From positions 1-47,780 of the IMG/VR virus record IMGVR_UViG_3300044825_002453: a stretch of DNA of 47,780 nucleotides; one strand, given 5' to 3'. Origin of the DNA: a virus. Under the pieces are notes generated by a model, which was not told where the DNA came from, did no database searches, and saw only the letters and a list, made by a program, of their open reading frames with translations. Positions 1 through 47,780 of this stretch are shown piece by piece (positions within the stretch are counted from its first letter, which is position 1; each line of letters starts with the position of its first letter). Made by a program: the position numbers and the translations under genes.

Positions 1-480
1 CGGGCGAACCTCACCCGGGCGAACCTCACCGGGGCGAACCTCACCCGGGCGAACCTCTCCGGGGCGAACCTCACCGGGGCGAACCTCACCAGGGCGAACC
101 TCACCAGGGCGAACCTCACCAGGGCGAACCTCACCAGGGCGAACCTCGCCGGGGCGGACCTCTCCAGGGCGAACCTCACCGGGGCGGACCTCTCCGGGGC
201 GAACCTCACCGGGGCGGACCTCACCAGGGCGAACCTCGCCGGGGCGGACCTCTCCAGGGCGAACCTCACCGGGGCGAACCTCGCCGGGGCGGACCTCTCC
301 GAGGCGTACCTCTCCGGGGCGTACCTCTCCGGGGCGTACCTCTCCGGGGCGTACCTCACCTGGGCGAACCTCTCCGAGGCGAACCTCACCTGGGCGAACC
401 TCACCGGGGCGGACCTCTCCGGGGCGGACCTCACCGGGGCGGACCTCACCGGGGCGAACCTCACCAGGGCGACGTACACG
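1..480 (+). repeat. 15-bp tandem repeat array encoding pentapeptides (left end)
   Basis: About 31 degenerate copies of a 15-base unit such as GGGGCGAACCTCACC run from base 1 to about 480. Variation is mostly at the first base of the unit (A, C or G, giving Arg or Gly) and at the Asn/Asp/Tyr codon. The block from about 240 to 455 closely resembles 47375-47590, so a roughly 200-base higher-order unit exists as well. Confidence 0.95.
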
Positions 481-540
481 CAACTGACCATCTGGCCTGA
501 CGGGTTCGATCCGGTGGCCTGTGGGGCGGTGAAGTGGTGA
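1..540 (+). CDS. Pentapeptide-repeat protein, C-terminal part (gene continues from 47012)
   Basis: Frame 1 reads about 31 tandem pentapeptides of the type A(N/D/Y)LxX from the first base, then a short non-repeat tail and TGA at 538-540. There is no start codon: the 5' part of the gene lies at the far end of the window. Pentapeptide repeats fold as a right-handed square beta-helix; known members such as MfpA and Qnr mimic DNA and bind gyrase, but nothing here proves that target. The DNA is a 15-base tandem repeat. The stop overlaps the GTG of the next gene. Confidence 0.85.
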   Translation, partial: RANLTRANLTGANLTRANLSGANLTGANLTRANLTRANLTRANLTRANLAGADLSRANLTGADLSGANLTGADLTRANLAGADLSRANLTGANLAGADLSEAYLSGAYLSGAYLSGAYLTWANLSEANLTWANLTGADLSGADLTGADLTGANLTRATYTQLTIWPDGFDPVACGAVKW

Positions 541-848
541 CCGGCGAACTGCGAGCGCAGCGCCGGGAGCCGTGCGACCAGCCGTGCCAGTACGAGGCCG
601 TGGACGAGGAGTGCCCCGATCGCGGCGAGCACTGCACGGAGGCGAGCGAGTGGAACCGTTGCGACGGCTGCAACGGCGACGGGACGCGCTGGGTGACCGT
701 CGGGACGCTCCACCCACCTCGTGGCATCGGTCGGCGAGCGAACTGGACGCCGGTGTGGTTCGAGGACGGCCAGGAGTTCGACTGGATCGACGACGTCATC
801 AACTGGGAAGGCGCACAGGCGCTCTACGTGATCGAGGAGGCGTCGTGA
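537..848 (+). CDS. Small Cys-rich protein with zinc-ribbon-like motifs (paralogue of 12569-12787)
   Basis: 103 residues starting with GTG in a 4-base overlap with the upstream stop (a GTG at 534 is also possible). Cysteines at about 13, 17, 26, 33, 42 and 45, the last two as CDGC, suggest metal binding. The block GTRWVTVGTL and the N-terminal GELRAQ are shared with the protein at 12569 (GDLRAQ, GTRWVTVGTL), so the two are duplicates; this conservation also supports the chosen start. Function is unknown. Confidence 0.8.
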   Translation: MTGELRAQRREPCDQPCQYEAVDEECPDRGEHCTEASEWNRCDGCNGDGTRWVTVGTLHPPRGIGRRANWTPVWFEDGQEFDWIDDVINWEGAQALYVIEEAS

Positions 849-1165
849 CCGCAGAGATGGTGACGTGGAGCGACCCCGACGGTGGCAACGTCGCGGGCAC
901 CGACTACACGTTCGTGACCGGCACCGAGTGGTTCGACGACCTGGACCTGCCGTGGCCGGTGCGCCGTCAGCGGTGGGTGTGCGTCGAGGACGAGACCGGC
1001 ACTTACTGGCCGTCCGCTGTCGTGCTCTGCGACGCCTGCACGGGCGAGGGGGAGTTGTACCCGCCGGACACGGTCGACGTCGTTGAGTGCCCGGCGTGCA
1101 AGGGGACCGGAGAGCACCCGATGCGCGGCGCCGGGTTCGTGACCGAGGAGAAGTCCGATGCGTGA
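845..1165 (+). CDS. Hypothetical protein with two DnaJ-type CxxCxGxG motifs
   Basis: 106 residues, GTG start overlapping the previous stop by 4 bases. Near the C-terminus it carries CDACTGEG and CPACKGTG, the paired zinc-binding repeats of DnaJ-like zinc fingers, about 20 residues apart. No J-domain is present, so it is not a co-chaperone proper. The N-terminal half is rich in Trp and Asp and is not recognised. A role in protein or nucleic-acid binding is only inference. Confidence 0.75.
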   Translation: MTAEMVTWSDPDGGNVAGTDYTFVTGTEWFDDLDLPWPVRRQRWVCVEDETGTYWPSAVVLCDACTGEGELYPPDTVDVVECPACKGTGEHPMRGAGFVTEEKSDA

Positions 1166-1319
1166 CCCCGAGGTGATCCCTCTGCCTGTCGCTTGGCGAA
1201 TGCTGGCAAGCGGCGACCCCTGTGCGGTGTTCGACGGCGTGTTCCTCGTCCTGCACCCGAACGGCTCGGTGACGTGGACGCAGCACCCCGAGGAAGCCGA
1301 GGAGGCGACCGATGGCTAA
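1158..1319 (+). CDS. Small hypothetical protein, 53 aa
   Basis: ATG at 1158 overlaps the end of the upstream gene by 8 bases and the stop at 1317-1319 overlaps the next start by 8 bases. It begins MRDPEVIPLPVAWRML and ends in an acidic tail. The start context (GATGCGTGACC) is the same as that of the small gene at 4211, which also begins MRD. Third positions are GC-rich. No family recognised. Confidence 0.65.
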   Translation: MRDPEVIPLPVAWRMLASGDPCAVFDGVFLVLHPNGSVTWTQHPEEAEEATDG

Positions 1320-1785
1320 CCCGAACGGCCAGCGCGGCGCCAAGGCCGAACGAGATCTCGTCGTCTGGCTCCGTGAGAACGGCTGGCCCGACGCCTGCCG
1401 TGCGCGAGGCGAAGGATCAGTGGACCGCGGCGACATCGGCGGCATCCCCCGCACCTGTATCCAGATCAAGAACGCCTTGAAGCCGGCCTACGTGATGCCA
1501 CGGTTGCGGGAGGCGCAGGCAGGGGCGCTCGTCCAAGCGCATGGCCGTCGTCCGGTGGCGGTCGTGCGGCTGCCCGGTGTCGGTGACCCGGGGCAGTGGT
1601 GGGCGGCGACGCCGCTGGAGGGCTTCGGGAACGTGACGGTCACGCACGTCGGCGTCGGCCCCCGCTGCGGTGCGCGGATGCTCCACTACACGATCGAGGC
1701 GCACGGGGCGGCGTGGCGGGACGGATGGTGGATCACGACGGTCTCGCGGCTGTTCGCTGCGCTCCCCGGGGCGGTGACGTCATGA
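1312..1785 (+). CDS. Holliday-junction resolvase-like PD-(D/E)XK nuclease
   Basis: 157 residues. The N-terminus GQRGAKAERDLV, with an acidic residue at about E13, followed by GDIGGIP with D41 and then CIQIKN (Q51, K53), is the PD-(D/E)XK catalytic core of Hjc-like resolvases and related small phage nucleases. Expected role: cutting branched DNA made during replication and recombination before packaging. The gene sits directly before two DNA methylases in an overlapping operon. The fold assignment is good; the precise substrate is inferred. Confidence 0.75.
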   Translation: MANPNGQRGAKAERDLVVWLRENGWPDACRARGEGSVDRGDIGGIPRTCIQIKNALKPAYVMPRLREAQAGALVQAHGRRPVAVVRLPGVGDPGQWWAATPLEGFGNVTVTHVGVGPRCGARMLHYTIEAHGAAWRDGWWITTVSRLFAALPGAVTS

Positions 1786-2333
1786 GTCTCCTCGGATTCA
1801 AGGGCCAGAACCACCCGCAGCAAGTCGGCAAGCGCGCCGCTCTCGACTCGGTCGACGACCGCGGCACCGACCCCGAGTTCTTTGCACAGATGGTCGAGCG
1901 GTTCGGCCCGTTCGATCTTGACGCTGCCGCCGCTCCGCACAACGCGAAGTGTGAGCGGTACTACACGATCAACGACGACGCACTAGAGCAGCCGTGGCGC
2001 GGGAAAGTGTGGTGTAACCCGCCGTACTCGAACCTCGGCGAGTGGGTGCAGAAGGCGAAGCGCGAATACACGCTGGGTCACGCGTCGCTGATCGTGATGC
2101 TGCTCCCGGCCAACCGCACCGAGCAAGCGTGGTGGCAGGACCACATCGAGCCCTACAGGGACCGGCGGGAGGCATTTGGCCCTCGTGTCGAGTTCCTGCG
2201 CGGCCGCCTCCGCTTCGTGAAGCCGGGCGCCGAGTCGATCGGCCCCAACGAGCGGCCACCCTTCGGCTGCTGTCTCGTCATGTGGGCGCTGTCCGAACAT
2301 CGAGCCGCCGTGGATCACGGGGTGACGTCGTGA
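1782..2333 (+). CDS. dam: Phage N6-adenine DNA methyltransferase (Dam family)
   Basis: 183 residues, ATG overlapping the upstream stop. Residues near 67-72 read VWCNPPYSN, the catalytic (D/N)PPY motif of amino-methyltransferases, and FGPFDLDAAAAPHNAKC upstream matches the AdoMet-side region typical of phage N-6-adenine methyltransferases. The small size without a target-recognition insert is normal for this family. It probably protects phage DNA from host restriction. It is directly followed by a cytosine methylase. Confidence 0.9.
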   Translation: MSLLGFKGQNHPQQVGKRAALDSVDDRGTDPEFFAQMVERFGPFDLDAAAAPHNAKCERYYTINDDALEQPWRGKVWCNPPYSNLGEWVQKAKREYTLGHASLIVMLLPANRTEQAWWQDHIEPYRDRREAFGPRVEFLRGRLRFVKPGAESIGPNERPPFGCCLVMWALSEHRAAVDHGVTS

Positions 2334-3481
2334 AGTACGGCTCCATGTTCTCCGGCGCCGGCGGCCTCGACCTCGCCGTCGAGCAGTGGACCGGCGCAAC
2401 CTGTGCGTGGACCTGCGAACGGGACCCGCACGCGTCCTTTGCCCTCGCCGCGCACGGCACCGCCCCGAACCTCGGCGACATCACCGCCGTCGACTGGTCC
2501 TCGGTCGAACCGGTGGACGTGGTCTGCGGCGGGTTCCCCTGCCAGGACATCAGCAACGCCGGGAAACGTGCCGGGATCACCGGCGCCCGGTCAGGACTCT
2601 GGAGCTTCTATGCCGACGCCGTTCGCCACCTACGACCCCGGCACGTCTACGTGGAGAACGTGGGAGCCCTCCTTGTTCGAGGACTCGGAACCGTCCTCGG
2701 TGACCTGGCCGAAATGGGGTACGACGCGACATGGGGTTGCGTCCGAGCTTCCGACGCCGGAGCTCCCCACCGACGCGAACGAGTGTTCATCGTTGCTACC
2801 GACGCCGACCGCGTGGCTCGGCCGGCGCCCGTCGCAGTCGATCGGCGATCCGGCGAGGTGGACGAACCCGGAGCGGTCGAACGAGCTGTCGGACTTCATC
2901 GCGTGGCTGACGGAGGGGTGAAGCTCCTCCCGACGCCTGCCGCGTCGGCGTTCAACGACTCAGAGGACCCGCAGTCGTGGCTCGCTCGAGCGGAGCGGCT
3001 GAAGGAGAAGCACGGCAACGGCAACGGCGCAGGGATGCCGCTCGCAGTCGCCGCGAAGCTCCTCCCGACGCCGACGGCACGGGACGGCAAGGACGTGGGC
3101 AACCTGTCCACCGTCCCCGAGAACAGCCTGCTGCCGCGTGTCGTGTGGAACCAGTGGGGTGACCCGAAGCTCCTCCCGACGCCGACGGTCCAGCAGGGCC
3201 GCAACGCCACCTACGCCGACAGGTGGGGCGACTACGCCCCGGCGATCGAACGGTGGGAACACGTCCTCGGACGCCCCGCCCCCGCACCCGTGGACGAGAA
3301 GGGGCGGCTGTCCCCGATCTTCGTCGAGTGGATGATGGGCTGGCCCAACGGCTGGGTCACGCACCTCGACCACCTCGGCGTGAAGCGCACAGCGCAGCTA
3401 CGGCTCCTCGGGAACGGCGTCGTGCCGCAACAGGCGCTCCTCGCGTTCGCAGCGCTCGAGCACCTGGCGGTGACGTCGTGA
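2330..3481 (+). CDS. dcm: DNA (cytosine-5)-methyltransferase
   Basis: 383 residues from a GTG in a GTGA overlap. C5-methylase motifs appear in order: I (FSGAGGLDLA, about 7-16), IV with catalytic Cys (GGFPCQDIS, about 67-75), VI (ENV, about 109), VIII (HRRERVFIVA, about 147-156), then a variable region with repeated LLPTP blocks, and X (GNGVVPQQAL, about 361). It would methylate cytosine in phage DNA. The stretch 2805-2918 has poor third-position GC in this frame and excellent GC in the +1 frame, so the middle may be dual-coding or frameshifted. The C-terminal third could also start independently at GTG 2918. Confidence 0.88.
   Translation: MKYGSMFSGAGGLDLAVEQWTGATCAWTCERDPHASFALAAHGTAPNLGDITAVDWSSVEPVDVVCGGFPCQDISNAGKRAGITGARSGLWSFYADAVRHLRPRHVYVENVGALLVRGLGTVLGDLAEMGYDATWGCVRASDAGAPHRRERVFIVATDADRVARPAPVAVDRRSGEVDEPGAVERAVGLHRVADGGVKLLPTPAASAFNDSEDPQSWLARAERLKEKHGNGNGAGMPLAVAAKLLPTPTARDGKDVGNLSTVPENSLLPRVVWNQWGDPKLLPTPTVQQGRNATYADRWGDYAPAIERWEHVLGRPAPAPVDEKGRLSPIFVEWMMGWPNGWVTHLDHLGVKRTAQLRLLGNGVVPQQALLAFAALEHLAVTS
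2610..2921 (+). CDS. Overlapping ORF inside dcm (+1 frame), Dcm-associated LPTPT-type protein
   Basis: 103 codons from ATG 2610 to TGA 2921, nested in dcm. It reads like a real phage protein (TYDPGTSTWRTWEPSLF, WPKWGTTRHGVASEL, SSLLPTPTAWLGRRPSQS), a style I recall from regions of actinophage cytosine methylases. Over 2805-2918 its third positions are almost all G/C, while the dcm frame has many A/T there. Its stop overlaps a GTG at 2918 that resumes the dcm frame, as at normal gene junctions here. Whether it is a separate gene, part of a frameshifted methylase or a remnant is open. Confidence 0.5.
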   Translation: MPTPFATYDPGTSTWRTWEPSLFEDSEPSSVTWPKWGTTRHGVASELPTPELPTDANECSSLLPTPTAWLGRRPSQSIGDPARWTNPERSNELSDFIAWLTEG

Positions 3482-3621
3482 CCCCCGAGGGCTGGGTGCT
3501 CGGCACCTGGACGCTCCTGTGGCTCTGCGGATACGTGCGCTGGGCGCGACGACAGGACGCAGCGGAGCAGTACCGGGCACGGCGAGACGCGCTGGCCCGC
3601 ATCACACAGGAGGACCGATGA
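3478..3621 (+). CDS. Small single-pass membrane protein, 47 aa
   Basis: GTG start overlaps the dcm stop. Residues 6-22 (WVLGTWTLLWLCGYVRW) form one hydrophobic segment followed by a basic, probably helical tail ending ARITQEDR. The last codons contain ACACAGGAGG, which serves as the Shine-Dalgarno for the next gene. The same 21-base stretch recurs at the end of the following gene. Function unknown. Confidence 0.65.
   Translation: MTPEGWVLGTWTLLWLCGYVRWARRQDAAEQYRARRDALARITQEDR
3594..3614 (+). promoter_or_regulatory. Duplicated ribosome-binding segment (copy 1)
   Basis: A 21-base stretch ending CATCACACAGGAGGA lies just before ATG 3618 and is repeated exactly at 3953-3973 before ATG 3979. 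It encodes the end of one protein (ARITQE) and supplies a strong AGGAGG site for the next. The pair looks like a duplicated gene junction. Confidence 0.7.
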
Positions 3622-3989
3622 GCGAGTTCAACGAGGGCCGCGAGCACGCACGCCAAGCGCTGTTCCCGCCGCCGCCGGACGGCTACCGCCGCGGCCGGGC
3701 GGAGCACACGGCGTTCGTCGACATCGGTCTCGTCGTGTGCGAAGGGTGCGGCGCCGTCGTCGGCGACACCGAGGTCCACGACACCTGGCACACCAACCTT
3801 GCCCGGGTCTCGACCAGTGCACAACGAGCCGACGCGATGACTCAACCGATCGGACCCGCCGTCAAGGTGGTCGAGCAGCCCGCAGTGGTCGACCTCATGC
3901 AGGCGTTGCAGGACTCGGTTGAGAAGGCGAAGGCCGAGCGCAAGCGCCGCCCGGCCCGCATCACACAGGAGGAGAGGCATGGCCGGTGA
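3618..3989 (+). CDS. Hypothetical protein with CxxC zinc-site and helical C-terminus
   Basis: 123 residues, ATG with AGGAGG upstream. The middle reads VCEGCGAVVGDTEVHDTWH, a CxxC followed by two histidines, consistent with one zinc site. The last 35 residues are charged and probably helical, ending ARITQEERHGR, like the tail of the preceding protein (ARITQEDR). It belongs to the Cys-rich early operon. Function not recognised. Confidence 0.75.
   Translation: MSEFNEGREHARQALFPPPPDGYRRGRAEHTAFVDIGLVVCEGCGAVVGDTEVHDTWHTNLARVSTSAQRADAMTQPIGPAVKVVEQPAVVDLMQALQDSVEKAKAERKRRPARITQEERHGR
3953..3973 (+). promoter_or_regulatory. Duplicated ribosome-binding segment (copy 2)
   Basis: Identical to 3594-3614. 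It places AGGAGG a few bases before ATG 3979 and again encodes ARITQE at the end of the upstream protein. Confidence 0.7.
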
Positions 3990-4218
3990 GAACGAGATTC
4001 CGACAAAGAGGTGCAACAGGTGCGACGGGAGCGGGGAGTGGTGGTCCGACTGCGGCGACTCGACGTGCGACTGCGGCGGCACCGACTACCCGTGCAGTCA
4101 ATGTGGCGCAACGGGTCAGGTCCCACTCGTGGACCAGCGGACCCTCGATGCCCTCACTTCCGCTGGTTTCGAGGTGAGAGCCATCAAACACGACCGGGGG
4201 GAAGCCCCTGATGCGTGA
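3979..4218 (+). CDS. DnaJ-like zinc-finger small protein
   Basis: 79 residues, ATG with AGGAGG upstream. It has CNRCDGSG, then CGDSTCDCGG, then CSQCGATGQ, resembling the CxxCxGxG zinc modules of DnaJ and similar to the pair in the gene at 845. No J-domain or other domain is visible. It overlaps both neighbours. Probable zinc protein; partner unknown. Confidence 0.75.
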   Translation: MAGENEIPTKRCNRCDGSGEWWSDCGDSTCDCGGTDYPCSQCGATGQVPLVDQRTLDALTSAGFEVRAIKHDRGEAPDA

Positions 4219-4357
4219 CCTTCCGCCCATCGGGTCCCGGGTGCGCCGAGCCTGCCCTCTCGGCTCGCACTGCTGGGGCGACAACTGCTGCCCATCCCCG
4301 CTCCACCGTGACAGGTGGGTCACCGCTGACGAGATCGAGGAGGTGGGGGAGCGGTGA
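4211..4357 (+). CDS. Small Cys-rich protein, 48 aa
   Basis: ATG 4211 overlaps the previous gene by 8 bases and the stop overlaps the next GTG. The sequence MRDLPPIGSRVRRACPL followed by SHCWGDNCC contains four cysteines in 20 residues. Its start context matches that of the small gene at 1158. No family recognised; metal binding is likely from composition only. Confidence 0.6.
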   Translation: MRDLPPIGSRVRRACPLGSHCWGDNCCPSPLHRDRWVTADEIEEVGER

Positions 4358-4860
4358 CCCTACAACTCACCCTCGCCACGCCCGTGACCGTCACCCCGTG
4401 GCGGGACCGGGCGGCGTGCGCCGGGCACCCGACCGGCTGGTGGTTCGCCGACCCCGGCACGTTGGAGGCGGGCACCGCCGAGGCGATCTGCGCCTCCTGC
4501 GCCGTCCGCAACGAGTGTGACGCCGACGCCGACCGCCACGGCGACGGTGGGTTCCGGGCGTGGCGCACCCGCAACCCCGCACCGATCCTCTGCGACGGTT
4601 GCCGCCAGCCGCTCGGCGTCGTCGAGCTCGCAGCCGGCGACCTTCACTGCGGCCCCACCTGCGCCGAGGCGGGGCAGGAGACCGAGTGGCAGCGCAAAGG
4701 GCACGGCCGCATCTCCACCTACAACGGCGGGTGCCGCTGCTCCGACTGCCGCGGCGCCGCGAGGGACAGCCGTCGCCGATCACGGGCACGGCTCAACACA
4801 ACTAGTGACGTTGGACCGGCCTACGGTGCCGGTCCCCGAACCGAAGGGGAGCAGAGATGA
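4354..4860 (+). CDS. WhiB-like regulator with C-terminal zinc knuckle
   Basis: 168 residues, GTG start in an overlap. The N-terminal WhiB core has cysteines at about 22, 46, 49 and 55 (RAACAG then ICASCAVRNEC), the ligand pattern for a 4Fe-4S cluster or zinc. The usual G(V/I)WGG turn is replaced by GDGGFRAW. A second CDGC pair follows at about 79, and near 115-135 comes HGRISTYNGGCRCSDC, a Cys-rich knuckle also found at 5183 and 10893. WhiB proteins bind the primary sigma factor and alter promoter choice. The 3' end contains an operator palindrome. Confidence 0.8.
   Translation: MTLQLTLATPVTVTPWRDRAACAGHPTGWWFADPGTLEAGTAEAICASCAVRNECDADADRHGDGGFRAWRTRNPAPILCDGCRQPLGVVELAAGDLHCGPTCAEAGQETEWQRKGHGRISTYNGGCRCSDCRGAARDSRRRSRARLNTTSDVGPAYGAGPRTEGEQR
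4795..4812. promoter_or_regulatory. Operator-like palindrome, site A
   Basis: AACACAACTAGTGACGTT matches the consensus AACACCACTAGTGGTGTT at 15 of 18 positions. Eight bases after it lies TACGGT (4821-4826), a TANNNT -10 hexamer, with the next gene starting at 4857. The same 8-base spacing occurs at site B, so the site probably overlaps the -35 region of a promoter. Confidence 0.5.
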
Positions 4861-5186
4861 GCGAGACGAAGGTGTACGTCAGAAAGGCGTACACGATCAC
4901 CCGCCAAGACCTCGCGGTCGGAGACAAGAACGTGGTGCACGCCACGGGCACCTACGAGACGCTCGAGCCGCTCGACGTGTCAGGGGTCGACCTCGGCCTC
5001 GTGACGGCGCAATCGGTCGCCGACGCCATCGACGAGGGGACGATCGAGGAGGGCGCCGACTACGGCGGCTGCGACGTGTGGCTGTCGGTCACCGTGACCC
5101 GCCCGAACCCCGCCTACTCCGGTCCCGACGCCCTGTTCCCCGACATGACCCCGCCCGAGACCATCACCGAGACGGTGGAGCTGTGA
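4857..5186 (+). CDS. Hypothetical protein, 109 aa
   Basis: ATG with GAAGGGGAGCAG upstream, overlapping the WhiB stop. It is acidic towards the C-terminus with regular beta-like alternation (KVYVRKAYTITRQDL) and contains one Cys. A putative operator and TANNNT hexamer lie 30-60 bases upstream, so it may head a transcript. Family not recognised. Confidence 0.75.
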   Translation: MSETKVYVRKAYTITRQDLAVGDKNVVHATGTYETLEPLDVSGVDLGLVTAQSVADAIDEGTIEEGADYGGCDVWLSVTVTRPNPAYSGPDALFPDMTPPETITETVEL

Positions 5187-5611
5187 CCGCCCACGGGACG
5201 ACGACCGGCTACCGCGACGGCTGCCGCTGCGACCGATGCCGCGACGCGAAGCGGGCCGACGTCGCCGCCTACCGGGGGCGGCGCCGCCAACGCGAGGCGG
5301 CGATCACCTCGGCCAACCTTGAAGATTCGGCGCTCGATGTCGATGTTTCATGGATGGCGCAGGCCGCGTGCCCCGGCTCCACCCTCGACTTCATGCCGGG
5401 CCGCGGCGGCAACCCTCGCGGACGCGACGCACACCGCGCGGTCTGCGCCGCCTGCCCCGTCCTCGAACCGTGCCGCGACCACGGCGTCCGCTACGAGGAG
5501 CACGGCATCTGGGGCGGCCTCACCGAACGGGAACGACGCGAGGAGCGGCGCGCCCGCGGCATCACCATGATCTCCCTCGACGTGCTCACCGCCCGCCTGG
5601 TGGCGTCGTGA
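5183..5611 (+). CDS. WhiB-like regulator with N-terminal zinc knuckle
   Basis: 142 residues, GTG start in a GTGA overlap. The N-terminus carries the knuckle HGTTTGYRDGCRCDRC (about 4-19), the module found C-terminally in the other two WhiB proteins. The WhiB core follows: Cys at about 63, then VCAACPVLEPC (about 87, 90, 96) and GIWGGLTERER (about 107), the classical WhiB turn and basic tail. Expected to bind sigma factor and DNA through a redox-sensitive cluster. The reversed module order shows domain shuffling. Confidence 0.88.
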   Translation: MTAHGTTTGYRDGCRCDRCRDAKRADVAAYRGRRRQREAAITSANLEDSALDVDVSWMAQAACPGSTLDFMPGRGGNPRGRDAHRAVCAACPVLEPCRDHGVRYEEHGIWGGLTERERREERRARGITMISLDVLTARLVAS

Positions 5612-5952
5612 ACCCCGACTGGCGCGACGACGCCGCCTGCCGCGGCCAGGACCCCAACATCTGGCTCCCCGAACGGGGCGACTCGGTGCTGCGGGCCAAG
5701 AGGATCTGCTCGACGTGCCCCGTCGCCGGCGACTGCCTCGAGTACGCCCTCGCCGAGGCGATCACCGTCGGCATCTACGGCGGCCTCTCCGAGAAGCAGC
5801 GGCGGCCCCTCCGCAAGCAGCGGCGACGGGAACGGCTCTGCGCCTGCGGGGCGCCGCCACGGGTCCTCGGCGCTGCGAGGTGCGAGGACTGCGAGCGGGG
5901 GCACCGCAACGAGGCGAAGCGGCGAAGCCGCGACCGGCGCGACGTCGCATGA
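5608..5952 (+). CDS. WhiB-like regulator
   Basis: 114 residues starting at GTG 5608 in an overlap. Cysteines at about 11, 34, 37 and 43 (DDAACRG then ICSTCPVAGDC) and GIYGGLSEKQRR at about 55 form a complete WhiB domain; Tyr replaces the usual Trp of GIWGG. The C-terminal half adds a basic region and four more cysteines (CACGAPP, CEDC) not typical of bacterial WhiB. It is the third WhiB in this operon and the last gene before a 110-base regulatory gap. Confidence 0.88.
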   Translation: MNPDWRDDAACRGQDPNIWLPERGDSVLRAKRICSTCPVAGDCLEYALAEAITVGIYGGLSEKQRRPLRKQRRRERLCACGAPPRVLGAARCEDCERGHRNEAKRRSRDRRDVA

Positions 5953-6062
5953 CGTCCAACACCACGAGTGGTGACGACGCTGGTAGCGTCACGGGAACGA
6001 GTAAGCCCCCGCGCCGCTGTCACGGCCGGGGGCGTGGACGACACCTAGACGGAGGTATCGAC
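5953..6062 (+). promoter_or_regulatory. Regulatory gap before 6104 gene: operator, putative -10, strong RBS
   Basis: This 110-base non-coding stretch holds palindrome site B (5958-5975), then TAGCGT (5984-5989) as a TANNNT -10 hexamer 8 bases later, a possible hairpin from GCCCCCGCGCC with GGCCGGGGGC, and GACGGAGGTATCGACATG, a strong Shine-Dalgarno for the leader ORF at 6063. Together these suggest a repressible promoter for the replication genes. Confidence 0.55.
5958..5975. promoter_or_regulatory. Operator-like palindrome, site B
   Basis: AACACCACGAGTGGTGAC matches the consensus AACACCACTAGTGGTGTT at 15 of 18 positions. It begins 6 bases after the WhiB stop at 5952 and ends 8 bases before the TANNNT hexamer at 5984. 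Confidence 0.55.
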
Positions 6063-6107
6063 ATGACGAAGTGTACCCCTGACCACGGTCAGGCGGTCCC
6101 GTCGTGA
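6063..6107 (+). CDS. Leader peptide, 14 aa (MTKCTPDHGQAVPS)
   Basis: ATG 6063 follows GGAGGT at ideal distance and the ORF ends in TGA overlapping the GTG of the next gene. The strong ribosome site belongs to this mini-ORF, so the downstream GTG gene is probably translated by coupling. It could be a true leader peptide, or simply a device for loading ribosomes. Confidence 0.5.
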   Translation: MTKCTPDHGQAVPS

Positions 6108-6997
6108 GGCTCTACGACCGCATCAAGCGGGACGGACTCATCGTCTCGCGATTCCCCAACGACCCGACACCGCACCGCGTCAAGTGGGACCACCTGCCCG
6201 GGGTGAACGTGCGGGTCGAGATCGACGAGCCGATGAAGGCGTACTGGGGCGCCGAGACCGATGAGGTCTACACCCTCGACGATTTCGGCGTGGTCCGCCC
6301 CCCCTATCAGGCGATGTGGATGGAAGGCGCCATGCCCGCCAGATCCTTCGCCGATTCCGAATGGAAGAACACCGTCGGTCACGAGCGCGGGTTCATCGTG
6401 TGGGACGACGAAAACGCCGTGACCATGCTCATGGTTGTGTGGGCACCCAAGGAGACGCTCGCCCCCGTCTTGATCCCCCTCTCCAGTTCCTACATGTACG
6501 GGGAGGATGGGACCCTGGAACGCGGCGACGGAGCTCAGTGGATGAGAGGCCACGACTCTGGGTCCGATCGGTCGTGGAGGGACTGGTGCGAACGGTGCGA
6601 ACGGTACGACGGGGGCAACCCCTTCGATGGCGACAACTACCTCGTCCTCTACGCGCTGTCCCTCATGAACTGCAAGAACGTCAAGGTGCAAGACGTCACC
6701 CGTAATCCCAAGGTCGCCAAGGCCCACAAGAAGCGCCACGGCGTCCCCATGTCCCGGTTCTCGAGGATCGTCCTCCCGAACCAGCGCAACGGCACCGGCA
6801 ACGGGCACGGCGGCGGGGGAGCAGCCGCCAAGCACCTCGTCCGCGGCCACTTCAAGACCTACACCACCGACGCCCCACTGATGGGGCGCCACGTCGGCAC
6901 GTACTGGTGGGGATGGCACGCCCGGGGCGACTCCGCCCTCGGCAACATCACCCCCGAGTACCACGTCGCCGACCCAACAGAACGGACCGCATCATGA
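6104..6997 (+). CDS. Conserved phage protein of unknown function next to replication genes
   Basis: 297 residues, GTG start coupled to the leader ORF. It has a long N-terminal region with a WCERCERY Cys pair near 165, and a basic, Gly-rich C-terminal part reading HLVRGHFKTYT and GRHVGTYWWG. A similar HxVRGH block occurs in other phage proteins coded near replication genes, from memory. Position before the primase-helicase suggests a replication or regulatory role, which is inference. Confidence 0.7.
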   Translation: MRLYDRIKRDGLIVSRFPNDPTPHRVKWDHLPGVNVRVEIDEPMKAYWGAETDEVYTLDDFGVVRPPYQAMWMEGAMPARSFADSEWKNTVGHERGFIVWDDENAVTMLMVVWAPKETLAPVLIPLSSSYMYGEDGTLERGDGAQWMRGHDSGSDRSWRDWCERCERYDGGNPFDGDNYLVLYALSLMNCKNVKVQDVTRNPKVAKAHKKRHGVPMSRFSRIVLPNQRNGTGNGHGGGGAAAKHLVRGHFKTYTTDAPLMGRHVGTYWWGWHARGDSALGNITPEYHVADPTERTAS

Positions 6998-7188
6998 CCG
7001 TCATGTCTACGCCGCCAGAAGGGCTCCTCGTGAACTGGAAGGGGGGACGGTGGTGGTACATCAACTGCCCCGTTCTCGCCATCGTCATGAGTGGGGAGCA
7101 CGAAACTTGGTTCCTCGCCATCGACGAGGACGGGTTCCCGCAGGAAGTGAGCAGCGAGGCCGACGAGTTCAAGCTCCACTTCGGATGA
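6994..7188 (+). CDS. Small hypothetical protein, 64 aa
   Basis: ATG 6994 overlaps the previous stop; ATG 7003 is an alternative. The sequence has beta-like stretches (GGRWWYINCPVLAIVM) and an acidic C-terminus, and overlaps the next ATG by 4 bases. No family recognised. Confidence 0.65.
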   Translation: MTVMSTPPEGLLVNWKGGRWWYINCPVLAIVMSGEHETWFLAIDEDGFPQEVSSEADEFKLHFG

Positions 7189-9782
7189 GCGCCGCCCCAG
7201 CACACCCACCCGACCCGATCGAGGAGTGGCTGCACCACCTCTACGGCGCCATCGAGGACGGGTGGCTCACCATCTTCTCGATCAACCCCGACGACGGGTC
7301 ACGCCACACCGACTGGGCGCCCACCTACCAGCTCGACGCCGCAGCCGACATGGCCCGCAACCGGGCCACCACCTCCAACGTCTGGTTCGGCGTCGCGACC
7401 CGCACCGAACGGCTCCATGGAGGGAAGCGGGGCGGCGACACCGACTGCGACCTGATCCCCGCCCTCTGGCTCGACATCGACATCGCGGGCGAAGGGCACC
7501 AGACCACCGAGCCGCTCCCCACCAACGTCGACGAGGCGCTCCAACTCCTCGACGACTTCCCGCTGCCGCCCACAGCCGTGATCCACTCGGGTCACGGCCT
7601 CCAGGCGTGGTGGCTACTCGACGAAGCCGTCCCCGCCACCGAAGCCGCTCAGGTGCTGCCACGATGGGGGCACACCTGGGCCGGGTACGCGAAGGCGCAC
7701 CGCTGGCACCTCGACAACGTGTTCGACGTCGCCCGCATCATGCGCCTCCCCGGCACCCACAACCGCAAGGCAGACCCCCGCCCCGTCGACCACCTCGCGA
7801 CGCGGCCCCCCGAATGGGGCCGGCGGTACGGCCTCGAGCAGCTCAACGAGTGGCTCGAGGACCCGCCACCGCCACCGGAACGCGACACCACGCCACGCGT
7901 CCCCTACATCGGCCCCGACCGCCCCGGCGACGCGTTCAACGCCACCCACTCCGGGGCGGACGTCCTCGAGATGCTCGGGTTCCACTCGCCGCGGCGCAAG
8001 AGCAACGGCGACGTCGACTACGTGCGGCCCGGGAAGGACGCCCGCAAGGGCGCCTCCGCGACCGTCTACGCCGACGACGACCACGTCACCATCTGGTCAG
8101 AGACGTGCCGCGGCCAGTGGCCCGACCTCAAGATCCGCCACGGGTACCGGCCGTTCCAGCTCCTCGTCGCCACCAACTACCGGGGCGACTTCACCGCCGC
8201 GGCACGCGAGCTCCGGGCGCACGGCTACGGCGGCACCGACGCGGTCGATGCGAAGTGGCTCACCGACGAGGTGATGGCGAACGTGCACCTCCCCGAAGGC
8301 ACCGATGAGCACCACGCCCCCGACGACCTCGACGACGGATGGTCCCCGGTCGACTGGGCGACCGTCCTCGCCGAAGGCTACGAGCCCCCGAAACCGACGA
8401 TCCTCCGCCGCACCGACGGCGCACACCTCCTCTACGGGGGGCGCGTGAACGGGTTCTTCGGTGAGTCCGGGTCCGGCAAGTCGTGGATGGCGCTCCTCAC
8501 CTGCGCCCAGCAGATCAAGGCCGGCGGGACTGTCCTCTACGTCGACCTCGAGGACCACGCCGGCAGCATCGCCGCACGGCTCACCGCCCTCGGCGTGACC
8601 CGCGATCAGATCGTCGACCGGTTCGTCTACCTGTCGCCGTCCATCGCGTTCGGGGACTCGCAGGCTGCACGCGTGGATGAGATGCTCGACACCCTCGACA
8701 TCGGGGTCGCCGTGGTCGACTCCACCGGCGAGGCGATGGCCCTCGACGGTGCCAAGCCGAACGACGACGACGACACCGCCAGGTGGATCAGGCGCCTCCC
8801 GAAGCGTCTCGCCCGCACCGGTGCCGCGGTCGTCCTCATCGACCACGTCCCGAAGGACCCCGAGAACCGCGGCAAGCCGATCGGCTCGCAGCGGAAGATC
8901 GCCGCCGTGGACGGCGCCCTCTACAGCGTCGAGGTGAAGGTCGCCCCAGCGCGAGGTACGGAGGGCAAGCTGGTCCTGAAGTGCGCGAAGGACCGCAACG
9001 GCACCTATGCCCGCGGCGCCACCGTCGGCGACGTGATCGTCGACAGCGTCTCCGACGCGGTCCGTATCAGCATCAAGGCGCACGACGCGGCGGAGCGGCC
9101 CACGTTCCTGATGGAGCGCGTGAGCCGCCACCTGGAGCTCGAGGGCGCCACGTCCCTCGCTGACATCAAGCGTGGCGTGAAGGGCAACAACGAGGCGATT
9201 GCCCGGGCGGTGGAGTTCCTCGTGGCTGACGGGAACGTCGAGCAGGCGACTCGACCGGGGCGCGGTGGCGGGTTCCTGTTCTCGGTCAAAGAGCCGTATC
9301 GGGAGCCAGCGTCAGAAACACAGGAAGTACCGGAATGGTATGAGGATGGGCGTCCCGAACCGCGCCCAACCGCGCCCGGACCACAGAACGTGGTAGAGCA
9401 CCCCATTTCGGTCACGGAGAGTGACGATGATGGCGAGCAAATCAGCCTGGGCGTGTACGATGGCACGAGAATGCACGAAACGGACCCAGATGAAACCGCG
9501 CCCAACCGCGCCCGAACCGCGCCCAGGCGCGGTTCGAGTGGACCATCGCTGCCCCCCGAAACCGCGCCCCGCCCCTTAGAGGGGGCGCGGTTCGGGGGGC
9601 GGTCCACGAGGGGTGACGAGGAGGAGGAAAACACCCGAACCGCGCCCGGCGCGGTTCGGGGCGTTCCCGACCATGTGGACGGGAACGCCCCCCTGCCCCC
9701 GCCACCGGCTCCCACCCTCGAGCGGTCGGGCCTGTTCGGTGGACCGTGCGACGATGACGACGACGAAGGAGAAGCGACGTGA
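7185..9782 (+). CDS. Primase-helicase (AEP-type primase plus RepA-like AAA ATPase)
   Basis: 865 residues. The N-terminal 220 residues resemble archaeo-eukaryotic-type primases: acidic pair ALWLDIDI (about 95-102), SGHGLQAWWLL (about 135) and RIMRLPGTHNRK. The central domain is a RecA/RepA-like helicase with Walker A GESGSGKS (about 426-433), Walker B VAVVDS (about 507) and LIDHVPKD (about 551). A possible winged helix follows, then a disordered Pro/Asp/Glu-rich tail whose DNA carries the AACCGCGCC iterons. It should prime and unwind phage DNA. Functions are inferred from motifs. Confidence 0.85.
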   Translation: MSAAPAHPPDPIEEWLHHLYGAIEDGWLTIFSINPDDGSRHTDWAPTYQLDAAADMARNRATTSNVWFGVATRTERLHGGKRGGDTDCDLIPALWLDIDIAGEGHQTTEPLPTNVDEALQLLDDFPLPPTAVIHSGHGLQAWWLLDEAVPATEAAQVLPRWGHTWAGYAKAHRWHLDNVFDVARIMRLPGTHNRKADPRPVDHLATRPPEWGRRYGLEQLNEWLEDPPPPPERDTTPRVPYIGPDRPGDAFNATHSGADVLEMLGFHSPRRKSNGDVDYVRPGKDARKGASATVYADDDHVTIWSETCRGQWPDLKIRHGYRPFQLLVATNYRGDFTAAARELRAHGYGGTDAVDAKWLTDEVMANVHLPEGTDEHHAPDDLDDGWSPVDWATVLAEGYEPPKPTILRRTDGAHLLYGGRVNGFFGESGSGKSWMALLTCAQQIKAGGTVLYVDLEDHAGSIAARLTALGVTRDQIVDRFVYLSPSIAFGDSQAARVDEMLDTLDIGVAVVDSTGEAMALDGAKPNDDDDTARWIRRLPKRLARTGAAVVLIDHVPKDPENRGKPIGSQRKIAAVDGALYSVEVKVAPARGTEGKLVLKCAKDRNGTYARGATVGDVIVDSVSDAVRISIKAHDAAERPTFLMERVSRHLELEGATSLADIKRGVKGNNEAIARAVEFLVADGNVEQATRPGRGGGFLFSVKEPYREPASETQEVPEWYEDGRPEPRPTAPGPQNVVEHPISVTESDDDGEQISLGVYDGTRMHETDPDETAPNRARTAPRRGSSGPSLPPETAPRPLEGARFGGRSTRGDEEEENTRTAPGAVRGVPDHVDGNAPLPPPPAPTLERSGLFGGPCDDDDDEGEAT
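9358..9660. repeat. AACCGCGCC iteron array and giant hairpins, candidate replication origin
   Basis: Ten copies of AACCGCGCC lie in 303 bases inside the 3' end of the primase-helicase gene: forward at 9358, 9368, 9494, 9504, 9515, 9560 and 9638; inverted at 9526, 9584 and 9648. Pairs at 9560/9584 and 9638/9648 form long hairpins; the second has 13-base arms around one base. Spacing of forward copies is 10 or 11 bases, about one helical turn. Iterons within or beside a replication gene are typical of phage and plasmid origins. Confidence 0.6.
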
Positions 9783-10228
9783 GCGACACCACGAGCGGTG
9801 AAGGCGGGCCGGAGCAGGCGAGGTGTCGCAACCTCGGCATGGCCGAGCCTGGCGACCTTCCCACTTGCATCACCTGCCGGATGTGGGAGCCACGCGACGG
9901 GCTACTCAACATGGCCATCCCCCTCGACATCCCTCGCGAGGATCAGCGCGAGATGGAGCGGAAGCTCATGGCTTCGCCCGGCTACTGTCGCCTCAACCCC
10001 CCGGACGTGGACGGCCACCTCCCCCCGGTTCGGGCGCGCGACTGGTGCGGCCAGTGGGTCGATGACTGGGCAGAGGACGACGCCCCGGGCGTCACCGTCA
10101 CCGTCAGTGACTCGACCCGGGAAGCGATCGAGGAGATGCGGCAGTACCTGGCGACGAAGGACTGGGTCGGTGAGCGGCGGCGCTCCGTCCGCACCATGTG
10201 GCGCGACGGGCGGAGGGTGGGCCGGTGA
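9779..10228 (+). CDS. Hypothetical Cys-containing protein
   Basis: 149 residues, GTG in a GTGA overlap. It contains CRNLGM, then CITCRMWEP and later GYCRLNPPD and RDWCGQW, giving spaced cysteines that could bind metal. The first codons (SDTTSGE) are made by palindrome site C. C-terminal part is helical and basic. Function unknown. Confidence 0.75.
   Translation: MSDTTSGEGGPEQARCRNLGMAEPGDLPTCITCRMWEPRDGLLNMAIPLDIPREDQREMERKLMASPGYCRLNPPDVDGHLPPVRARDWCGQWVDDWAEDDAPGVTVTVSDSTREAIEEMRQYLATKDWVGERRRSVRTMWRDGRRVGR
9785..9802. promoter_or_regulatory. Operator-like palindrome, site C
   Basis: GACACCACGAGCGGTGAA, inside the first codons of the 9779 gene, keeps the core ACACC-N6-GGTG. Weaker match to the consensus (13 of 18). 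Confidence 0.4.
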
Positions 10229-10896
10229 CTTCGGCTCAGGGTGACGAGAAGGGTTCCACTCCCTCTGAGCCGAACCCGATGGACGATCCTCGCGGCCCGG
10301 CACCGGATGGACGGGTGTGGTGCCGTGCTCACTCGAAGCAGTCAGGTGCGCCGTGCAAGAAGCTGGCCGTGCCCGGTGCGACGGTGTGCCGCAACCACGG
10401 CGCAGGCGCCCCCCAGGTGCGCGCTGCCGCGGCACGGAGGGTGGAGGAGCAGCGGGTGCGGGGCGAGGTCGCCGCCCGCATCGAGGAGGTGGCCGCCGCC
10501 GCGGCGTCGATGCACCCGATCGAGACGATGGAGATGGCGCGGGCCTACAGCCACGCGATGGCGCAGGTGCTCGCCGAGGTGCAGTCGGAGGCGGATCTCG
10601 CCGGCGGCCTCGACGGCCAGGTGACGGCGGCGGCGGAGATGTTCCGCCGCTGGACCGAGCTCGCGATGAAGGCGGGCAAGACCGCGGCGGACGCCGGCAT
10701 CGACGAGCGGCGCCTGTCGCTGTCGGAGGCGCAGTGGGACCAGTTGGCCGCGATCTTCGACGCGGTGCAGGCGTCGCTGCTCGCCCTGGTCCTCGCCGCG
10801 GTCCCTGAGGGGACCGTGGCGGCGGTGAGGGGCGTGTGGGTGGCGCAGGCGCCTCGGGTGATCGAGGCGGAGCTGCGGAAGGTGGGCGAGGCGTGA
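10225..10896 (+). CDS. terS: Probable terminase small subunit (Cys-His N-terminal motif)
   Basis: 223 residues, GTG in an overlap. Near residue 32 it reads WCRAHSKQSGAPCKKLAV, then ATVCRNHGAGAPQVRAAAARR, a Cys-rich block followed by HG-x-APQV that I associate with actinophage proteins coded before terminases and often called small subunits. The rest is helical, as expected for an oligomerising packaging protein. The large subunit is 4 kb downstream, which is farther than usual, so the role is tentative. Confidence 0.5.
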   Translation: MTSAQGDEKGSTPSEPNPMDDPRGPAPDGRVWCRAHSKQSGAPCKKLAVPGATVCRNHGAGAPQVRAAAARRVEEQRVRGEVAARIEEVAAAAASMHPIETMEMARAYSHAMAQVLAEVQSEADLAGGLDGQVTAAAEMFRRWTELAMKAGKTAADAGIDERRLSLSEAQWDQLAAIFDAVQASLLALVLAAVPEGTVAAVRGVWVAQAPRVIEAELRKVGEA

Positions 10897-11513
10897 CGTT
10901 CTCCCTCGCCTCGATGGGCGACCGCCCCAGGTGGCAGGACGACGCCGCCTGCGCCACCCTCCTCGCCGACCCGAAGTGGGCCGCCGCCTTCTTCCCGGTC
11001 CGCGCGGATGTCGGCGACGACCCCGTCTCCCTCAAGGACGCGGCGACGGAGGCGCTCGACGCTGCCGCGACGTACCGGGAGACCGGCGCCGACAACCACG
11101 GGACGAGGGCGAAGCAGGTGTGCGCGACGTGCCCGGTGTGGCGTGAGTGCCTCACCGAGGCCGTCGACCGCCGCGAGTCGGAGGGGATCTGGGGCGGCGC
11201 GGGTGGCGCCTACCTCCGTCACCTGCGCCGTCAGCGCCTCCACGGCATCGTGGCGTGGCAGGGGGCGCTCGAGCAGCACCGCCGCATCTTGGACTTCGTG
11301 GCGGGCCGCGGGCCCCGGCCGCAGGTGTCGAACCGGAACGGGCCAGGGGCCGAGCACGGCCGCATCGGCACGTACGCGAAGGGGTGCCGCTGTGACCCGT
11401 GCTCGATGGCGGCGGCGGAGAGGTCGTGGCGGTCTGGCCGTGGACGGGTCTACGATGCCGCCACCAGCAGCAGTGACACCACTAGTGGTGTTGGAGAGGG
11501 GTCGGCCGCATGA
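10893..11513 (+). CDS. WhiB-like regulator with long spacer and C-terminal zinc knuckle
   Basis: 206 residues, GTG start. WhiB cysteines at about 20, 77, 80 and 86 (DDAACAT then VCATCPVWREC) and GIWGGAGGAYLR at about 100. The first spacer is about 56 residues, roughly twice that of typical WhiB domains, through an insertion around residues 25-65. The C-terminus repeats the knuckle HGRIGTYAKGCRCDPC seen in the genes at 4354 and 5183. The last codons (SDTTSGVG) are made by palindrome site D. Likely a sigma-binding regulator. Confidence 0.85.
   Translation: MTFSLASMGDRPRWQDDAACATLLADPKWAAAFFPVRADVGDDPVSLKDAATEALDAAATYRETGADNHGTRAKQVCATCPVWRECLTEAVDRRESEGIWGGAGGAYLRHLRRQRLHGIVAWQGALEQHRRILDFVAGRGPRPQVSNRNGPGAEHGRIGTYAKGCRCDPCSMAAAERSWRSGRGRVYDAATSSSDTTSGVGEGSAA
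11475..11492. promoter_or_regulatory. Operator-like palindrome, site D (best copy)
   Basis: GACACCACTAGTGGTGTT contains a perfect 16-base palindrome (11476-11491). It lies 17 bases before ATG 11510, with GGAGAGG between. A TANNNT hexamer (TACGAT, 11451-11456) lies 18 bases upstream, so bound protein would sit over the start of any transcript from it. Confidence 0.6.
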
Positions 11514-11596
11514 ACGGAACCCTGGTGATCCTCGGATGGGTGGGCCTGTGGGTCGCCGTCGCCATCCTCCTCGACCGCGAGCCACGGGGGGAGTGA
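11510..11596 (+). CDS. Tiny membrane protein, 28 aa
   Basis: ATG with GGAGAGG upstream; stop overlaps the next GTG. Residues 4-21 (TLVILGWVGLWVAVAILL) are one hydrophobic segment, followed by DREPRGE. It sits just behind the strongest operator copy. Function unknown; could be a single-pass membrane effector. Confidence 0.55.
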   Translation: MNGTLVILGWVGLWVAVAILLDREPRGE

Positions 11597-12243
11597 CCGT
11601 GTCGCAGCTCACGCTTCCAGGTACGACGTCGGCGACAGCGACGGCGCTCACCGTCGACCCCGGCACCGACTACGACACATGGCTCGGGGCCGGCACCCGC
11701 CTCCTCGGCGCCGCCTCCTCCGTCAACTGGTGGGTGGGCGACTGGATCCTCCACGGCGAGGCGGAGTGGGGCCGCACCGACGGCGGGATGGCGATGCTCC
11801 GCCGCGAGATCTGCGCGGTGACGAACCTGGACCCGCAGACGTTGGAGCGGGTGCGCCACATCGCCGCCTCCGTGCCCGCCTCCATGCGCCGCGAGGCCCT
11901 GTCGTGGTCGCATCACGTCGAGGTCGCCGCCCTGCCCCTCGACGCCCAGGCGGAGCTCCTCGAGGCTGCCGAGGCGGGTGAGGTGGATCCGGTGTCGGGC
12001 GAGTCTCGGCGCTGGCCGGTGGAACGGTTGCGCCGCGAGGTGCGCCGCATCCGTGACCTAGAGCAGGGGGACCCGCTGCCGGGGCTGCCTGCCCCGTCGC
12101 GGCCGCTGCGGGTGATGGTGCCGCGGGAGACGCTCCGGGCGGCGCTGCCGGCGCTGGTGGACGCGGTGCGGGTCCTGCCTGCGGGCGAGGGGCGTGCCGC
12201 GGTGATGGAACTGGTCGAGCTCCTCGAGCGGGAGGCGTCGTGA
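11593..12243 (+). CDS. LmbU-like DNA-binding regulator
   Basis: 216 residues, GTG in an overlap. The segment VNWWVGDWILHGEAEWG, then LDPQTLERVRHIAASVP, LSWSHHVEVAALP and VERLRREVR follows the pattern of LmbU-family actinobacterial regulators (WWIGDWL, YQTLRNYAWVARRF, LSFQHHAEVAAL, LRRQLR). LmbU controls antibiotic clusters; phage homologues are presumably transcription regulators. The C-terminal 70 residues are not typical of the family. Confidence 0.65.
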   Translation: MTVSQLTLPGTTSATATALTVDPGTDYDTWLGAGTRLLGAASSVNWWVGDWILHGEAEWGRTDGGMAMLRREICAVTNLDPQTLERVRHIAASVPASMRREALSWSHHVEVAALPLDAQAELLEAAEAGEVDPVSGESRRWPVERLRREVRRIRDLEQGDPLPGLPAPSRPLRVMVPRETLRAALPALVDAVRVLPAGEGRAAVMELVELLEREAS

Positions 12244-12572
12244 TCCGGCGATGGTTGCGGCGCCTGTGGCCGCTGGTGGACTGGCGCCGTGCCGCGGTCC
12301 TCGAGGCCCGTCACCGTGGCGCTGCGGCGATGCTCGACGAGTCGATGCGGCGGACGCAGGCGTTCCTCGCGCTGCCGTACCGGTTGGGCGACAGCGACGG
12401 GACATGGTCCCGCGAAGCGGGAGATGTCCCCCGGAGTGTGGAACCTTCCGATGGTGAGGCGGCCGAGCCGCGCACCATCACCGTCGACCGTGACGTCCTG
12501 ATGCGCCGGGCACGGGAGGCGTCGGAGGGTGGCGCCGACTACCTGCCGCCGTGGACCGGGGAGGGCCTGTGA
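12240..12572 (+). CDS. Hypothetical basic-then-acidic protein with internal DNA hairpin
   Basis: 110 residues, GTG start overlapping the LmbU-like stop. The N-terminus is Arg/Trp-rich (IRRWLRRLWPLVDWRR) and could be amphipathic or membrane-associated. The coding DNA at 12399-12430 contains a strong two-part hairpin. Family not recognised. Confidence 0.65.
   Translation: MIRRWLRRLWPLVDWRRAAVLEARHRGAAAMLDESMRRTQAFLALPYRLGDSDGTWSREAGDVPRSVEPSDGEAAEPRTITVDRDVLMRRAREASEGGADYLPPWTGEGL
12399..12430. repeat. Nested inverted repeat inside a coding gene
   Basis: GGGACAT (12399-12405) pairs with ATGTCCC (12424-12430), and inside it TCCCGC (12408-12413) pairs with GCGGGA (12417-12422) around GAA. Thirteen pairs in 32 bases is notable; it could be an RNA structure or a protein-binding palindrome. 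Confidence 0.5.
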
Positions 12573-12787
12573 TCGGCGACCTGCGAGCACAGGAGCACCG
12601 ACGGTGTGAGCACGCGCCGCTCGACTGCGACGACCTAGAGCTGCCGTGGCGGTGCGTCGGCTGCGCCCGCGACGGGACGCGGTGGGTGACCGTCGGGACG
12701 CTGGATGACCGCGGCTGCACCGTGGTCCCCGGTCAACTGAGCGGCTACGTCGAAGAGCGCCGCTACGCCATCAGGCGGTCGTCGTGA
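12569..12787 (+). CDS. Small Cys-rich protein (paralogue of 537-848)
   Basis: 72 residues, GTG in an overlap. It reads GDLRAQEHRRCEH, then RCVGCARDGTRWVTVGTL, so the CxxC and the GTRWVTVGTL block match the protein at 537. It is shorter, lacking the acidic middle and C-terminal part. Likely zinc-binding; function unknown. Confidence 0.75.
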   Translation: MIGDLRAQEHRRCEHAPLDCDDLELPWRCVGCARDGTRWVTVGTLDDRGCTVVPGQLSGYVEERRYAIRRSS

Positions 12788-13053
12788 TCCCCGCCGCCCC
12801 GACGTGGCGTCCCACGTACCGCAAGCTCGTCGCCGCCGATCTCACCCTCTCCGTCGGCTCCGTCATCCCGACCCGCTACGAGGCGCCGATGCCGCTGCGC
12901 GAGGACAACCCCGTGACCGTCGTGGACGAGGCGCACGGGATCGCCGTGGACGGGACGGTGGTGCGGTCGTACCCGGCGGAGGGCGACGGCTGGTGGGTGG
13001 ATGTGAAGGTGTCGCCCTCGTCGCGGCGCCACTGGACCGGGGAGCAGCCGTGA
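12784..13053 (+). CDS. Hypothetical protein, 89 aa
   Basis: GTG in an overlap. Predicted mostly beta (NPVTVVDEAHGIAVDGTVV, GDGWWVDVKVSP). No recognisable motif. Part of the overlapping gene chain running to the terminase. Confidence 0.65.
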   Translation: MIPAAPTWRPTYRKLVAADLTLSVGSVIPTRYEAPMPLREDNPVTVVDEAHGIAVDGTVVRSYPAEGDGWWVDVKVSPSSRRHWTGEQP

Positions 13054-13205
13054 GGCGCCCCCAGCCGACCCCGGTGCTGGTCCTCGCGACCCTCGCCACC
13101 GCCGCGACGGGCGCGGGGGACCTCGCTGTCGCCGTGTTCGCGTGCGCCGTGGTGACGGCGGGCATCGAGGCGTTGGACGCGCTGACGGACGGGAGAGGCG
13201 AGTGA
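13050..13205 (+). CDS. Small membrane protein, 51 aa
   Basis: GTG in an overlap. After a basic N-terminus (RRPQPTP) come hydrophobic stretches VLVLATLATAATGAG and LAVAVFACAVVTAGI, which could span the membrane once or twice, and an acidic end. Unknown function; holin-like by topology but far from the lysis genes. Confidence 0.6.
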   Translation: MRRPQPTPVLVLATLATAATGAGDLAVAVFACAVVTAGIEALDALTDGRGE

Positions 13206-13831
13206 CCGAATCATGGGACGAGTTCCTGCGTGGAGGACCGATGACCCGCCACGCCCCCCTCATCGGCGTCTCCGGGCGCGCCGGCGCCGGCAAAGATCTC
13301 CTAGCCACCCACCTCGCCCCGTTCGGGTACGTGCGCGTGGCGTTCGCGGACCCGCTGCGGGAGATGGCCCTCGCCATCGACCCACTCGTCGATGTGTGGG
13401 ACGACGTGGGCGGCATCCGGCTCTACCTCTCTGACCTCGTCAGCGACTTCGGGTGGGACGAAGCCAAGAAGCACCCCGAGGTGCGCCGCTTCCTGCAGCG
13501 CCTCGGCACCGAAGGGGTGCGCGCCTTCTTCGGCGCCGACACCTGGGTGCGCCTCGCCGAGGAGCGCATCGCCGCCCTCGGCGACGTCCCCGTCGTCGTG
13601 ACCGATGTCCGCTACCCGAACGAGGTGGAGTTGGTGCGGCGCCTCGGGGGCCTGTGGGTGTGGGTGAACCGCCCCGACGCCGCAGCGGTCCCCGGTCACG
13701 TCTCCGAAGAGGCGCTCGACATGGCCGACGCCGACGTCGTGATCCACAACACCGCCGGCCCCGAGCGGCTCGAGGAGCTCGCTCCCGGCCTCCACCGTTC
13801 CGCCCTCCACCTCATCGAAGGTGACCGGTGA
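13202..13831 (+). CDS. Deoxynucleoside monophosphate kinase
   Basis: 209 residues from GTG 13202 (4-base overlap), or 196 from ATG 13241, which has GGAGG four bases upstream. The P-loop GVSGRAGAGKD follows, then FADPLREMA, typical of phage dNMP kinases, and VVVTDVRYPNEVE, the conserved DVR(Y/F)xNE segment of that family. It phosphorylates dNMPs to supply dNTP precursors for replication. Both starts keep the domain intact. Confidence 0.88.
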   Translation: MTESWDEFLRGGPMTRHAPLIGVSGRAGAGKDLLATHLAPFGYVRVAFADPLREMALAIDPLVDVWDDVGGIRLYLSDLVSDFGWDEAKKHPEVRRFLQRLGTEGVRAFFGADTWVRLAEERIAALGDVPVVVTDVRYPNEVELVRRLGGLWVWVNRPDAAAVPGHVSEEALDMADADVVIHNTAGPERLEELAPGLHRSALHLIEGDR

Positions 13832-13983
13832 CGACGGACGAGACACGGCCCAGCAACCCGGAGACGGCGTGGTGGACGATCCACGGGCAGTCCATCCGTG
13901 ACGCGCTCGAGCGGGTCGCAGCCGGCGACCACCCCGAGATCGTGTGGCTGGAACTAGTCGCCGACTGCGAGGTCGACAGATGA
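13828..13983 (+). CDS. Small hypothetical protein, 51 aa
   Basis: GTG in an overlap with the kinase, stop overlapping the next ATG. Acidic (NPETAWWTIHGQSIRDAL, then EIVWLELVADCEVDR) and probably helical. Not recognised. Confidence 0.65.
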   Translation: MTTDETRPSNPETAWWTIHGQSIRDALERVAAGDHPEIVWLELVADCEVDR

Positions 13984-14279
13984 CCGCTGCACCCGTCCCT
14001 GACCCCGGCCCACCGGAGGCGGGGATCTTCTCCACCACGAACCGGCAGAGGGCAGCGATCGAGGCGCGTGGCGCGTCGATCGTCATGCGCCCCGACCGCC
14101 TCGGTGGCGGCCCTCACGTCGCGGGGACCGTCGTCCCCACCGAGGACATCGTCGTCACCTACCAGGCGTGCCAGTCGCTCGCGGCGACGGCGGAGCACCA
14201 CCGGATCACCGTCGCGCAGGTGTGGGTGGCGTTGTGGTTCGAGGCGGGCTGCGACTCGCGGCGGCGGTACCACCTGTGA
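13980..14279 (+). CDS. Hypothetical protein with C-terminal helical (DUF433-like?) segment
   Basis: 99 residues, ATG in an overlap. The C-terminal half (TEDIVVTYQACQSLAATAEHH, split by a conserved-looking ITVAQVWVALWFEAG) faintly resembles the helical DNA-binding pattern of DUF433-type antitoxin-like proteins. The match is weak. It may be a small regulator. Confidence 0.6.
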   Translation: MTAAPVPDPGPPEAGIFSTTNRQRAAIEARGASIVMRPDRLGGGPHVAGTVVPTEDIVVTYQACQSLAATAEHHRITVAQVWVALWFEAGCDSRRRYHL

Positions 14280-14836
14280 GCGGCGACGAGCACCCCCCGA
14301 TGCTGTCGATCCTCCTCAGCGAGGAGCCGTCGCGCCTCAGGCAGCTCAACCGGCACACCGGCGACAGTCCCGCCGACATGATCGGCGACTGCTTCCGTAC
14401 CTCCATCGCGTGCCTCCTCGGCTACTCGCGCCCCGACTACGTGCCCCACTTCGTCGAGGAGACGATCCGGGCCGGTCTCGACGAGCATGGCGGGTGGGAG
14501 GACATCGCCGCGGCGCGCCGGTGGCTGCGCTCAGCGGAGGAGCTGGACCTCGCATTCATCGATCGCGACGAGGCCGACCGCCTCGGGTGCCCGTATCAGG
14601 TCACGGTGCGGTCGCATTCCGGCCCGTGGAATCACAGCGTCGTGGGTCAGCGTGGCGAGGTGGTGTGGTGCCCGACGACAGGTGACGCCGAGACGAAGCA
14701 CCCGGGCGCGTACACGATGCGCGACGCGCTCGAGGACGTGGTTCTTGTTGTGTGCCACCCGTACGAGCCGGACCCCGACGCGATGCTGGCGCAGTGGCGG
14801 TTCGCCGACGCGACGGCCATGAACGGGGCAGCGTGA
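14276..14836 (+). CDS. Papain-like/C39-like cysteine peptidase-fold protein
   Basis: 186 residues, GTG in an overlap. GDCFRTSIACLLGYS places a Cys at a helix start (residue about 39), followed by VPHFVEE; WNHSVVGQRGEVVWCPT later supplies a His, and an Asp follows. This Cys-His order and spacing match small phage proteins with a papain/C39-like fold that I know as coming near structural genes. Activity and target are unknown; it could process a capsid protein or act on the host. Confidence 0.55.
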   Translation: MSGDEHPPMLSILLSEEPSRLRQLNRHTGDSPADMIGDCFRTSIACLLGYSRPDYVPHFVEETIRAGLDEHGGWEDIAAARRWLRSAEELDLAFIDRDEADRLGCPYQVTVRSHSGPWNHSVVGQRGEVVWCPTTGDAETKHPGAYTMRDALEDVVLVVCHPYEPDPDAMLAQWRFADATAMNGAA

Positions 14837-16314
14837 CGGACCTGTGGTCGCGGGTCGCGGACCGCTACAGCGGCGGCGGCCGCCACCCCGGCTGGCACTC
14901 GCCGACGGCGTTCGCCCTCGCGTGCGGCCGGGATCAGTGGCAGATGGCCCCCCACTTCGCAGCGATAGAGGCCGCGGTCCTCTCGGCCATCACCGACGGC
15001 GCCACGTTGGTCGTCGAGGTGCCGGTGCGGCACGGGAAGTCCGAGATGGTGTCGCGGTGGCTTCCAGCCTGGTACCTCGGCCGCAACCCTGACCGCCGCG
15101 TGATCGAGGTGACGCACTCCGCAGAGTTCGCCGCCAAGTGGGGGAGGGCCGCGCGCGACCTCCTCGTGGAGCACGGCGGCGACGTGTTCGGGGTGCAGGT
15201 GTCGCCGAGGTCGCAGGCCGCGAACCGGTGGGACATCGAGGGGCACGCCGGCGGCCTCCTCGCCCTCGGTGTCGGCGGCTCCCCGATCGGCCAGGGCGCC
15301 GACCTCTGCGTCGTGGACGACCCGTACGGCTCGTTCGCTGACGCCATGTCGCCGCTGGTGCGCCGGAAGGTGCAGGAGTGGTGGGCGGGCACGATGACGT
15401 CCCGTATCGAGCCGGGCGGCGCCGTCATCATCCTGTGCTCGAGGTGGCACGAGGACGACCTGCCCGGGTGGCTCCAACGCGAGGGCGAGAACGTCCGGGT
15501 CCTGCGCCTCCCCGCGGTCGCGGACGACCCCGACGACGCCCTCGGGCGCGCGGTGGGCGAGGCGCTGTGGCCGGAACGGTGGCCGCTCGAGGAGTTGGAG
15601 AAGAAGCACCGGCAGACCGCGATGGTGCACGGCGAGGCGGTGTGGCTCGCGCAGTACCAGCAGACGCCGAAGAAGCCTGAGGGCGGCATGTTCCCCGGCG
15701 ACCGGTGGAGCTTCCTGCCCGGCCTCCCCGTCGAGGTCGAGTACCAGGCGCTGTGGGTGCGTGGCTGGGACCTCGCCGCCACCGAGGACGGCGGCGACTG
15801 GACGGTCGGCGCCCTGATCGGGATGCTTCCCGACGGGTTCGCCGCCCCGCTCGCGGTGGACGGGAAGCGCCCCCGGTTCGTCGTCGCGGACGTCGTGCGG
15901 GGCCAGTGGTCCGCTGACCGGGTCCGGGCCGAGATGATGGCCGCGGCGCAACGTGACCCCGCCGGGACCCGGGTCGCGCTCCCGCAGGACCCGGGGCAGG
16001 CGGGCAAGGACCAGGTGCAGCAACTGAAACGGCTCCTCGCGGGCCACGACGTCACCTCGCGCCCCGTCCCGAAGCAGACCAAGGAGCTGCGGGCGGCGGG
16101 CCTCTCGGCGATGCAGCGGGAGGGCCTCGTGGCGCTCGTGGAGGGCGACTGGAACGGGGCGCTGGTCGCTGAGTTGGAGGGGTTCCCGAGGGGCAGCCAC
16201 GACGACCAGGTGGATGCGTTGGCCGAGGCGTACAACGTGGCGGTGTCCCTTGGTGGGGCAGGTGCCGCGGCGCCGCAGCGGTACAAGGACAACCGCCGCA
16301 GGGGACGGCGGTAG
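14833..16314 (+). CDS. terL: Terminase large subunit
   Basis: 493 residues, GTG in an overlap. ATPase: Walker A PVRHGKSE (about 64-71) and Walker B LCVVDD (about 158-163) with a coupling region ILCSRWHEDD. Nuclease: GWDLAATE (about 312) and HDDQVDAL (about 456), the acidic residues of the RNase H-like fold. This is the motor that translocates DNA into the procapsid and cuts it. It ends the overlapping chain from 10225; a non-coding gap follows. Confidence 0.96.
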   Translation: MTDLWSRVADRYSGGGRHPGWHSPTAFALACGRDQWQMAPHFAAIEAAVLSAITDGATLVVEVPVRHGKSEMVSRWLPAWYLGRNPDRRVIEVTHSAEFAAKWGRAARDLLVEHGGDVFGVQVSPRSQAANRWDIEGHAGGLLALGVGGSPIGQGADLCVVDDPYGSFADAMSPLVRRKVQEWWAGTMTSRIEPGGAVIILCSRWHEDDLPGWLQREGENVRVLRLPAVADDPDDALGRAVGEALWPERWPLEELEKKHRQTAMVHGEAVWLAQYQQTPKKPEGGMFPGDRWSFLPGLPVEVEYQALWVRGWDLAATEDGGDWTVGALIGMLPDGFAAPLAVDGKRPRFVVADVVRGQWSADRVRAEMMAAAQRDPAGTRVALPQDPGQAGKDQVQQLKRLLAGHDVTSRPVPKQTKELRAAGLSAMQREGLVALVEGDWNGALVAELEGFPRGSHDDQVDALAEAYNVAVSLGGAGAAAPQRYKDNRRRGRR

Positions 16315-16341
16315 GATCGTCGTCGGTACGAAGCCCAGCCC

Positions 16342-16369
16342 CTCCGCCCCTGCCCCGGTGGGGGCGGAG
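16342..16369 (+). terminator. Stem-loop after terL
   Basis: CTCCGCCCC (16342-16350) pairs with GGGGCGGAG (16361-16369) around a 10-base loop. There is no U-tract, as is common in high-GC phages. It would separate the terminase transcript from the head genes. Confidence 0.55.
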
Positions 16370-16456
16370 CCGCGTCTGACGATCCGCCACCCGTCGCGCT
16401 GACGATCTGCCGATTAGCGGCGTGGCAGGTTGCGGAACGGGAGCGCGGGACACCGG

Positions 16457-16462
16457 TAGCCT
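16457..16462 (+). promoter_or_regulatory. -10 hexamer TAGCCT for leaderless 16469 transcript
   Basis: TAGCCT fits TANNNT and ends six bases before ATG 16469, so transcription would begin at or next to the A of the start codon. No Shine-Dalgarno precedes the ATG. Same geometry as at 40042 and 40449. Confidence 0.45.
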
Positions 16463-16468
16463 CGTCGC

Positions 16469-16726
16469 ATGGCGATGAGCACAGGGGTCGACCTTGCACT
16501 ACCGGAACGGCTGCGGCGCTTCATGGGCGTGACGGCGGAGCGGGCCGACAGCGCTCGATTCGACCACGAGCGCCGGTGCATCGTGTTCGTGGTCGAAGGC
16601 ACGACCCACTACGTCAGCGACCACACGTACGAGGAACTGGTCCCACGCGTGGACCCAGTGGCGGAGCTGGTCGAGGTGATGGCGATGGCGCACCACGAGC
16701 ACGAGAAGCGCGCCCGGCGCCGGTAG
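16469..16726 (+). CDS. Hypothetical protein, 85 aa, probably leaderless
   Basis: ATG 16469 or 16475. It reads LPERLRRFMGVTAERADSARF then VFVVEGTTHYVSDHTYEELV, an alpha/beta small protein ending in a charged helix (HEHEKRARRR). No ribosome site, but TAGCCT six bases upstream. It sits between terL and the portal. Function unknown. Confidence 0.7.
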   Translation: MAMSTGVDLALPERLRRFMGVTAERADSARFDHERRCIVFVVEGTTHYVSDHTYEELVPRVDPVAELVEVMAMAHHEHEKRARRR

Positions 16727-16736
16727 TCGTGGCACC

Positions 16737-16771
16737 TGCATCCCCGCCGCCGCCCCTCACACCGTCACCCT
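16737..16771 (+). promoter_or_regulatory. Late promoter-like element 1 (portal)
   Basis: TGCATC at 16737-16742, 23 bases, CACCCT at 16766-16771, 7 bases, then GTG 16779. Belongs to an eight-member family with fixed spacing. No Shine-Dalgarno is present, so the portal mRNA would be leaderless. Confidence 0.65.
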
Positions 16772-16778
16772 CGCGGCC

Positions 16779-18551
16779 GTGGCCGCCCGTGACATCACCC
16801 TCGACCAGTACGCCCCCCTCGCGCACAAGGCGGGCCTCGGGCACACCACCGCGGCCATCACCCTCGCCCCCACCTGGGTCAGTGAACCGCACCGCCGCCG
16901 CCTCGCCGCCTACCGCATCCTCCACGGCTACCTGAGCAACGTCGCCCGCACCTTCTTCGAGGCGGACACGACCCGCAACGTCGACGCCCGCCTCCGCTCC
17001 ATCGGCGCCGGCATCGACGGCGACGAGCGCCGCGACCTCGTCGAGTACGGCGACGCCGCCCTCCTCGTGTCCCGCATCGCCGACGCCATCCTCGGCGAGA
17101 CCCTCACGTTCACCGTGGCGGGCGCGGACGTGGAGCAGCTCCCCGAGATCGGCGACCCGCCTCCCGACCCCGGGGCTGACGCCACGGCGATCGAGCGGCG
17201 CATCTACGACGCCGCCCTCGCGAGGTGGGAGCGGGACGCCGCCGCCGCCGTGGACATGTGGGAGGAGGCGATCGCGTCGCAGCCGGAGGCGATCGCCCGG
17301 CAGGCGTGGCTCCGTGAGTGGGCCGAGACCGACGCCGCCGCGGTGACGCTGCGCCTCGCGACCCTCGACGCGGTCGGCCTCGGCGACGGTGTCATCGCGA
17401 TCGGGTGGGACGCCGAGAAGCAGCGCCCGACGTGGACCCGCTACGACCCGGGGTTCTACTTCCCGGCGCACCCCGACGGCGCCACCGACGAGTTCCCGCC
17501 CACCGTCCACATCGCGTGGGAGGAGACCCACCAGGAGGACGGCGGGGACCGCACCTACGTGCGCCGCCAGACGTGGCGCCTGGTGCCCCTCGACGCGCCC
17601 GTCACGTACCCGTACGCCGACGGCCCGTCGCAGGTCGTGTGCACGTTCTCCGACGGCATGTGGGCGACGGAACGGCTCGAGGGCGGCAAGGTCGACGGGT
17701 TCGGGGAACCGGCCCGATGGATCACCGAAGAGGTGTCCCTCGGCGTCGACTTCATCCCCGTCGTGCACATCCCCGGCATCGACATCGGTGACGACTACGG
17801 GCAGTCGTTCCTCGCCCGCGTCGCCATGCTCCTCGACGAGATCATCGCCACCGACACCGACGTCAGCCGCGCCGCCGCCCTCGCCGCCGGCCCAGCGATC
17901 GCCCTCTCCGGTGGCTCCGTGCAGGGCGCCGTCGAGGTGGAGCCGGGCGTCGTCTACAACCTCGGCGAGAACGGGCGCATGGACGTCCTCGACCTCTCCG
18001 CCGGCCTCTCCGAGCTCCGCGACACCGGCGACCGTCTCCTTGACCGCCTCTCGGTCGTGTCGCAGGTCGCCGGTGAGGTGTTGGGCCGTGTCGTGGACGG
18101 CTCCCCGCTGTCGGGTGTCGCGATCGCGCTGCGCTTCGGCCCGTTCCAGCAACTGATCCTCGGGGCCCGGCAGGTGCACCGCCGCAAGTGGGACCTCGCC
18201 CTCAAGATGACGCAGCGGGTCGCGACCGTGAACGGCGACCCCGACGTCGATGGGGCCGCGTTCCCTGCTCACGTCGTGCCGGGCCCGTTCCTCCCCGCCG
18301 ACCTCGCCGGGGTCGCGCAGATCGTGGCGCAGGCTCGAGCAGCCGGCGCGATGTCGCAGGAGACCTCGGTGGCCCTCTTCGCCGAGGCGGGCGTCCCCGT
18401 CGGTGACGTGCGCCGCGAGGTGGCGCTGATCCGCGAGGGCGACCCCGAGGGCGCCGCCAAGGTGTTCGCCGCGGTGGGCGAGGAGGCCGCGGCCGACTGG
18501 TTGGGCGTGGAGCCTCCACCGCCGGCGCCGGCGCCCGACCTCGGGGTCTGA
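16779..18551 (+). CDS. Portal protein
   Basis: 590 residues from GTG 16779, with no ribosome site but a late-promoter element just upstream. Size, position between terL and the scaffold, and mixed alpha/beta features (YGDAALLVSRIADAI, FIPVVHIPGIDIGDDYGQSFL, SGVAIALRFGPFQQLI) fit actinophage portals. It forms the dodecameric ring through which DNA enters. The last 30 residues are Pro-rich and disordered. Confidence 0.85.
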   Translation: MAARDITLDQYAPLAHKAGLGHTTAAITLAPTWVSEPHRRRLAAYRILHGYLSNVARTFFEADTTRNVDARLRSIGAGIDGDERRDLVEYGDAALLVSRIADAILGETLTFTVAGADVEQLPEIGDPPPDPGADATAIERRIYDAALARWERDAAAAVDMWEEAIASQPEAIARQAWLREWAETDAAAVTLRLATLDAVGLGDGVIAIGWDAEKQRPTWTRYDPGFYFPAHPDGATDEFPPTVHIAWEETHQEDGGDRTYVRRQTWRLVPLDAPVTYPYADGPSQVVCTFSDGMWATERLEGGKVDGFGEPARWITEEVSLGVDFIPVVHIPGIDIGDDYGQSFLARVAMLLDEIIATDTDVSRAAALAAGPAIALSGGSVQGAVEVEPGVVYNLGENGRMDVLDLSAGLSELRDTGDRLLDRLSVVSQVAGEVLGRVVDGSPLSGVAIALRFGPFQQLILGARQVHRRKWDLALKMTQRVATVNGDPDVDGAAFPAHVVPGPFLPADLAGVAQIVAQARAAGAMSQETSVALFAEAGVPVGDVRREVALIREGDPEGAAKVFAAVGEEAAADWLGVEPPPPAPAPDLGV

Positions 18552-18708
18552 GCCGGCGGAACCCTCGGCTGGTCGCGTTCCTCACCGGGTGAGCCTGCAT
18601 CCCAACGCCCCTCGCGACGGGGGGTGACCCTTCGCCCATACCCACCGGAGTGGTGGGGCCGCACACCCGCAGCGGTCAAGCGGGGACAGGACCAGGAGAC
18701 ACCAGCAC
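18552..18708 (+). promoter_or_regulatory. Scaffold 5' region: promoter, structured leader, RBS
   Basis: Late element 8 (18596-18631) is followed at the usual distance by ATA instead of a start codon, so an RNA starting near 18638 would have a leader of about 70 bases. The leader contains the hairpin CCCACC (18641-18646) with GGTGGG (18652-18657) and a Shine-Dalgarno CAGGAGAC before ATG 18709. A frame from ATA 18638 runs to a TGA overlapping that ATG. Confidence 0.5.
18596..18631 (+). promoter_or_regulatory. Late promoter-like element 8 (scaffold, with leader)
   Basis: TGCATC 18596-18601, 24 bases, GACCCT 18626-18631. Six bases later is ATA, not a start codon. The only family member whose gene has a true ribosome site. 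Confidence 0.55.
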
Positions 18709-19398
18709 ATGAGCGACGATCCCATCCTCATCACCATCGGCGGCAAGCGCTACTGGCGCGACCCCATCGACGGTCGAACCGTCCCCTTCGTGGGTGGCGG
18801 CTCGGAGGATGCCGACCCGCCGGCCCCGCCCGCTGACCCTCCCGCGCCCCCGGCGCCCGAGGCGACGCTGACGCAGTCGCAGGTCGACGCCATCGTCGCC
18901 CGCGAGAAGGCGCAGGCGCGGAAGGCAGCCGACAAGGCCGCAGCCGAGGCGATCGCCGCGGCGAAGGCCGAGGCCGACAAGGCAGCGATGGGGGAGGCGG
19001 ACAGGGCGCGAGCCGAAGCCGCCGAGATCACCGCACAGGCGCAGGCCGTCCTCGCGGACGCCAACGCCCAGCGCCTCGCCGCCAAGGTCGAACGCAAGCT
19101 CCTCGCAGCCGGTGTCCCCGAGACGGCCCTCACCCGGGCCTCCCGCATGGTCTCCCTCGAAGCCGACGCCACCGACGACGACATCGTCGCCGAGGTCGAG
19201 GCCCTCCGCACGGAGATCCCGGGCCTGTTCACCACCCCCGCACCGAGCAACGGCGAGGCGCCGAAGCCCGGAGCGCAGCCACCCGCCCCCGCCAAGCCGC
19301 CCACCGGCGGTGCCCCGTCGGGCGACCCGAAGGAAGCCGCGAAGGCGCTCCTCCGGGCGCGTGGCATCACCCCCCGTTCCGAGCTCAACGCCGCCTAG
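18709..19398 (+). CDS. Capsid scaffolding protein
   Basis: 229 residues, ATG with AGGAGA upstream. N-terminal part is followed by a Pro/Ala linker, a long Ala/Lys/Glu coiled-coil (about 62-125), and a Pro-rich C-terminus ending GDPKEAAKALLRARG. This composition and its place between portal and capsid identify scaffolds, which organise the shell and are later lost. No protease is visible next to it. Confidence 0.85.
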   Translation: MSDDPILITIGGKRYWRDPIDGRTVPFVGGGSEDADPPAPPADPPAPPAPEATLTQSQVDAIVAREKAQARKAADKAAAEAIAAAKAEADKAAMGEADRARAEAAEITAQAQAVLADANAQRLAAKVERKLLAAGVPETALTRASRMVSLEADATDDDIVAEVEALRTEIPGLFTTPAPSNGEAPKPGAQPPAPAKPPTGGAPSGDPKEAAKALLRARGITPRSELNAA

Positions 19399-19413
19399 GA
19401 GGCAGCACAACTC

Positions 19414-20136
19414 ATGGGTTCACTCGTCACGTCCACCACCCTCGTCACCGGTGACGATTCGTGGCTCGGTTCCGCACACGGGACCGACTCCACCGAGTCG
19501 ATCACCCTCGACGTGAGCGCGTTCACCGCGAACACGCACTACGCCAACGGCGTCTTCCACGCCGGCATCCCGCTCGGCAAGATCACCGCCTCGGGCAAGT
19601 ACGGCCCGTACGGCGCCTCGCCGTCGGAGGTCCAGACGCTCGTCATCGACGCCACCGGTGGCACCTACGACATCACGTTCGACGGTGACAACACCGGGAA
19701 CATCACCTACGCCGGCACCGCTGGTGACTCGGCGACGATGCAGGCCGCGCTCGAGACCCTGCCGAACATCAGCCCCGGGGACGTCACCGTCACTCAGGGT
19801 GCGACGGTCAGCAACTCGACCACGTTCACCCTCACGTTCGGCGGCCAGTACGTCGGCAAGAACGTGCCGCAGATCACCGTCACCGAGTCGCTGACCGGCG
19901 GCGCCGGCACAGCGACCCCCGCAACCGGCACCGCTGGTGGCGGCGCCGTGTCGAGCGGCGCGGAGACCCTCGTCGGGTTCCTGTACACCGCCGTCCCCGT
20001 CCCCGACACCGCCGACACGACCATCGACTGCGCCGCAGCGATGCTCACGCACGGCAAGGTCGTCGAGGCCAACCTGCCCATCTCCGTCGACGCTGCCGGC
20101 AAGGCCGACGTCGCTGGCCGCATCCGGTTCGTCTGA
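19414..20136 (+). CDS. Head decoration protein with inserted Ig/beta-sandwich domain
   Basis: 240 residues, ATG with AGGAGG upstream. Residues 1-69 (THYANGVFHAGIPLGKITA) and about 185-240 (ETLVGFLYTAVP, AGRIRFV) fit a lambda gpD-like decoration protein. Between them a Thr/Gly-rich segment (about 70-180; TYDITFDGDNTGNITYAG, DSATMQAALETLPNI) matches a beta domain common in phage surface proteins. So the decoration protein appears split by a surface-exposed insertion. It stabilises the capsid after expansion; the insert may bind surfaces. Confidence 0.8.
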   Translation: MGSLVTSTTLVTGDDSWLGSAHGTDSTESITLDVSAFTANTHYANGVFHAGIPLGKITASGKYGPYGASPSEVQTLVIDATGGTYDITFDGDNTGNITYAGTAGDSATMQAALETLPNISPGDVTVTQGATVSNSTTFTLTFGGQYVGKNVPQITVTESLTGGAGTATPATGTAGGGAVSSGAETLVGFLYTAVPVPDTADTTIDCAAAMLTHGKVVEANLPISVDAAGKADVAGRIRFV

Positions 20137-20151
20137 GAAGGGACCTGAACC

Positions 20152-21171
20152 ATGAGCATCATCTACGACATCGTCGACCCCGTCGTCCTCACCGAGGTCG
20201 TGCGCGAGTCGCCCGAACCGGCGAAGGTCGGCCTCAACGCCATCCTCCCCGACCGGCTGTTCCCGTCCATCGAGGCCGTGTGGGACGTCGTCACGCAGAC
20301 GAACCAGGCCGCCAACTTCCAGAGCTTCGACGCCGAGACGGCGATCGGTGAGCGCGACAGCGCGAGCCGCAAGAGCGCTGAGATGCTGAAGGTCGGCGAG
20401 AAGTACCGCCTCGGCGAGTACGACACGCTGCGCCTCCAGGGCCTCCGCACCGGCGGCAACATGACGCCGCTCATGCAAGACGTCGTGTTCAACGACGCCC
20501 TCAAGGGTGCCCGCGCCGCCCGCATCCGGGCCGAGTACGCCCGCGGCGACGTGCTCACCGACGCCATCCTGACGATCACCGACGGCGGGCTCGACCTGAG
20601 CTACGACTTCGGGCTCGACACCGACAACGACGACACCGCGGCCGCGTCGTGGCACACGACCACGACCGACATCCCGACCGACATCGGGAACTTCCTCGAC
20701 GCGGCCGAGAACCTGGACTACGCCGGCTACATGTGGGTCAGCCGCAAGACGGCCCGCTCGCTCGCCGCGAACACCAAGTACCAGGGCCTCGCCTCGGTCG
20801 GTGGCGTCACCCCGTCGCGGCTCAGCCTCGGCGACATCAACGGCATCCACGACCGCCTCGGGTTCCCCGAGGTCATGGTGTACGACTCCTCGTTCAAGAT
20901 CGCGGGCAGCACGACCCGGGTCCTCGGTGAGGACCTGGTGCTGTTCACTCCGCGTGACCCGAGCGAGTTGGGCTTCACCGCCTGGGGCGTCACCGCCGAA
21001 GCGCTCGAGCTCGTCGACGCCAACGTCCTCACGGTCGATGGCGCCGCCGGCCTCACCGCTGCGGTCACCTCGACCTTCGATCCGCCCACCCGGTGGACGA
21101 AGGTCACGGGCATCTGCCTCCCCGTGCTGACCGATCCCGACCGTCTCGGGATCTTCGACTGCACCCCCTGA
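20152..21171 (+). CDS. Major capsid protein (gpE-like)
   Basis: 339 residues, ATG with GAAGGGACC upstream. The sequence (LPDRLFPSIEAVWDVVTQTNQ, split for length; GERDSASRKSAEMLKVGEKYRLGE; later MWVSRKTARSLAAN and WTKVTGICLPVL) has the layout of the gpE/HK97-fold major capsid family in actinophages. It forms the icosahedral shell with the decoration protein. A strong terminator follows. Confidence 0.92.
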   Translation: MSIIYDIVDPVVLTEVVRESPEPAKVGLNAILPDRLFPSIEAVWDVVTQTNQAANFQSFDAETAIGERDSASRKSAEMLKVGEKYRLGEYDTLRLQGLRTGGNMTPLMQDVVFNDALKGARAARIRAEYARGDVLTDAILTITDGGLDLSYDFGLDTDNDDTAAASWHTTTTDIPTDIGNFLDAAENLDYAGYMWVSRKTARSLAANTKYQGLASVGGVTPSRLSLGDINGIHDRLGFPEVMVYDSSFKIAGSTTRVLGEDLVLFTPRDPSELGFTAWGVTAEALELVDANVLTVDGAAGLTAAVTSTFDPPTRWTKVTGICLPVLTDPDRLGIFDCTP

Positions 21172-21179
21172 TCCTCGCT

Positions 21180-21197
21180 GACACCGCTTGCGGTGTT
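21180..21197. promoter_or_regulatory. Operator-like palindrome, site E
   Basis: GACACCGCTTGCGGTGTT: 7-base arms ACACCGC and GCGGTGT around TT. It begins 8 bases after the capsid stop and 30 bases before the terminator stem, unlike the other junction copies, which lie near gene starts. Confidence 0.5.
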
Positions 21198-21227
21198 GTG
21201 AGACCACCTCGGCTGCTGGTGCCGACG

Positions 21228-21260
21228 GCGGCCCCGACCCTTCGGGGTTGGGGCCGCTTT
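21228..21260 (+). terminator. Rho-independent terminator after capsid gene
   Basis: GCGGCCCCGACCC (21228-21240) pairs with GGGTTGGGGCCGC (21245-21257), one G-T pair, around a TTCG tetraloop, followed by TTT. It likely limits read-through so that capsid mRNA is more abundant than that of the connector genes. Confidence 0.85.
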
Positions 21261-21298
21261 GGGTAACGGCGGCCTCCGCAACGACAGGAGCACCAGCA

Positions 21299-21628
21299 GT
21301 GACCATGATTCGAGACGTGTCGGGGTGGCAGCGCCCCTCGGCGCAGTTGGCGGAGGCAGCCGAGACGGCGCCCCGCACGCCGTCCACACCGACCCGTGAC
21401 GGCATCCGCACCGTGTCGGGGTGGCAGTCGGGTCCCCTTCCGGCCCCGGAGCGGGAGCCGAAGCCCGCGACGCTCGCAGCGGGTGCCCGTGTCGACGAGG
21501 TGCTCGCCTGGGTCGACGGCGACCCGCGTCGCGCGGATGAGGCGTGGGAGGCGGAGGTGAAGGGGAAGCGGCGACCGTCGCTCCTCCGCACCCTCGCGGT
21601 GATCGCGGACGGGGAGGTGGCGGCGTGA
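21299..21628 (+). CDS. Hypothetical structural-region protein with VSGWQ repeats
   Basis: 109 residues, GTG with ACAGGAG eight bases upstream (ATG 21305 also possible). IRDVSGWQ and IRTVSGWQ occur about 38 residues apart, then a basic-acidic helical C-terminus (VDEVLAWVDGDPRRADEAWEAE). Similar short proteins coded after the capsid gene are common in actinophages. Function unknown. Confidence 0.7.
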   Translation: MTMIRDVSGWQRPSAQLAEAAETAPRTPSTPTRDGIRTVSGWQSGPLPAPEREPKPATLAAGARVDEVLAWVDGDPRRADEAWEAEVKGKRRPSLLRTLAVIADGEVAA

Positions 21629-21957
21629 CGATCGCGGCAGAGGATCTCGCCGTGGTCCGCTCCTGGTGCGGCACCGCCGTCGGGACCTCGGCCTCGACGT
21701 TCACCGAGGCCGACCTGACGGCCCGCATGGACCGCCTCGCCGACGCCCACGCGACGGCGTTGGAGGTGTGCCGCCAGATGCGCGCCGACCTCCTCGCCGA
21801 CCCCGCCTCGCTGACGCTGACGGGCGACTACGCCCACAACGTGGCGGGGAACCTCGCGGGCCTCGACCACAACATCACGCAGTTGGAGCGCCTCGTCGGC
21901 GACGCGGCGGGCACGGTGTCGGTGTCGCGCCTGTTCCGGCGCTCGCCGCGGCGGTGA
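21625..21957 (+). CDS. Head-tail connector (head completion) protein
   Basis: 110 residues, GTG in an overlap. It is largely helical (AEDLAVVRSWCGT, LTARMDRLADAHATALEVC) and occupies the usual slot of the first connector after the capsid. Expected to bind the portal ring and seal the filled head. Assignment rests on position, size and fold. Confidence 0.55.
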   Translation: MTIAAEDLAVVRSWCGTAVGTSASTFTEADLTARMDRLADAHATALEVCRQMRADLLADPASLTLTGDYAHNVAGNLAGLDHNITQLERLVGDAAGTVSVSRLFRRSPRR

Positions 21958-21982
21958 CCGTGGACCGGGGGAGAGTGGGCGG

Positions 21983-22774
21983 GTGACGCTGACGCCGTAC
22001 TACTCCGACGACTTCGCGACGATCTACCACGGGGACTCGCTGGAGGTGCTCGACGCGCTCGACCTAGGCGAAGGCTCCGTCGACGCCATCCTCACCGACC
22101 CGCCGTACGCGTCCGGTGCCCGCCACGAAGCCGACAAGTCCACCCGCACCGGCGGCATGGTGCGCGGGCAGCGGTTCGCCGACAAGCCGATCGACAACGA
22201 CCGGATGACGACCACCGGGTTCGTGTGGCTCATGCGCGAGACGGCGCTGCGGACCTACGACGCCCTCGTGGACGGCGGCTCACTCGTCTGCTTCATCGAC
22301 TGGCGGCAGTGGCCCAACCTCGTCGGCGCGATCGAGACGTGCAATCTGCGGGTACAGACCATGATCGTGTGGGACAAGCGGACGCTCGGCATGGGTAACG
22401 GGTTCCGCCAGCAGCACGAGCTCGCCTGCCACGCGGCTAAGGGCGTCCCGAACGTCTACGACCGCGCGACACCGAATGTCCTGACGGTCGACCGCATCGA
22501 GCCGGATGACCACCCGTCCCCTAAGCCGGTCGCGCTGATCGACCGACTCCTCCGTGTCGTGACCCCACCCGGCGGACTGATTCTGGACCCGTTCATGGGA
22601 AGCGGTCGCCCGATGGAGGCAGCGAAAGCAGCAGGGCGTCGGTGCATCGGCATCGAGAAGAACGAGGCGTACTGCGAGCGCGCGGCCGAGCGGCTCACGC
22701 AGACGTTCGCGCTCGTCTCCTCGGCGGAAGTGTCGATCGACCCGCCGCCGTCCCTCGACCTCGGCGCCGCATGA
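21983..22774 (+). CDS. DNA methyltransferase (N4-cytosine/N6-adenine, beta class)
   Basis: 263 residues, GTG with GGGGGAGAG upstream. Motif IV TDPPY is at about 37-41 and motif I DPFMGSG near residue 200, so the order is catalytic then AdoMet-binding, the beta class; HPSPKPV before motif I is also typical. The usual TT after FMGSG is RP here. It is a third methylase in the genome, inserted between head genes. Likely anti-restriction modification. Confidence 0.9.
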   Translation: MTLTPYYSDDFATIYHGDSLEVLDALDLGEGSVDAILTDPPYASGARHEADKSTRTGGMVRGQRFADKPIDNDRMTTTGFVWLMRETALRTYDALVDGGSLVCFIDWRQWPNLVGAIETCNLRVQTMIVWDKRTLGMGNGFRQQHELACHAAKGVPNVYDRATPNVLTVDRIEPDDHPSPKPVALIDRLLRVVTPPGGLILDPFMGSGRPMEAAKAAGRRCIGIEKNEAYCERAAERLTQTFALVSSAEVSIDPPPSLDLGAA

Positions 22775-22962
22775 CCCCGGACCGCGACGTGCGCCGCACC
22801 GTCCACGTCGCCCCGATCGAACAGCACTACGCCGACCTCGGCGTCACCGAGTTCGTGTGCCCGGTCCACGGCGTCTACCACGTCGCCCGGGCCTCCCTCG
22901 CGATGAGGGCGTCCCCCGACTGCTACTGGTGCCGCGAGGAGAGCCGTGCCGCAGCCTCGTAG
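22771..22962 (+). CDS. Small zinc-ribbon-like protein, 63 aa
   Basis: ATG in an overlap with the methylase stop. FVCPVHGVYH and DCYWCREESR place Cys/His pairs that fit one zinc site. The 3' end overlaps the next gene by 17 bases. Function unknown. Confidence 0.7.
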   Translation: MTPDRDVRRTVHVAPIEQHYADLGVTEFVCPVHGVYHVARASLAMRASPDCYWCREESRAAAS

Positions 22963-23839
22963 CGTCGCCGCCGCCGCAGCGAACCACGTCTCGGACTGGG
23001 ACGACGCCGACCGGACCATCCGCCGCCTCGTCTCCCGCATCCTCGGCGGCGAACGGCCCCCCACCCGTACCGTGATCGGTACGGTTCGGTCGGCGACGGC
23101 GCGGCTCGAGGCGAAGGCCGCGACGTGGGCACGCGACGAGCTGTCGGGCATCTACCGCCTCGGGGCGCAGATCGCCGCCGACGTCACCGGCCTCGGGAGC
23201 ATCGACGACCTCATGGACGCCGAGGTCGCGGCGATCCTCGCCGAGCACATCGACGACACGACGACCGTCGGCCAGGCGCTCCGCCGCACCGCCGCCTCCT
23301 TCGAGGTGCCTCAGGGGCTGCCGGTGCTGTCCCCGGCGGAGATCCGTGCCCTGTCACCGGGGGAGCTCCGCGACCTCCTACAGCACCCCCTCGGCCTCGT
23401 CCGCTACAGCGACGGCTCGTTCCGCACCGTGGCGGATCACGGGGACATGCTGACGAGGACGCGGGCGTCGCTCACCTACAACCAGGCGGCCATCGACGTG
23501 GCACGGGCGACGGGGTCCCTCTACTGCGAGGTGTTCGACGGCCCCGACTGCCAGTGGATCACGCACACGTCGGGGGGCCTCGCGAACGGGCAGATCGTCG
23601 AGACCGAGTTCGCGTCGGCGCACCTCCTCGCGCACCCGAGGTGTCAGCGCTCGTTCCGACCGCGGCCCGACATCGACACGGCGCGCCGGGCGAAGAAGGT
23701 GGCGCCCCTCGGCCTCCCGTTCGACGACGCCAGCAACCCGCTGCCGTTGCCGGGGCCGACGATCCAGGCGCGGCCGAGGGTGCAGAGGTCGCGGCCGACG
23801 CGGGCGCAACGGCAGCGGCGCAGGGCCCGCACCCGCTAG
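22946..23839 (+). CDS. MuF-like minor capsid protein
   Basis: 297 residues, GTG start overlapping the previous gene. The long helical N-terminus is followed by LTYNQAAIDVARATG, then YCEVFDGPDCQW, GLANGQIVETEF and AHLLAHPRCQRSFRP, the Cys/His pattern of phage minor capsid 2/MuF C-terminal domains. The tail is basic (RARTR). It probably sits at the portal vertex and may enter the cell with DNA. Confidence 0.8.
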   Translation: MPQPRSVAAAAANHVSDWDDADRTIRRLVSRILGGERPPTRTVIGTVRSATARLEAKAATWARDELSGIYRLGAQIAADVTGLGSIDDLMDAEVAAILAEHIDDTTTVGQALRRTAASFEVPQGLPVLSPAEIRALSPGELRDLLQHPLGLVRYSDGSFRTVADHGDMLTRTRASLTYNQAAIDVARATGSLYCEVFDGPDCQWITHTSGGLANGQIVETEFASAHLLAHPRCQRSFRPRPDIDTARRAKKVAPLGLPFDDASNPLPLPGPTIQARPRVQRSRPTRAQRQRRRARTR

Positions 23840-23843
23840 GGAC

Positions 23844-23878
23844 TGCATCCCCGCCGGTGGTGGGGGAGCCGTCACCCT
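23844..23878 (+). promoter_or_regulatory. Late promoter-like element 2
   Basis: TGCATC 23844-23849, 23 bases, CACCCT 23873-23878, 7 bases, ATG 23886. It starts 5 bases after the upstream stop. The spacer is nearly the same as in element 3. Confidence 0.65.
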
Positions 23879-23885
23879 CGCCCAC

Positions 23886-24218
23886 ATGGCCCTGCTGACC
23901 ACGTACGCCCCGTCCGACGCCGGGACCACCTACACCTCGGCCTCGGCCGACGCTGGCGGCGACACGTTCGTCCCCGGCGACCGCACCGTCGTCCTCGTCA
24001 CCAACCTCAGCGGCGGCGCCCTCACCGTCACGTTCGACTCCGTGACCCCCTCCAACTACGGCACCGACGAGAACACCGGTGCCAGCGTCGGCGCGAGCAC
24101 GTCCAAGATGTTCGGGCCGTTCCCCGCCAACCGCTTCGCGAACGCGACGACGGGGCTCGTCAGCGTGACCTACAGCGGGGTAACGGGCCTGTTCGTCTCC
24201 GTCCTGACCCTCGGCTGA
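23886..24218 (+). CDS. Small beta-rich virion protein (paralogue of 29632-29961)
   Basis: 110 residues, leaderless ATG. TPSNYGTDEN and GPFPANRFANATTGLVS match TPSNYGTDED and GPLPANRFAASADGLVA in the protein at 29632. Both are Ser/Thr/Gly-rich, with a predicted beta sandwich and the same promoter element. Probably head or tail surface proteins; exact role unknown. Confidence 0.7.
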   Translation: MALLTTYAPSDAGTTYTSASADAGGDTFVPGDRTVVLVTNLSGGALTVTFDSVTPSNYGTDENTGASVGASTSKMFGPFPANRFANATTGLVSVTYSGVTGLFVSVLTLG

Positions 24219-24220
24219 CC

Positions 24221-24255
24221 TGCATCCCCGCGGCGGGTGGGGGAGCCGTCACGCT
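24221..24255 (+). promoter_or_regulatory. Late promoter-like element 3
   Basis: TGCATC 24221-24226, 23 bases, CACGCT 24250-24255, 6 bases, GTG 24262. The core GGGTGGGGGAGCCGTCAC is shared with element 2 just upstream. Confidence 0.6.
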
Positions 24256-24261
24256 CCCCCC

Positions 24262-24609
24262 GTGGCCGTCCACTTCTCCCTCGACATCGACCCGATCGGC
24301 GGCGGCTCCGTCGTCATCGACGGGCGCGACGTCACGGACATCACCGAGGGCGCCGACTTGATCGTGCGCCCAGGGCAGCCCACCACGCTACGCATCTACA
24401 CCCTCGGCTCCGCGACCGTCGAAGCTGACGGCGTCGTCGAGGTCCACCACGAAGCGGAGACGGACACCGCCGAGGTCGGGGCGCTGCTCCGCACCCTCGA
24501 CGGGCACGCCATGTGGGAGGAGATGATGGCCGACCCGACCGTCGACCTCGCCGACCCCGCAACTGCGTTCCTCCACTACGTCGCCGAACAGATCGACCCG
24601 CAGCCGTGA
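24262..24609 (+). CDS. Hypothetical virion-region protein, 115 aa
   Basis: GTG with no ribosome site but a late element upstream. Beta-rich N-terminus (VHFSLDIDPIGGGSVVIDG), helical acidic C-terminus ending with a possible C-terminal helix ATAFLHYVAEQI. It precedes the neck genes. Unknown function. Confidence 0.65.
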   Translation: MAVHFSLDIDPIGGGSVVIDGRDVTDITEGADLIVRPGQPTTLRIYTLGSATVEADGVVEVHHEAETDTAEVGALLRTLDGHAMWEEMMADPTVDLADPATAFLHYVAEQIDPQP

Positions 24610-25040
24610 CCGTCACCGCCGCGGGCACCGCCCGCATCCGGGCCGCATCGGAGCGCATCCTCACCGACACCGCGACCGTGACCCGTGAGGGCACCGCGAC
24701 GACGTCCCGCGCCGACGGCCGCGTCAGCCGCCCCACCACGACCATCTACGTGGGCCGCTGCCTCATCACCGCCGCCTCTGGCTCCGACACCGAGGAGAAG
24801 GAGCCGGGGCGCAAGAAGCGCACGGAGGACGACTACCGGGGCCGCCTCCCCGTCGAGGCCGCCAGCGACGAGACGGGCGACCCCGGCGACGTCGCGGTCG
24901 GCGACATCGTCACCGTGGACGACTCCGACGACCCCGGCCTCGAAGGTGCCACGTTCCGGGTCACGCAGGTCATCACCAAGACGTACGCCTCGTCGCGCAT
25001 CCTCAACCTCGTGGCCTACAGCGCCGGGGTGCGGTCGTGA
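24606..25040 (+). CDS. Head-tail stopper-like protein
   Basis: 144 residues, GTG in an overlap. TATVTREG near the start and the C-terminal VAVGDIVTVDDSDDP, LEGATFRVTQVI, ASSRILNLVAY form the beta barrel pattern of head-tail stoppers (DUF6093-like, from memory). It should seal DNA in the head until the tail joins. Confidence 0.65.
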   Translation: MTVTAAGTARIRAASERILTDTATVTREGTATTSRADGRVSRPTTTIYVGRCLITAASGSDTEEKEPGRKKRTEDDYRGRLPVEAASDETGDPGDVAVGDIVTVDDSDDPGLEGATFRVTQVITKTYASSRILNLVAYSAGVRS

Positions 25041-25450
25041 AGCTCAAGCTCGACGTGTCGCAGGCGATCGCCTACGCCGGCAAGCTCGCCGCCGCCGCCA
25101 CGAAGGTCCGCCCCGAGAAGGTCACGAGGCACTACGGCACCATCCTCTTGGCGCGCACGAAGGCGTACGCGTCGGGGCGCCCCGGCCCCAACGTCATCAC
25201 CGGCGCCTACCGCAACAGCATCCGCATCCGCTACGAGACCGAGCTGTCGACGGGGACCTCGGCGGCGATCGTCGGCTCCGAGGCACCGCAGGCGGCCCGG
25301 CTCGAGTTCGGGTTCAAGGGCGTGGACTCGCTGGGGCGCCACTACAACCAGCCCCCGTTCCCGCACTACAGCAGGGCGCTCGCCGACATGGAGCGCCTCT
25401 ACCCGCCTGCGGTCGAACGGACCGCGATGGAGTGGGTGCCGCTCCCGTGA
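25037..25450 (+). CDS. Tail completion/HK97 gp10-like neck protein
   Basis: 137 residues, GTG in an overlap. ARTKAYASGRPGPNVITG, then YRNSIRIRY and AARLEFGFKG resemble gp10-like neck proteins, which link connector to tail terminator. Position between stopper and terminator agrees. Confidence 0.7.
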   Translation: MKLKLDVSQAIAYAGKLAAAATKVRPEKVTRHYGTILLARTKAYASGRPGPNVITGAYRNSIRIRYETELSTGTSAAIVGSEAPQAARLEFGFKGVDSLGRHYNQPPFPHYSRALADMERLYPPAVERTAMEWVPLP

Positions 25451-25962
25451 CGACCGCACCGCCGCCCCGCACCGTCGTCACCGACGCCCTCGTCGCGATG
25501 CTCGCCGAGGTCACGCACCGTCCCTGCTGGGGACCCGGTGGCCCCGACCCGACCGACGACGCCTACGCCCTCATGCCGTACCTCGTCGTCGACCTCATCG
25601 GCGCCGGAATCGCCTACGGCAGCGTCGGCGCCCCGGAGGACACCGCCGAAGTCGTGTGGCAGGTCACCGCGGTCGGCGAGACGTTCGAGTCCTGCCAAGT
25701 CGCGATGGACAAGGCCCGCACCGCCATCCTCGAGCGGGACGGAGCGGGCGACGGGTTCTCCAACACGCTCCCCGCCGCGTTCGTCACCGTCGTGAACCGC
25801 ACCTGGGACGGCGACGCCGGGACGCAGGTCGACGGCGGCATCGTCAACGTCGCCGAGCGGTTCCGGCTCACCTGCTGCATCCAGCCGATCGACGACGACG
25901 GCATCGAAGGTGGGCAGCCGTACGTGGAACTTGACCAGGTGGTCGACGGAGGCTCTCCCTGA
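25447..25962 (+). CDS. Tail terminator protein
   Basis: 171 residues, GTG in an overlap. The N-terminal helix (VVTDALVAMLAEV), a beta block with PYLVVDLIG and VVWQVTAVGETFESC, then CQVAMDKARTAIL have the layout of tail terminators, which cap the tail tube at the neck. Stop TGA shares one base with the next ATG. Confidence 0.65.
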   Translation: MTTAPPPRTVVTDALVAMLAEVTHRPCWGPGGPDPTDDAYALMPYLVVDLIGAGIAYGSVGAPEDTAEVVWQVTAVGETFESCQVAMDKARTAILERDGAGDGFSNTLPAAFVTVVNRTWDGDAGTQVDGGIVNVAERFRLTCCIQPIDDDGIEGGQPYVELDQVVDGGSP

Positions 25963-28901
25963 TGGCGCAACGCATCCAGCACCGGCGGGGCACCGCGGCG
26001 CAGTGGGCGGCGGCGAACCCGACCCTGGCGATGGGGGAGTGGGGCTACGAGACCGACACCGGCCGCGTCAAGATCGGCGACGCCGCGACCGCGTGGAACG
26101 TGCTCCCCTTCGCCGTCGCGGGCGGCTCCGTCACTCAGGTGGACCCGCTGCGCGGTCTCCTCTCCGCCCTCGCTGACGTCGCATCGACGCCGGTGGACAT
26201 CGTCGTCGTCGGCGACTCGCTGTCGGAGGACTGGCAGTGGGTCGACTCGGGCACGTCCGAGTCCGTCGGGTTGCGGTCGTGGGTGCGGCTGTTCGAGGTC
26301 GACATGGCCGAGCGGTTCAACGCCGGTGCCGTCGGTGTCGGCTGGCTCGCGATCCGTTCCGGCCTCGGGACGAACCCCGGATGGGACACCGTCACCGGGT
26401 CGCTCGTCACGACGGCCGGTCTCGGCCGCTACGCCGTTCAACTCGACGCCGCCGAGTACGCCGAGCACACCGAGACCTGTGACGGCGTGGACGTCTACTT
26501 CGCCTCCATCGCGAGCACCTGCACCGTTCACGTCGATGGCGTCCTGACGGCGACGCTGACCGCTTCGGCGGTGCCAACGGTGTGGAGCTCCGGCGCTCTG
26601 TCGTCCGGCTCGCACACGATCAAGGTGACCGCCGTGGGTGGCGTCGCCGTCCCGTATGGCTCCTACTGGTACCTCGGGAACAGGACGTCTGGTGTCCGGG
26701 TCCACAACGGCGGGCACTCCGGTTACGGCCCCTCCGACCACCTCGCGACGGTCGGCACCATCGAACACATCGCCCTCGTCGACCCCGACTGCGTCATCGT
26801 CCCCATCGGTGCGGCGTCGGGCGGGACCGTGTTCTCCGGCACCGTCGCCGCCTACACCTCGACGATCGAGACGCTCCTTGAGGCCATCGCCGCCGAGGTG
26901 CCGTCCGCGTCCATCGTCCACGTCGCCGAGCACGCGTTCAGCGGCAAGGAGGCGACGTGGCCCGCCTACGCTGCGGCGTCTCGAGCCCTAGCGGTGGACG
27001 GTGGCTACGGGTTCGCCGACTGCTACGAGACGATTGGCTACGTCGGCTCGCCTGACACCTACGGCCTGTCGCTCGCCGACGGCGTCCACCTCACCGCCAA
27101 GGGCATGAGGATCATGGCCGACACGATCCTCGGCGCGGTCGTGGGCGGAATCGCGCGAATGGAGGCGGCGCTCTATGCGCTCGCCGACGGCACCCGCGGC
27201 GACTTCGTCCAGACCTCGACGGCGGGGAGCCAGACGATCACGAACACGTCGGCCGGCGCCTACCTGTTCGACTCGTTGTTCGGGGCCGTCTACCTGGGCC
27301 TGTCCCGTACTGGTGACGCTGCCCGGCGTGCGCTGCTGCTCGACACCGGGCTACTGCTCGGCGACGGCACCGGCCTGACCGATGCGGGGATCACCCGCAC
27401 CGCCGCGGGCACGCTGGCCGTCACCGGGGCGTTCCGGTTCACCGAGCAGTCGGCACCCTCGTCGCCGTCGGCGAACACGCTGGTTGTCTACGCCGCCGAC
27501 AACGGCAGCGGCACCACTGTGCTGAGGACGAAGGACAGCGCCGGGACCGTCACGACCCTCGGCGCCGGGGGTGGCGGGTCGTACACCGACGAGGAGGCAC
27601 GCGACGCGATCGGCGCTGCGCTCGTCGCTGGTGAAGGCATCGACATCACCGTCTCCGACGGGTCGGACACGATCACGATCGACGCCGAGCTCGCGTCCGC
27701 GACGAACCCCGGCGTGGTCGAGCTCGGCACGGACGCGGAGACGCAGACCGGCACCGACGCCACTCGTGCACCGTCGCTCGCCTCCGCCGCAGCGACGTTC
27801 TTCCGCAAGCTGATCCCGACCGGCACGGCGGGCACGATCACCCACGCAGACGGTGGGGCGTGGACGATCTCGTCGCTGCTCGGCACCCCGTACATCAGCC
27901 AGAAGCGCACCGGCGACGCCGTCGAGCGGGCCATCCTCACCGAGTCGGCGATCGCGTTCGGCAACGGCACCGACGCTGTCGACTTCTCGATCAGCCGCAC
28001 CGGTGCCGGCATCGGCACCGTCACCGGGAAGCTGCGCCCCGGCACCCCGTCGAACACGCTCGACGCCGCCGACAAGGCGTACGTCGACGGGTACGCGCAG
28101 CCGCTCGACTCCGAGCTGACCGCCATCGCCGGCCTGTCCTCGGCAGCGGATCGGGTCCCGTACTTCACCGGCTCCGGCACGGCGTCGCTCGCGACGTTCA
28201 CCGCTGCGGGCCGGGCGCTCGTCGATGACGCAGACGCCGCGGCGCAACGGACGACCCTCGGCCTTGGGACCGCTGCGACGGCGGGCAGCGCGTCCACCTC
28301 TGCTGAGGGCATCGTTGAGCTTGCCAACGCGACGGAGGTGCTGACCGGCACCGACACGACCAGGGTGCCGACTCCGAGTGTCATCGCCCCGTTCGCTGCC
28401 CACACCCGAGTCTCGGGCGCACTCGCGGAGACGGTCCCCCGGCATTTCCCGGCGTCGGCGATCACGCTCACCTCTGGATGCCTGCACCTCGTCGCGATCT
28501 CGCTGCCCGCCGACCTCACCGTGACGTCCATCACGTTCGTGTCCGGTGCCGGGTTGAGTGGGTTGTCGAATCAGTGGTTCGGGCTGTTCAACTCGTCGCG
28601 GGTGCCGCTGCGACTCACCGCGGACGACACCAGCACAGCCTGGGCGCTCAACAGCGCGAAGACGCTCAACCTGTCGAGCACCTACACGACCACGACCGGC
28701 GGGCTCTTCTATCTCGGCATCTGCGTGGTCGCATCCGGCATGGGCACGATCGCCGCTCAAGCATCCACGTCGATTATGACCGGGTTCGCCCCGATCATCT
28801 CCGGGTCGAGCAGTACCGGCCTGACCAACCCGGCGTCATGCCCGAACCCCGCCGGGTCGCTCGGCGCGACCTGGACGATCCCCTTCGCCTACGTCTCCTG
28901 A
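25962..28901 (+). CDS. Receptor-binding tail fibre with SGNH/GDSL esterase domain
   Basis: 979 residues. The N-terminus RIQHRRGTAAQW, then LAMGEWGYETDTGRVKIGD is the fibre-anchoring repeat seen in major tropism determinant-like proteins. Residues about 75-395 form an SGNH hydrolase: VVVGDSLSEDW (Ser near 86), GGHSGYGPSDH, and DGVHLTAKGM (Asp-His near 376). The rest is repeated fibre (RAILTESAIAFGNGTD, LDAADKAYVDG, PLDSELTAIAGL). It probably binds the host surface and removes acyl groups from glycans. It lies before the tail tube gene, an unusual place. Confidence 0.85.
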   Translation: MAQRIQHRRGTAAQWAAANPTLAMGEWGYETDTGRVKIGDAATAWNVLPFAVAGGSVTQVDPLRGLLSALADVASTPVDIVVVGDSLSEDWQWVDSGTSESVGLRSWVRLFEVDMAERFNAGAVGVGWLAIRSGLGTNPGWDTVTGSLVTTAGLGRYAVQLDAAEYAEHTETCDGVDVYFASIASTCTVHVDGVLTATLTASAVPTVWSSGALSSGSHTIKVTAVGGVAVPYGSYWYLGNRTSGVRVHNGGHSGYGPSDHLATVGTIEHIALVDPDCVIVPIGAASGGTVFSGTVAAYTSTIETLLEAIAAEVPSASIVHVAEHAFSGKEATWPAYAAASRALAVDGGYGFADCYETIGYVGSPDTYGLSLADGVHLTAKGMRIMADTILGAVVGGIARMEAALYALADGTRGDFVQTSTAGSQTITNTSAGAYLFDSLFGAVYLGLSRTGDAARRALLLDTGLLLGDGTGLTDAGITRTAAGTLAVTGAFRFTEQSAPSSPSANTLVVYAADNGSGTTVLRTKDSAGTVTTLGAGGGGSYTDEEARDAIGAALVAGEGIDITVSDGSDTITIDAELASATNPGVVELGTDAETQTGTDATRAPSLASAAATFFRKLIPTGTAGTITHADGGAWTISSLLGTPYISQKRTGDAVERAILTESAIAFGNGTDAVDFSISRTGAGIGTVTGKLRPGTPSNTLDAADKAYVDGYAQPLDSELTAIAGLSSAADRVPYFTGSGTASLATFTAAGRALVDDADAAAQRTTLGLGTAATAGSASTSAEGIVELANATEVLTGTDTTRVPTPSVIAPFAAHTRVSGALAETVPRHFPASAITLTSGCLHLVAISLPADLTVTSITFVSGAGLSGLSNQWFGLFNSSRVPLRLTADDTSTAWALNSAKTLNLSSTYTTTTGGLFYLGICVVASGMGTIAAQASTSIMTGFAPIISGSSSTGLTNPASCPNPAGSLGATWTIPFAYVS

Positions 28902-28909
28902 GGACTCCG

Positions 28910-29203
28910 ATGCCACGCACCTTGATCTCCGATGACGGAAGCACCCGCGTCTGGCAGCACACCGACACCGCCGGGCACCCGACGGGCACGACGGCCGAGG
29001 TGTACGTCCTGCCGCCGGAGGAAGCCAACCGACAGACGCTGCAATCCCGCGCCGAGCAGGCGCTCGCCACCAACGCGACCTTCCTCGCGATCGCGTCGCC
29101 GACGAACGCGCAGACGCTCGCCCAGGTCCGCGCCCTCACCCGCGAGACAACGGCACTGATCCGGCTCCTGCTCGACAAGACCGGCGACACCGCCGGCACC
29201 TGA
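28910..29203 (+). CDS. Small protein after tail fibre, possible fibre chaperone
   Basis: 97 residues, ATG with GAGGACTCC upstream. N-terminal beta part (RTLISDDGSTRVWQH) and a C-terminal helix (QTLAQVRALTRETTALIRLL). It follows the fibre gene directly, where assembly chaperones often lie; no motif proves this. A terminator follows. Confidence 0.6.
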   Translation: MPRTLISDDGSTRVWQHTDTAGHPTGTTAEVYVLPPEEANRQTLQSRAEQALATNATFLAIASPTNAQTLAQVRALTRETTALIRLLLDKTGDTAGT

Positions 29204-29224
29204 CGCCCACCGCCCCCGACTGAC

Positions 29225-29250
29225 GCCGCCTCGCCTACGGGTGAGGCGGC
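29225..29250. terminator. Stem-loop terminator, possibly bidirectional
   Basis: GCCGCCTCGCC (29225-29235) pairs with GGTGAGGCGGC (29240-29250) around TACG. It lies between the + strand fibre genes and a minus-strand coding fragment, so it may stop transcripts from both sides. Confidence 0.7.
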
Positions 29251-29260
29251 ATCGTCGCGT

Positions 29261-29517
29261 TCAGAGGCCTTCGAGAGCGCTCTCGTAGGCCGCCCGGTCG
29301 TACGGGGGGACGGACCCGCCGGAGTGGAACTGCACCGTCGTGACGTCACCGACGAGGACCGCATCGCCGTACACCTCGACGGCGTGCGACGCGTCAGCCG
29401 GGGTCTCCCACTCGGTGATCGAGAGGACGTCGGTCGTGAGCAGCTCGGTGCACGGCAGCTCGCCGCAGTTCTTCGAGTTGTCGCGCTCGTTCGGGAGCTC
29501 GACGGCGGCGGCGGTGA
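29261..29517 (-). pseudogene. Antisense coding fragment lacking a start codon
   Basis: Read on the minus strand from about 29517 to TGA at 29263-29261 it gives about 85 residues that look natural: CGELPCTELLTTDVLSITEW, VEVYGDAVLVGDVTTVQFH, ending PPYDRAAYESALEGL, with G-rich first positions. The + frame of the same DNA is Ser/Thr-rich and shadow-like. No start codon exists before a stop upstream, so the gene is 5'-truncated. It is the only convincing minus-strand coding in the window. GCGTTCA (29257) and TGAACGC (29515) flank it as a short inverted repeat. Confidence 0.5.
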
Positions 29518-29585
29518 ACGCCGCCTACAACAACCAGCCGACCGCCTACCCCGCCGGGTGGACGAACCTCGGCCCCGCCGCCTGA
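29518..29585 (+). pseudogene. C-terminal remnant of a + strand gene
   Basis: Directly after the antisense fragment the + strand reads AAYNNQPTAYPAGWTNLGPAA and a stop, which looks like a genuine C-terminus with no body in front. Formally an ORF extends back to GTG 29340, but its composition there is a shadow of the minus-strand frame. Together with the antisense fragment it suggests a rearranged locus. Confidence 0.35.
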
Positions 29586-29588
29586 GCC

Positions 29589-29624
29589 TGCATCCCCTCC
29601 CCCCTAGCGGGCGGCGGGCACCCT
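29589..29624 (+). promoter_or_regulatory. Late promoter-like element 4
   Basis: TGCATC 29589-29594, 24 bases, CACCCT 29619-29624, 7 bases, ATG 29632. Confidence 0.65.
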
Positions 29625-29631
29625 CGCCGAT

Positions 29632-29961
29632 ATGGCAACGCTCACCCGTCAGCAGATCCTGAACACCGGCACGACCGTCACCTACGCCTCTGCTGCCGGC
29701 GGCGGCGACAAGTGCCTGCCGGGTGACACGACCTGGATCGAGGTCGTCAACGGCTCCGGTTCCAGCATCAACGTCACCGTCAACAGCCAGACGCCCAGCA
29801 ACTACGGCACCGACGAGGATCTCGTCGTTGCTGTCGCAGCGGGCGCCACCGACCGCATCGGCCCCCTCCCCGCCAACCGGTTCGCCGCCTCCGCCGACGG
29901 CCTCGTCGCCTGGACCTACTCCTCGGCGACCACGATCACGGTCGCGGCGGTGTTCATCTGA
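29632..29961 (+). CDS. Small beta-rich virion protein (paralogue of 23886-24218)
   Basis: 109 residues, leaderless ATG behind late element 4. The blocks TPSNYGTDED and GPLPANRFA match the paralogue. The duplicated unit includes the promoter, so whole cassettes were copied. Role in the virion unknown. Stop shares one base with the next ATG. Confidence 0.7.
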   Translation: MATLTRQQILNTGTTVTYASAAGGGDKCLPGDTTWIEVVNGSGSSINVTVNSQTPSNYGTDEDLVVAVAAGATDRIGPLPANRFAASADGLVAWTYSSATTITVAAVFI

Positions 29962-30272
29962 TGGCGCTCGCGATCCGCCACCCCGACCTCGGCGCCGCCT
30001 CCTGCGCGACCGTCGAGCAGTTCGCGGCGATCTACGAGCCGCGCGGCTGGGTCCTCGAGCTCGACCGCAACGGTGAGCCGCGGCGCGCGGATGCGAACCC
30101 GCGGTCGCACGTCACCCCGACGCCGATCACGCCCGAGGAGGTCGCGGCGGCCGAGACCCTGACCGAGATCGCAGCCGACACCGGAAGTGATGTCGGACCC
30201 CGCCGCAAGCGCGGCAAGACCAACGACGACGGCGCGGCCGTCACCAACACCACCCCCACCACGGAGGACTGA
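29961..30272 (+). CDS. Hypothetical protein before tail tube gene, 103 aa
   Basis: ATG in a TGATG junction. N-terminal part (AIRHPDLGAASCATVEQFAAI, residues 4-24, with VEQFAAIYEPRGW) resembles a short conserved element in actinophage proteins at this place; the C-terminal half is Thr/Pro-rich and disordered. Function unknown. Confidence 0.65.
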   Translation: MALAIRHPDLGAASCATVEQFAAIYEPRGWVLELDRNGEPRRADANPRSHVTPTPITPEEVAAAETLTEIAADTGSDVGPRRKRGKTNDDGAAVTNTTPTTED

Positions 30273-30275
30273 CAG

Positions 30276-30764
30276 ATGGCCCGCTACCACTCGTCGAACA
30301 AGGCCAAGGTCGTGTTCGCTCCCGCCGTCGCATCGCTGTCGGCGCCGTCCCGCGCGGAGATCACCGCCGGCACCGTCCTCACCGTCGCCGGCTCCACCGC
30401 CTACGCCGGCCTCATCGAGGACAGCGGCTGGGAGACCGTCGCGAGCGACATCACCGTCCCCGACGTCGGAACCGACTTCGACGGCACCATTCCCGGCCGC
30501 CAGGCCGCGTCCTCGGCGTCGATGAAGTTCTACGCCGACGACGCCTCCACCACGGTCCGCACGGCGCTCGCCGAGGGCACCGCCGGCTACATGATCCGGA
30601 TGCCGGAGGGCGACGTCCCCACCGACCGCTGCGAGGTGTGGCCCGTCCGGGTCTCGGCCCTCAACGACTCGGCCATCACCTCGGCGAACGAGGCCAAGAC
30701 GTTCATGGTCACCTTCGCCGTGACGTCGGAGCCGAACAAGAACGCGGTCATCCCCGCGGCCTGA
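30276..30764 (+). CDS. Major tail (tube) protein
   Basis: 162 residues, ATG with ACGGAGGACTGAC upstream. Beta-rich protein starting ARYHSSNKAKVVFAP and ending TFAVTSEPNKNAVIP, placed directly before the tail chaperone pair and tape measure. This order defines the tail tube protein in siphoviruses. It polymerises on the tape measure to form the tube. Confidence 0.82.
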   Translation: MARYHSSNKAKVVFAPAVASLSAPSRAEITAGTVLTVAGSTAYAGLIEDSGWETVASDITVPDVGTDFDGTIPGRQAASSASMKFYADDASTTVRTALAEGTAGYMIRMPEGDVPTDRCEVWPVRVSALNDSAITSANEAKTFMVTFAVTSEPNKNAVIPAA

Positions 30765-30778
30765 TCCCCCCAACCCAC

Positions 30779-31219
30779 ATGACGGCACCAGCAGCCACCC
30801 CAACCCCCGACGACATCATCGCCCGGAAGAAGCGGCGCACCGCCAGCTTCGCCCTCGTCCTCGACGAGGAGACCGGCGACGTCCTCACGTTCACGTTCGA
30901 GGCGATGGGCCGCGACGAGTTCCGCGACCTCCGCCTCCTCCCCGAGTGCAAGCCGACCGCAGAGCAGCGGAAGCAGCACGCGCAGCAGCAGAAGGACGCA
31001 GGCGTCCCCCCGCACCGCGTCGTGCCCCTCGACAACAACCCCGACGTGTTCCCCCCGAAGTACCTCGCCGCCGTGTGCACGTCGCCACGGTGGGATGAGG
31101 GCGGGTGGGGCGAGTTCCTGTCGAGCGACGCCCTGAACGATGCCGAGTATCAGGCGCTCCTCGGTGCCGCGCTGTCGACGCAGGCGACGAGGGCACAGGT
31201 ACCGGACCCGGAAGCCTGA
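30779..31219 (+). CDS. Tail assembly chaperone (G)
   Basis: 146 residues, ATG 30779. The lysine-rich start (DDIIARKKRRTASFALVLD), FEAMGRDEFRDL and a helical C-terminus match actinophage tail chaperones. Its 3' end overlaps a second frame continuing to 31587, so a -1 ribosomal shift gives a longer GT form. The pair binds the tape measure during tail assembly. No promoter seen; it follows the tail tube gene. Confidence 0.85.
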   Translation: MTAPAATPTPDDIIARKKRRTASFALVLDEETGDVLTFTFEAMGRDEFRDLRLLPECKPTAEQRKQHAQQQKDAGVPPHRVVPLDNNPDVFPPKYLAAVCTSPRWDEGGWGEFLSSDALNDAEYQALLGAALSTQATRAQVPDPEA

Positions 31220-31587
31220 CGGCGGACCCGCAGCTCCTCGAGGAGCTCGCGGTGAGCCGCCGATACCGCCAGCCCCACTCCGCCCTCTTCGGCGACGGGG
31301 ACGGGATGTGGAGCGCCTCCGACGCGGCGCTGGCCGTCGCGTACGAGCGATGGCTCCGCATCGAGGAGGCGGAGCGGTGCCCGTCATGCGGGACCCGTGA
31401 CTCCGACTGGATCGACCCGGAGACGAAGCGGATGGTCGACGGCGACCCGTGGGAGGCACAAACCCGCGTCTGCTACGGCTGCAAGACCGTCGCCGAGGCG
31501 CGCGCCATGCTCCCCGACGGCGAGGCGTCCACCGGCGTGAGCGTCATCCTCGCCCGGCCTGCATCCGATCTAGACGGGGCAGAGTAG
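31201..31587 (+). CDS. Tail assembly chaperone T extension (made by -1 frameshift)
   Basis: The frame one base back from G is open from before 31105 to TAG 31587 and has no good start. It encodes LLEELAVSRRYRQPHS, then RCPSCGTRDSDW and VCYGCKT, a paired CxxC typical of actinophage T extensions. The G frame near its stop reads GAC CCG GAA GCC TGA, where a slip of Pro CCG to CCC would enter this frame. The exact slip site is not certain; coordinates mark the extension only. The last bases contain late element 5. Confidence 0.75.
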   Translation, partial: TGPGSLTADPQLLEELAVSRRYRQPHSALFGDGDGMWSASDAALAVAYERWLRIEEAERCPSCGTRDSDWIDPETKRMVDGDPWEAQTRVCYGCKTVAEARAMLPDGEASTGVSVILARPASDLDGAE

Positions 31588-31595
31588 GGGACCCT
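31560..31595 (+). promoter_or_regulatory. Late promoter-like element 5 (tape measure)
   Basis: TGCATC 31560-31565, 24 bases, GACCCT 31590-31595, 8 bases, ATG 31604. The upstream block lies inside the end of the T frame. Confidence 0.6.
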
Positions 31596-31603
31596 CGGCC
31601 ACT

Positions 31604-34474
31604 ATGGCTCTCGGCGGCGTCACCCGCGGCATCTCCATCGCCCTGAGTCTCGCGACGCAGGGGTTCAACGCCGGCCTCAACTCGGCCAGTGGGGCGCTCA
31701 ACAACTTCGCCTCCGGGTCGCAGCGGGACCTCAACAGCGTTGGCATGGCCGCCGGTGCGATGGGTGCCGCGGTCGGTGTCGGCCTCGGCCTCGCGGTCGG
31801 GGCGGCAATGGACTTCGAGTCGGCGATGTCCGAGGTCGCCGCGGTGTCGGGCACGACCGGGAAGGAGTTCGACCGGCTCCGCGACCAGGCGCTCGACCTC
31901 GGCGCCTCCACCGCCTACTCCGCGACCGAGGTCGCAGGCGCCCAGGCCGAGCTACTCAAGGCGGGCGTGTCGACAGCGGACGTGATGGGCGGCGCGCTCA
32001 AGGGCGCCCTCGACCTCGCCGCCGCCGCACAGATCGACGTCGCCCAGGCCGCCGAGATCACCAGCAACGTCCTCAACACGTTCTCCCTCTCCGGGCGTGA
32101 GGCGTCGCACGTCGCCGACGTACTCGCAGCCGCCGCCAACAAGTCCGCCGCCGACGTCTCCGACATCGGCCTCGCGATGAAGCAGGCGGGCGCCGCCGCC
32201 TCCCTCACCGGGATGGAGCTCGAGGAGACCGCCGGGGCGCTGTCGATCTTCGCCAACGCCGGCGTGAAGGGTTCCGACGCCGGCACCAGCCTCAAGACGA
32301 TGCTGCTCCGCCTCAAGCCGGCGACGGCCGAGGCTCGCGCCGAGATGGAGAAGTACGGCATCTCATTCGAGACGCAGGAGGGCGGGTTCGTCGACCTGGC
32401 CGACGTCGCCGAGACGTTGCAGACCCGGCTCGGCCACCTCGGCGACGCGCAGCGGGTCCAGACGCTCCAGACGATCTTCGGCACCGACGCCATCCGGGCC
32501 GCGACGATGCTGTATCAGCAGGGCGGCGAAGGTGTCGACTACTGGACGCAGCAGGTCGACGACGCCGGCTACGCGGCCGAGGTCGCCCGCATCCGCATGG
32601 ACAACCTCAAGGGCGACCTCGAGAAGCTCGGCGGAGCCATCGACACCGTCCTCATCGAGGCGGGGTCGGAGGCGAACGGCGCTCTCCGTGCGATGACGCA
32701 GGCCGCGACCGACACCGTGTCCGCCCTCGGCAACATGCCGCCCGTGGTGTCACAGGTCAGCATCGGTGCTGGTGGCCTCGCGATCGCCGCCACGGCCGCG
32801 GTGGCTGGCTTGGGGACGTTCATCCCGATGGCGCGCAACGTGAAGGGCGCGATGGATGGGATGGGCGGCGCCTGGTCATCGCTCGCCGGGACGATGACCA
32901 TGCGCAACTTCGCGTCGATGGCAGCGGGCGCCGGCATCCTCGCCGGTGCGTTCGTCCTCGTCTCCTCGCAGTTGGAGGGCGCGAAGCGGCGGGCGAAGGA
33001 AGCGAACGACGTGTTCCGGTCGTCGCTCGAGGCGCCCACCGACCTCGCCGGGTTCGTCTCCTACAACGCCGCCATCGAGACCGAGCTCAACCGCCTACAG
33101 GGACGCCTCGACGCCGCTTACATGGACGTCGAGGGCGGCGCCGGCAACATCGTCCACGGCTGGCAGCGGTTCTCCGAGGCTGTCGGCATCTGGGGCGAGG
33201 ACGTCATCTACGAGACGACCGAGCGCCTCAAGGACCTCATCGACACCCAGCACGTCGCCGCCTCCGAAGGGATGGCGTACGCGACGATCGTGGACGACAT
33301 CGGCAAGCGGTACGGGTGGACGACCGAACAGGTGGAGGCGTTCGCCGACGCCAACGGCATTGACCTCGCCTCCTCGGCGGCATCGGCCATCGCGATCCTC
33401 GCCGAGGAGGGCAACGCGGTCGAGGTCGTCAACGGGGCACTGTCCCTCACGCCCGCGGCCGCGTCGAACGTGGCGGGCGTCCTCGACAACGAGCTGACGC
33501 CGGCGATGGACGCAGCGGTCACCGCCACCATCTCGGCGCCACCCGTGGTCACCGAGACCTCCGACGCGATGACGACGCTCGGCGACTCGTCGGCATCGAC
33601 CGCTGACAAGATCGATGCGCTCACCTCGATCGTCGAGGCGTTCATCGGTATCGCTCTCGGCGAAGGTGAGGCGTCCGACGCGTTGCAGTCGAGCATCAAC
33701 GGTATCGGTGAGGCCGCGGCGGCCGCCGGCTGGAACTTCCACGGCACGACCGACGAGGCGATCGCGTTCCGTGACCAGATGCGCGAGGTGACCACCGACG
33801 CCGGCGCGCTCATCAACGCGTGGATCGAGCAGGGCATCAAGGGCGACGAGCTCCGCGCGAAGGTCGAAGGCCTCTCGACGTCCCTCTACGACCAGGCGAT
33901 CGCCGCTGGTGTCCCGAGGGCCGTGGTCGACGAGTACCTCGGCGTGCTCGGCCAGCTCCCCCCCGACGTCTACACCAACATCCAGACGCCGAACCTGCCC
34001 GGCGCGCTCACCGACGTGAACGCCTTCAACGGTGCCCTCGACGCCATCGAGCGGGAACGCTTCGCCCGGATCCACGTCGAGTACCCGGGCCGGAACGTCG
34101 GCTCCATGATCTTCAACGCTGACGGGAACATCCTCGCGTTCGCCGACGGCGGCCATCACGCGCAGATCGCCCGCGGCGGCCCCACCCGCATCTGGAACGA
34201 ACCGGAGACCGGCGGCGAGAGCTACATCCCGTGGGCGCAGTCCAAGCGGGGCCGCTCCGTCGAGATCCTCCGCCAGACCAACGCAGCGTTCGGGAACCCC
34301 CTCGGGGCCGGTGGCGGTGGCGGCATCGGCTCCATTCACGTCACCGTGAACGCCCCCGGCGTCTACGACTCCCGCGGCCTCGAGGAGCAGATCCGCCGCG
34401 GCGGCGCGCTGCAGGACGCCATCGCCACCGCCGTCACCCGAGCCAACGGGGCACGGGACGGGGCGCGGCCGTGA
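31604..34474 (+). CDS. Tape measure protein
   Basis: 956 residues, the largest protein of the tail region, leaderless ATG. N-terminal DFESAMSEVAAVSGTTGKEF and TAYSATEVAGAQAELLKAGV belong to the TP901-type tape measure core (PhageMin_Tail). Ala/Gly-rich helices and hydrophobic stretches (GMAAGAMGAAVGVGLGLAVG; VSIGAGGLAIAATAAVAGLG) follow. Its length sets tail length and it may help DNA cross the membrane. Confidence 0.95.
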   Translation: MALGGVTRGISIALSLATQGFNAGLNSASGALNNFASGSQRDLNSVGMAAGAMGAAVGVGLGLAVGAAMDFESAMSEVAAVSGTTGKEFDRLRDQALDLGASTAYSATEVAGAQAELLKAGVSTADVMGGALKGALDLAAAAQIDVAQAAEITSNVLNTFSLSGREASHVADVLAAAANKSAADVSDIGLAMKQAGAAASLTGMELEETAGALSIFANAGVKGSDAGTSLKTMLLRLKPATAEARAEMEKYGISFETQEGGFVDLADVAETLQTRLGHLGDAQRVQTLQTIFGTDAIRAATMLYQQGGEGVDYWTQQVDDAGYAAEVARIRMDNLKGDLEKLGGAIDTVLIEAGSEANGALRAMTQAATDTVSALGNMPPVVSQVSIGAGGLAIAATAAVAGLGTFIPMARNVKGAMDGMGGAWSSLAGTMTMRNFASMAAGAGILAGAFVLVSSQLEGAKRRAKEANDVFRSSLEAPTDLAGFVSYNAAIETELNRLQGRLDAAYMDVEGGAGNIVHGWQRFSEAVGIWGEDVIYETTERLKDLIDTQHVAASEGMAYATIVDDIGKRYGWTTEQVEAFADANGIDLASSAASAIAILAEEGNAVEVVNGALSLTPAAASNVAGVLDNELTPAMDAAVTATISAPPVVTETSDAMTTLGDSSASTADKIDALTSIVEAFIGIALGEGEASDALQSSINGIGEAAAAAGWNFHGTTDEAIAFRDQMREVTTDAGALINAWIEQGIKGDELRAKVEGLSTSLYDQAIAAGVPRAVVDEYLGVLGQLPPDVYTNIQTPNLPGALTDVNAFNGALDAIERERFARIHVEYPGRNVGSMIFNADGNILAFADGGHHAQIARGGPTRIWNEPETGGESYIPWAQSKRGRSVEILRQTNAAFGNPLGAGGGGGIGSIHVTVNAPGVYDSRGLEEQIRRGGALQDAIATAVTRANGARDGARP

Positions 34475-35664
34475 GCATCCACTACGTCGCCGAGGCCCCC
34501 GGCTCCTGGGGCGTCGACCTGCGCCCCTCGACACCACACGCGGTCACGCAGGCCCTCGACGTCGCATCCCACGGGTTCTCCACCCTCATCATCACTCCCA
34601 CCCGCGTCGACCCCGTCGGCCACATCTACAACGTCGACCAGCTCCACGCCGTCTGCACCTACGCCGGCCTCCTCCGGTCGCAGCGGAACCGCCTCTCCAT
34701 CGGCGGCCCCGGCCTGTGGGCGGCACTCGGCAACGAGCAGGGGTTCGGCCCCCTCGTCGGCTCCGGTCTCTCCGCCACCCGCACCATCCGCACGTGGATT
34801 CAGAACCTCGACATCGACCCGTTCATCACCGCATCGACGGGGCTCAACAACGGGGCGTCATGGACGTGGACCTCGGCACGGGTGATGACCCGCCGCGAAG
34901 CCATCGAGTCCATCATGGACGCGTTCTGGTTCCCCTACTTCCTCGACCCACGCGACCGGCTCATCAAGGACCAGACCGAGGAGTGGACCCACTTCCCGTC
35001 GCAGGTGAGCGGCCCCTACCCGTTCCTGACCCCGTGGTTCGACGGCCGCGAGCCGGGCGGCAACTCCCCGATGATCCGGGCGACGTTCGACGTCACCGAC
35101 GACCTCGACGAGTGGGCGTCCGCGATCACCTACACCGACGCCGGGTCCACCACCACCACGGCGGGAAGTTCGAGCTACATCTACGCCGGCGGGACGTCGG
35201 TCGACCAGACGAAATACATAAGCGACACGTCGACCACTTCCGGCTACGGCCCCACGGTCGCCGCCTCACAGCTCGACTCCCTCAACGGCGTCGGCCGCTC
35301 CATCACCGCCACGGCCGATGACCCCGACGTTCTCTCCTACATCGTGCCCGGCGTGTTCGTCCTCGCCTACGACCCCGAGAACGGCATCTACGACTTCACG
35401 TACGGCAACTACACCATCCGCGGTCAGATGATGTGGCCCGCCATCCTCTCCGTCGCATCGATGCGCGTCCCGATCAGCGAAGGGTCCGGCGTCTACGTCG
35501 CGGTGTGGGACCCCACCGGCGGCGGTGGCGCTGGGGCCGACGACGTCATCGACCTGTCCGAGTGGTTCATCCCTGAGGACGGACCCACCACCCTCGAGCT
35601 CGGCCGCTCCTCGTTCCGCCCGGTCCGCCAGCAGGCGCGCCGCGACGGCGCACGCCGCCAGTAG
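34471..35664 (+). CDS. Minor tail protein (distal tail/baseplate-like)
   Basis: 397 residues, GTG in an overlap with the tape measure. It begins IHYVAEAPGSWGVDLRP, with WIQNLDIDPFITAS and later IVPGVFVLAYDPENG, and ends in a disordered basic tail. The position right after the tape measure is that of distal tail proteins. No enzyme motif seen. Confidence 0.7.
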   Translation: MSIHYVAEAPGSWGVDLRPSTPHAVTQALDVASHGFSTLIITPTRVDPVGHIYNVDQLHAVCTYAGLLRSQRNRLSIGGPGLWAALGNEQGFGPLVGSGLSATRTIRTWIQNLDIDPFITASTGLNNGASWTWTSARVMTRREAIESIMDAFWFPYFLDPRDRLIKDQTEEWTHFPSQVSGPYPFLTPWFDGREPGGNSPMIRATFDVTDDLDEWASAITYTDAGSTTTTAGSSSYIYAGGTSVDQTKYISDTSTTSGYGPTVAASQLDSLNGVGRSITATADDPDVLSYIVPGVFVLAYDPENGIYDFTYGNYTIRGQMMWPAILSVASMRVPISEGSGVYVAVWDPTGGGGAGADDVIDLSEWFIPEDGPTTLELGRSSFRPVRQQARRDGARRQ

Positions 35665-35676
35665 GAGACCTTCACC

Positions 35677-36936
35677 GTGTCACGCATGCTCGGACCGACC
35701 ATCAAGCTGGGACCGCTGCCCTACGGCATCCTCCACAACGTGGAGCGCATCCGCTGGGACGGCGACAACGTCGAGTTCTCCGGGCACACCGCCGAGTTCG
35801 CCGACGCCACCGAGCTCGCGGTACGCCGGGAGCAGCTCCTCGGCCTGTCGCACTCCCTCGACATGCCCGTCCTCCCCATCATCTTCGGCGACGACCCGTA
35901 CAGGACAAGCTACTTCACCGACGTCGAGGTCGGCGTCGAGGACCCCGCAGGCGTCGACCGTCTCCGCCGCCTCCCCTACACGGTGCGGGCACGGCGCGTC
36001 CCCGGCCGCGACGCCCCCCTGTTCGAGTTGCTCAGCCTCGGCGGTCTCCGCTCCAACTCCATCAGCTTCGCCGCCGCTTCCGCCGACCCGTGGATCGGCG
36101 TCCCCGAGGCCGTGACCGACTTCTGGAACGGCGAGGACGCCGACTACGCCCTCGACTACACCCGCACCCTCGGGAGCGGTGTCGACGGCGTCGGGATCAG
36201 CCTCTACACCACCACGGGCAACGCGCGCCGACTCGCCACCTACACCCTCCCCATCGCCTCCTACTACGACGGGGCCTGCAAGCTGACCCTCGGCGGCGAG
36301 GTCGTCACGGGGCGGCAGGTGTGGGACACCGACGCCTCCGCGAACGACTGGTCCATCACCAACGGCATCGTGACGGTGTCCCCGGCGCCGACCTCCGCCG
36401 ACCAGCAGCAGTTCCGGGTGGTCGGCCTCACCGGCACCGGTGGCGGCACCTCGACGACCAAGGACTTCCGGTTCTACTTCACCGACACCGGCGACCAGGT
36501 GCCCGACTCGTTCACGACGCTGACCGTGATCGACAACCGCCCCGAGGTCGCCCGCATCCGCCTCGGCATGCGCGTCGGCACCACCCGCTACCGGATCGTA
36601 ATGGACATCACGATTCGCCGCGGCGCCCGCCTCGCCGAGTTCACGTGGCGCATGGACGAGTCGTTCGTCGTCACCGTCGACCGTGGCGCCACCGCCGACG
36701 CCGCCACCGCGATGACCGGTGGCCTCAAGGACGGCAGCAGCCCCCGGTGGCTGATGATCTCCCCGAACACGGTCACCGCCGGCACCGTGCAGGGCGAGTT
36801 GGCGCTCACCTCCGCAGGTACCCGCCTCTCCGTCGGCCTCGGCATCGTGGACGGCACCGTCGGCGACGATGACAACGCCAACCGCGACCAATACTTCGGT
36901 GCCCTCGAGGCGCGGCAACTGGTGGTCGGCCGGTGA
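35677..36936 (+). CDS. Minor tail protein
   Basis: 419 residues, GTG with TAGGAGA upstream. LGPTIKLGPLPYGILHNVERI and beta-rich segments (RIRLGMRVGTTRYRIVMDI, DGTVGDDDNANRDQYFGA) suggest a tail-tip structural protein. No catalytic motif recognised. Last gene before the lysis module. Confidence 0.7.
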   Translation: MSRMLGPTIKLGPLPYGILHNVERIRWDGDNVEFSGHTAEFADATELAVRREQLLGLSHSLDMPVLPIIFGDDPYRTSYFTDVEVGVEDPAGVDRLRRLPYTVRARRVPGRDAPLFELLSLGGLRSNSISFAAASADPWIGVPEAVTDFWNGEDADYALDYTRTLGSGVDGVGISLYTTTGNARRLATYTLPIASYYDGACKLTLGGEVVTGRQVWDTDASANDWSITNGIVTVSPAPTSADQQQFRVVGLTGTGGGTSTTKDFRFYFTDTGDQVPDSFTTLTVIDNRPEVARIRLGMRVGTTRYRIVMDITIRRGARLAEFTWRMDESFVVTVDRGATADAATAMTGGLKDGSSPRWLMISPNTVTAGTVQGELALTSAGTRLSVGLGIVDGTVGDDDNANRDQYFGALEARQLVVGR

Positions 36937-36939
36937 TGC

Positions 36940-36974
36940 TGCATCCCGCACCACTTCACTGTTAGTGCAACGGT
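36940..36974 (+). promoter_or_regulatory. Late promoter-like element 6 (endolysin)
   Basis: TGCATC 36940-36945, 23 bases, AACGGT 36969-36974, 7 bases, GTG 36982. The downstream block is the most divergent of the family but keeps the spacing; the spacer carries CACTTCACTGTTAGTG, a near inverted repeat. Confidence 0.55.
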
Positions 36975-36981
36975 CGCCACC

Positions 36982-37728
36982 GTGGCCTTCTGCTCCTTCG
37001 CGGTCCAGCGAATCCTCCCCGAGAACCGCACGCAGGCCCGCATTGTCCCCCGGGCGGTGATCCTCCACACCGCGGTCGACGGCCCCGGCGACACCGACCT
37101 CGCCGCCTACTTCGGCCAGGTCAAGGTCAAGGCGGAGAGCCACTTCTACGTGACCCGCCGCGGCGACGTCGTGCAGATGATGGACACGACGGTCGAGGCG
37201 GACGCCAACGGCACCGCCGACAAGTTCGCCATCAGCGTCGAGACCGAGGACGACTCGGCGCAACGGGGGAGCGACATCCTCCCGTGGAACGCCGCCCAGC
37301 TCGACGCGCTCATCCGCCTCGTCGACTGGTGCTGCCGGACCCACGACATCCCCCGGCGCCGCTGCACCTCCGCCAAGCTCCCCGGCGCCGCCGGCATCGG
37401 CTGCCACTCCCAGCCGATGCGCGAACGCTTCGACGGCACCGCCCACAACCCGTGGACCGCGTTCCAGGGCAAGACGTGCCCCGGCGACGCCCGCTGGGCG
37501 CAGTACCCCGGCATCGTCGCCCGCGTCGCGGCGATGACCACCGCACCCCGACCCCCCGAGGATGACGACGACATGACCCCCGCCCAGGAAGCCACGCTCA
37601 ACAAGATAGAGCAGCACCTCGCCACCCTCGCCCGCGACCAGTCCGGGTTCGCGGTCGGCCCCGGCTGGGGCCACACCGAGGGCGTGATCCCGCTGCTCAA
37701 GCGGATCGTCGCCAAGCTCGGGGCGTGA
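36982..37728 (+). CDS. Endolysin, N-acetylmuramoyl-L-alanine amidase
   Basis: 248 residues, GTG without ribosome site. An Amidase_2/PGRP domain: VILHTAVDG (zinc His near 29), SHFYVTRRGDVVQM (about 53), GCHSQP (His near 143) and KTCPGDARW (Cys near 166). It cuts the bond between muramic acid and the stem peptide. A linker and a helical C-terminal segment (about 195-248) may bind the wall. No signal peptide, so a holin is needed. Confidence 0.92.
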   Translation: MAFCSFAVQRILPENRTQARIVPRAVILHTAVDGPGDTDLAAYFGQVKVKAESHFYVTRRGDVVQMMDTTVEADANGTADKFAISVETEDDSAQRGSDILPWNAAQLDALIRLVDWCCRTHDIPRRRCTSAKLPGAAGIGCHSQPMRERFDGTAHNPWTAFQGKTCPGDARWAQYPGIVARVAAMTTAPRPPEDDDDMTPAQEATLNKIEQHLATLARDQSGFAVGPGWGHTEGVIPLLKRIVAKLGA

Positions 37729-37729
37729 C

Positions 37730-38146
37730 ATGCCCGCCGGCATCTGGCAGACGCTCGAGCACCCGATCCCCTCGGGCGTCCTCGTCGCCCTCGCCCTCGC
37801 CCTCCTCGCGTGGGCCGGGCGCTCCGTCCGCCACCACCTCCGCAACCTCGCCGACCTCGGGACCTACGTCGTGCCCCACTTCCGTCCCGCGACCGATGAG
37901 CACGGCGTCCTCGACGACTCCTACACCCTCCCCGCCCGCCTCGACGCCGCCATCGCCGCACAGGCCGAGACCCGCGACGAGGTAGGGCGCCTCTCCGACA
38001 CCCTGACCCAGCACATGGCGTCGGAGGAGACGCTCCGGGCCACCGACATCGCGCAGCGCGCCGAGATCGACCGGGAACGCGACGACAAGCTCGACGGCGT
38101 CATCGCCCGCCTCGAAGCCGGGAACCCCGAGGTCCGGGTCCGGTGA
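37730..38146 (+). CDS. Membrane protein with cytoplasmic coiled coil, holin-like
   Basis: 138 residues, ATG one base after the endolysin stop. Residues about 13-29 (IPSGVLVALALALLAWAG) span the membrane; the C-terminal half is a charged helix (EEVGRLSDTLTQHMAS-type). This fits DUF2746-like actinophage membrane proteins coded next to lysins. Likely holin or its partner. Confidence 0.7.
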   Translation: MPAGIWQTLEHPIPSGVLVALALALLAWAGRSVRHHLRNLADLGTYVVPHFRPATDEHGVLDDSYTLPARLDAAIAAQAETRDEVGRLSDTLTQHMASEETLRATDIAQRAEIDRERDDKLDGVIARLEAGNPEVRVR

Positions 38147-38382
38147 ACCGCTGGGCGCCGGCCACCACCGGCCTCGCCACGATCACCGCCACCGTCGTCG
38201 CGGTCGACATCTACGCCGCCCGCACCGAGCGCCCCACCATCTCCGCAGCCGTCGCCCACTCCCTCGAGCACCCCGTCGCCGCACCCGTCGCGGTCGGCGC
38301 CCTGTGCGCTCTGGCGTGGCATCTGGTCATAGATCCGATTATCCGACGCATCACCAGCAGCCAAGGAGACCCGCACCGATGA
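38143..38382 (+). CDS. Probable holin (two membrane segments)
   Basis: 79 residues, GTG in an overlap. Two hydrophobic segments, ATTGLATITATVVAVDIYA and AAPVAVGALCALAWHLVI, separated by a polar loop and with a charged end. Size and place after the endolysin fit a holin that opens the membrane to the amidase. Confidence 0.65.
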   Translation: MNRWAPATTGLATITATVVAVDIYAARTERPTISAAVAHSLEHPVAAPVAVGALCALAWHLVIDPIIRRITSSQGDPHR

Positions 38383-38621
38383 GCCTCGCCGACCAGGCGC
38401 TCGCCGCCAACTCGCAGCGGGCACGGGGGCCCCGCTCCCGCCTCGCCGCCGCCCTCGACGCCGCGGAGCCGAAGCTCCGGGCAGAGGTGCAGGAGGTGCT
38501 CGACCTGGTCGCCGACCGGCAGGTCATGGCGACCGTCGCCGCCGAGATCATCGGCGGCGCCCTCGGCGTCAAGCTCAGCGGCGAGCAGGTGCGCCGCCAC
38601 CTCGCAGAGGCTGAGACGTGA
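38379..38621 (+). CDS. Small helical protein, possible HTH
   Basis: 80 residues, ATG with CAAGGAGA upstream. RLAAALDAAEPKLRAEVQEV and TVAAEIIGGALGVKLSGEQV then RRHLAE could form a small DNA-binding fold. It overlaps the phosphoesterase gene and probably works with it. Low certainty on function. Confidence 0.65.
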   Translation: MSLADQALAANSQRARGPRSRLAAALDAAEPKLRAEVQEVLDLVADRQVMATVAAEIIGGALGVKLSGEQVRRHLAEAET

Positions 38622-39706
38622 CCCTCGCCGACGACGCCGCAGAGTTGGAGGCGGCGCGGACCCTTGACCGAGCTTACGACGCCGCCGCGAAGCTGCGCCG
38701 CGACCTCGCTGACGCACGACGCCGCCTCAAGGTCGTGGAGGATGAGCGCGACAGCTTCGCCGAGCTCGCCGCCATCCACGACGCCGTCGCCGCCTCCAAC
38801 CCGCGGCCACCAAAGTGGATGACCCCGAAGCGTCCCGGCAAGGGGCACCGCGGCACCCTCGTCCTGCTCCTCTCCGACACCCACTGGGACGAGGTCGTCG
38901 ACCCCGGGCAGATGTCGGGGATGAACGCCTACGACCGCCCCATCGCCGAACTACGGCTGAAGCGGTGGGCCGAGCGGGTCGTGATGCTCGCCCGCGACTA
39001 CACCGCCGGCGTCACCCTCGACGGGATCGTCGTCCTCTACGGCGGCGACAACCTCTCGGGCGACATCCACGAGGAGCTTCGCCGCACCAACGCCGACACG
39101 CTCCTCGGCGGCCTCCTCCACTGGCAGGAGCAGCTCGCCGCGGCGCTCGGCCTCGTCGCCGACGAGTTGAAGGTCCCCGTGCACATGGCGGCGACGTTCG
39201 GGAACCATCCCCGCACCACCGACAAGCCGCACACGAAGAACGAGGCCCGCACGAACGTCGACTGGGTCCTCGCGCACCAGGTCGCCCGCCACTTCCGCGG
39301 CGACGACCGGTTCACCTTCGACATCCCCGAGGCCCGCGACGTCTACGTCACCGTCTACGGGACCACCCACTGCCTCAACCACGGCAACGAGACGACCGGC
39401 GGCTCGGGCATCGGCGGCATCTGGCCCCCCATCATGCGGATGAAGGCGCGCAAGGTCGAGCGTGACATGGCCTACGGGCGCCGCTGGGACGTCCTCTGCA
39501 TCGGCCACTGGCACCAGGAGATCTTCGCCCCGCAGCAGGGCCTCATCGTGAACCCGGCGATGAAGGGCTACGACGAGTACGCGAGGCGCCACAACTTCCG
39601 CCCGGAGCGGCCGGCGCAGCTTGCGTGGCTCGTCACACCGGAGCACGGGATCACCGACGGGCGGCCGATCATCGTGGGGGACCGCAAGCGCGAGGGGTGG
39701 GGCTAG
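38618..39706 (+). CDS. Calcineurin-like metallophosphoesterase with N-terminal coiled coil
   Basis: 362 residues, GTG in an overlap. Residues 5-60 form a coiled coil. The phosphoesterase motifs follow: LLSDTHWDE (about 87), GGDNLSGDIHEE (about 139), GNHPR (about 195) and GHWHQE (about 295), which hold two metals. Related phage enzymes act on DNA ends (Mre11/SbcD-like) or RNA. The late position in the lysis region is seen in other actinophages; substrate unknown. Confidence 0.82.
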   Translation: MTLADDAAELEAARTLDRAYDAAAKLRRDLADARRRLKVVEDERDSFAELAAIHDAVAASNPRPPKWMTPKRPGKGHRGTLVLLLSDTHWDEVVDPGQMSGMNAYDRPIAELRLKRWAERVVMLARDYTAGVTLDGIVVLYGGDNLSGDIHEELRRTNADTLLGGLLHWQEQLAAALGLVADELKVPVHMAATFGNHPRTTDKPHTKNEARTNVDWVLAHQVARHFRGDDRFTFDIPEARDVYVTVYGTTHCLNHGNETTGGSGIGGIWPPIMRMKARKVERDMAYGRRWDVLCIGHWHQEIFAPQQGLIVNPAMKGYDEYARRHNFRPERPAQLAWLVTPEHGITDGRPIIVGDRKREGWG

Positions 39707-39715
39707 GCGCCGAGG

Positions 39716-39750
39716 TGCATCCTCGCCGCCCCCCACCTCCCCGGCACCCT
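39716..39750 (+). promoter_or_regulatory. Late promoter-like element 7
   Basis: TGCATC 39716-39721, 23 bases, CACCCT 39745-39750, 6 bases, ATG 39757. Confidence 0.65.
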
Positions 39751-39756
39751 GTCGCC

Positions 39757-39948
39757 ATGACCCGCGACGAGCGCCTCGCCGCCCTCCTCATCCTCGGCGT
39801 CCTCGCCGCCGCCGCCCTCGGCTGCACCACCTGGCTCCTCGCCGCAGGCGTCAGCGCAGAGGCGGCACTCGCCGTGTTCGGCCTCGGGAACCTGTGCGCC
39901 GGCGCCGTCGCCGGCGCCCTCACCCTCGGCCGCGTCGAGACGTCGTAG
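39757..39948 (+). CDS. Small membrane protein with two segments, holin-like
   Basis: 63 residues, leaderless ATG behind late element 7. Hydrophobic stretches LAALLILGVLAAAALGCTTW and AALAVFGLGNLCAGAVAGAL span the membrane twice; the N-terminus is charged. Late expression and topology suggest a second holin or antiholin. Confidence 0.7.
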   Translation: MTRDERLAALLILGVLAAAALGCTTWLLAAGVSAEAALAVFGLGNLCAGAVAGALTLGRVETS

Positions 39949-40053
39949 CCAACCTCACGCCGCCAGTGAGGTAGCCCGATCCGGTGAGGATTCCGCGACT
40001 AGGCGACTAGTCATGGGGCGGAGGGCACACCGCCGCGTGACTAGTCTCCCGGC
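39949..40053 (+). promoter_or_regulatory. Region before integrase remnant: terminator, GACTAGTC repeats, promoter
   Basis: Contains the stem 39952-39972, three copies of CGACTAG/GACTAGTC (39996-40002, 40005-40012, 40039-40046) and TAGTCT (40042-40047), a TANNNT hexamer six bases before GTG 40054. The last repeat overlaps the -10, as an autoregulatory operator would. In serine-integrase phages the attachment site is usually here too. Confidence 0.55.
39952..39972 (+). terminator. Stem-loop at end of late region
   Basis: ACCTCAC (39952-39958) pairs with GTGAGGT (39966-39972) around a 7-base loop, directly after the last late gene. No U-tract. Confidence 0.5.
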
Positions 40054-40233
40054 GTGCCCGTCGCCCTCTACGCCCGCATCTCCCGTGACCCCGCAGAGCA
40101 GCGGGTCGGGGTCGACGACCAACTACGGCGCCTGACCGCCTACGCCGCGGTCACCTGGCCCGGCGCCCGAACCGCTGCTGAGGGGACAGGGGAGGCATCA
40201 CGACACGACCCCCGAGGCATATCGTGGCGTCGA

Positions 40234-40259
40234 GATCGGGGGCACATGCTCCCCCGATC
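40234..40259. terminator. Perfect 9-bp stem-loop
   Basis: GATCGGGGG (40234-40242), loop CACATGCT, CCCCCGATC (40251-40259). It would end transcripts entering from the integrase side. Confidence 0.6.
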
Positions 40260-40293
40260 CCCTGAGGAAACTTTCTCGGTGCTGGTCCATGGT

Positions 40294-40311
40294 GGCACCG
40301 TAAGTGGTGTT
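40294..40311. promoter_or_regulatory. Operator-like palindrome, site F
   Basis: GGCACCGTAAGTGGTGTT keeps CACC and GGTG arms at the consensus spacing. It lies in the switch-like region, 150 bases before ATG 40461. Confidence 0.45.
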
Positions 40312-40333
40312 CGGCGCATCGGTCTACCTGCGC

Positions 40334-40462
40334 TTATGCCTGAACGGTGTACGAAGCATTCTTTATGCCTGGTGTAACTACGGGTCTGGAACTTGGCCCG
40401 TAGCGGCGCTACGTGAATAGTGATGTTGACAGCCAGGCATATCGGGCGCATACTTCAGGCAT
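40334..40462. promoter_or_regulatory. Four TTATGCCTG/CAGGCAT operator sites
   Basis: TTATGCCTG occurs at 40334-40342 and 40363-40371, and its inverse CAGGCAT(A) at 40434-40441 and 40456-40462. The two inverse copies lie in the promoter spacer and across the transcription start. Two inverted pairs about 65-100 bases apart suggest DNA looping or a cooperative repressor. Confidence 0.6.
40426..40454 (+). promoter_or_regulatory. Near-consensus leaderless promoter for 40461
   Basis: TTGACA (40426-40431), 17-base spacer, CATACT (40449-40454), then 6 bases to ATG 40461. This is the best sigma-70/SigA-type promoter in the window. With no room for a Shine-Dalgarno the message would be leaderless. Confidence 0.8.
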
Positions 40463-40733
40463 GGAGAGCACCACACAGCACCCCGCCGAGATCGGAAACC
40501 GCCGAGCGCTCGTCGCCGCGACCGTCGCCCACCTCGACGCCCGTACCGAGGGACGCATCAGCGCCGACCTGCTCGCCGACCTCGACGCCGACGGCTGGGC
40601 CATCGTCCAGCAGGACATGGGCCGGACCCGCCCCTTCTCCGACGAGACCGCCGCTGCGATCGTCGCCGAGAAGCGGTGGCGGGAACTGGCCGCCGCCGCC
40701 GAGATCGACGACCCGTTCGAGGGAGTGATCTGA
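40461..40733 (+). CDS. First gene of early rightward operon, small helical protein
   Basis: 90 residues from ATG 40461, chosen because the promoter places the start of RNA there; upstream GTG 40413 would lie in the promoter. Sequence: RRALVAATVAHLDARTEGRI, SADLLADLDADGWAIVQQD, then EEKRWRELAAAAE-like helices. It could be a regulator acting on the CAGGCATA sites, but no HTH is certain. Confidence 0.75.
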   Translation: MESTTQHPAEIGNRRALVAATVAHLDARTEGRISADLLADLDADGWAIVQQDMGRTRPFSDETAAAIVAEKRWRELAAAAEIDDPFEGVI

Positions 40734-41050
40734 TGAACACCGCAAGTAGTGCAGAGCAGCGCCACCTCGACGGCGAGGACTGCGGCGGGTCGTGGTGGGG
40801 CGGCTGCCGCCTCTGCGGCGAGGAGATCGCCGAGGACACCGACACCAGGCGCGAGGTTGCGTTCCAGATCGACTTCAACGGCGACACCATCACCACCGAG
40901 GCGTGGTGGGTGGACGACGGCGGCGCCGGGCAGTGCAACGACTACACCACGACCACCCTCGGCGACGACCCGACCGAGGCGCTCCGCCTCGCGGTGGCGT
41001 GGCTCGCCGAGACGGTCGGCGTCAAGCTCCCCGAGGCGGTGGCGTCGTGA
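40733..41050 (+). CDS. Hypothetical protein with Cys pair
   Basis: 105 residues, ATG in a TGATG junction. CGGSWWGGCRLCGEEI contains CxxC-type spacing that may bind metal; the middle is beta-like (EVAFQIDFNGDTITTEAWW), the end helical (EALRLAVAWLAETV). Its first codons coincide with palindrome site G. Function unknown. Confidence 0.7.
   Translation: MNTASSAEQRHLDGEDCGGSWWGGCRLCGEEIAEDTDTRREVAFQIDFNGDTITTEAWWVDDGGAGQCNDYTTTTLGDDPTEALRLAVAWLAETVGVKLPEAVAS
40736..40753. promoter_or_regulatory. Operator-like palindrome, site G
   Basis: AACACCGCAAGTAGTGCA at the start of the 40733 gene; left arm intact, right arm degraded. Confidence 0.35.
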
Positions 41051-41217
41051 GCATCTACGACGACGTGCACGCCGAGGCGATGGCCGACTACCGGGCCACC
41101 GACTTCGACTACGACGGCCCCTCCGCCTCCGACCTCGACGACGAGGACCGCGACCTCATCGCCCGGGCAGCGACGACGGCACGGCTCGACGCGACGGTGC
41201 GGCGGGTGTTCCGGTGA
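41047..41217 (+). CDS. Small acidic hypothetical protein, 56 aa
   Basis: GTG in an overlap. SIYDDVHAEAMADYRATDFD, then SASDLDDEDRDLIARA: strongly acidic and helical, ending basic (RLDATVRRVFR). It overlaps the XRE gene; an acidic partner of a DNA-binding protein is conceivable but unproven. Confidence 0.65.
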   Translation: MSIYDDVHAEAMADYRATDFDYDGPSASDLDDEDRDLIARAATTARLDATVRRVFR

Positions 41218-41456
41218 GTCCCGCGGCAGCGGTCGGCGCCCGCATGATGCGGCAGCGTCAACTCCTCGGGATGACGCAGGGGGCGTTCGCCGCCCTCGTC
41301 GGCGTCGGACAGCCGCAGGTGTCCCGCTGGGAACGTGGCGACGTCGTCGTCCCGTTCGCCCGGCGCGCCGAGGTCGCGATGGCCCTCCGCATGTCACCCG
41401 CGGCCCTGTTCCGTGAGGTGCTCCACGCCGAGATGGTCGCCGAGGTCGTGGCGTGA
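41214..41456 (+). CDS. XRE-family helix-turn-helix regulator
   Basis: 80 residues, GTG in an overlap. ARMMRQRQLLGMTQGAFAAL, then VGVGQPQVSRWERGD is a classical Cro/CI-type HTH (about residues 8-45), followed by AEVAMALRMSPAALF. It lies 1.1 kb from the integrase remnant in the switch-like region. It is the best candidate to bind one of the operator families, though which one is not shown. Confidence 0.88.
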   Translation: MSPAAAVGARMMRQRQLLGMTQGAFAALVGVGQPQVSRWERGDVVVPFARRAEVAMALRMSPAALFREVLHAEMVAEVVA

Positions 41457-41713
41457 CCTTCCTCGACCAGCGCCGCAGCCAAGGTTTCGGCGACCCCGAC
41501 CCCGCCATCCTCGCGCAGGTCGGCGCCCTCCTCGGAGGACGAGGCGACACCGCTCCCGGCGGTGTGGCCCGGTCCCCCGAGTCCACGCCGGCTCCATCCA
41601 CAACCACCTTGGATTCTCCCGCCTCGCCGGCCCTCCACCGATGTGGGGGCGACGGGGGACCGAACCTCGACAGCACCAGCAACGACACCAGCACCGAAGG
41701 GGAAGCAGCATGA
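41453..41713 (+). CDS. Hypothetical disordered protein, 86 aa
   Basis: GTG in an overlap, ending in GAAGGGGAAGCAGC that serves the next ATG. N-terminus FLDQRRSQGFGDPDPAILAQ, then low-complexity Ser/Thr/Pro/Gly. Coding quality is lower than in neighbours; it may be partly a spacer. Confidence 0.5.
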   Translation: MTFLDQRRSQGFGDPDPAILAQVGALLGGRGDTAPGGVARSPESTPAPSTTTLDSPASPALHRCGGDGGPNLDSTSNDTSTEGEAA

Positions 41714-42102
41714 GCAACATCGAAGGTGACCTCAACGCGACGATCGCAAGCGCGGTCAACGCCCGGATCGAGGCGGAGGTGATGGCGGCGCTCTCGGGCG
41801 ACGAGGTCATCGCCCGGTTCGTCACGGCGGCGCTTCAGCAGAAGGTCGGAGATCAGCGCTACGGCAAGCAGCAGAGGACCTTCCTCGCCGCGGCGCTGGA
41901 GACCGCCATCAAGGACGCCACGAAGGCGGCCGTGGGCCGGCTCATCGAAGAAGAGCGACCGCTGATCGAGGACGAGATCCGCAAGGCACTGCGTCGCAAC
42001 GTCAAGACGATGGCCGACTCCATCGTCGGCAACCTCGCCGACAAGGCGTCCAGCGCCTACGGCGTCCGCGTCGAGCTGCAGCTCCCGGGGGAGAACCGAT
42101 GA
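41710..42102 (+). CDS. Hypothetical helical protein, 130 aa
   Basis: ATG with GAAGGGGAAGC upstream. Almost entirely helical and charged (LNATIASAVNARIEAEVMAA; GRLIEEERPLIEDEIRKALR). Could oligomerise. Not recognised. Confidence 0.7.
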   Translation: MSNIEGDLNATIASAVNARIEAEVMAALSGDEVIARFVTAALQQKVGDQRYGKQQRTFLAAALETAIKDATKAAVGRLIEEERPLIEDEIRKALRRNVKTMADSIVGNLADKASSAYGVRVELQLPGENR

Positions 42103-42371
42103 GCAACCGCAACGGAGAGACGTGGTGGGCACCGGTCCCGTGGGGCGACATCGCCCCCGGCGACGTGGTCACCTACGAGCGCCGCGACGGGATGACGTAC
42201 GATTGTCCGGTCGCCGCCACCCGCCCCGGCCACCCGTCCGACCGGAACCGCCTCGGCGAGGTCAAGGTCACCCTCGTCGGCCCCGACGGGTGGACGTTTG
42301 ACCGGTGGGTGATCCCCACCGAGGAGACCCGCTGCCGGTTCCCCCGCCACGTCGAGGCGGTGGCGTCGTGA
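42099..42371 (+). CDS. Hypothetical protein, 90 aa
   Basis: ATG in an overlap with GGGGGAG upstream. Small beta protein: IAPGDVVTYERRDG, GEVKVTLVGPDGWTFDRWVI. SH3-like barrel is possible. Function unknown. Confidence 0.7.
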   Translation: MSNRNGETWWAPVPWGDIAPGDVVTYERRDGMTYDCPVAATRPGHPSDRNRLGEVKVTLVGPDGWTFDRWVIPTEETRCRFPRHVEAVAS

Positions 42372-42826
42372 TGGGCACCCTCCCGTTCCTCTCCGCCGCC
42401 GACCTCATCACCATCGGCTCCGTCGGCGAGGACGTCGTGGTCCTACGCGCCGGCGACGTCGACCTCTGCGTCATCTACGGCGACCCGAAGCGGACGGGGG
42501 AGCGCCTCATCGAGGTGGGCGCCTGCATCGTCTCCGTCGCCCCTGAGGTGTACCCCCCGGAGCCGTCACCCACGCCATCCCTCGTCGCGGTGGACGATCT
42601 CCGACGCGGCGACCGCGTCGCCCTCGACCGCTGCGACTCCACCGAGGCACCCGCCCCGCACTCGATGTCGTGGGCGACCGTCACCGACGTCGTGCGGATG
42701 GCGGGACGGGTCGCCACGATCATGGTCCGCACCGACGCCGTCGCAAGGGCCAACCGTGTCCTCGCCCCAGACGTGCAGGTGTGGGCCATGCGCCCCACCG
42801 CGGCGACCGAGGAGGCGGTGGCGTGA
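42368..42826 (+). CDS. Hypothetical protein, 152 aa
   Basis: GTG 42368 in an overlap (ATG 42371 possible). Two beta-rich parts: LRAGDVDLCVIYGDPKRTG and DDLRRGDRVALDRCD with ATVTDVVRMAGRVATIMVR. The second, like the preceding protein, is SH3-barrel-like. Not recognised. Confidence 0.7.
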   Translation: MMGTLPFLSAADLITIGSVGEDVVVLRAGDVDLCVIYGDPKRTGERLIEVGACIVSVAPEVYPPEPSPTPSLVAVDDLRRGDRVALDRCDSTEAPAPHSMSWATVTDVVRMAGRVATIMVRTDAVARANRVLAPDVQVWAMRPTAATEEAVA

Positions 42827-43659
42827 GCGGCGCTCTGGCAGTCCACATCACGGAGCCGGAGGACGTGTGGCTCTACCTCATCGAGCGCCCCAACGGCGCC
42901 GCGAACGACGCCGTCCCCACGGCCGACGGACGACCGCTGACGGCTCTGGCCCGCCGCAACTGGTGGGCCGGACCGGACGCCATCACCTCCGCCACGTTCG
43001 AGGCCCGCCCGCACCGGCGGGTGGTCGGCTATCGCCTGCCGGAAGGCGTTGTGCTCCCCGGCTACCCCTCCGAGATGACCGTTGCGGAGTGGATCGACAG
43101 AGACGACGACGAGGACCCGACGTGGCGACTCTACGATGCCGAGACGGAGCAGCAGGACGTCGACCCGATCACGGTCACGCTCTCCGCCGTCGAGGTGCCA
43201 CGCCTCGATCTCGAGGACTACACGCTGACGTGGAAGGCGAAACTCCCGTGGGCCGTCAAAGAGATCGGCGGTCTCGCCGAGGCGTTCCCCGGCGAGTTCG
43301 AGGGCGTGCGTGCGCTCGTCAAGGAGCGGCTCGACAAGATCCCCGGGGCGGCCCACGTATTCCTCCGCACGGGGAGCGGCGACAACTACGCCAGCATCTC
43401 CGTGCCGCTCGCTCCATCGCAGCACAAGCCCTCCACCGGCCGCCGCGGCACGAACGGATACCGGGCTGCGGTCACGTCCAAGGCGGTCAAGGTGCCCCTC
43501 GGATGGGTACCCGACAAGGTCGCAGGCCGTAACGCCGGTGAGGCGTGGGACACGGTGCAGGCGATCGTCGCTGACGCCGTAGACCGCTGCACCTTCCACG
43601 GCATCATCTGCCCGTCGTGTGGCGGCGACGGGATCATCGCGAAGGACGGTGCGGCGTGA
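42823..43659 (+). CDS. Hypothetical protein upstream of exonuclease, 278 aa
   Basis: GTG in an overlap. Mixed alpha/beta with acidic middle, LRTGSGDNYASISVPL, a substrate-loop-like GRRGTNGYRAAV, and a C-terminal CTFHGIICPSCGGDGI zinc-type site. It precedes the PD-(D/E)XK nuclease and may act with it in recombination; this is only inferred from position. Confidence 0.7.
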   Translation: MSGALAVHITEPEDVWLYLIERPNGAANDAVPTADGRPLTALARRNWWAGPDAITSATFEARPHRRVVGYRLPEGVVLPGYPSEMTVAEWIDRDDDEDPTWRLYDAETEQQDVDPITVTLSAVEVPRLDLEDYTLTWKAKLPWAVKEIGGLAEAFPGEFEGVRALVKERLDKIPGAAHVFLRTGSGDNYASISVPLAPSQHKPSTGRRGTNGYRAAVTSKAVKVPLGWVPDKVAGRNAGEAWDTVQAIVADAVDRCTFHGIICPSCGGDGIIAKDGAA

Positions 43660-45503
43660 CGCTCCGAGGCCCCGCCCACCCCGACACCTTCCGCGTGCAG
43701 GTCGGTCGCTACGGGGACAGGTACTACCACGACCCGCTGCCCGCCGACGGCACCTGGGACGCCACCGACGACCAGTGGCCGTCCGTCTCCATCGTCAAGG
43801 GTGCCTGGCCGAAGAACCTCGGCCCGTGGATGGCGCAGGAGGCCGCCCGCTTCGCCGTCGAGCACCGCGACACCTGGACCCGGCTCCCCGAGGACGCCGC
43901 CGTCGACATGATCGCCAAGGCCTCCGACCGGACCCGCAACAAGGCCGCCGACCGCGGCACCGGCGTCCACACCATCCTCGAAGGCATCGCCGAAGGACGC
44001 GAGCCGCACCCCGAGCTCATGCCCGACGTCGCCCCCTACCTCCCGGTCCTGCGGCAACTCGTGGCGGATCTGCAACCGGAGTGGGTGTATTCCGAGGTTG
44101 TTTGCATTTCCCGCAGCCTCGGCTACGGGGGGACCGCCGACGCCGCCATCCGCATCAACGCCGGCCCCCTCGTGGGTACATATTCAATCGACTGGAAAAC
44201 TCGCCGGGCGGGGCGCCACGACGCACACCGTGACGAGTGCGCCCAGCTCGCCGCCTACTCGCGCTGCGACTACATCATCGCCGAGGTGGACGGGCAGGCG
44301 GTGCGGATGGCGCCACCCGCCCTCGACGGTGGCCTCATCGTCTCCATCACCCCCGACGACTACCGCCTCTACCCCGTCGACCTCGACGCGGCGTGGGCCA
44401 CCTGGGTCGACCTGCGCGAGTTCCACGACACCACCAAGGCCACCATCCGTGGAAAGCACGTCGTCATCCCACGCCGCCCCGTGGACGCGGCTACGGTCAA
44501 CACCACAAGCGGTCCCGATGACCCGTTCGCGGGCATCGACGGCGGCAAGGTCCCACCTGCGGCGGCTCCCCCTGCCGGCGCGGTGGTCGAGGCAGCGACA
44601 CCGGCGGTCTGCTCCCCGCCGCCGGTGTCGCTCGCCTCGCAGGCACGCATCGACTGGTGCCGGGACCGTCTCGTCGCCCTCGTCACCGCACACCCGAACG
44701 CCGGGATCGTGCCCCCCGAGGGGGTACCGACGTTCCGCCAGGCACGCGAGGACGGGCACCGCTTCACCGACGACGAGATCGACGCGTGGTGCTCGGCCCT
44801 CGTCGAACCGGAGGCGGAGCACACGATCCCGTTCCCCGACCCCGACCCCGGCCGCTCCGACACGCCACCGCCACCGCCACCCGCACCGGTGCCCGCAGCA
44901 CCCCGCAAGATCCCCGCAGACGACCCCCGCCTCGCGTCCCTCGCCACCCGCGTCAACGCGCTGCCCCCCGACCTCCTCGCCATGTTCGAGGCGGAGGCCG
45001 TGACCGGTCGCAAGCTCCCGAAGTTCCACCGCGGCCACGGCACCGAGGCGGCGCTTGCCGAGGCGGTCGCCATCCTCGACCCGCTCGAGGAGGCCGCGAC
45101 CGCGCGCCGCCTCCGCATCGACCTCTCCCTGTCGCTCCTCGCGGCGCACGGCGTCGAACCGATCCGGGCGCTCCGCCTCATCTGCGACCGCGACGCATCC
45201 CGCCTCAACGAGTGGGAAGCGGAGAGCCTCGACGACCTCGCCTGCGCCGTCGCCGGCGGCGTCCTCGTCCTCGACGGCACCAACGTCGTCGCCTCCGAAG
45301 GCGCGGAGACGACGCTCCTCAACCACGTCGGCGAGTTGGCCGGCACCAAGACCGCCGGGCGAAGCGAGCTCCTCGCCGTCGCCCGCAACCTCGCCGCACG
45401 GCGCCAACTCCCCGCTGCCCGTGCGACCAAGGACCTCATCGCCTCACCGCTCCTCGTAGCGGCCGTGGCGATGACGGAGACCCTGCCCGCCTCGGCGGCG
45501 TAG
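43656..45503 (+). CDS. PD-(D/E)XK (Cas4/RecB-like) exonuclease with extended C-terminus
   Basis: 615 residues, GTG in an overlap. The nuclease core has RGTGVHTILEG (His near 108), YSEVV, GYGGTADAAI (Asp near 162), TYSIDWKTR (DWK near 179-181) and CAQLAAYSR, the RecB-type motif order. The C-terminal 300 residues have a Pro-rich linker and helical modules that may bind partners. It should resect DNA ends for recombination with the SSB-like protein downstream. Palindrome site H lies in the linker DNA. Confidence 0.82.
   Translation: MTLRGPAHPDTFRVQVGRYGDRYYHDPLPADGTWDATDDQWPSVSIVKGAWPKNLGPWMAQEAARFAVEHRDTWTRLPEDAAVDMIAKASDRTRNKAADRGTGVHTILEGIAEGREPHPELMPDVAPYLPVLRQLVADLQPEWVYSEVVCISRSLGYGGTADAAIRINAGPLVGTYSIDWKTRRAGRHDAHRDECAQLAAYSRCDYIIAEVDGQAVRMAPPALDGGLIVSITPDDYRLYPVDLDAAWATWVDLREFHDTTKATIRGKHVVIPRRPVDAATVNTTSGPDDPFAGIDGGKVPPAAAPPAGAVVEAATPAVCSPPPVSLASQARIDWCRDRLVALVTAHPNAGIVPPEGVPTFRQAREDGHRFTDDEIDAWCSALVEPEAEHTIPFPDPDPGRSDTPPPPPPAPVPAAPRKIPADDPRLASLATRVNALPPDLLAMFEAEAVTGRKLPKFHRGHGTEAALAEAVAILDPLEEAATARRLRIDLSLSLLAAHGVEPIRALRLICDRDASRLNEWEAESLDDLACAVAGGVLVLDGTNVVASEGAETTLLNHVGELAGTKTAGRSELLAVARNLAARRQLPAARATKDLIASPLLVAAVAMTETLPASAA
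44499..44516. promoter_or_regulatory. Operator-like palindrome, site H
   Basis: AACACCACAAGCGGTCCC inside the exonuclease gene; left arm intact, right arm partial. Weakest copy. Confidence 0.3.
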
Positions 45504-45506
45504 GTC

Positions 45507-45536
45507 ACCAACACCAACACCAACAGCAACACCAAC
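45507..45536 (+). repeat. Five tandem ACCAAC hexamers
   Basis: ACCAAC repeated five times (fourth copy AGCAAC) fills the gap between the exonuclease stop and the GGAAGG ribosome site of the next gene. It forms an unstructured, C/A-rich leader. Confidence 0.8.
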
Positions 45537-45552
45537 GGAAGGCATCAGCACC

Positions 45553-46023
45553 ATGAGCACCTACGAGTTCGTCGCCCCCGGCGCCGGAGAGGTCGAGGAA
45601 GGGGTCCGTCCCGCGGACCTCAACGGTCACCTCGTCATCTGCTACGCCCTGGAGTACGCGCCGAGCGTCCCCACGAAGTTCTCGCCCGACGGGAAGCCCG
45701 CCGTGCGTCTCAACCTCGCAGACCTGTCCACCGGGGAGTTCCACGGCGACGCGCTGTGGTTCAACTCGTGGATCGTCAACGACCTGAAGCGGGCCATCGG
45801 CAAGCCGATGCTCGCCCGCATCGGGCAGGGCGCCGACTCGTCGAAGGGGAACCCGCCGTGGATCCTCATCGACGCGACCGGTGACCAGGAGGCAATCGCC
45901 GCCGCGACGGCGTGGCTCAACGCCAACCCGGGCCGCCTGTCCGGCCAGGGCCTCGCTGCCACGGCACCAGCCACCCCGGCCCCGGCCCCCGTCGCGACGG
46001 TCCCCGTCGCCTCGATGGTCTGA
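45553..46023 (+). CDS. Single-stranded DNA-binding-like protein
   Basis: 156 residues, ATG with GGAAGG upstream. DLNGHLVICYALEYAPSVPT, AVRLNLADLSTGEFHGDALW and FNSWIVNDLKRAIGKPML give an OB-like beta core, followed by a Pro/Ala-rich tail. Proteins of this style follow Cas4-like exonucleases in other actinophages, where they are called SSB. A terminator comes after. Confidence 0.65.
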   Translation: MSTYEFVAPGAGEVEEGVRPADLNGHLVICYALEYAPSVPTKFSPDGKPAVRLNLADLSTGEFHGDALWFNSWIVNDLKRAIGKPMLARIGQGADSSKGNPPWILIDATGDQEAIAAATAWLNANPGRLSGQGLAATAPATPAPAPVATVPVASMV

Positions 46024-46047
46024 GCAGGACCGTGGCACCAGCAGCAG

Positions 46048-46074
46048 CCCCCTCCGGCGCAGGACCGGAGGGGG
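46048..46074 (+). terminator. 10-bp stem-loop after SSB-like gene
   Basis: CCCCCTCCGG (46048-46057) pairs with CCGGAGGGGG (46065-46074) around CGCAGGA. It lies 25 bases after the stop. No U-tract. Confidence 0.7.
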
Positions 46075-46096
46075 CGCCCCCCGCCCGGTGGCAGCC

Positions 46097-46369
46097 GTGA
46101 CGCTGCCCCTCGACGACCTCATCGCCATCGCCGGCAACCGGCCCCCCGACACCATCGGCACCGTCGACCAGGCCGCCTCGGCCGTCCGCGACGCCGCCGC
46201 CGCCGAAGGCATCGACCTCGGTGACGCCGACACCGCCCGTCACGTTGCCTTCGGCGCGCACTGCCCCCTCTACATCGCCTCGGCGCTCGACACTCCCCGT
46301 GGTGCCGTCGCCCTCGCCCGACACGTCACCGCCGCAGCCGCGGCCCACGCACAGGAGAGCACCACATGA
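46097..46369 (+). CDS. Hypothetical helical protein, 90 aa
   Basis: GTG 46097 (GTG 46088 possible). LPLDDLIAIAGNRPPDTIGT then Ala-rich helices (VDQAASAVRDAAAAEGID; RHVTAAAAAHAQES). No motif. Confidence 0.65.
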   Translation: MTLPLDDLIAIAGNRPPDTIGTVDQAASAVRDAAAAEGIDLGDADTARHVAFGAHCPLYIASALDTPRGAVALARHVTAAAAAHAQESTT

Positions 46370-46623
46370 ACACCGCCGCCGCCGTGAAGCGGCTCACGCA
46401 CACCCCCGGACGCCCCGCCGTCTACCTCGTCCGCCGCGTCACCGGCGACACCGACGAGATGACCCGCACCGACGTCCGCTGGGTGATCGACTTCCTCGAA
46501 GCCGAGGCGCTCCGCTACGCCACCGACACCAACTCCCCCGAGGGGTGGACCGTCGAACGACACCTGCGCCACTGGCGCCGCGTCCTCGCCTCCATCGACG
46601 CGTTCGAGGGGGTGGCGGCGTGA
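46366..46623 (+). CDS. Hypothetical protein, 85 aa
   Basis: ATG in an overlap with CAGGAGAG upstream. [20 protein letters not shown], then [18 protein letters not shown]: alpha/beta, charged. No recognised family. Confidence 0.65.
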
Positions 46624-47015
46624 CCCTCATCCCGACCCGTCTCCGACCCGGCACCGTCGTCATCACCACCGCCGACGCCCGCCGCCTCGCCGACAGCGAC
46701 AGCGACCGCGCCAAGCTGCGCGCCGAGATCCTCCGCCTCCGAGGCGACCGCGACGAGTTGGCCCGCCTCGCGCAGACGCGGCTCGACAGCATCGCCCTCC
46801 AGGTGCGGCTCCGCCGCGAAGCGGAGGCCCGTTCCCTCGATCTCCTCGACCAGCTCCACGAGGCCCGTGGCGAGGCCGTGGAGGGCCGGCGCCCCGAACT
46901 GTGCCACACCCTCGCCGAGTGCTCCGGCAACCGGGCGATGGCGGAACGCGTCACCCGCATCGTCGCAGAGGCGGCGGTGCCGACGCTCGACACGATCCTC
47001 GGGGAGGCGTCGTGA
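46620..47015 (+). CDS. Hypothetical coiled-coil protein, 131 aa
   Basis: GTG in an overlap. Residues about 22-90 are a coiled coil ([40 protein letters not shown]), then CHTLAECSG and a helical end. Its stop overlaps the pentapeptide-repeat gene start. Confidence 0.7.
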
Positions 47016-47780
47016 TCCGGCTGCCGCATCCCCCGACCGTCCCCGACGACATCCCCGCCCACATGGTGCTCGGCTGGCGGCTCGTCCATCCCGACCTCAC
47101 GTCCCGCGGCGGGTTCCGGTGGCCGTTCCCCGGCCACTGGTGCGAAGCGCCCGGCCCGATCAAGGCCCACAAGGGCGCGTGCCCGAACGGTGAGGGCGAC
47201 GGGATCTGTGTGGCCCGCTCCTGGTCCGGTGCGATGTCGGGCTCGATTCGCTCGCAGACATGCCTGCTCGTCGCCTACGAACCGAAGGCGGTCCTCGGTG
47301 AGGACCACGAGAAGGTGCGTGTGCGTCGGGCGCTGGTGCTCGACGTGTTCTCCGCCACCGTCGGGCTCGGCCCCGGGGCGGACCTCTCCGGGGCGAACCT
47401 CGCCGGGGCGGACCTCTCCGAGGCGTACCTCTCCGGGGCGTACCTCTCCGGGGCGTACCTCTCCGGGGCGTACCTCACCGGGGCGAACCTCTCCGAGGCG
47501 AACCTCACCAGGGCGAACCTCACCGGGGCGGACCTCTCCGGGGCGGACCTCACCGGGGCGGACCTCACCGGGGCGGACCTCTCCGGGGCGAACCTCTCCA
47601 GGGCGGACCTCTCCGGGGCGAACCTCACCGGGGCGAACCTCACCAGGGCGAACCTCACCAGGGCGAACCTCACCAGGGCGAACCTCACCAGGGCGAACCT
47701 CTCCGGGGCGAACCTCACCGGGGCGAACCTCACCAGGGCGAACCTCACCAGGGCGAACCTCACCAGGGCGAACCTCACCA
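47012..47780 (+). CDS. Pentapeptide-repeat protein, N-terminal part (continues at base 1)
   Basis: GTG in a GTGA overlap; 256 codons and no stop before the window ends. Residues 1-120 form a distinct N-terminal domain ([49 protein letters not shown]) seen in other phage pentapeptide proteins; repeats start at about residue 122. Joined through the 90-base overlap with 47-136, the complete protein would have 390 residues. Target unknown; gyrase or another DNA-binding protein is possible from family knowledge. Confidence 0.85.
47375..47780 (+). repeat. 15-bp tandem repeat array encoding pentapeptides (right end)
   Basis: About 27 copies of the 15-base unit. 47691-47780 equals 47-136 base for base, in the same coding phase. 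47375-47590 closely matches 240-455, including the run of Tyr-containing units ([14 protein letters not shown]). Confidence 0.95.

Follow-up and report, generated by a model that had tools for sequence, protein, structure and literature searches.

Late promoters that depend on an activator are already known in phages. The late promoters of the P2 type carry an upstream box ahead of a weak core promoter and are served by a small Cys-rich activator, Ogr/delta. A phage box can also replace the -35 hexamer while the -10 is retained, as in the middle promoters of T4, where the host polymerase is redirected by MotA/AsiA (PMC6755090). In mycobacteria, WhiB7 binds region 4 of SigA together with the DNA just upstream of the -35 (PMC3905903). 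The leaderless promoters of Streptomyces and mycobacteria place the -10 directly before an ATG or GTG that is the RNA 5′ end, and no Shine-Dalgarno (SD) word is present (PMC4633059; PMC4681348). Finally, cluster K phages, which encode a WhiB protein, have repeats, mostly in one orientation, before many gene starts: the SAS, a 13-bp GGGN7CCC sequence next to the start that is thought to act in translation, and the ESAS, an inverted repeat (PMC3203893).

The element described here lies in a virus record from which 47,780 bases of 71% GC were analysed (this whole stretch is called the window), and it shares something with each of these systems. As in the P2-type promoters, an upstream box and a weak core recur at several putative late promoters and a small Cys-rich phage activator is proposed, but the P2 box lies farther away (near -55) and has dyad symmetry, and Ogr is not a Wbl protein. 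As in T4, a phage box would stand in for the -35; however, the MotA box is centred near -30 and the present box near -39, the T4 middle genes are not structural, the present mRNAs are predicted to be leaderless and no relatives of MotA or AsiA turned up in searches that were not aimed at them. The likeness to WhiB7-SigA is that a WhiB-fold protein is proposed to sit on sigma region 4 and to contact DNA upstream of the -35 position (PMC3905903; PMC10245118). In contrast to that system, the phage box is TGCATCC rather than an AT-rich tract, there is no -35 hexamer, the criterion for a WhiB7-type promoter is not met, the DNA contact would be made by a C-terminal GCRCxxC module rather than an AT-hook, and the system would be a phage late regulon. 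The -10 differs from that of the leaderless promoters of Streptomyces and mycobacteria in being GC-rich, lacking the first T and being coupled to an invariant upstream box. No SAS-type GGGN7CCC repeat 3-9 bp before starts was present in the columns preceding the start codon, and TGCATCC with its spaced -10 is unlike either SAS or ESAS.

Anatomy and distribution of the element

An earlier note on this DNA had reported TGCATC at eight sites, followed after spacers of 23, 24, 23, 23, 24, 24, 23 and 23 bases by (C/G)ACCCT or a close variant and then, 6-8 bases later, a start codon. All eight sites were re-found directly in the window at the same coordinates (Table 1), with the same spacers. The pattern TGCATC-N23/24-VACSST had 8 matches, all on the + strand and all in the late region, with none elsewhere in the window, whereas dinucleotide shuffles averaged 0.18 and never gave more than 2. 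When (A/G)TG was added 5-8 bases later, 7 matches remained, against a mean of 0.02. Six other TGCATC words occur on the + strand: five have no C after TGCATC and the sixth (25876) is intragenic. The genes downstream of 23844 and 29589 encode paralogous tail proteins. The sixth element (31560..31603) overlaps the end of its upstream gene.

Table 1. Coordinates of the predicted promoters, the scaffold leader and the WhiB-like proteins in the window
Feature	Position	Strand	Details
Putative late promoter 1 (portal)	16737..16778	+	box 16737-16743, -10 CACCCT 16766-16771, start GTG 16779, gene 16779-18551
Putative late promoter 2 (scaffold, leadered)	18596..18637	+	box 18596-18602, -10 GACCCT 18626-18631
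Putative late promoter 2, transcript			predicted TSS near 18638; scaffold gene ATG 18709 with SD
Putative late promoter 3 (tail protein)	23844..23885	+	box 23844-23850, -10 CACCCT 23873-23878, start ATG 23886
Putative late promoter 4	24221..24261	+	box 24221-24227, -10 CACGCT 24250-24255, start GTG 24262
Putative late promoter 5 (tail protein)	29589..29631	+	box 29589-29595, -10 CACCCT 29619-29624, start ATG 29632
Putative late promoter 6 (tape measure)	31560..31603	+	box 31560-31566, -10 GACCCT 31590-31595, start ATG 31604
Putative late promoter 7 (endolysin)	36940..36981	+	box 36940-36946, -10 AACGGT 36969-36974, start GTG 36982
Putative late promoter 8 (63-aa gene 39757-39948)	39716..39756	+	box 39716-39722, -10 CACCCT 39745-39750, start ATG 39757
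Predicted scaffold mRNA 5′ leader with H-type pseudoknot	18638..18708	+	S1 18659-18662/18672-18675, S2 18666-18669/18681-18684
WhiB-like protein, candidate late activator	10893-11513	+	C-terminal HGR-TYAKGCRCDPC module; conserved in 7 contigs
Additional WhiB-like protein, early region	4354..4860	+	
Additional WhiB-like protein, early region	5183..5611	+	N-terminal GCRCDRC motif
Additional WhiB-like protein, early region	5608..5952	+	

The + strand of the window is densely packed with genes. Family searches identified terminase, scaffold, head decoration, major head, tail, tape measure and endolysin proteins, and further a primase/polymerase-like protein, methyltransferases and four WhiB-like regulators. 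Phages of Actinobacteria are among the known carriers of WhiB-like proteins. The family has been reported from Actinobacteria alone (PMC6282962), and because beyond these bacteria it is reported only from their phages, the host of the virus is inferred to be an actinobacterium. Megablast of the window against 50,697 phage records found no near relative; the portal protein matched only Streptomyces phage ZL12 (30% identity) and, as a query, recovered no viral contig, and the MCP query recovered close relatives only. Protein scans and DNA-pattern scans gathered a lineage, consisting of metagenomic contigs only, in which at least 11 further virus contigs carry the element, with 27-82% protein identity. 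L001 is near-identical to it, L002 and L003 have 81-82% capsid identity, and L018, L147, L149, G010, G011 and G015 have about 25-60% identity with its proteins (G010, 78.6 kb; G011, 51.9 kb; G015, 39.2 kb). Of the contigs yielded by the DNA-pattern scans, the majority came from lower-GC or unrelated phages with a lone chance match; these were set aside.

TGCATCC occurs 52 times in nine sequences, and in 44 of these cases nAnnnT follows TGCATC at a distance of exactly 23 or 24 bases, against an expectation of about 2. An unsupervised ranking of all 7-mers by the following block and start codon placed TGCATCC first; the sole unrelated competitor, TGAGGTT, was an apparent second motif that derives from pentapeptide repeats arrayed at the ends of the window. 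The consensus, as refined, reads TGCATCC-N22/23-[C/G]AC[C/G]nT-N6/7-(A/G)TG. The first block reported earlier, TGCATC, is present at all eight window sites, but the invariant block is seven bases long; the second, (C/G)ACCCT, holds for most window sites but is better written [C/G]AC[C/G]nT, and the endolysin copy reads AACGGT. Boxes with one mismatch hardly occur, and the only variant with a leaderless start, CGCATCC, was found twice. In six relatives, TGCATCC occurred 11/0, 6/0, 4/0, 5/0, 3/0 and 5/1 times in the direction of the late genes and on the other strand, respectively.

Alignment of 43 sites showed that the box and the -10 are conserved and that the 22 or 23 bases between them (24 at one site) are not. 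These sites were selected for the position-2 A and the position-6 T of the -10, so that the invariance of both bases in the alignment is by construction; the rate of 44 in 52 is unaffected. Every site in the window has both bases, and the second block is therefore read as a degenerate -10 keeping the two key bases. Position 1, which was unconstrained in the selection, was T at none of the 43 sites, and position 3 was C at 39. The observation that this block is not TANNNT was thus correct: it is a GC-rich -10 in which T never occupies position 1 and the A and the last T are retained. The spacer columns of the alignment contain no conserved hexamer, and the search for a TTGACA-like -35 at 16-18 bp from the -10 gave 0 sigma70 -35/-10 pairs in 14000-33900. 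Relative to the predicted RNA start, the box occupies about -42 to -36, which corresponds to where WhiB7 reads DNA (PMC3905903).

Across the lineage, the targets of the element are orthologues of the portal, scaffold, two tail and tape measure genes. All eight contigs that include the start of the portal gene carry the element ahead of it; orthologues of the window's copy are found in L003, G010, G011, G015 (as CGCATCC), L174, L175 and L177. Orthologous elements were found for promoter 4 (24221) in L002, G010, G011, G015 and L147, for promoter 5 (29589) in L002, G010, G015 and L147, and for promoter 6 (31560) in L147, L149 and L018. The earlier reading was to be given up, among other grounds, if the spaced pair proved equally frequent at random coding positions of a GC-matched genome. 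This was not the case: among 132 loci, the spacing of 23/24 with a start codon occurred solely in the lineage members L001, L002 and L018, and the full arrangement was absent from the approximately 128 other loci, related or control (approximately 1.8 Mb in all). Streptomyces prophages from a search with tail-protein profile A4, which lack the element, served as negative control. TGCATCC is merely scattered, on both strands or the minus strand, in Gordonia phage Kenna and Streptomyces phage ZL12, which show no ordered late set and were rejected. Conservation before orthologous genes, fixed spacing and an unconserved spacer support the proposal of a phage-specific promoter that needs an activator. 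We consider it very probable that the element is a dedicated promoter, although there are no RNA data for any of these phages.

Start codons and the scaffold leader

The start codon lay 6 or 7 bases after the -10 at 30 of the 43 sites (background 5%), and element-associated starts were always ATG or GTG, never TTG. In mycobacteria, leaderless initiation requires an ATG or GTG at the RNA 5′ end and nothing more, and these are the only codons that are efficient in this position (PMC4633059). An SD word was found at none of 34 element-associated starts and at 204 of 345 other starts. Because the gene finder used for the start calls favours SD words, longest-ORF starts, called without an RBS term, are a fairer control. 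The SD frequency was 36% at these starts and 14% at random positions, against which 0 of 34 is still low. That seven of the eight genes lack an SD was borne out; the exception is the scaffold gene, whose start is displaced downstream and has its own SD. Conservation, spacing, absence of SD words and predicted starts together lend comparative support to the idea of a mostly leaderless late promoter before late genes. The geometry of the element is very likely that of a leaderless promoter whose mRNA begins at the start codon, a reading made from sequence without mapped RNA 5′ ends.

At the scaffold element (18596), the start-codon slot reads ATA and the gene begins at 18709, 71 nt downstream of the predicted RNA start, with an SD, and the transcript is therefore predicted to be leadered. 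The window is matched in this layout by L003, G010, G011 and G015, where the scaffold gene starts about 115-132 bases beyond the box. The predicted pseudoknot in the leader has 8 pairs, which are 100% paired in five divergent phages, and 3 of them show compensatory changes; outside it the five leaders have diverged. A sliding-partner control gave no comparable pairing, and Rfam had no match to the scaffold leader. Where the predicted RNA start coincides with the start codon there is no SD, and where the two are apart there is one, so that the element would set the RNA start rather than the ribosome site. The scaffold site is in this respect an exception that supports the reading of the element as a promoter.

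Candidate activator and rival readings

WhiB-like proteins scored above the Pfam cut-off in all four long genomes; the protein at 10893-11513 gave 48.4 bits against a cut-off of 23.6. When all window proteins were compared with the three other long genomes, WhiB was the only non-structural family common to all four, and 10893-11513 was the only one of the window's four WhiB proteins that is orthologous throughout. Its orthologues combine a WhiB domain with a C-terminal T[YF]A[RKT]GCRCxxC module. The four cysteines (C...CxxC...C) are invariant in 7 of 7. The G[V/I]WGG loop is GIWGG or GVWGG in the window, G015 and L175, a near variant in G011 and L174, and degraded in G010 and L177, and its degradation in these two counts against the WhiB model proposed below. 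A fetch with this protein alone returned known lineage members and three new contigs matching both of its parts (L174, L175 and L177), all three of which have the element directly before the portal gene. The 75 loci matching the WhiB domain only (1.05 Mb) gave four loose element matches, none of full consensus. The link between WhiB and element is supported but not proven, because the two co-occur within one lineage, a pattern for which common ancestry would suffice. Regulators that are small and diverged may have escaped tblastn, and the presence of four WhiB proteins in the window leaves the choice of activator open. The AlphaFold model of an orthologue was poor (mean pLDDT 63.8), and a PDB fold search with this low-confidence model found no structural neighbour.

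We propose that a host sigmaA-type RNA polymerase reads the two-block element as an activator-dependent late promoter. The block [C/G]AC[C/G]nT would be a weak -10 in which only the position-2 A and the position-6 T, the bases flipped out by sigma, are kept; it would lie 6-7 bases before an RNA start at the first base (A or G) of the start codon and would yield a leaderless mRNA; the scaffold mRNA would instead have its 71-nt leader with pseudoknot and SD. With the -35 missing, TGCATCC would lie directly upstream of the expected position of sigma region 4, and the phage WhiB-like protein (10893-11513 and orthologues) may bind it, the WhiB domain docking on region 4 and the GCRCxxC module reading the box. 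Made earlier in infection, the WhiB protein would redirect the host polymerase to 8-10 promoters among the morphogenesis genes, whose very poor -10 would be usable only in its presence.

The element, its conservation, spacing and target genes, the absence of SD words and the co-occurrence with WhiB are observed; RNA starts, sigmaA use, WhiB binding and timing are inferred. As a whole, the model of leaderless late promoters, host sigmaA and a WhiB activator is in our view probable, and the lack of T at -10 position 1, which is unusual for sigmaA, counts against it. The fully specified version could equally prove right or wrong: a protein of the WhiB family, equipped at its C terminus with a new module for reading DNA, takes over host sigmaA at 8-10 dispersed, nearly all leaderless late promoters, and the scaffold pseudoknot leader is a separate translational control.

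The same leaderless late promoter could be read by another phage activator, either a small DNA-binding protein that escaped recognition or a sigma-like factor that has diverged strongly. The missing T could mean a reader other than sigmaA, most early genes searched had no family match, and the co-occurrence with WhiB is confounded by lineage. However, no sigma70 region 2 was found in the nine records, the sole region-4-like match was a weak HTH inside a second WhiB protein of G015, and no non-structural family besides WhiB is common to the four long genomes, and we regard this explanation as possible but unlikely. Of the two options raised in the earlier note, a modified RNA polymerase or an activator, the second is favoured because the genomes encode no recognisable sigma factor, yet the four long ones encode WhiB-like, sigma-binding regulators.

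It is improbable that the phages borrow a host transcription factor, or a host WhiB/WhiA pair, to read TGCATCC. Streptomyces does use Wbl proteins and WhiA jointly, and binding to sigmaA region 4 is known for several Wbl proteins, but the WhiA site is GACAC (PMC6282962), the phages carry their own Wbl, and the full arrangement was absent from 35 actinobacterial genome loci and from other actinophage loci. Still less credible is an RNA-level translation or processing signal in a long polycistronic late mRNA. Nearly all copies stand in short gaps immediately before start codons, and cluster K phages have start-associated repeats of unclear role (PMC3203893), but no conserved RNA fold was found over the element itself across 33 aligned elements, and both the A/T pattern, which resembles a -10, and the offset of 6-7 nt fit transcription starts. 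Moreover, at the scaffold gene of five phages, the start is at least 71 nt away, yet the spacing of box and -10 is kept, with the pseudoknot leader and, in the window, an SD. A repressor operator or stoperator-like repeat spread over the genome would agree with short asymmetric repeats in intergenic gaps in a single orientation, but it needs no fixed spacing to a -10 and start codon, and since the copies cluster at morphogenesis genes and accompany the same orthologues from one diverged phage to another, we give this idea almost no weight.

Implications for late transcription in actinobacteriophages

No late regulon that is read by a WhiB protein, is nearly all leaderless and carries this box was found in the literature searched. 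A 2022 review states that few mycobacteriophage late promoters have been characterised and calls for work on their regulation (PMC9262239). Very little is known about late promoters in actinobacteriophages, and in the present lineage the promoter can be read from the sequence, the regulon can be listed and there is one candidate for the activator. If the proposed model is true, it would assign a role to one class of the WhiB-like proteins, which are frequent in actinophages but for the most part unexplained, and GC-rich hosts would gain leaderless promoters as compact as about 42 bp. The structural genes would be translated mainly from leaderless mRNAs, and the late switch of these phages would be built from an actinobacterial iron-sulphur regulator.

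Scaffold leader and late region

The leader of the scaffold mRNA carries a covarying and conserved H-type pseudoknot of the GGCGACCCGTAGCC..CGGG type, which was found in five divergent phages and has no Rfam entry; it may serve as a site whose binding controls translation of the scaffold. Two tail-protein genes are paralogous (48% identical), each with a separate late promoter. The late region closes with 512 bases in which no gene is predicted; whether this is an origin or a packaging site we pose only as a question.

Coordinates of the features (L169 and L164, loci in the related metagenomic contigs G015 and G010)
Feature	Position
Scaffold mRNA leader with the pseudoknot	18638-18708
Paralogous tail-protein genes	23886-24218; 29632-29961
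Gene-free stretch	39949-40460
Early WhiB-like genes	4354-5952
End repeats	1-463; 47275-47778 (minus strand)
Overlapping boxes, G015	L169:11037-11078
Box before WhiB orthologue gene, G010	L164:7889-7952 (G010 47489-47552)

Repeats at the window ends

Both window ends carry 15-bp tandem repeats (TGAGGTTCGCCCTGG) that, from their sequence, look like coding for pentapeptide repeats. This suggests a single gene spanning a circular junction, or an assembly broken by the repeat.

WhiB-like genes and boxes in relatives

The early region holds three more WhiB-like genes, two adjoining each other; the GCRCxxC motif, C-terminal or N-terminal, recurs in two of the three. In G015, inverted box copies overlap (CGCATCC on the plus strand, TGCATCC on the minus), both with their own -10 at 24; ahead of the portal gene they may form two divergent promoters. 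In G010, the gene for the WhiB orthologue, the counterpart of the candidate late activator, has a TGCATCC box 64 bases upstream, though no -10 matches this box; its presence raises the possibility of WhiB autoregulation.

Follow-up and report, generated by a model that had tools for sequence, protein, structure and literature searches.

An attP-like palindrome and a truncated integrase frame as a probable relic of lost integration in a phage genome

The window analysed here is the whole of IMG/VR virus record IMGVR_UViG_3300044825_002453, a single record of 47,780 bases. In the gap between its late genes and the next block of genes to the right lies an attP-like palindrome, followed by the first codons of a large serine integrase. 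We consider it likely that these are the remains of the integrase cassette of an actinobacterial phage, cut by a deletion which would have left the attachment site (attP), a leaderless promoter and a 5' stub of the gene. Relics of lost integration are known, and the locus is most likely another of them. The initial annotation had read the stub as a sign of either recent loss of lysogeny or a retained short regulatory peptide, and this interpretation is half right: the stretch probably represents an integrase remnant together with its attP, and not a gene for a peptide.

Concerning the setting, the identified late genes run rightwards (terminase at 14752, capsid, tape measure, endolysin and a small protein ending at 39948). 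The last of these, a small hydrophobic protein of 63 aa (39757–39948, + strand), has no match among the PHROGs, for which + strand frames were scanned. Tandem arrays of one common 15-nt unit are found at both ends of the record, at 2–472 (31 copies) and 47373–47779 (27 copies), which fits a nearly complete genome closing on itself; in IMG/VR, either no end repeats were found or the record was not classed as closed. By eye, the end arrays resemble a pentapeptide-repeat gene, and the record may close on itself inside the array. Three frames matching WhiB-like regulators (4517–5611 and 5350–5952, which overlap, and 10836–11513) point to an actinobacterial host. Matches to DNA methyltransferase families are seen in the frames 1596–2333 and 2042–3481, which also overlap, and 21983–22774. 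At the DNA level, the only similarity of 39700–40740 to phages is short and falls in the capsid gene of Gordonia phage Bakery.

The frame starting at GTG 40054 is open to 40377 (107 aa), and its residues 2–32 are the part which resembles large serine integrases. An N-terminal YxRxS motif with the nucleophile serine is expected of a functional large serine integrase; it is present here as VALYARIS, and the serine-recombinase start VALYARISRD named in the initial annotation is confirmed at residues 3–12. PHROG 95 (integrase), from a library of 38,880 families, matches residues 1–33 with E=0.0019. In PDB, phmmer finds the TP901-1 integrase (3bvp, E=0.017; frame residues 3–36 against chain residues 5–40 of 138), and tblastn in a phage collection of 2.3 billion bases finds mycobacteriophage serine integrases, among them that of AlleyCat with 53% identity over 30 residues (E=0.4). 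A profile of 32 integrases (15 named reference phages, A118 and 16 loci found by pattern) was also compared with the 853 six-frame stretches of the record. It matches the stub at model positions 6–36 of 469, up to base 40149, with E=1.2e-6, a flattering value since 16 of the 32 members were picked with a pattern derived from the motif of the window itself. With only the 16 named phages E is 0.00019, and the most independent profile, without AlleyCat and TP901-1 (both first found with the stub), gives E=0.02.

The remnant therefore covers residues 1–32 (40054–40149, + strand), including the nucleophile serine, as the profile and the AlleyCat alignment both lose the similarity after residue 32 (base 40149); against TP901-1 it ends at about residue 35, and in each case before the 42 or so residues first estimated. 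To call it an integrase reduced to its catalytic N-terminus is correct in that an N-terminal remnant with the nucleophile serine is left, but too strong, as about 31 of 469 profile positions remain. Neither PF00239 nor Pfam as a whole matches the stub, and the complete resolvase catalytic domain (PF00239) of a functional large serine integrase is absent there. With the nucleophile serine of YARIS but without the rest of the catalytic domain the stub cannot act as a recombinase, in line with established knowledge of the serine recombinase family. No integrase similarity is found in the rest of the open frame (40150–40377, + strand), which we treat as non-coding.

The missing 3' part was searched for by profile, by tblastn with the AlleyCat and TP901-1 integrases as queries and by domain families, and was not found in the record. 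PF00239, PF07508 (recombinase domain) and PF00589 (tyrosine integrase) are absent from all six frames of the 47.8 kb, and nothing in the rest of the record significantly matches the later positions of the full-length integrase profile (next best stretch E=0.2). When 48 + strand frames were compared with the PHROGs, the stub was the only one to hit an integration family among the matches listed. A tblastn match of the AlleyCat integrase at 1191–1301 (E=0.048) was rejected as the missing part, since the 32-sequence profile lists nothing there at E<=10. ParA-type PF13614 and ParB PF02195 are likewise not found in the record. Loss of lysogeny, understood as loss of the integration gene, is supported by these results, and the phage would no longer integrate by itself.

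Upstream of the stub, the three CGACTAG/GACTAGTC words which had been reported, one of them over a TANNNT -10, are present: CGACTAG at 39996–40002, and GACTAGTC at 40005–40012 and 40039–40046. GACTAGTC is seen twice in the window against 0.27 expected (at least two copies in 4 of 100 shuffles), and GACTAG by itself, with 6 found against 7.3 expected, shows no enrichment over the window as a whole, but five of the six sit within 39997–40046. The words are real, but they are not three independent repeats. Both copies of GACTAGTC belong to the arms of one palindrome (40002–40021 against 40030–40049) and are not independent, and the third word (+ strand) lies outside it. The palindrome itself is imperfect, 48 bp long (40002–40049) and centred at 40025/40026, 28 bp before the start codon. 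Scored over the 20 outer base pairs of each 48-bp stretch it reaches 17/20, the top of 47,732 centres in the window (runner-up 15/20). Such centres occur 0.017 times per simulated window and were reached by 1 of 60 first-order simulations, somewhat flattering figures since the 48-bp measure was picked after the palindrome had been seen. When folded as DNA it scores z=-3.36, a value that 0 of 200 shuffles equalled.

For A118-type attP sites, PMC3783163 puts the zinc-ribbon motif at half-site positions 16–24. In the window, CTAGTCTCC stands at these positions in one half and CTAGTCGCC in the other, with 8 of 9 bases equal, as would be expected of the outer motifs of such a site. An imperfect palindrome of about 48–50 bp beside the integrase gene is also what an attP should show. 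The dinucleotide at the symmetry centre (40025–40026), however, is GC, which is self-complementary, and an attP should have one that is not.

The right arm contains TAGTCT (40042–40047, + strand), a TANNNT ending 6 nt before GTG 40054 and one of only 16 occurrences on the + strand of the entire window. We presume it to be the -10 of a leaderless integrase promoter because of its spacing to the start codon. Eleven of the 15 reference phages have a TANNNT ending 6–8 nt before the start; taking the Bxb1-type site as one makes this 9 of 13. The same is seen at 7 of the 16 pattern-found loci, where several candidate starts were allowed for each, against 25 of 4386 start-like codons there. L021, L025, L026 and L030 are Actinobacteria serine integrases in which a TANNNT is separated from the start codon by 6 nt. 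By eye, the upstream DNA of L025, L026 and L030 is alike, as if one gene were their common target.

The palindrome was compared with those of the 15 named reference phages, scored from 130 bases before to 30 bases after the integrase start. At least 14/20 is reached in nine (Bxb1, phiC31, phiBT1, Paedore, Hydra, Lizalica, Nyxis, Big3 and Acme), with centres at -25 to -80 and seven distinct sites, as Bxb1, Big3 and Acme have one in common. The centre of the phiBT1 palindrome falls within the annotated attP, and those of Bxb1 and phiC31 we take to be their attP sites. The remaining six score lower (TP901-1 13, Reedo 12, Blino 11, Alatin 11, AlleyCat 10 and Estes 10), as does A118 with 11 in a separate test over a wider range, so the palindrome is not universal; AlleyCat, which has the closest named integrase, counts against a general rule. 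A self-complementary centre is seen in none of the seven distinct sites of at least 14/20. The window's 17/20 at -28 tops the whole reference set. In the wider range, Bxb1 has a better palindrome, 16/20 at -112, which is followed by a T run and resembles a terminator. An earlier score over 22 pairs gave 18 for the window against 11–15 at the 16 pattern-found loci, of which the 12 from genomes are not a fair control since they could belong to prophages, in which attP would be divided. Judged by size, symmetry and position against the reference phages, nine of which show the feature, two of the three words are probably the relic of an attachment site, as had been suggested for all three; the third word does not take part.

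The same palindrome could instead end the late transcript as a terminator hairpin, or serve the integrase promoter as a dimeric operator, with the stub still an integrase relic. This is unlikely, though it deserves to be taken seriously: the palindrome folds strongly, its right arm covers the -10, the CGACTAG at 39996 hints at a repeated operator, the central GC is without polarity and six of the 15 reference phages lack a palindrome of at least 14/20. Nevertheless, the stretch 39600–40800 yielded no terminator-like site having a T run, and the 48-bp size, the centre at -28 and the overlap with the -10 are those of the reference attP regions.

To the right of the stub the DNA changes. The stretch after the break is GC-poorer and has a promoter-like site of its own, TTGACA-17-CATACT (40426–40454, + strand), whose -10 ends 6 nt before ATG 40461; the spacing resembles that at GTG 40054. 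It is preceded by a perfect 9-bp GC-rich hairpin (40234–40259, + strand), a possible terminator without a T run. Four of the window's six copies of the operator-like words ATGCCTG/CAGGCAT fall in the 127 bp from 40336 to 40462 around this promoter; its spacer contains one of them, and another lies where transcription presumably starts. The first gene of the right-hand block (40461–40733, + strand) encodes 90 aa, and an HTH_3 (Cro/CI-type) regulator of 80 aa follows at 41214–41456 (+ strand). A 14-nt inverted repeat around the break (40097–40110/40166–40179) was dismissed as chance, since the window holds 24 such pairs.

Relatives of the locus were looked for in viral contigs and genomes. The exact-codon pattern of the stub is absent from the viral contigs, and no close relative was confirmed among 20 pattern-matching stretches of viral contigs and 593 of genomes. 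A looser pattern gave the 12 genome and four viral loci used above as comparison integrases, of which L021, L023 and L027 run off the compared stretch. The comparison with relatives having a full integrase, as first proposed, found none covering the locus in these collections, nor any with the same breakpoint, and the genes to the right have no relatives found there either. Relatives exist for the gene at 38618 (three records, L001–L003, 46–48%) and for the capsid (L013 100%, L014 82% and L015 81%, in records of 4–10 kb). PF00239 is found at E<=1 in 0 of 14 related records (L001–L008 and L010–L015; L009 left out), all of which are shorter than the window, seven of them below 12.1 kb, and none of which is shown to cover the locus. 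Two terminase relatives, L010 and L011, carry tyrosine integrases.

A full integrase might still be present in the phage or in part of its population, the record showing a wrong join or a deletion variant. The sequence is an IMG/VR virus record, no stop or frame break occurs before 40149 and the -10 looks intact, as expected of a very young or artificial break. We regard such an artefact as distinctly improbable: no exact repeat longer than 13 nt is shared between 40120–40210 and the rest of the window, so there is no obvious repeat for a misjoin within the record, and the GC-poorer DNA past the break, with its own promoter-like site, looks like a plausible real neighbour.

Very improbable, too, is a chance resemblance, or a remnant of an IS607-type serine recombinase instead of a phage integrase. 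The similarity spans only about 31 residues, Pfam gives no match, the most independent profile reaches E=0.02, and IS607 transposase, another serine recombinase, weakly matches the first 43 residues in NCBIfam (E=0.012) as well as in PDB (6dgb, E=1), so the exact recombinase subfamily is not certain. Against this stand the PHROG 95 match, the first rank of the stub among the 853 stretches under all three profiles, and the palindrome and -10, placed as expected for an integrase. We give hardly any credence to the idea that the phage retains a functional orphan attP and integrates in trans, borrowing its integrase from a prophage resident in the host or from a relative infecting the same cell; if it did, the self-complementary GC centre would allow insertion in either orientation. 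The other early proposal, that the stub encodes a short functional (regulatory) peptide, can be set aside almost entirely, for despite an intact start and -10 and a frame open to 40377, relatives are found neither in viral contigs nor in genomes, the third-position GC drops along the frame from 0.82 (segment starting at 40054) to 0.58 (segment starting at 40189), and the similarity is gone after about residue 32–35.

Based on the relic reading, the ancestor would have been an actinobacterial phage whose late and early genes were separated by an ordinary large-serine-integrase cassette, in which a 48-bp palindromic attP lay over the -10 of a leaderless promoter, followed by the integrase gene. 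A deletion would then have taken all beyond about codon 32, possibly immunity genes too, and brought the stub up against the control region of the right-hand genes. The attP, the promoter and a 5' stub unable to recombine DNA would be left over. This makes a plausible case of a serine-integrase cassette trimmed with its recognition site left behind; taken alone, it belongs to a familiar type of relic. The layout of attP over the promoter, seen in part of the reference phages, could guide searches of metagenomes, both for attP sites and for phages that were once temperate.

Among known systems, the closest likeness is to the large serine integrase cassettes of actinophages (Bxb1, phiC31, phiBT1, Paedore, Hydra and Lizalica), which share with the window a 48-bp palindrome just upstream of the integrase gene and an N-terminus resembling the stub; Bxb1, Paedore, Hydra and Lizalica also have a TANNNT ending 6–8 nt before the start. 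The window differs from them in being integrase-like for about 32 codons only and in its central dinucleotide GC. In comparison with the catalytic domain of TP901-1 (PDB 3bvp), it lacks the other approximately 100 residues, as well as the whole C-terminal part. Concerning the event itself, PMC3203893 describes for mycobacteriophage TM4 (Cluster K) the loss of about 3.5 kb with integrase and attP, plausibly also a repressor, from a temperate parent, which makes this kind of event a known one. As proposed for the window, TM4 is held to derive from a temperate parent through deletion of the integration gene. The integrases of TM4's relatives are of the tyrosine type, and TM4 itself is reported to lack the integrase gene and attP alike, lost together, whereas in the window an attP-like site, a promoter and a 5' stub are still there. 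Measured against that account of TM4, the variation in the present phage is that the attP-like site and the stub are left behind.
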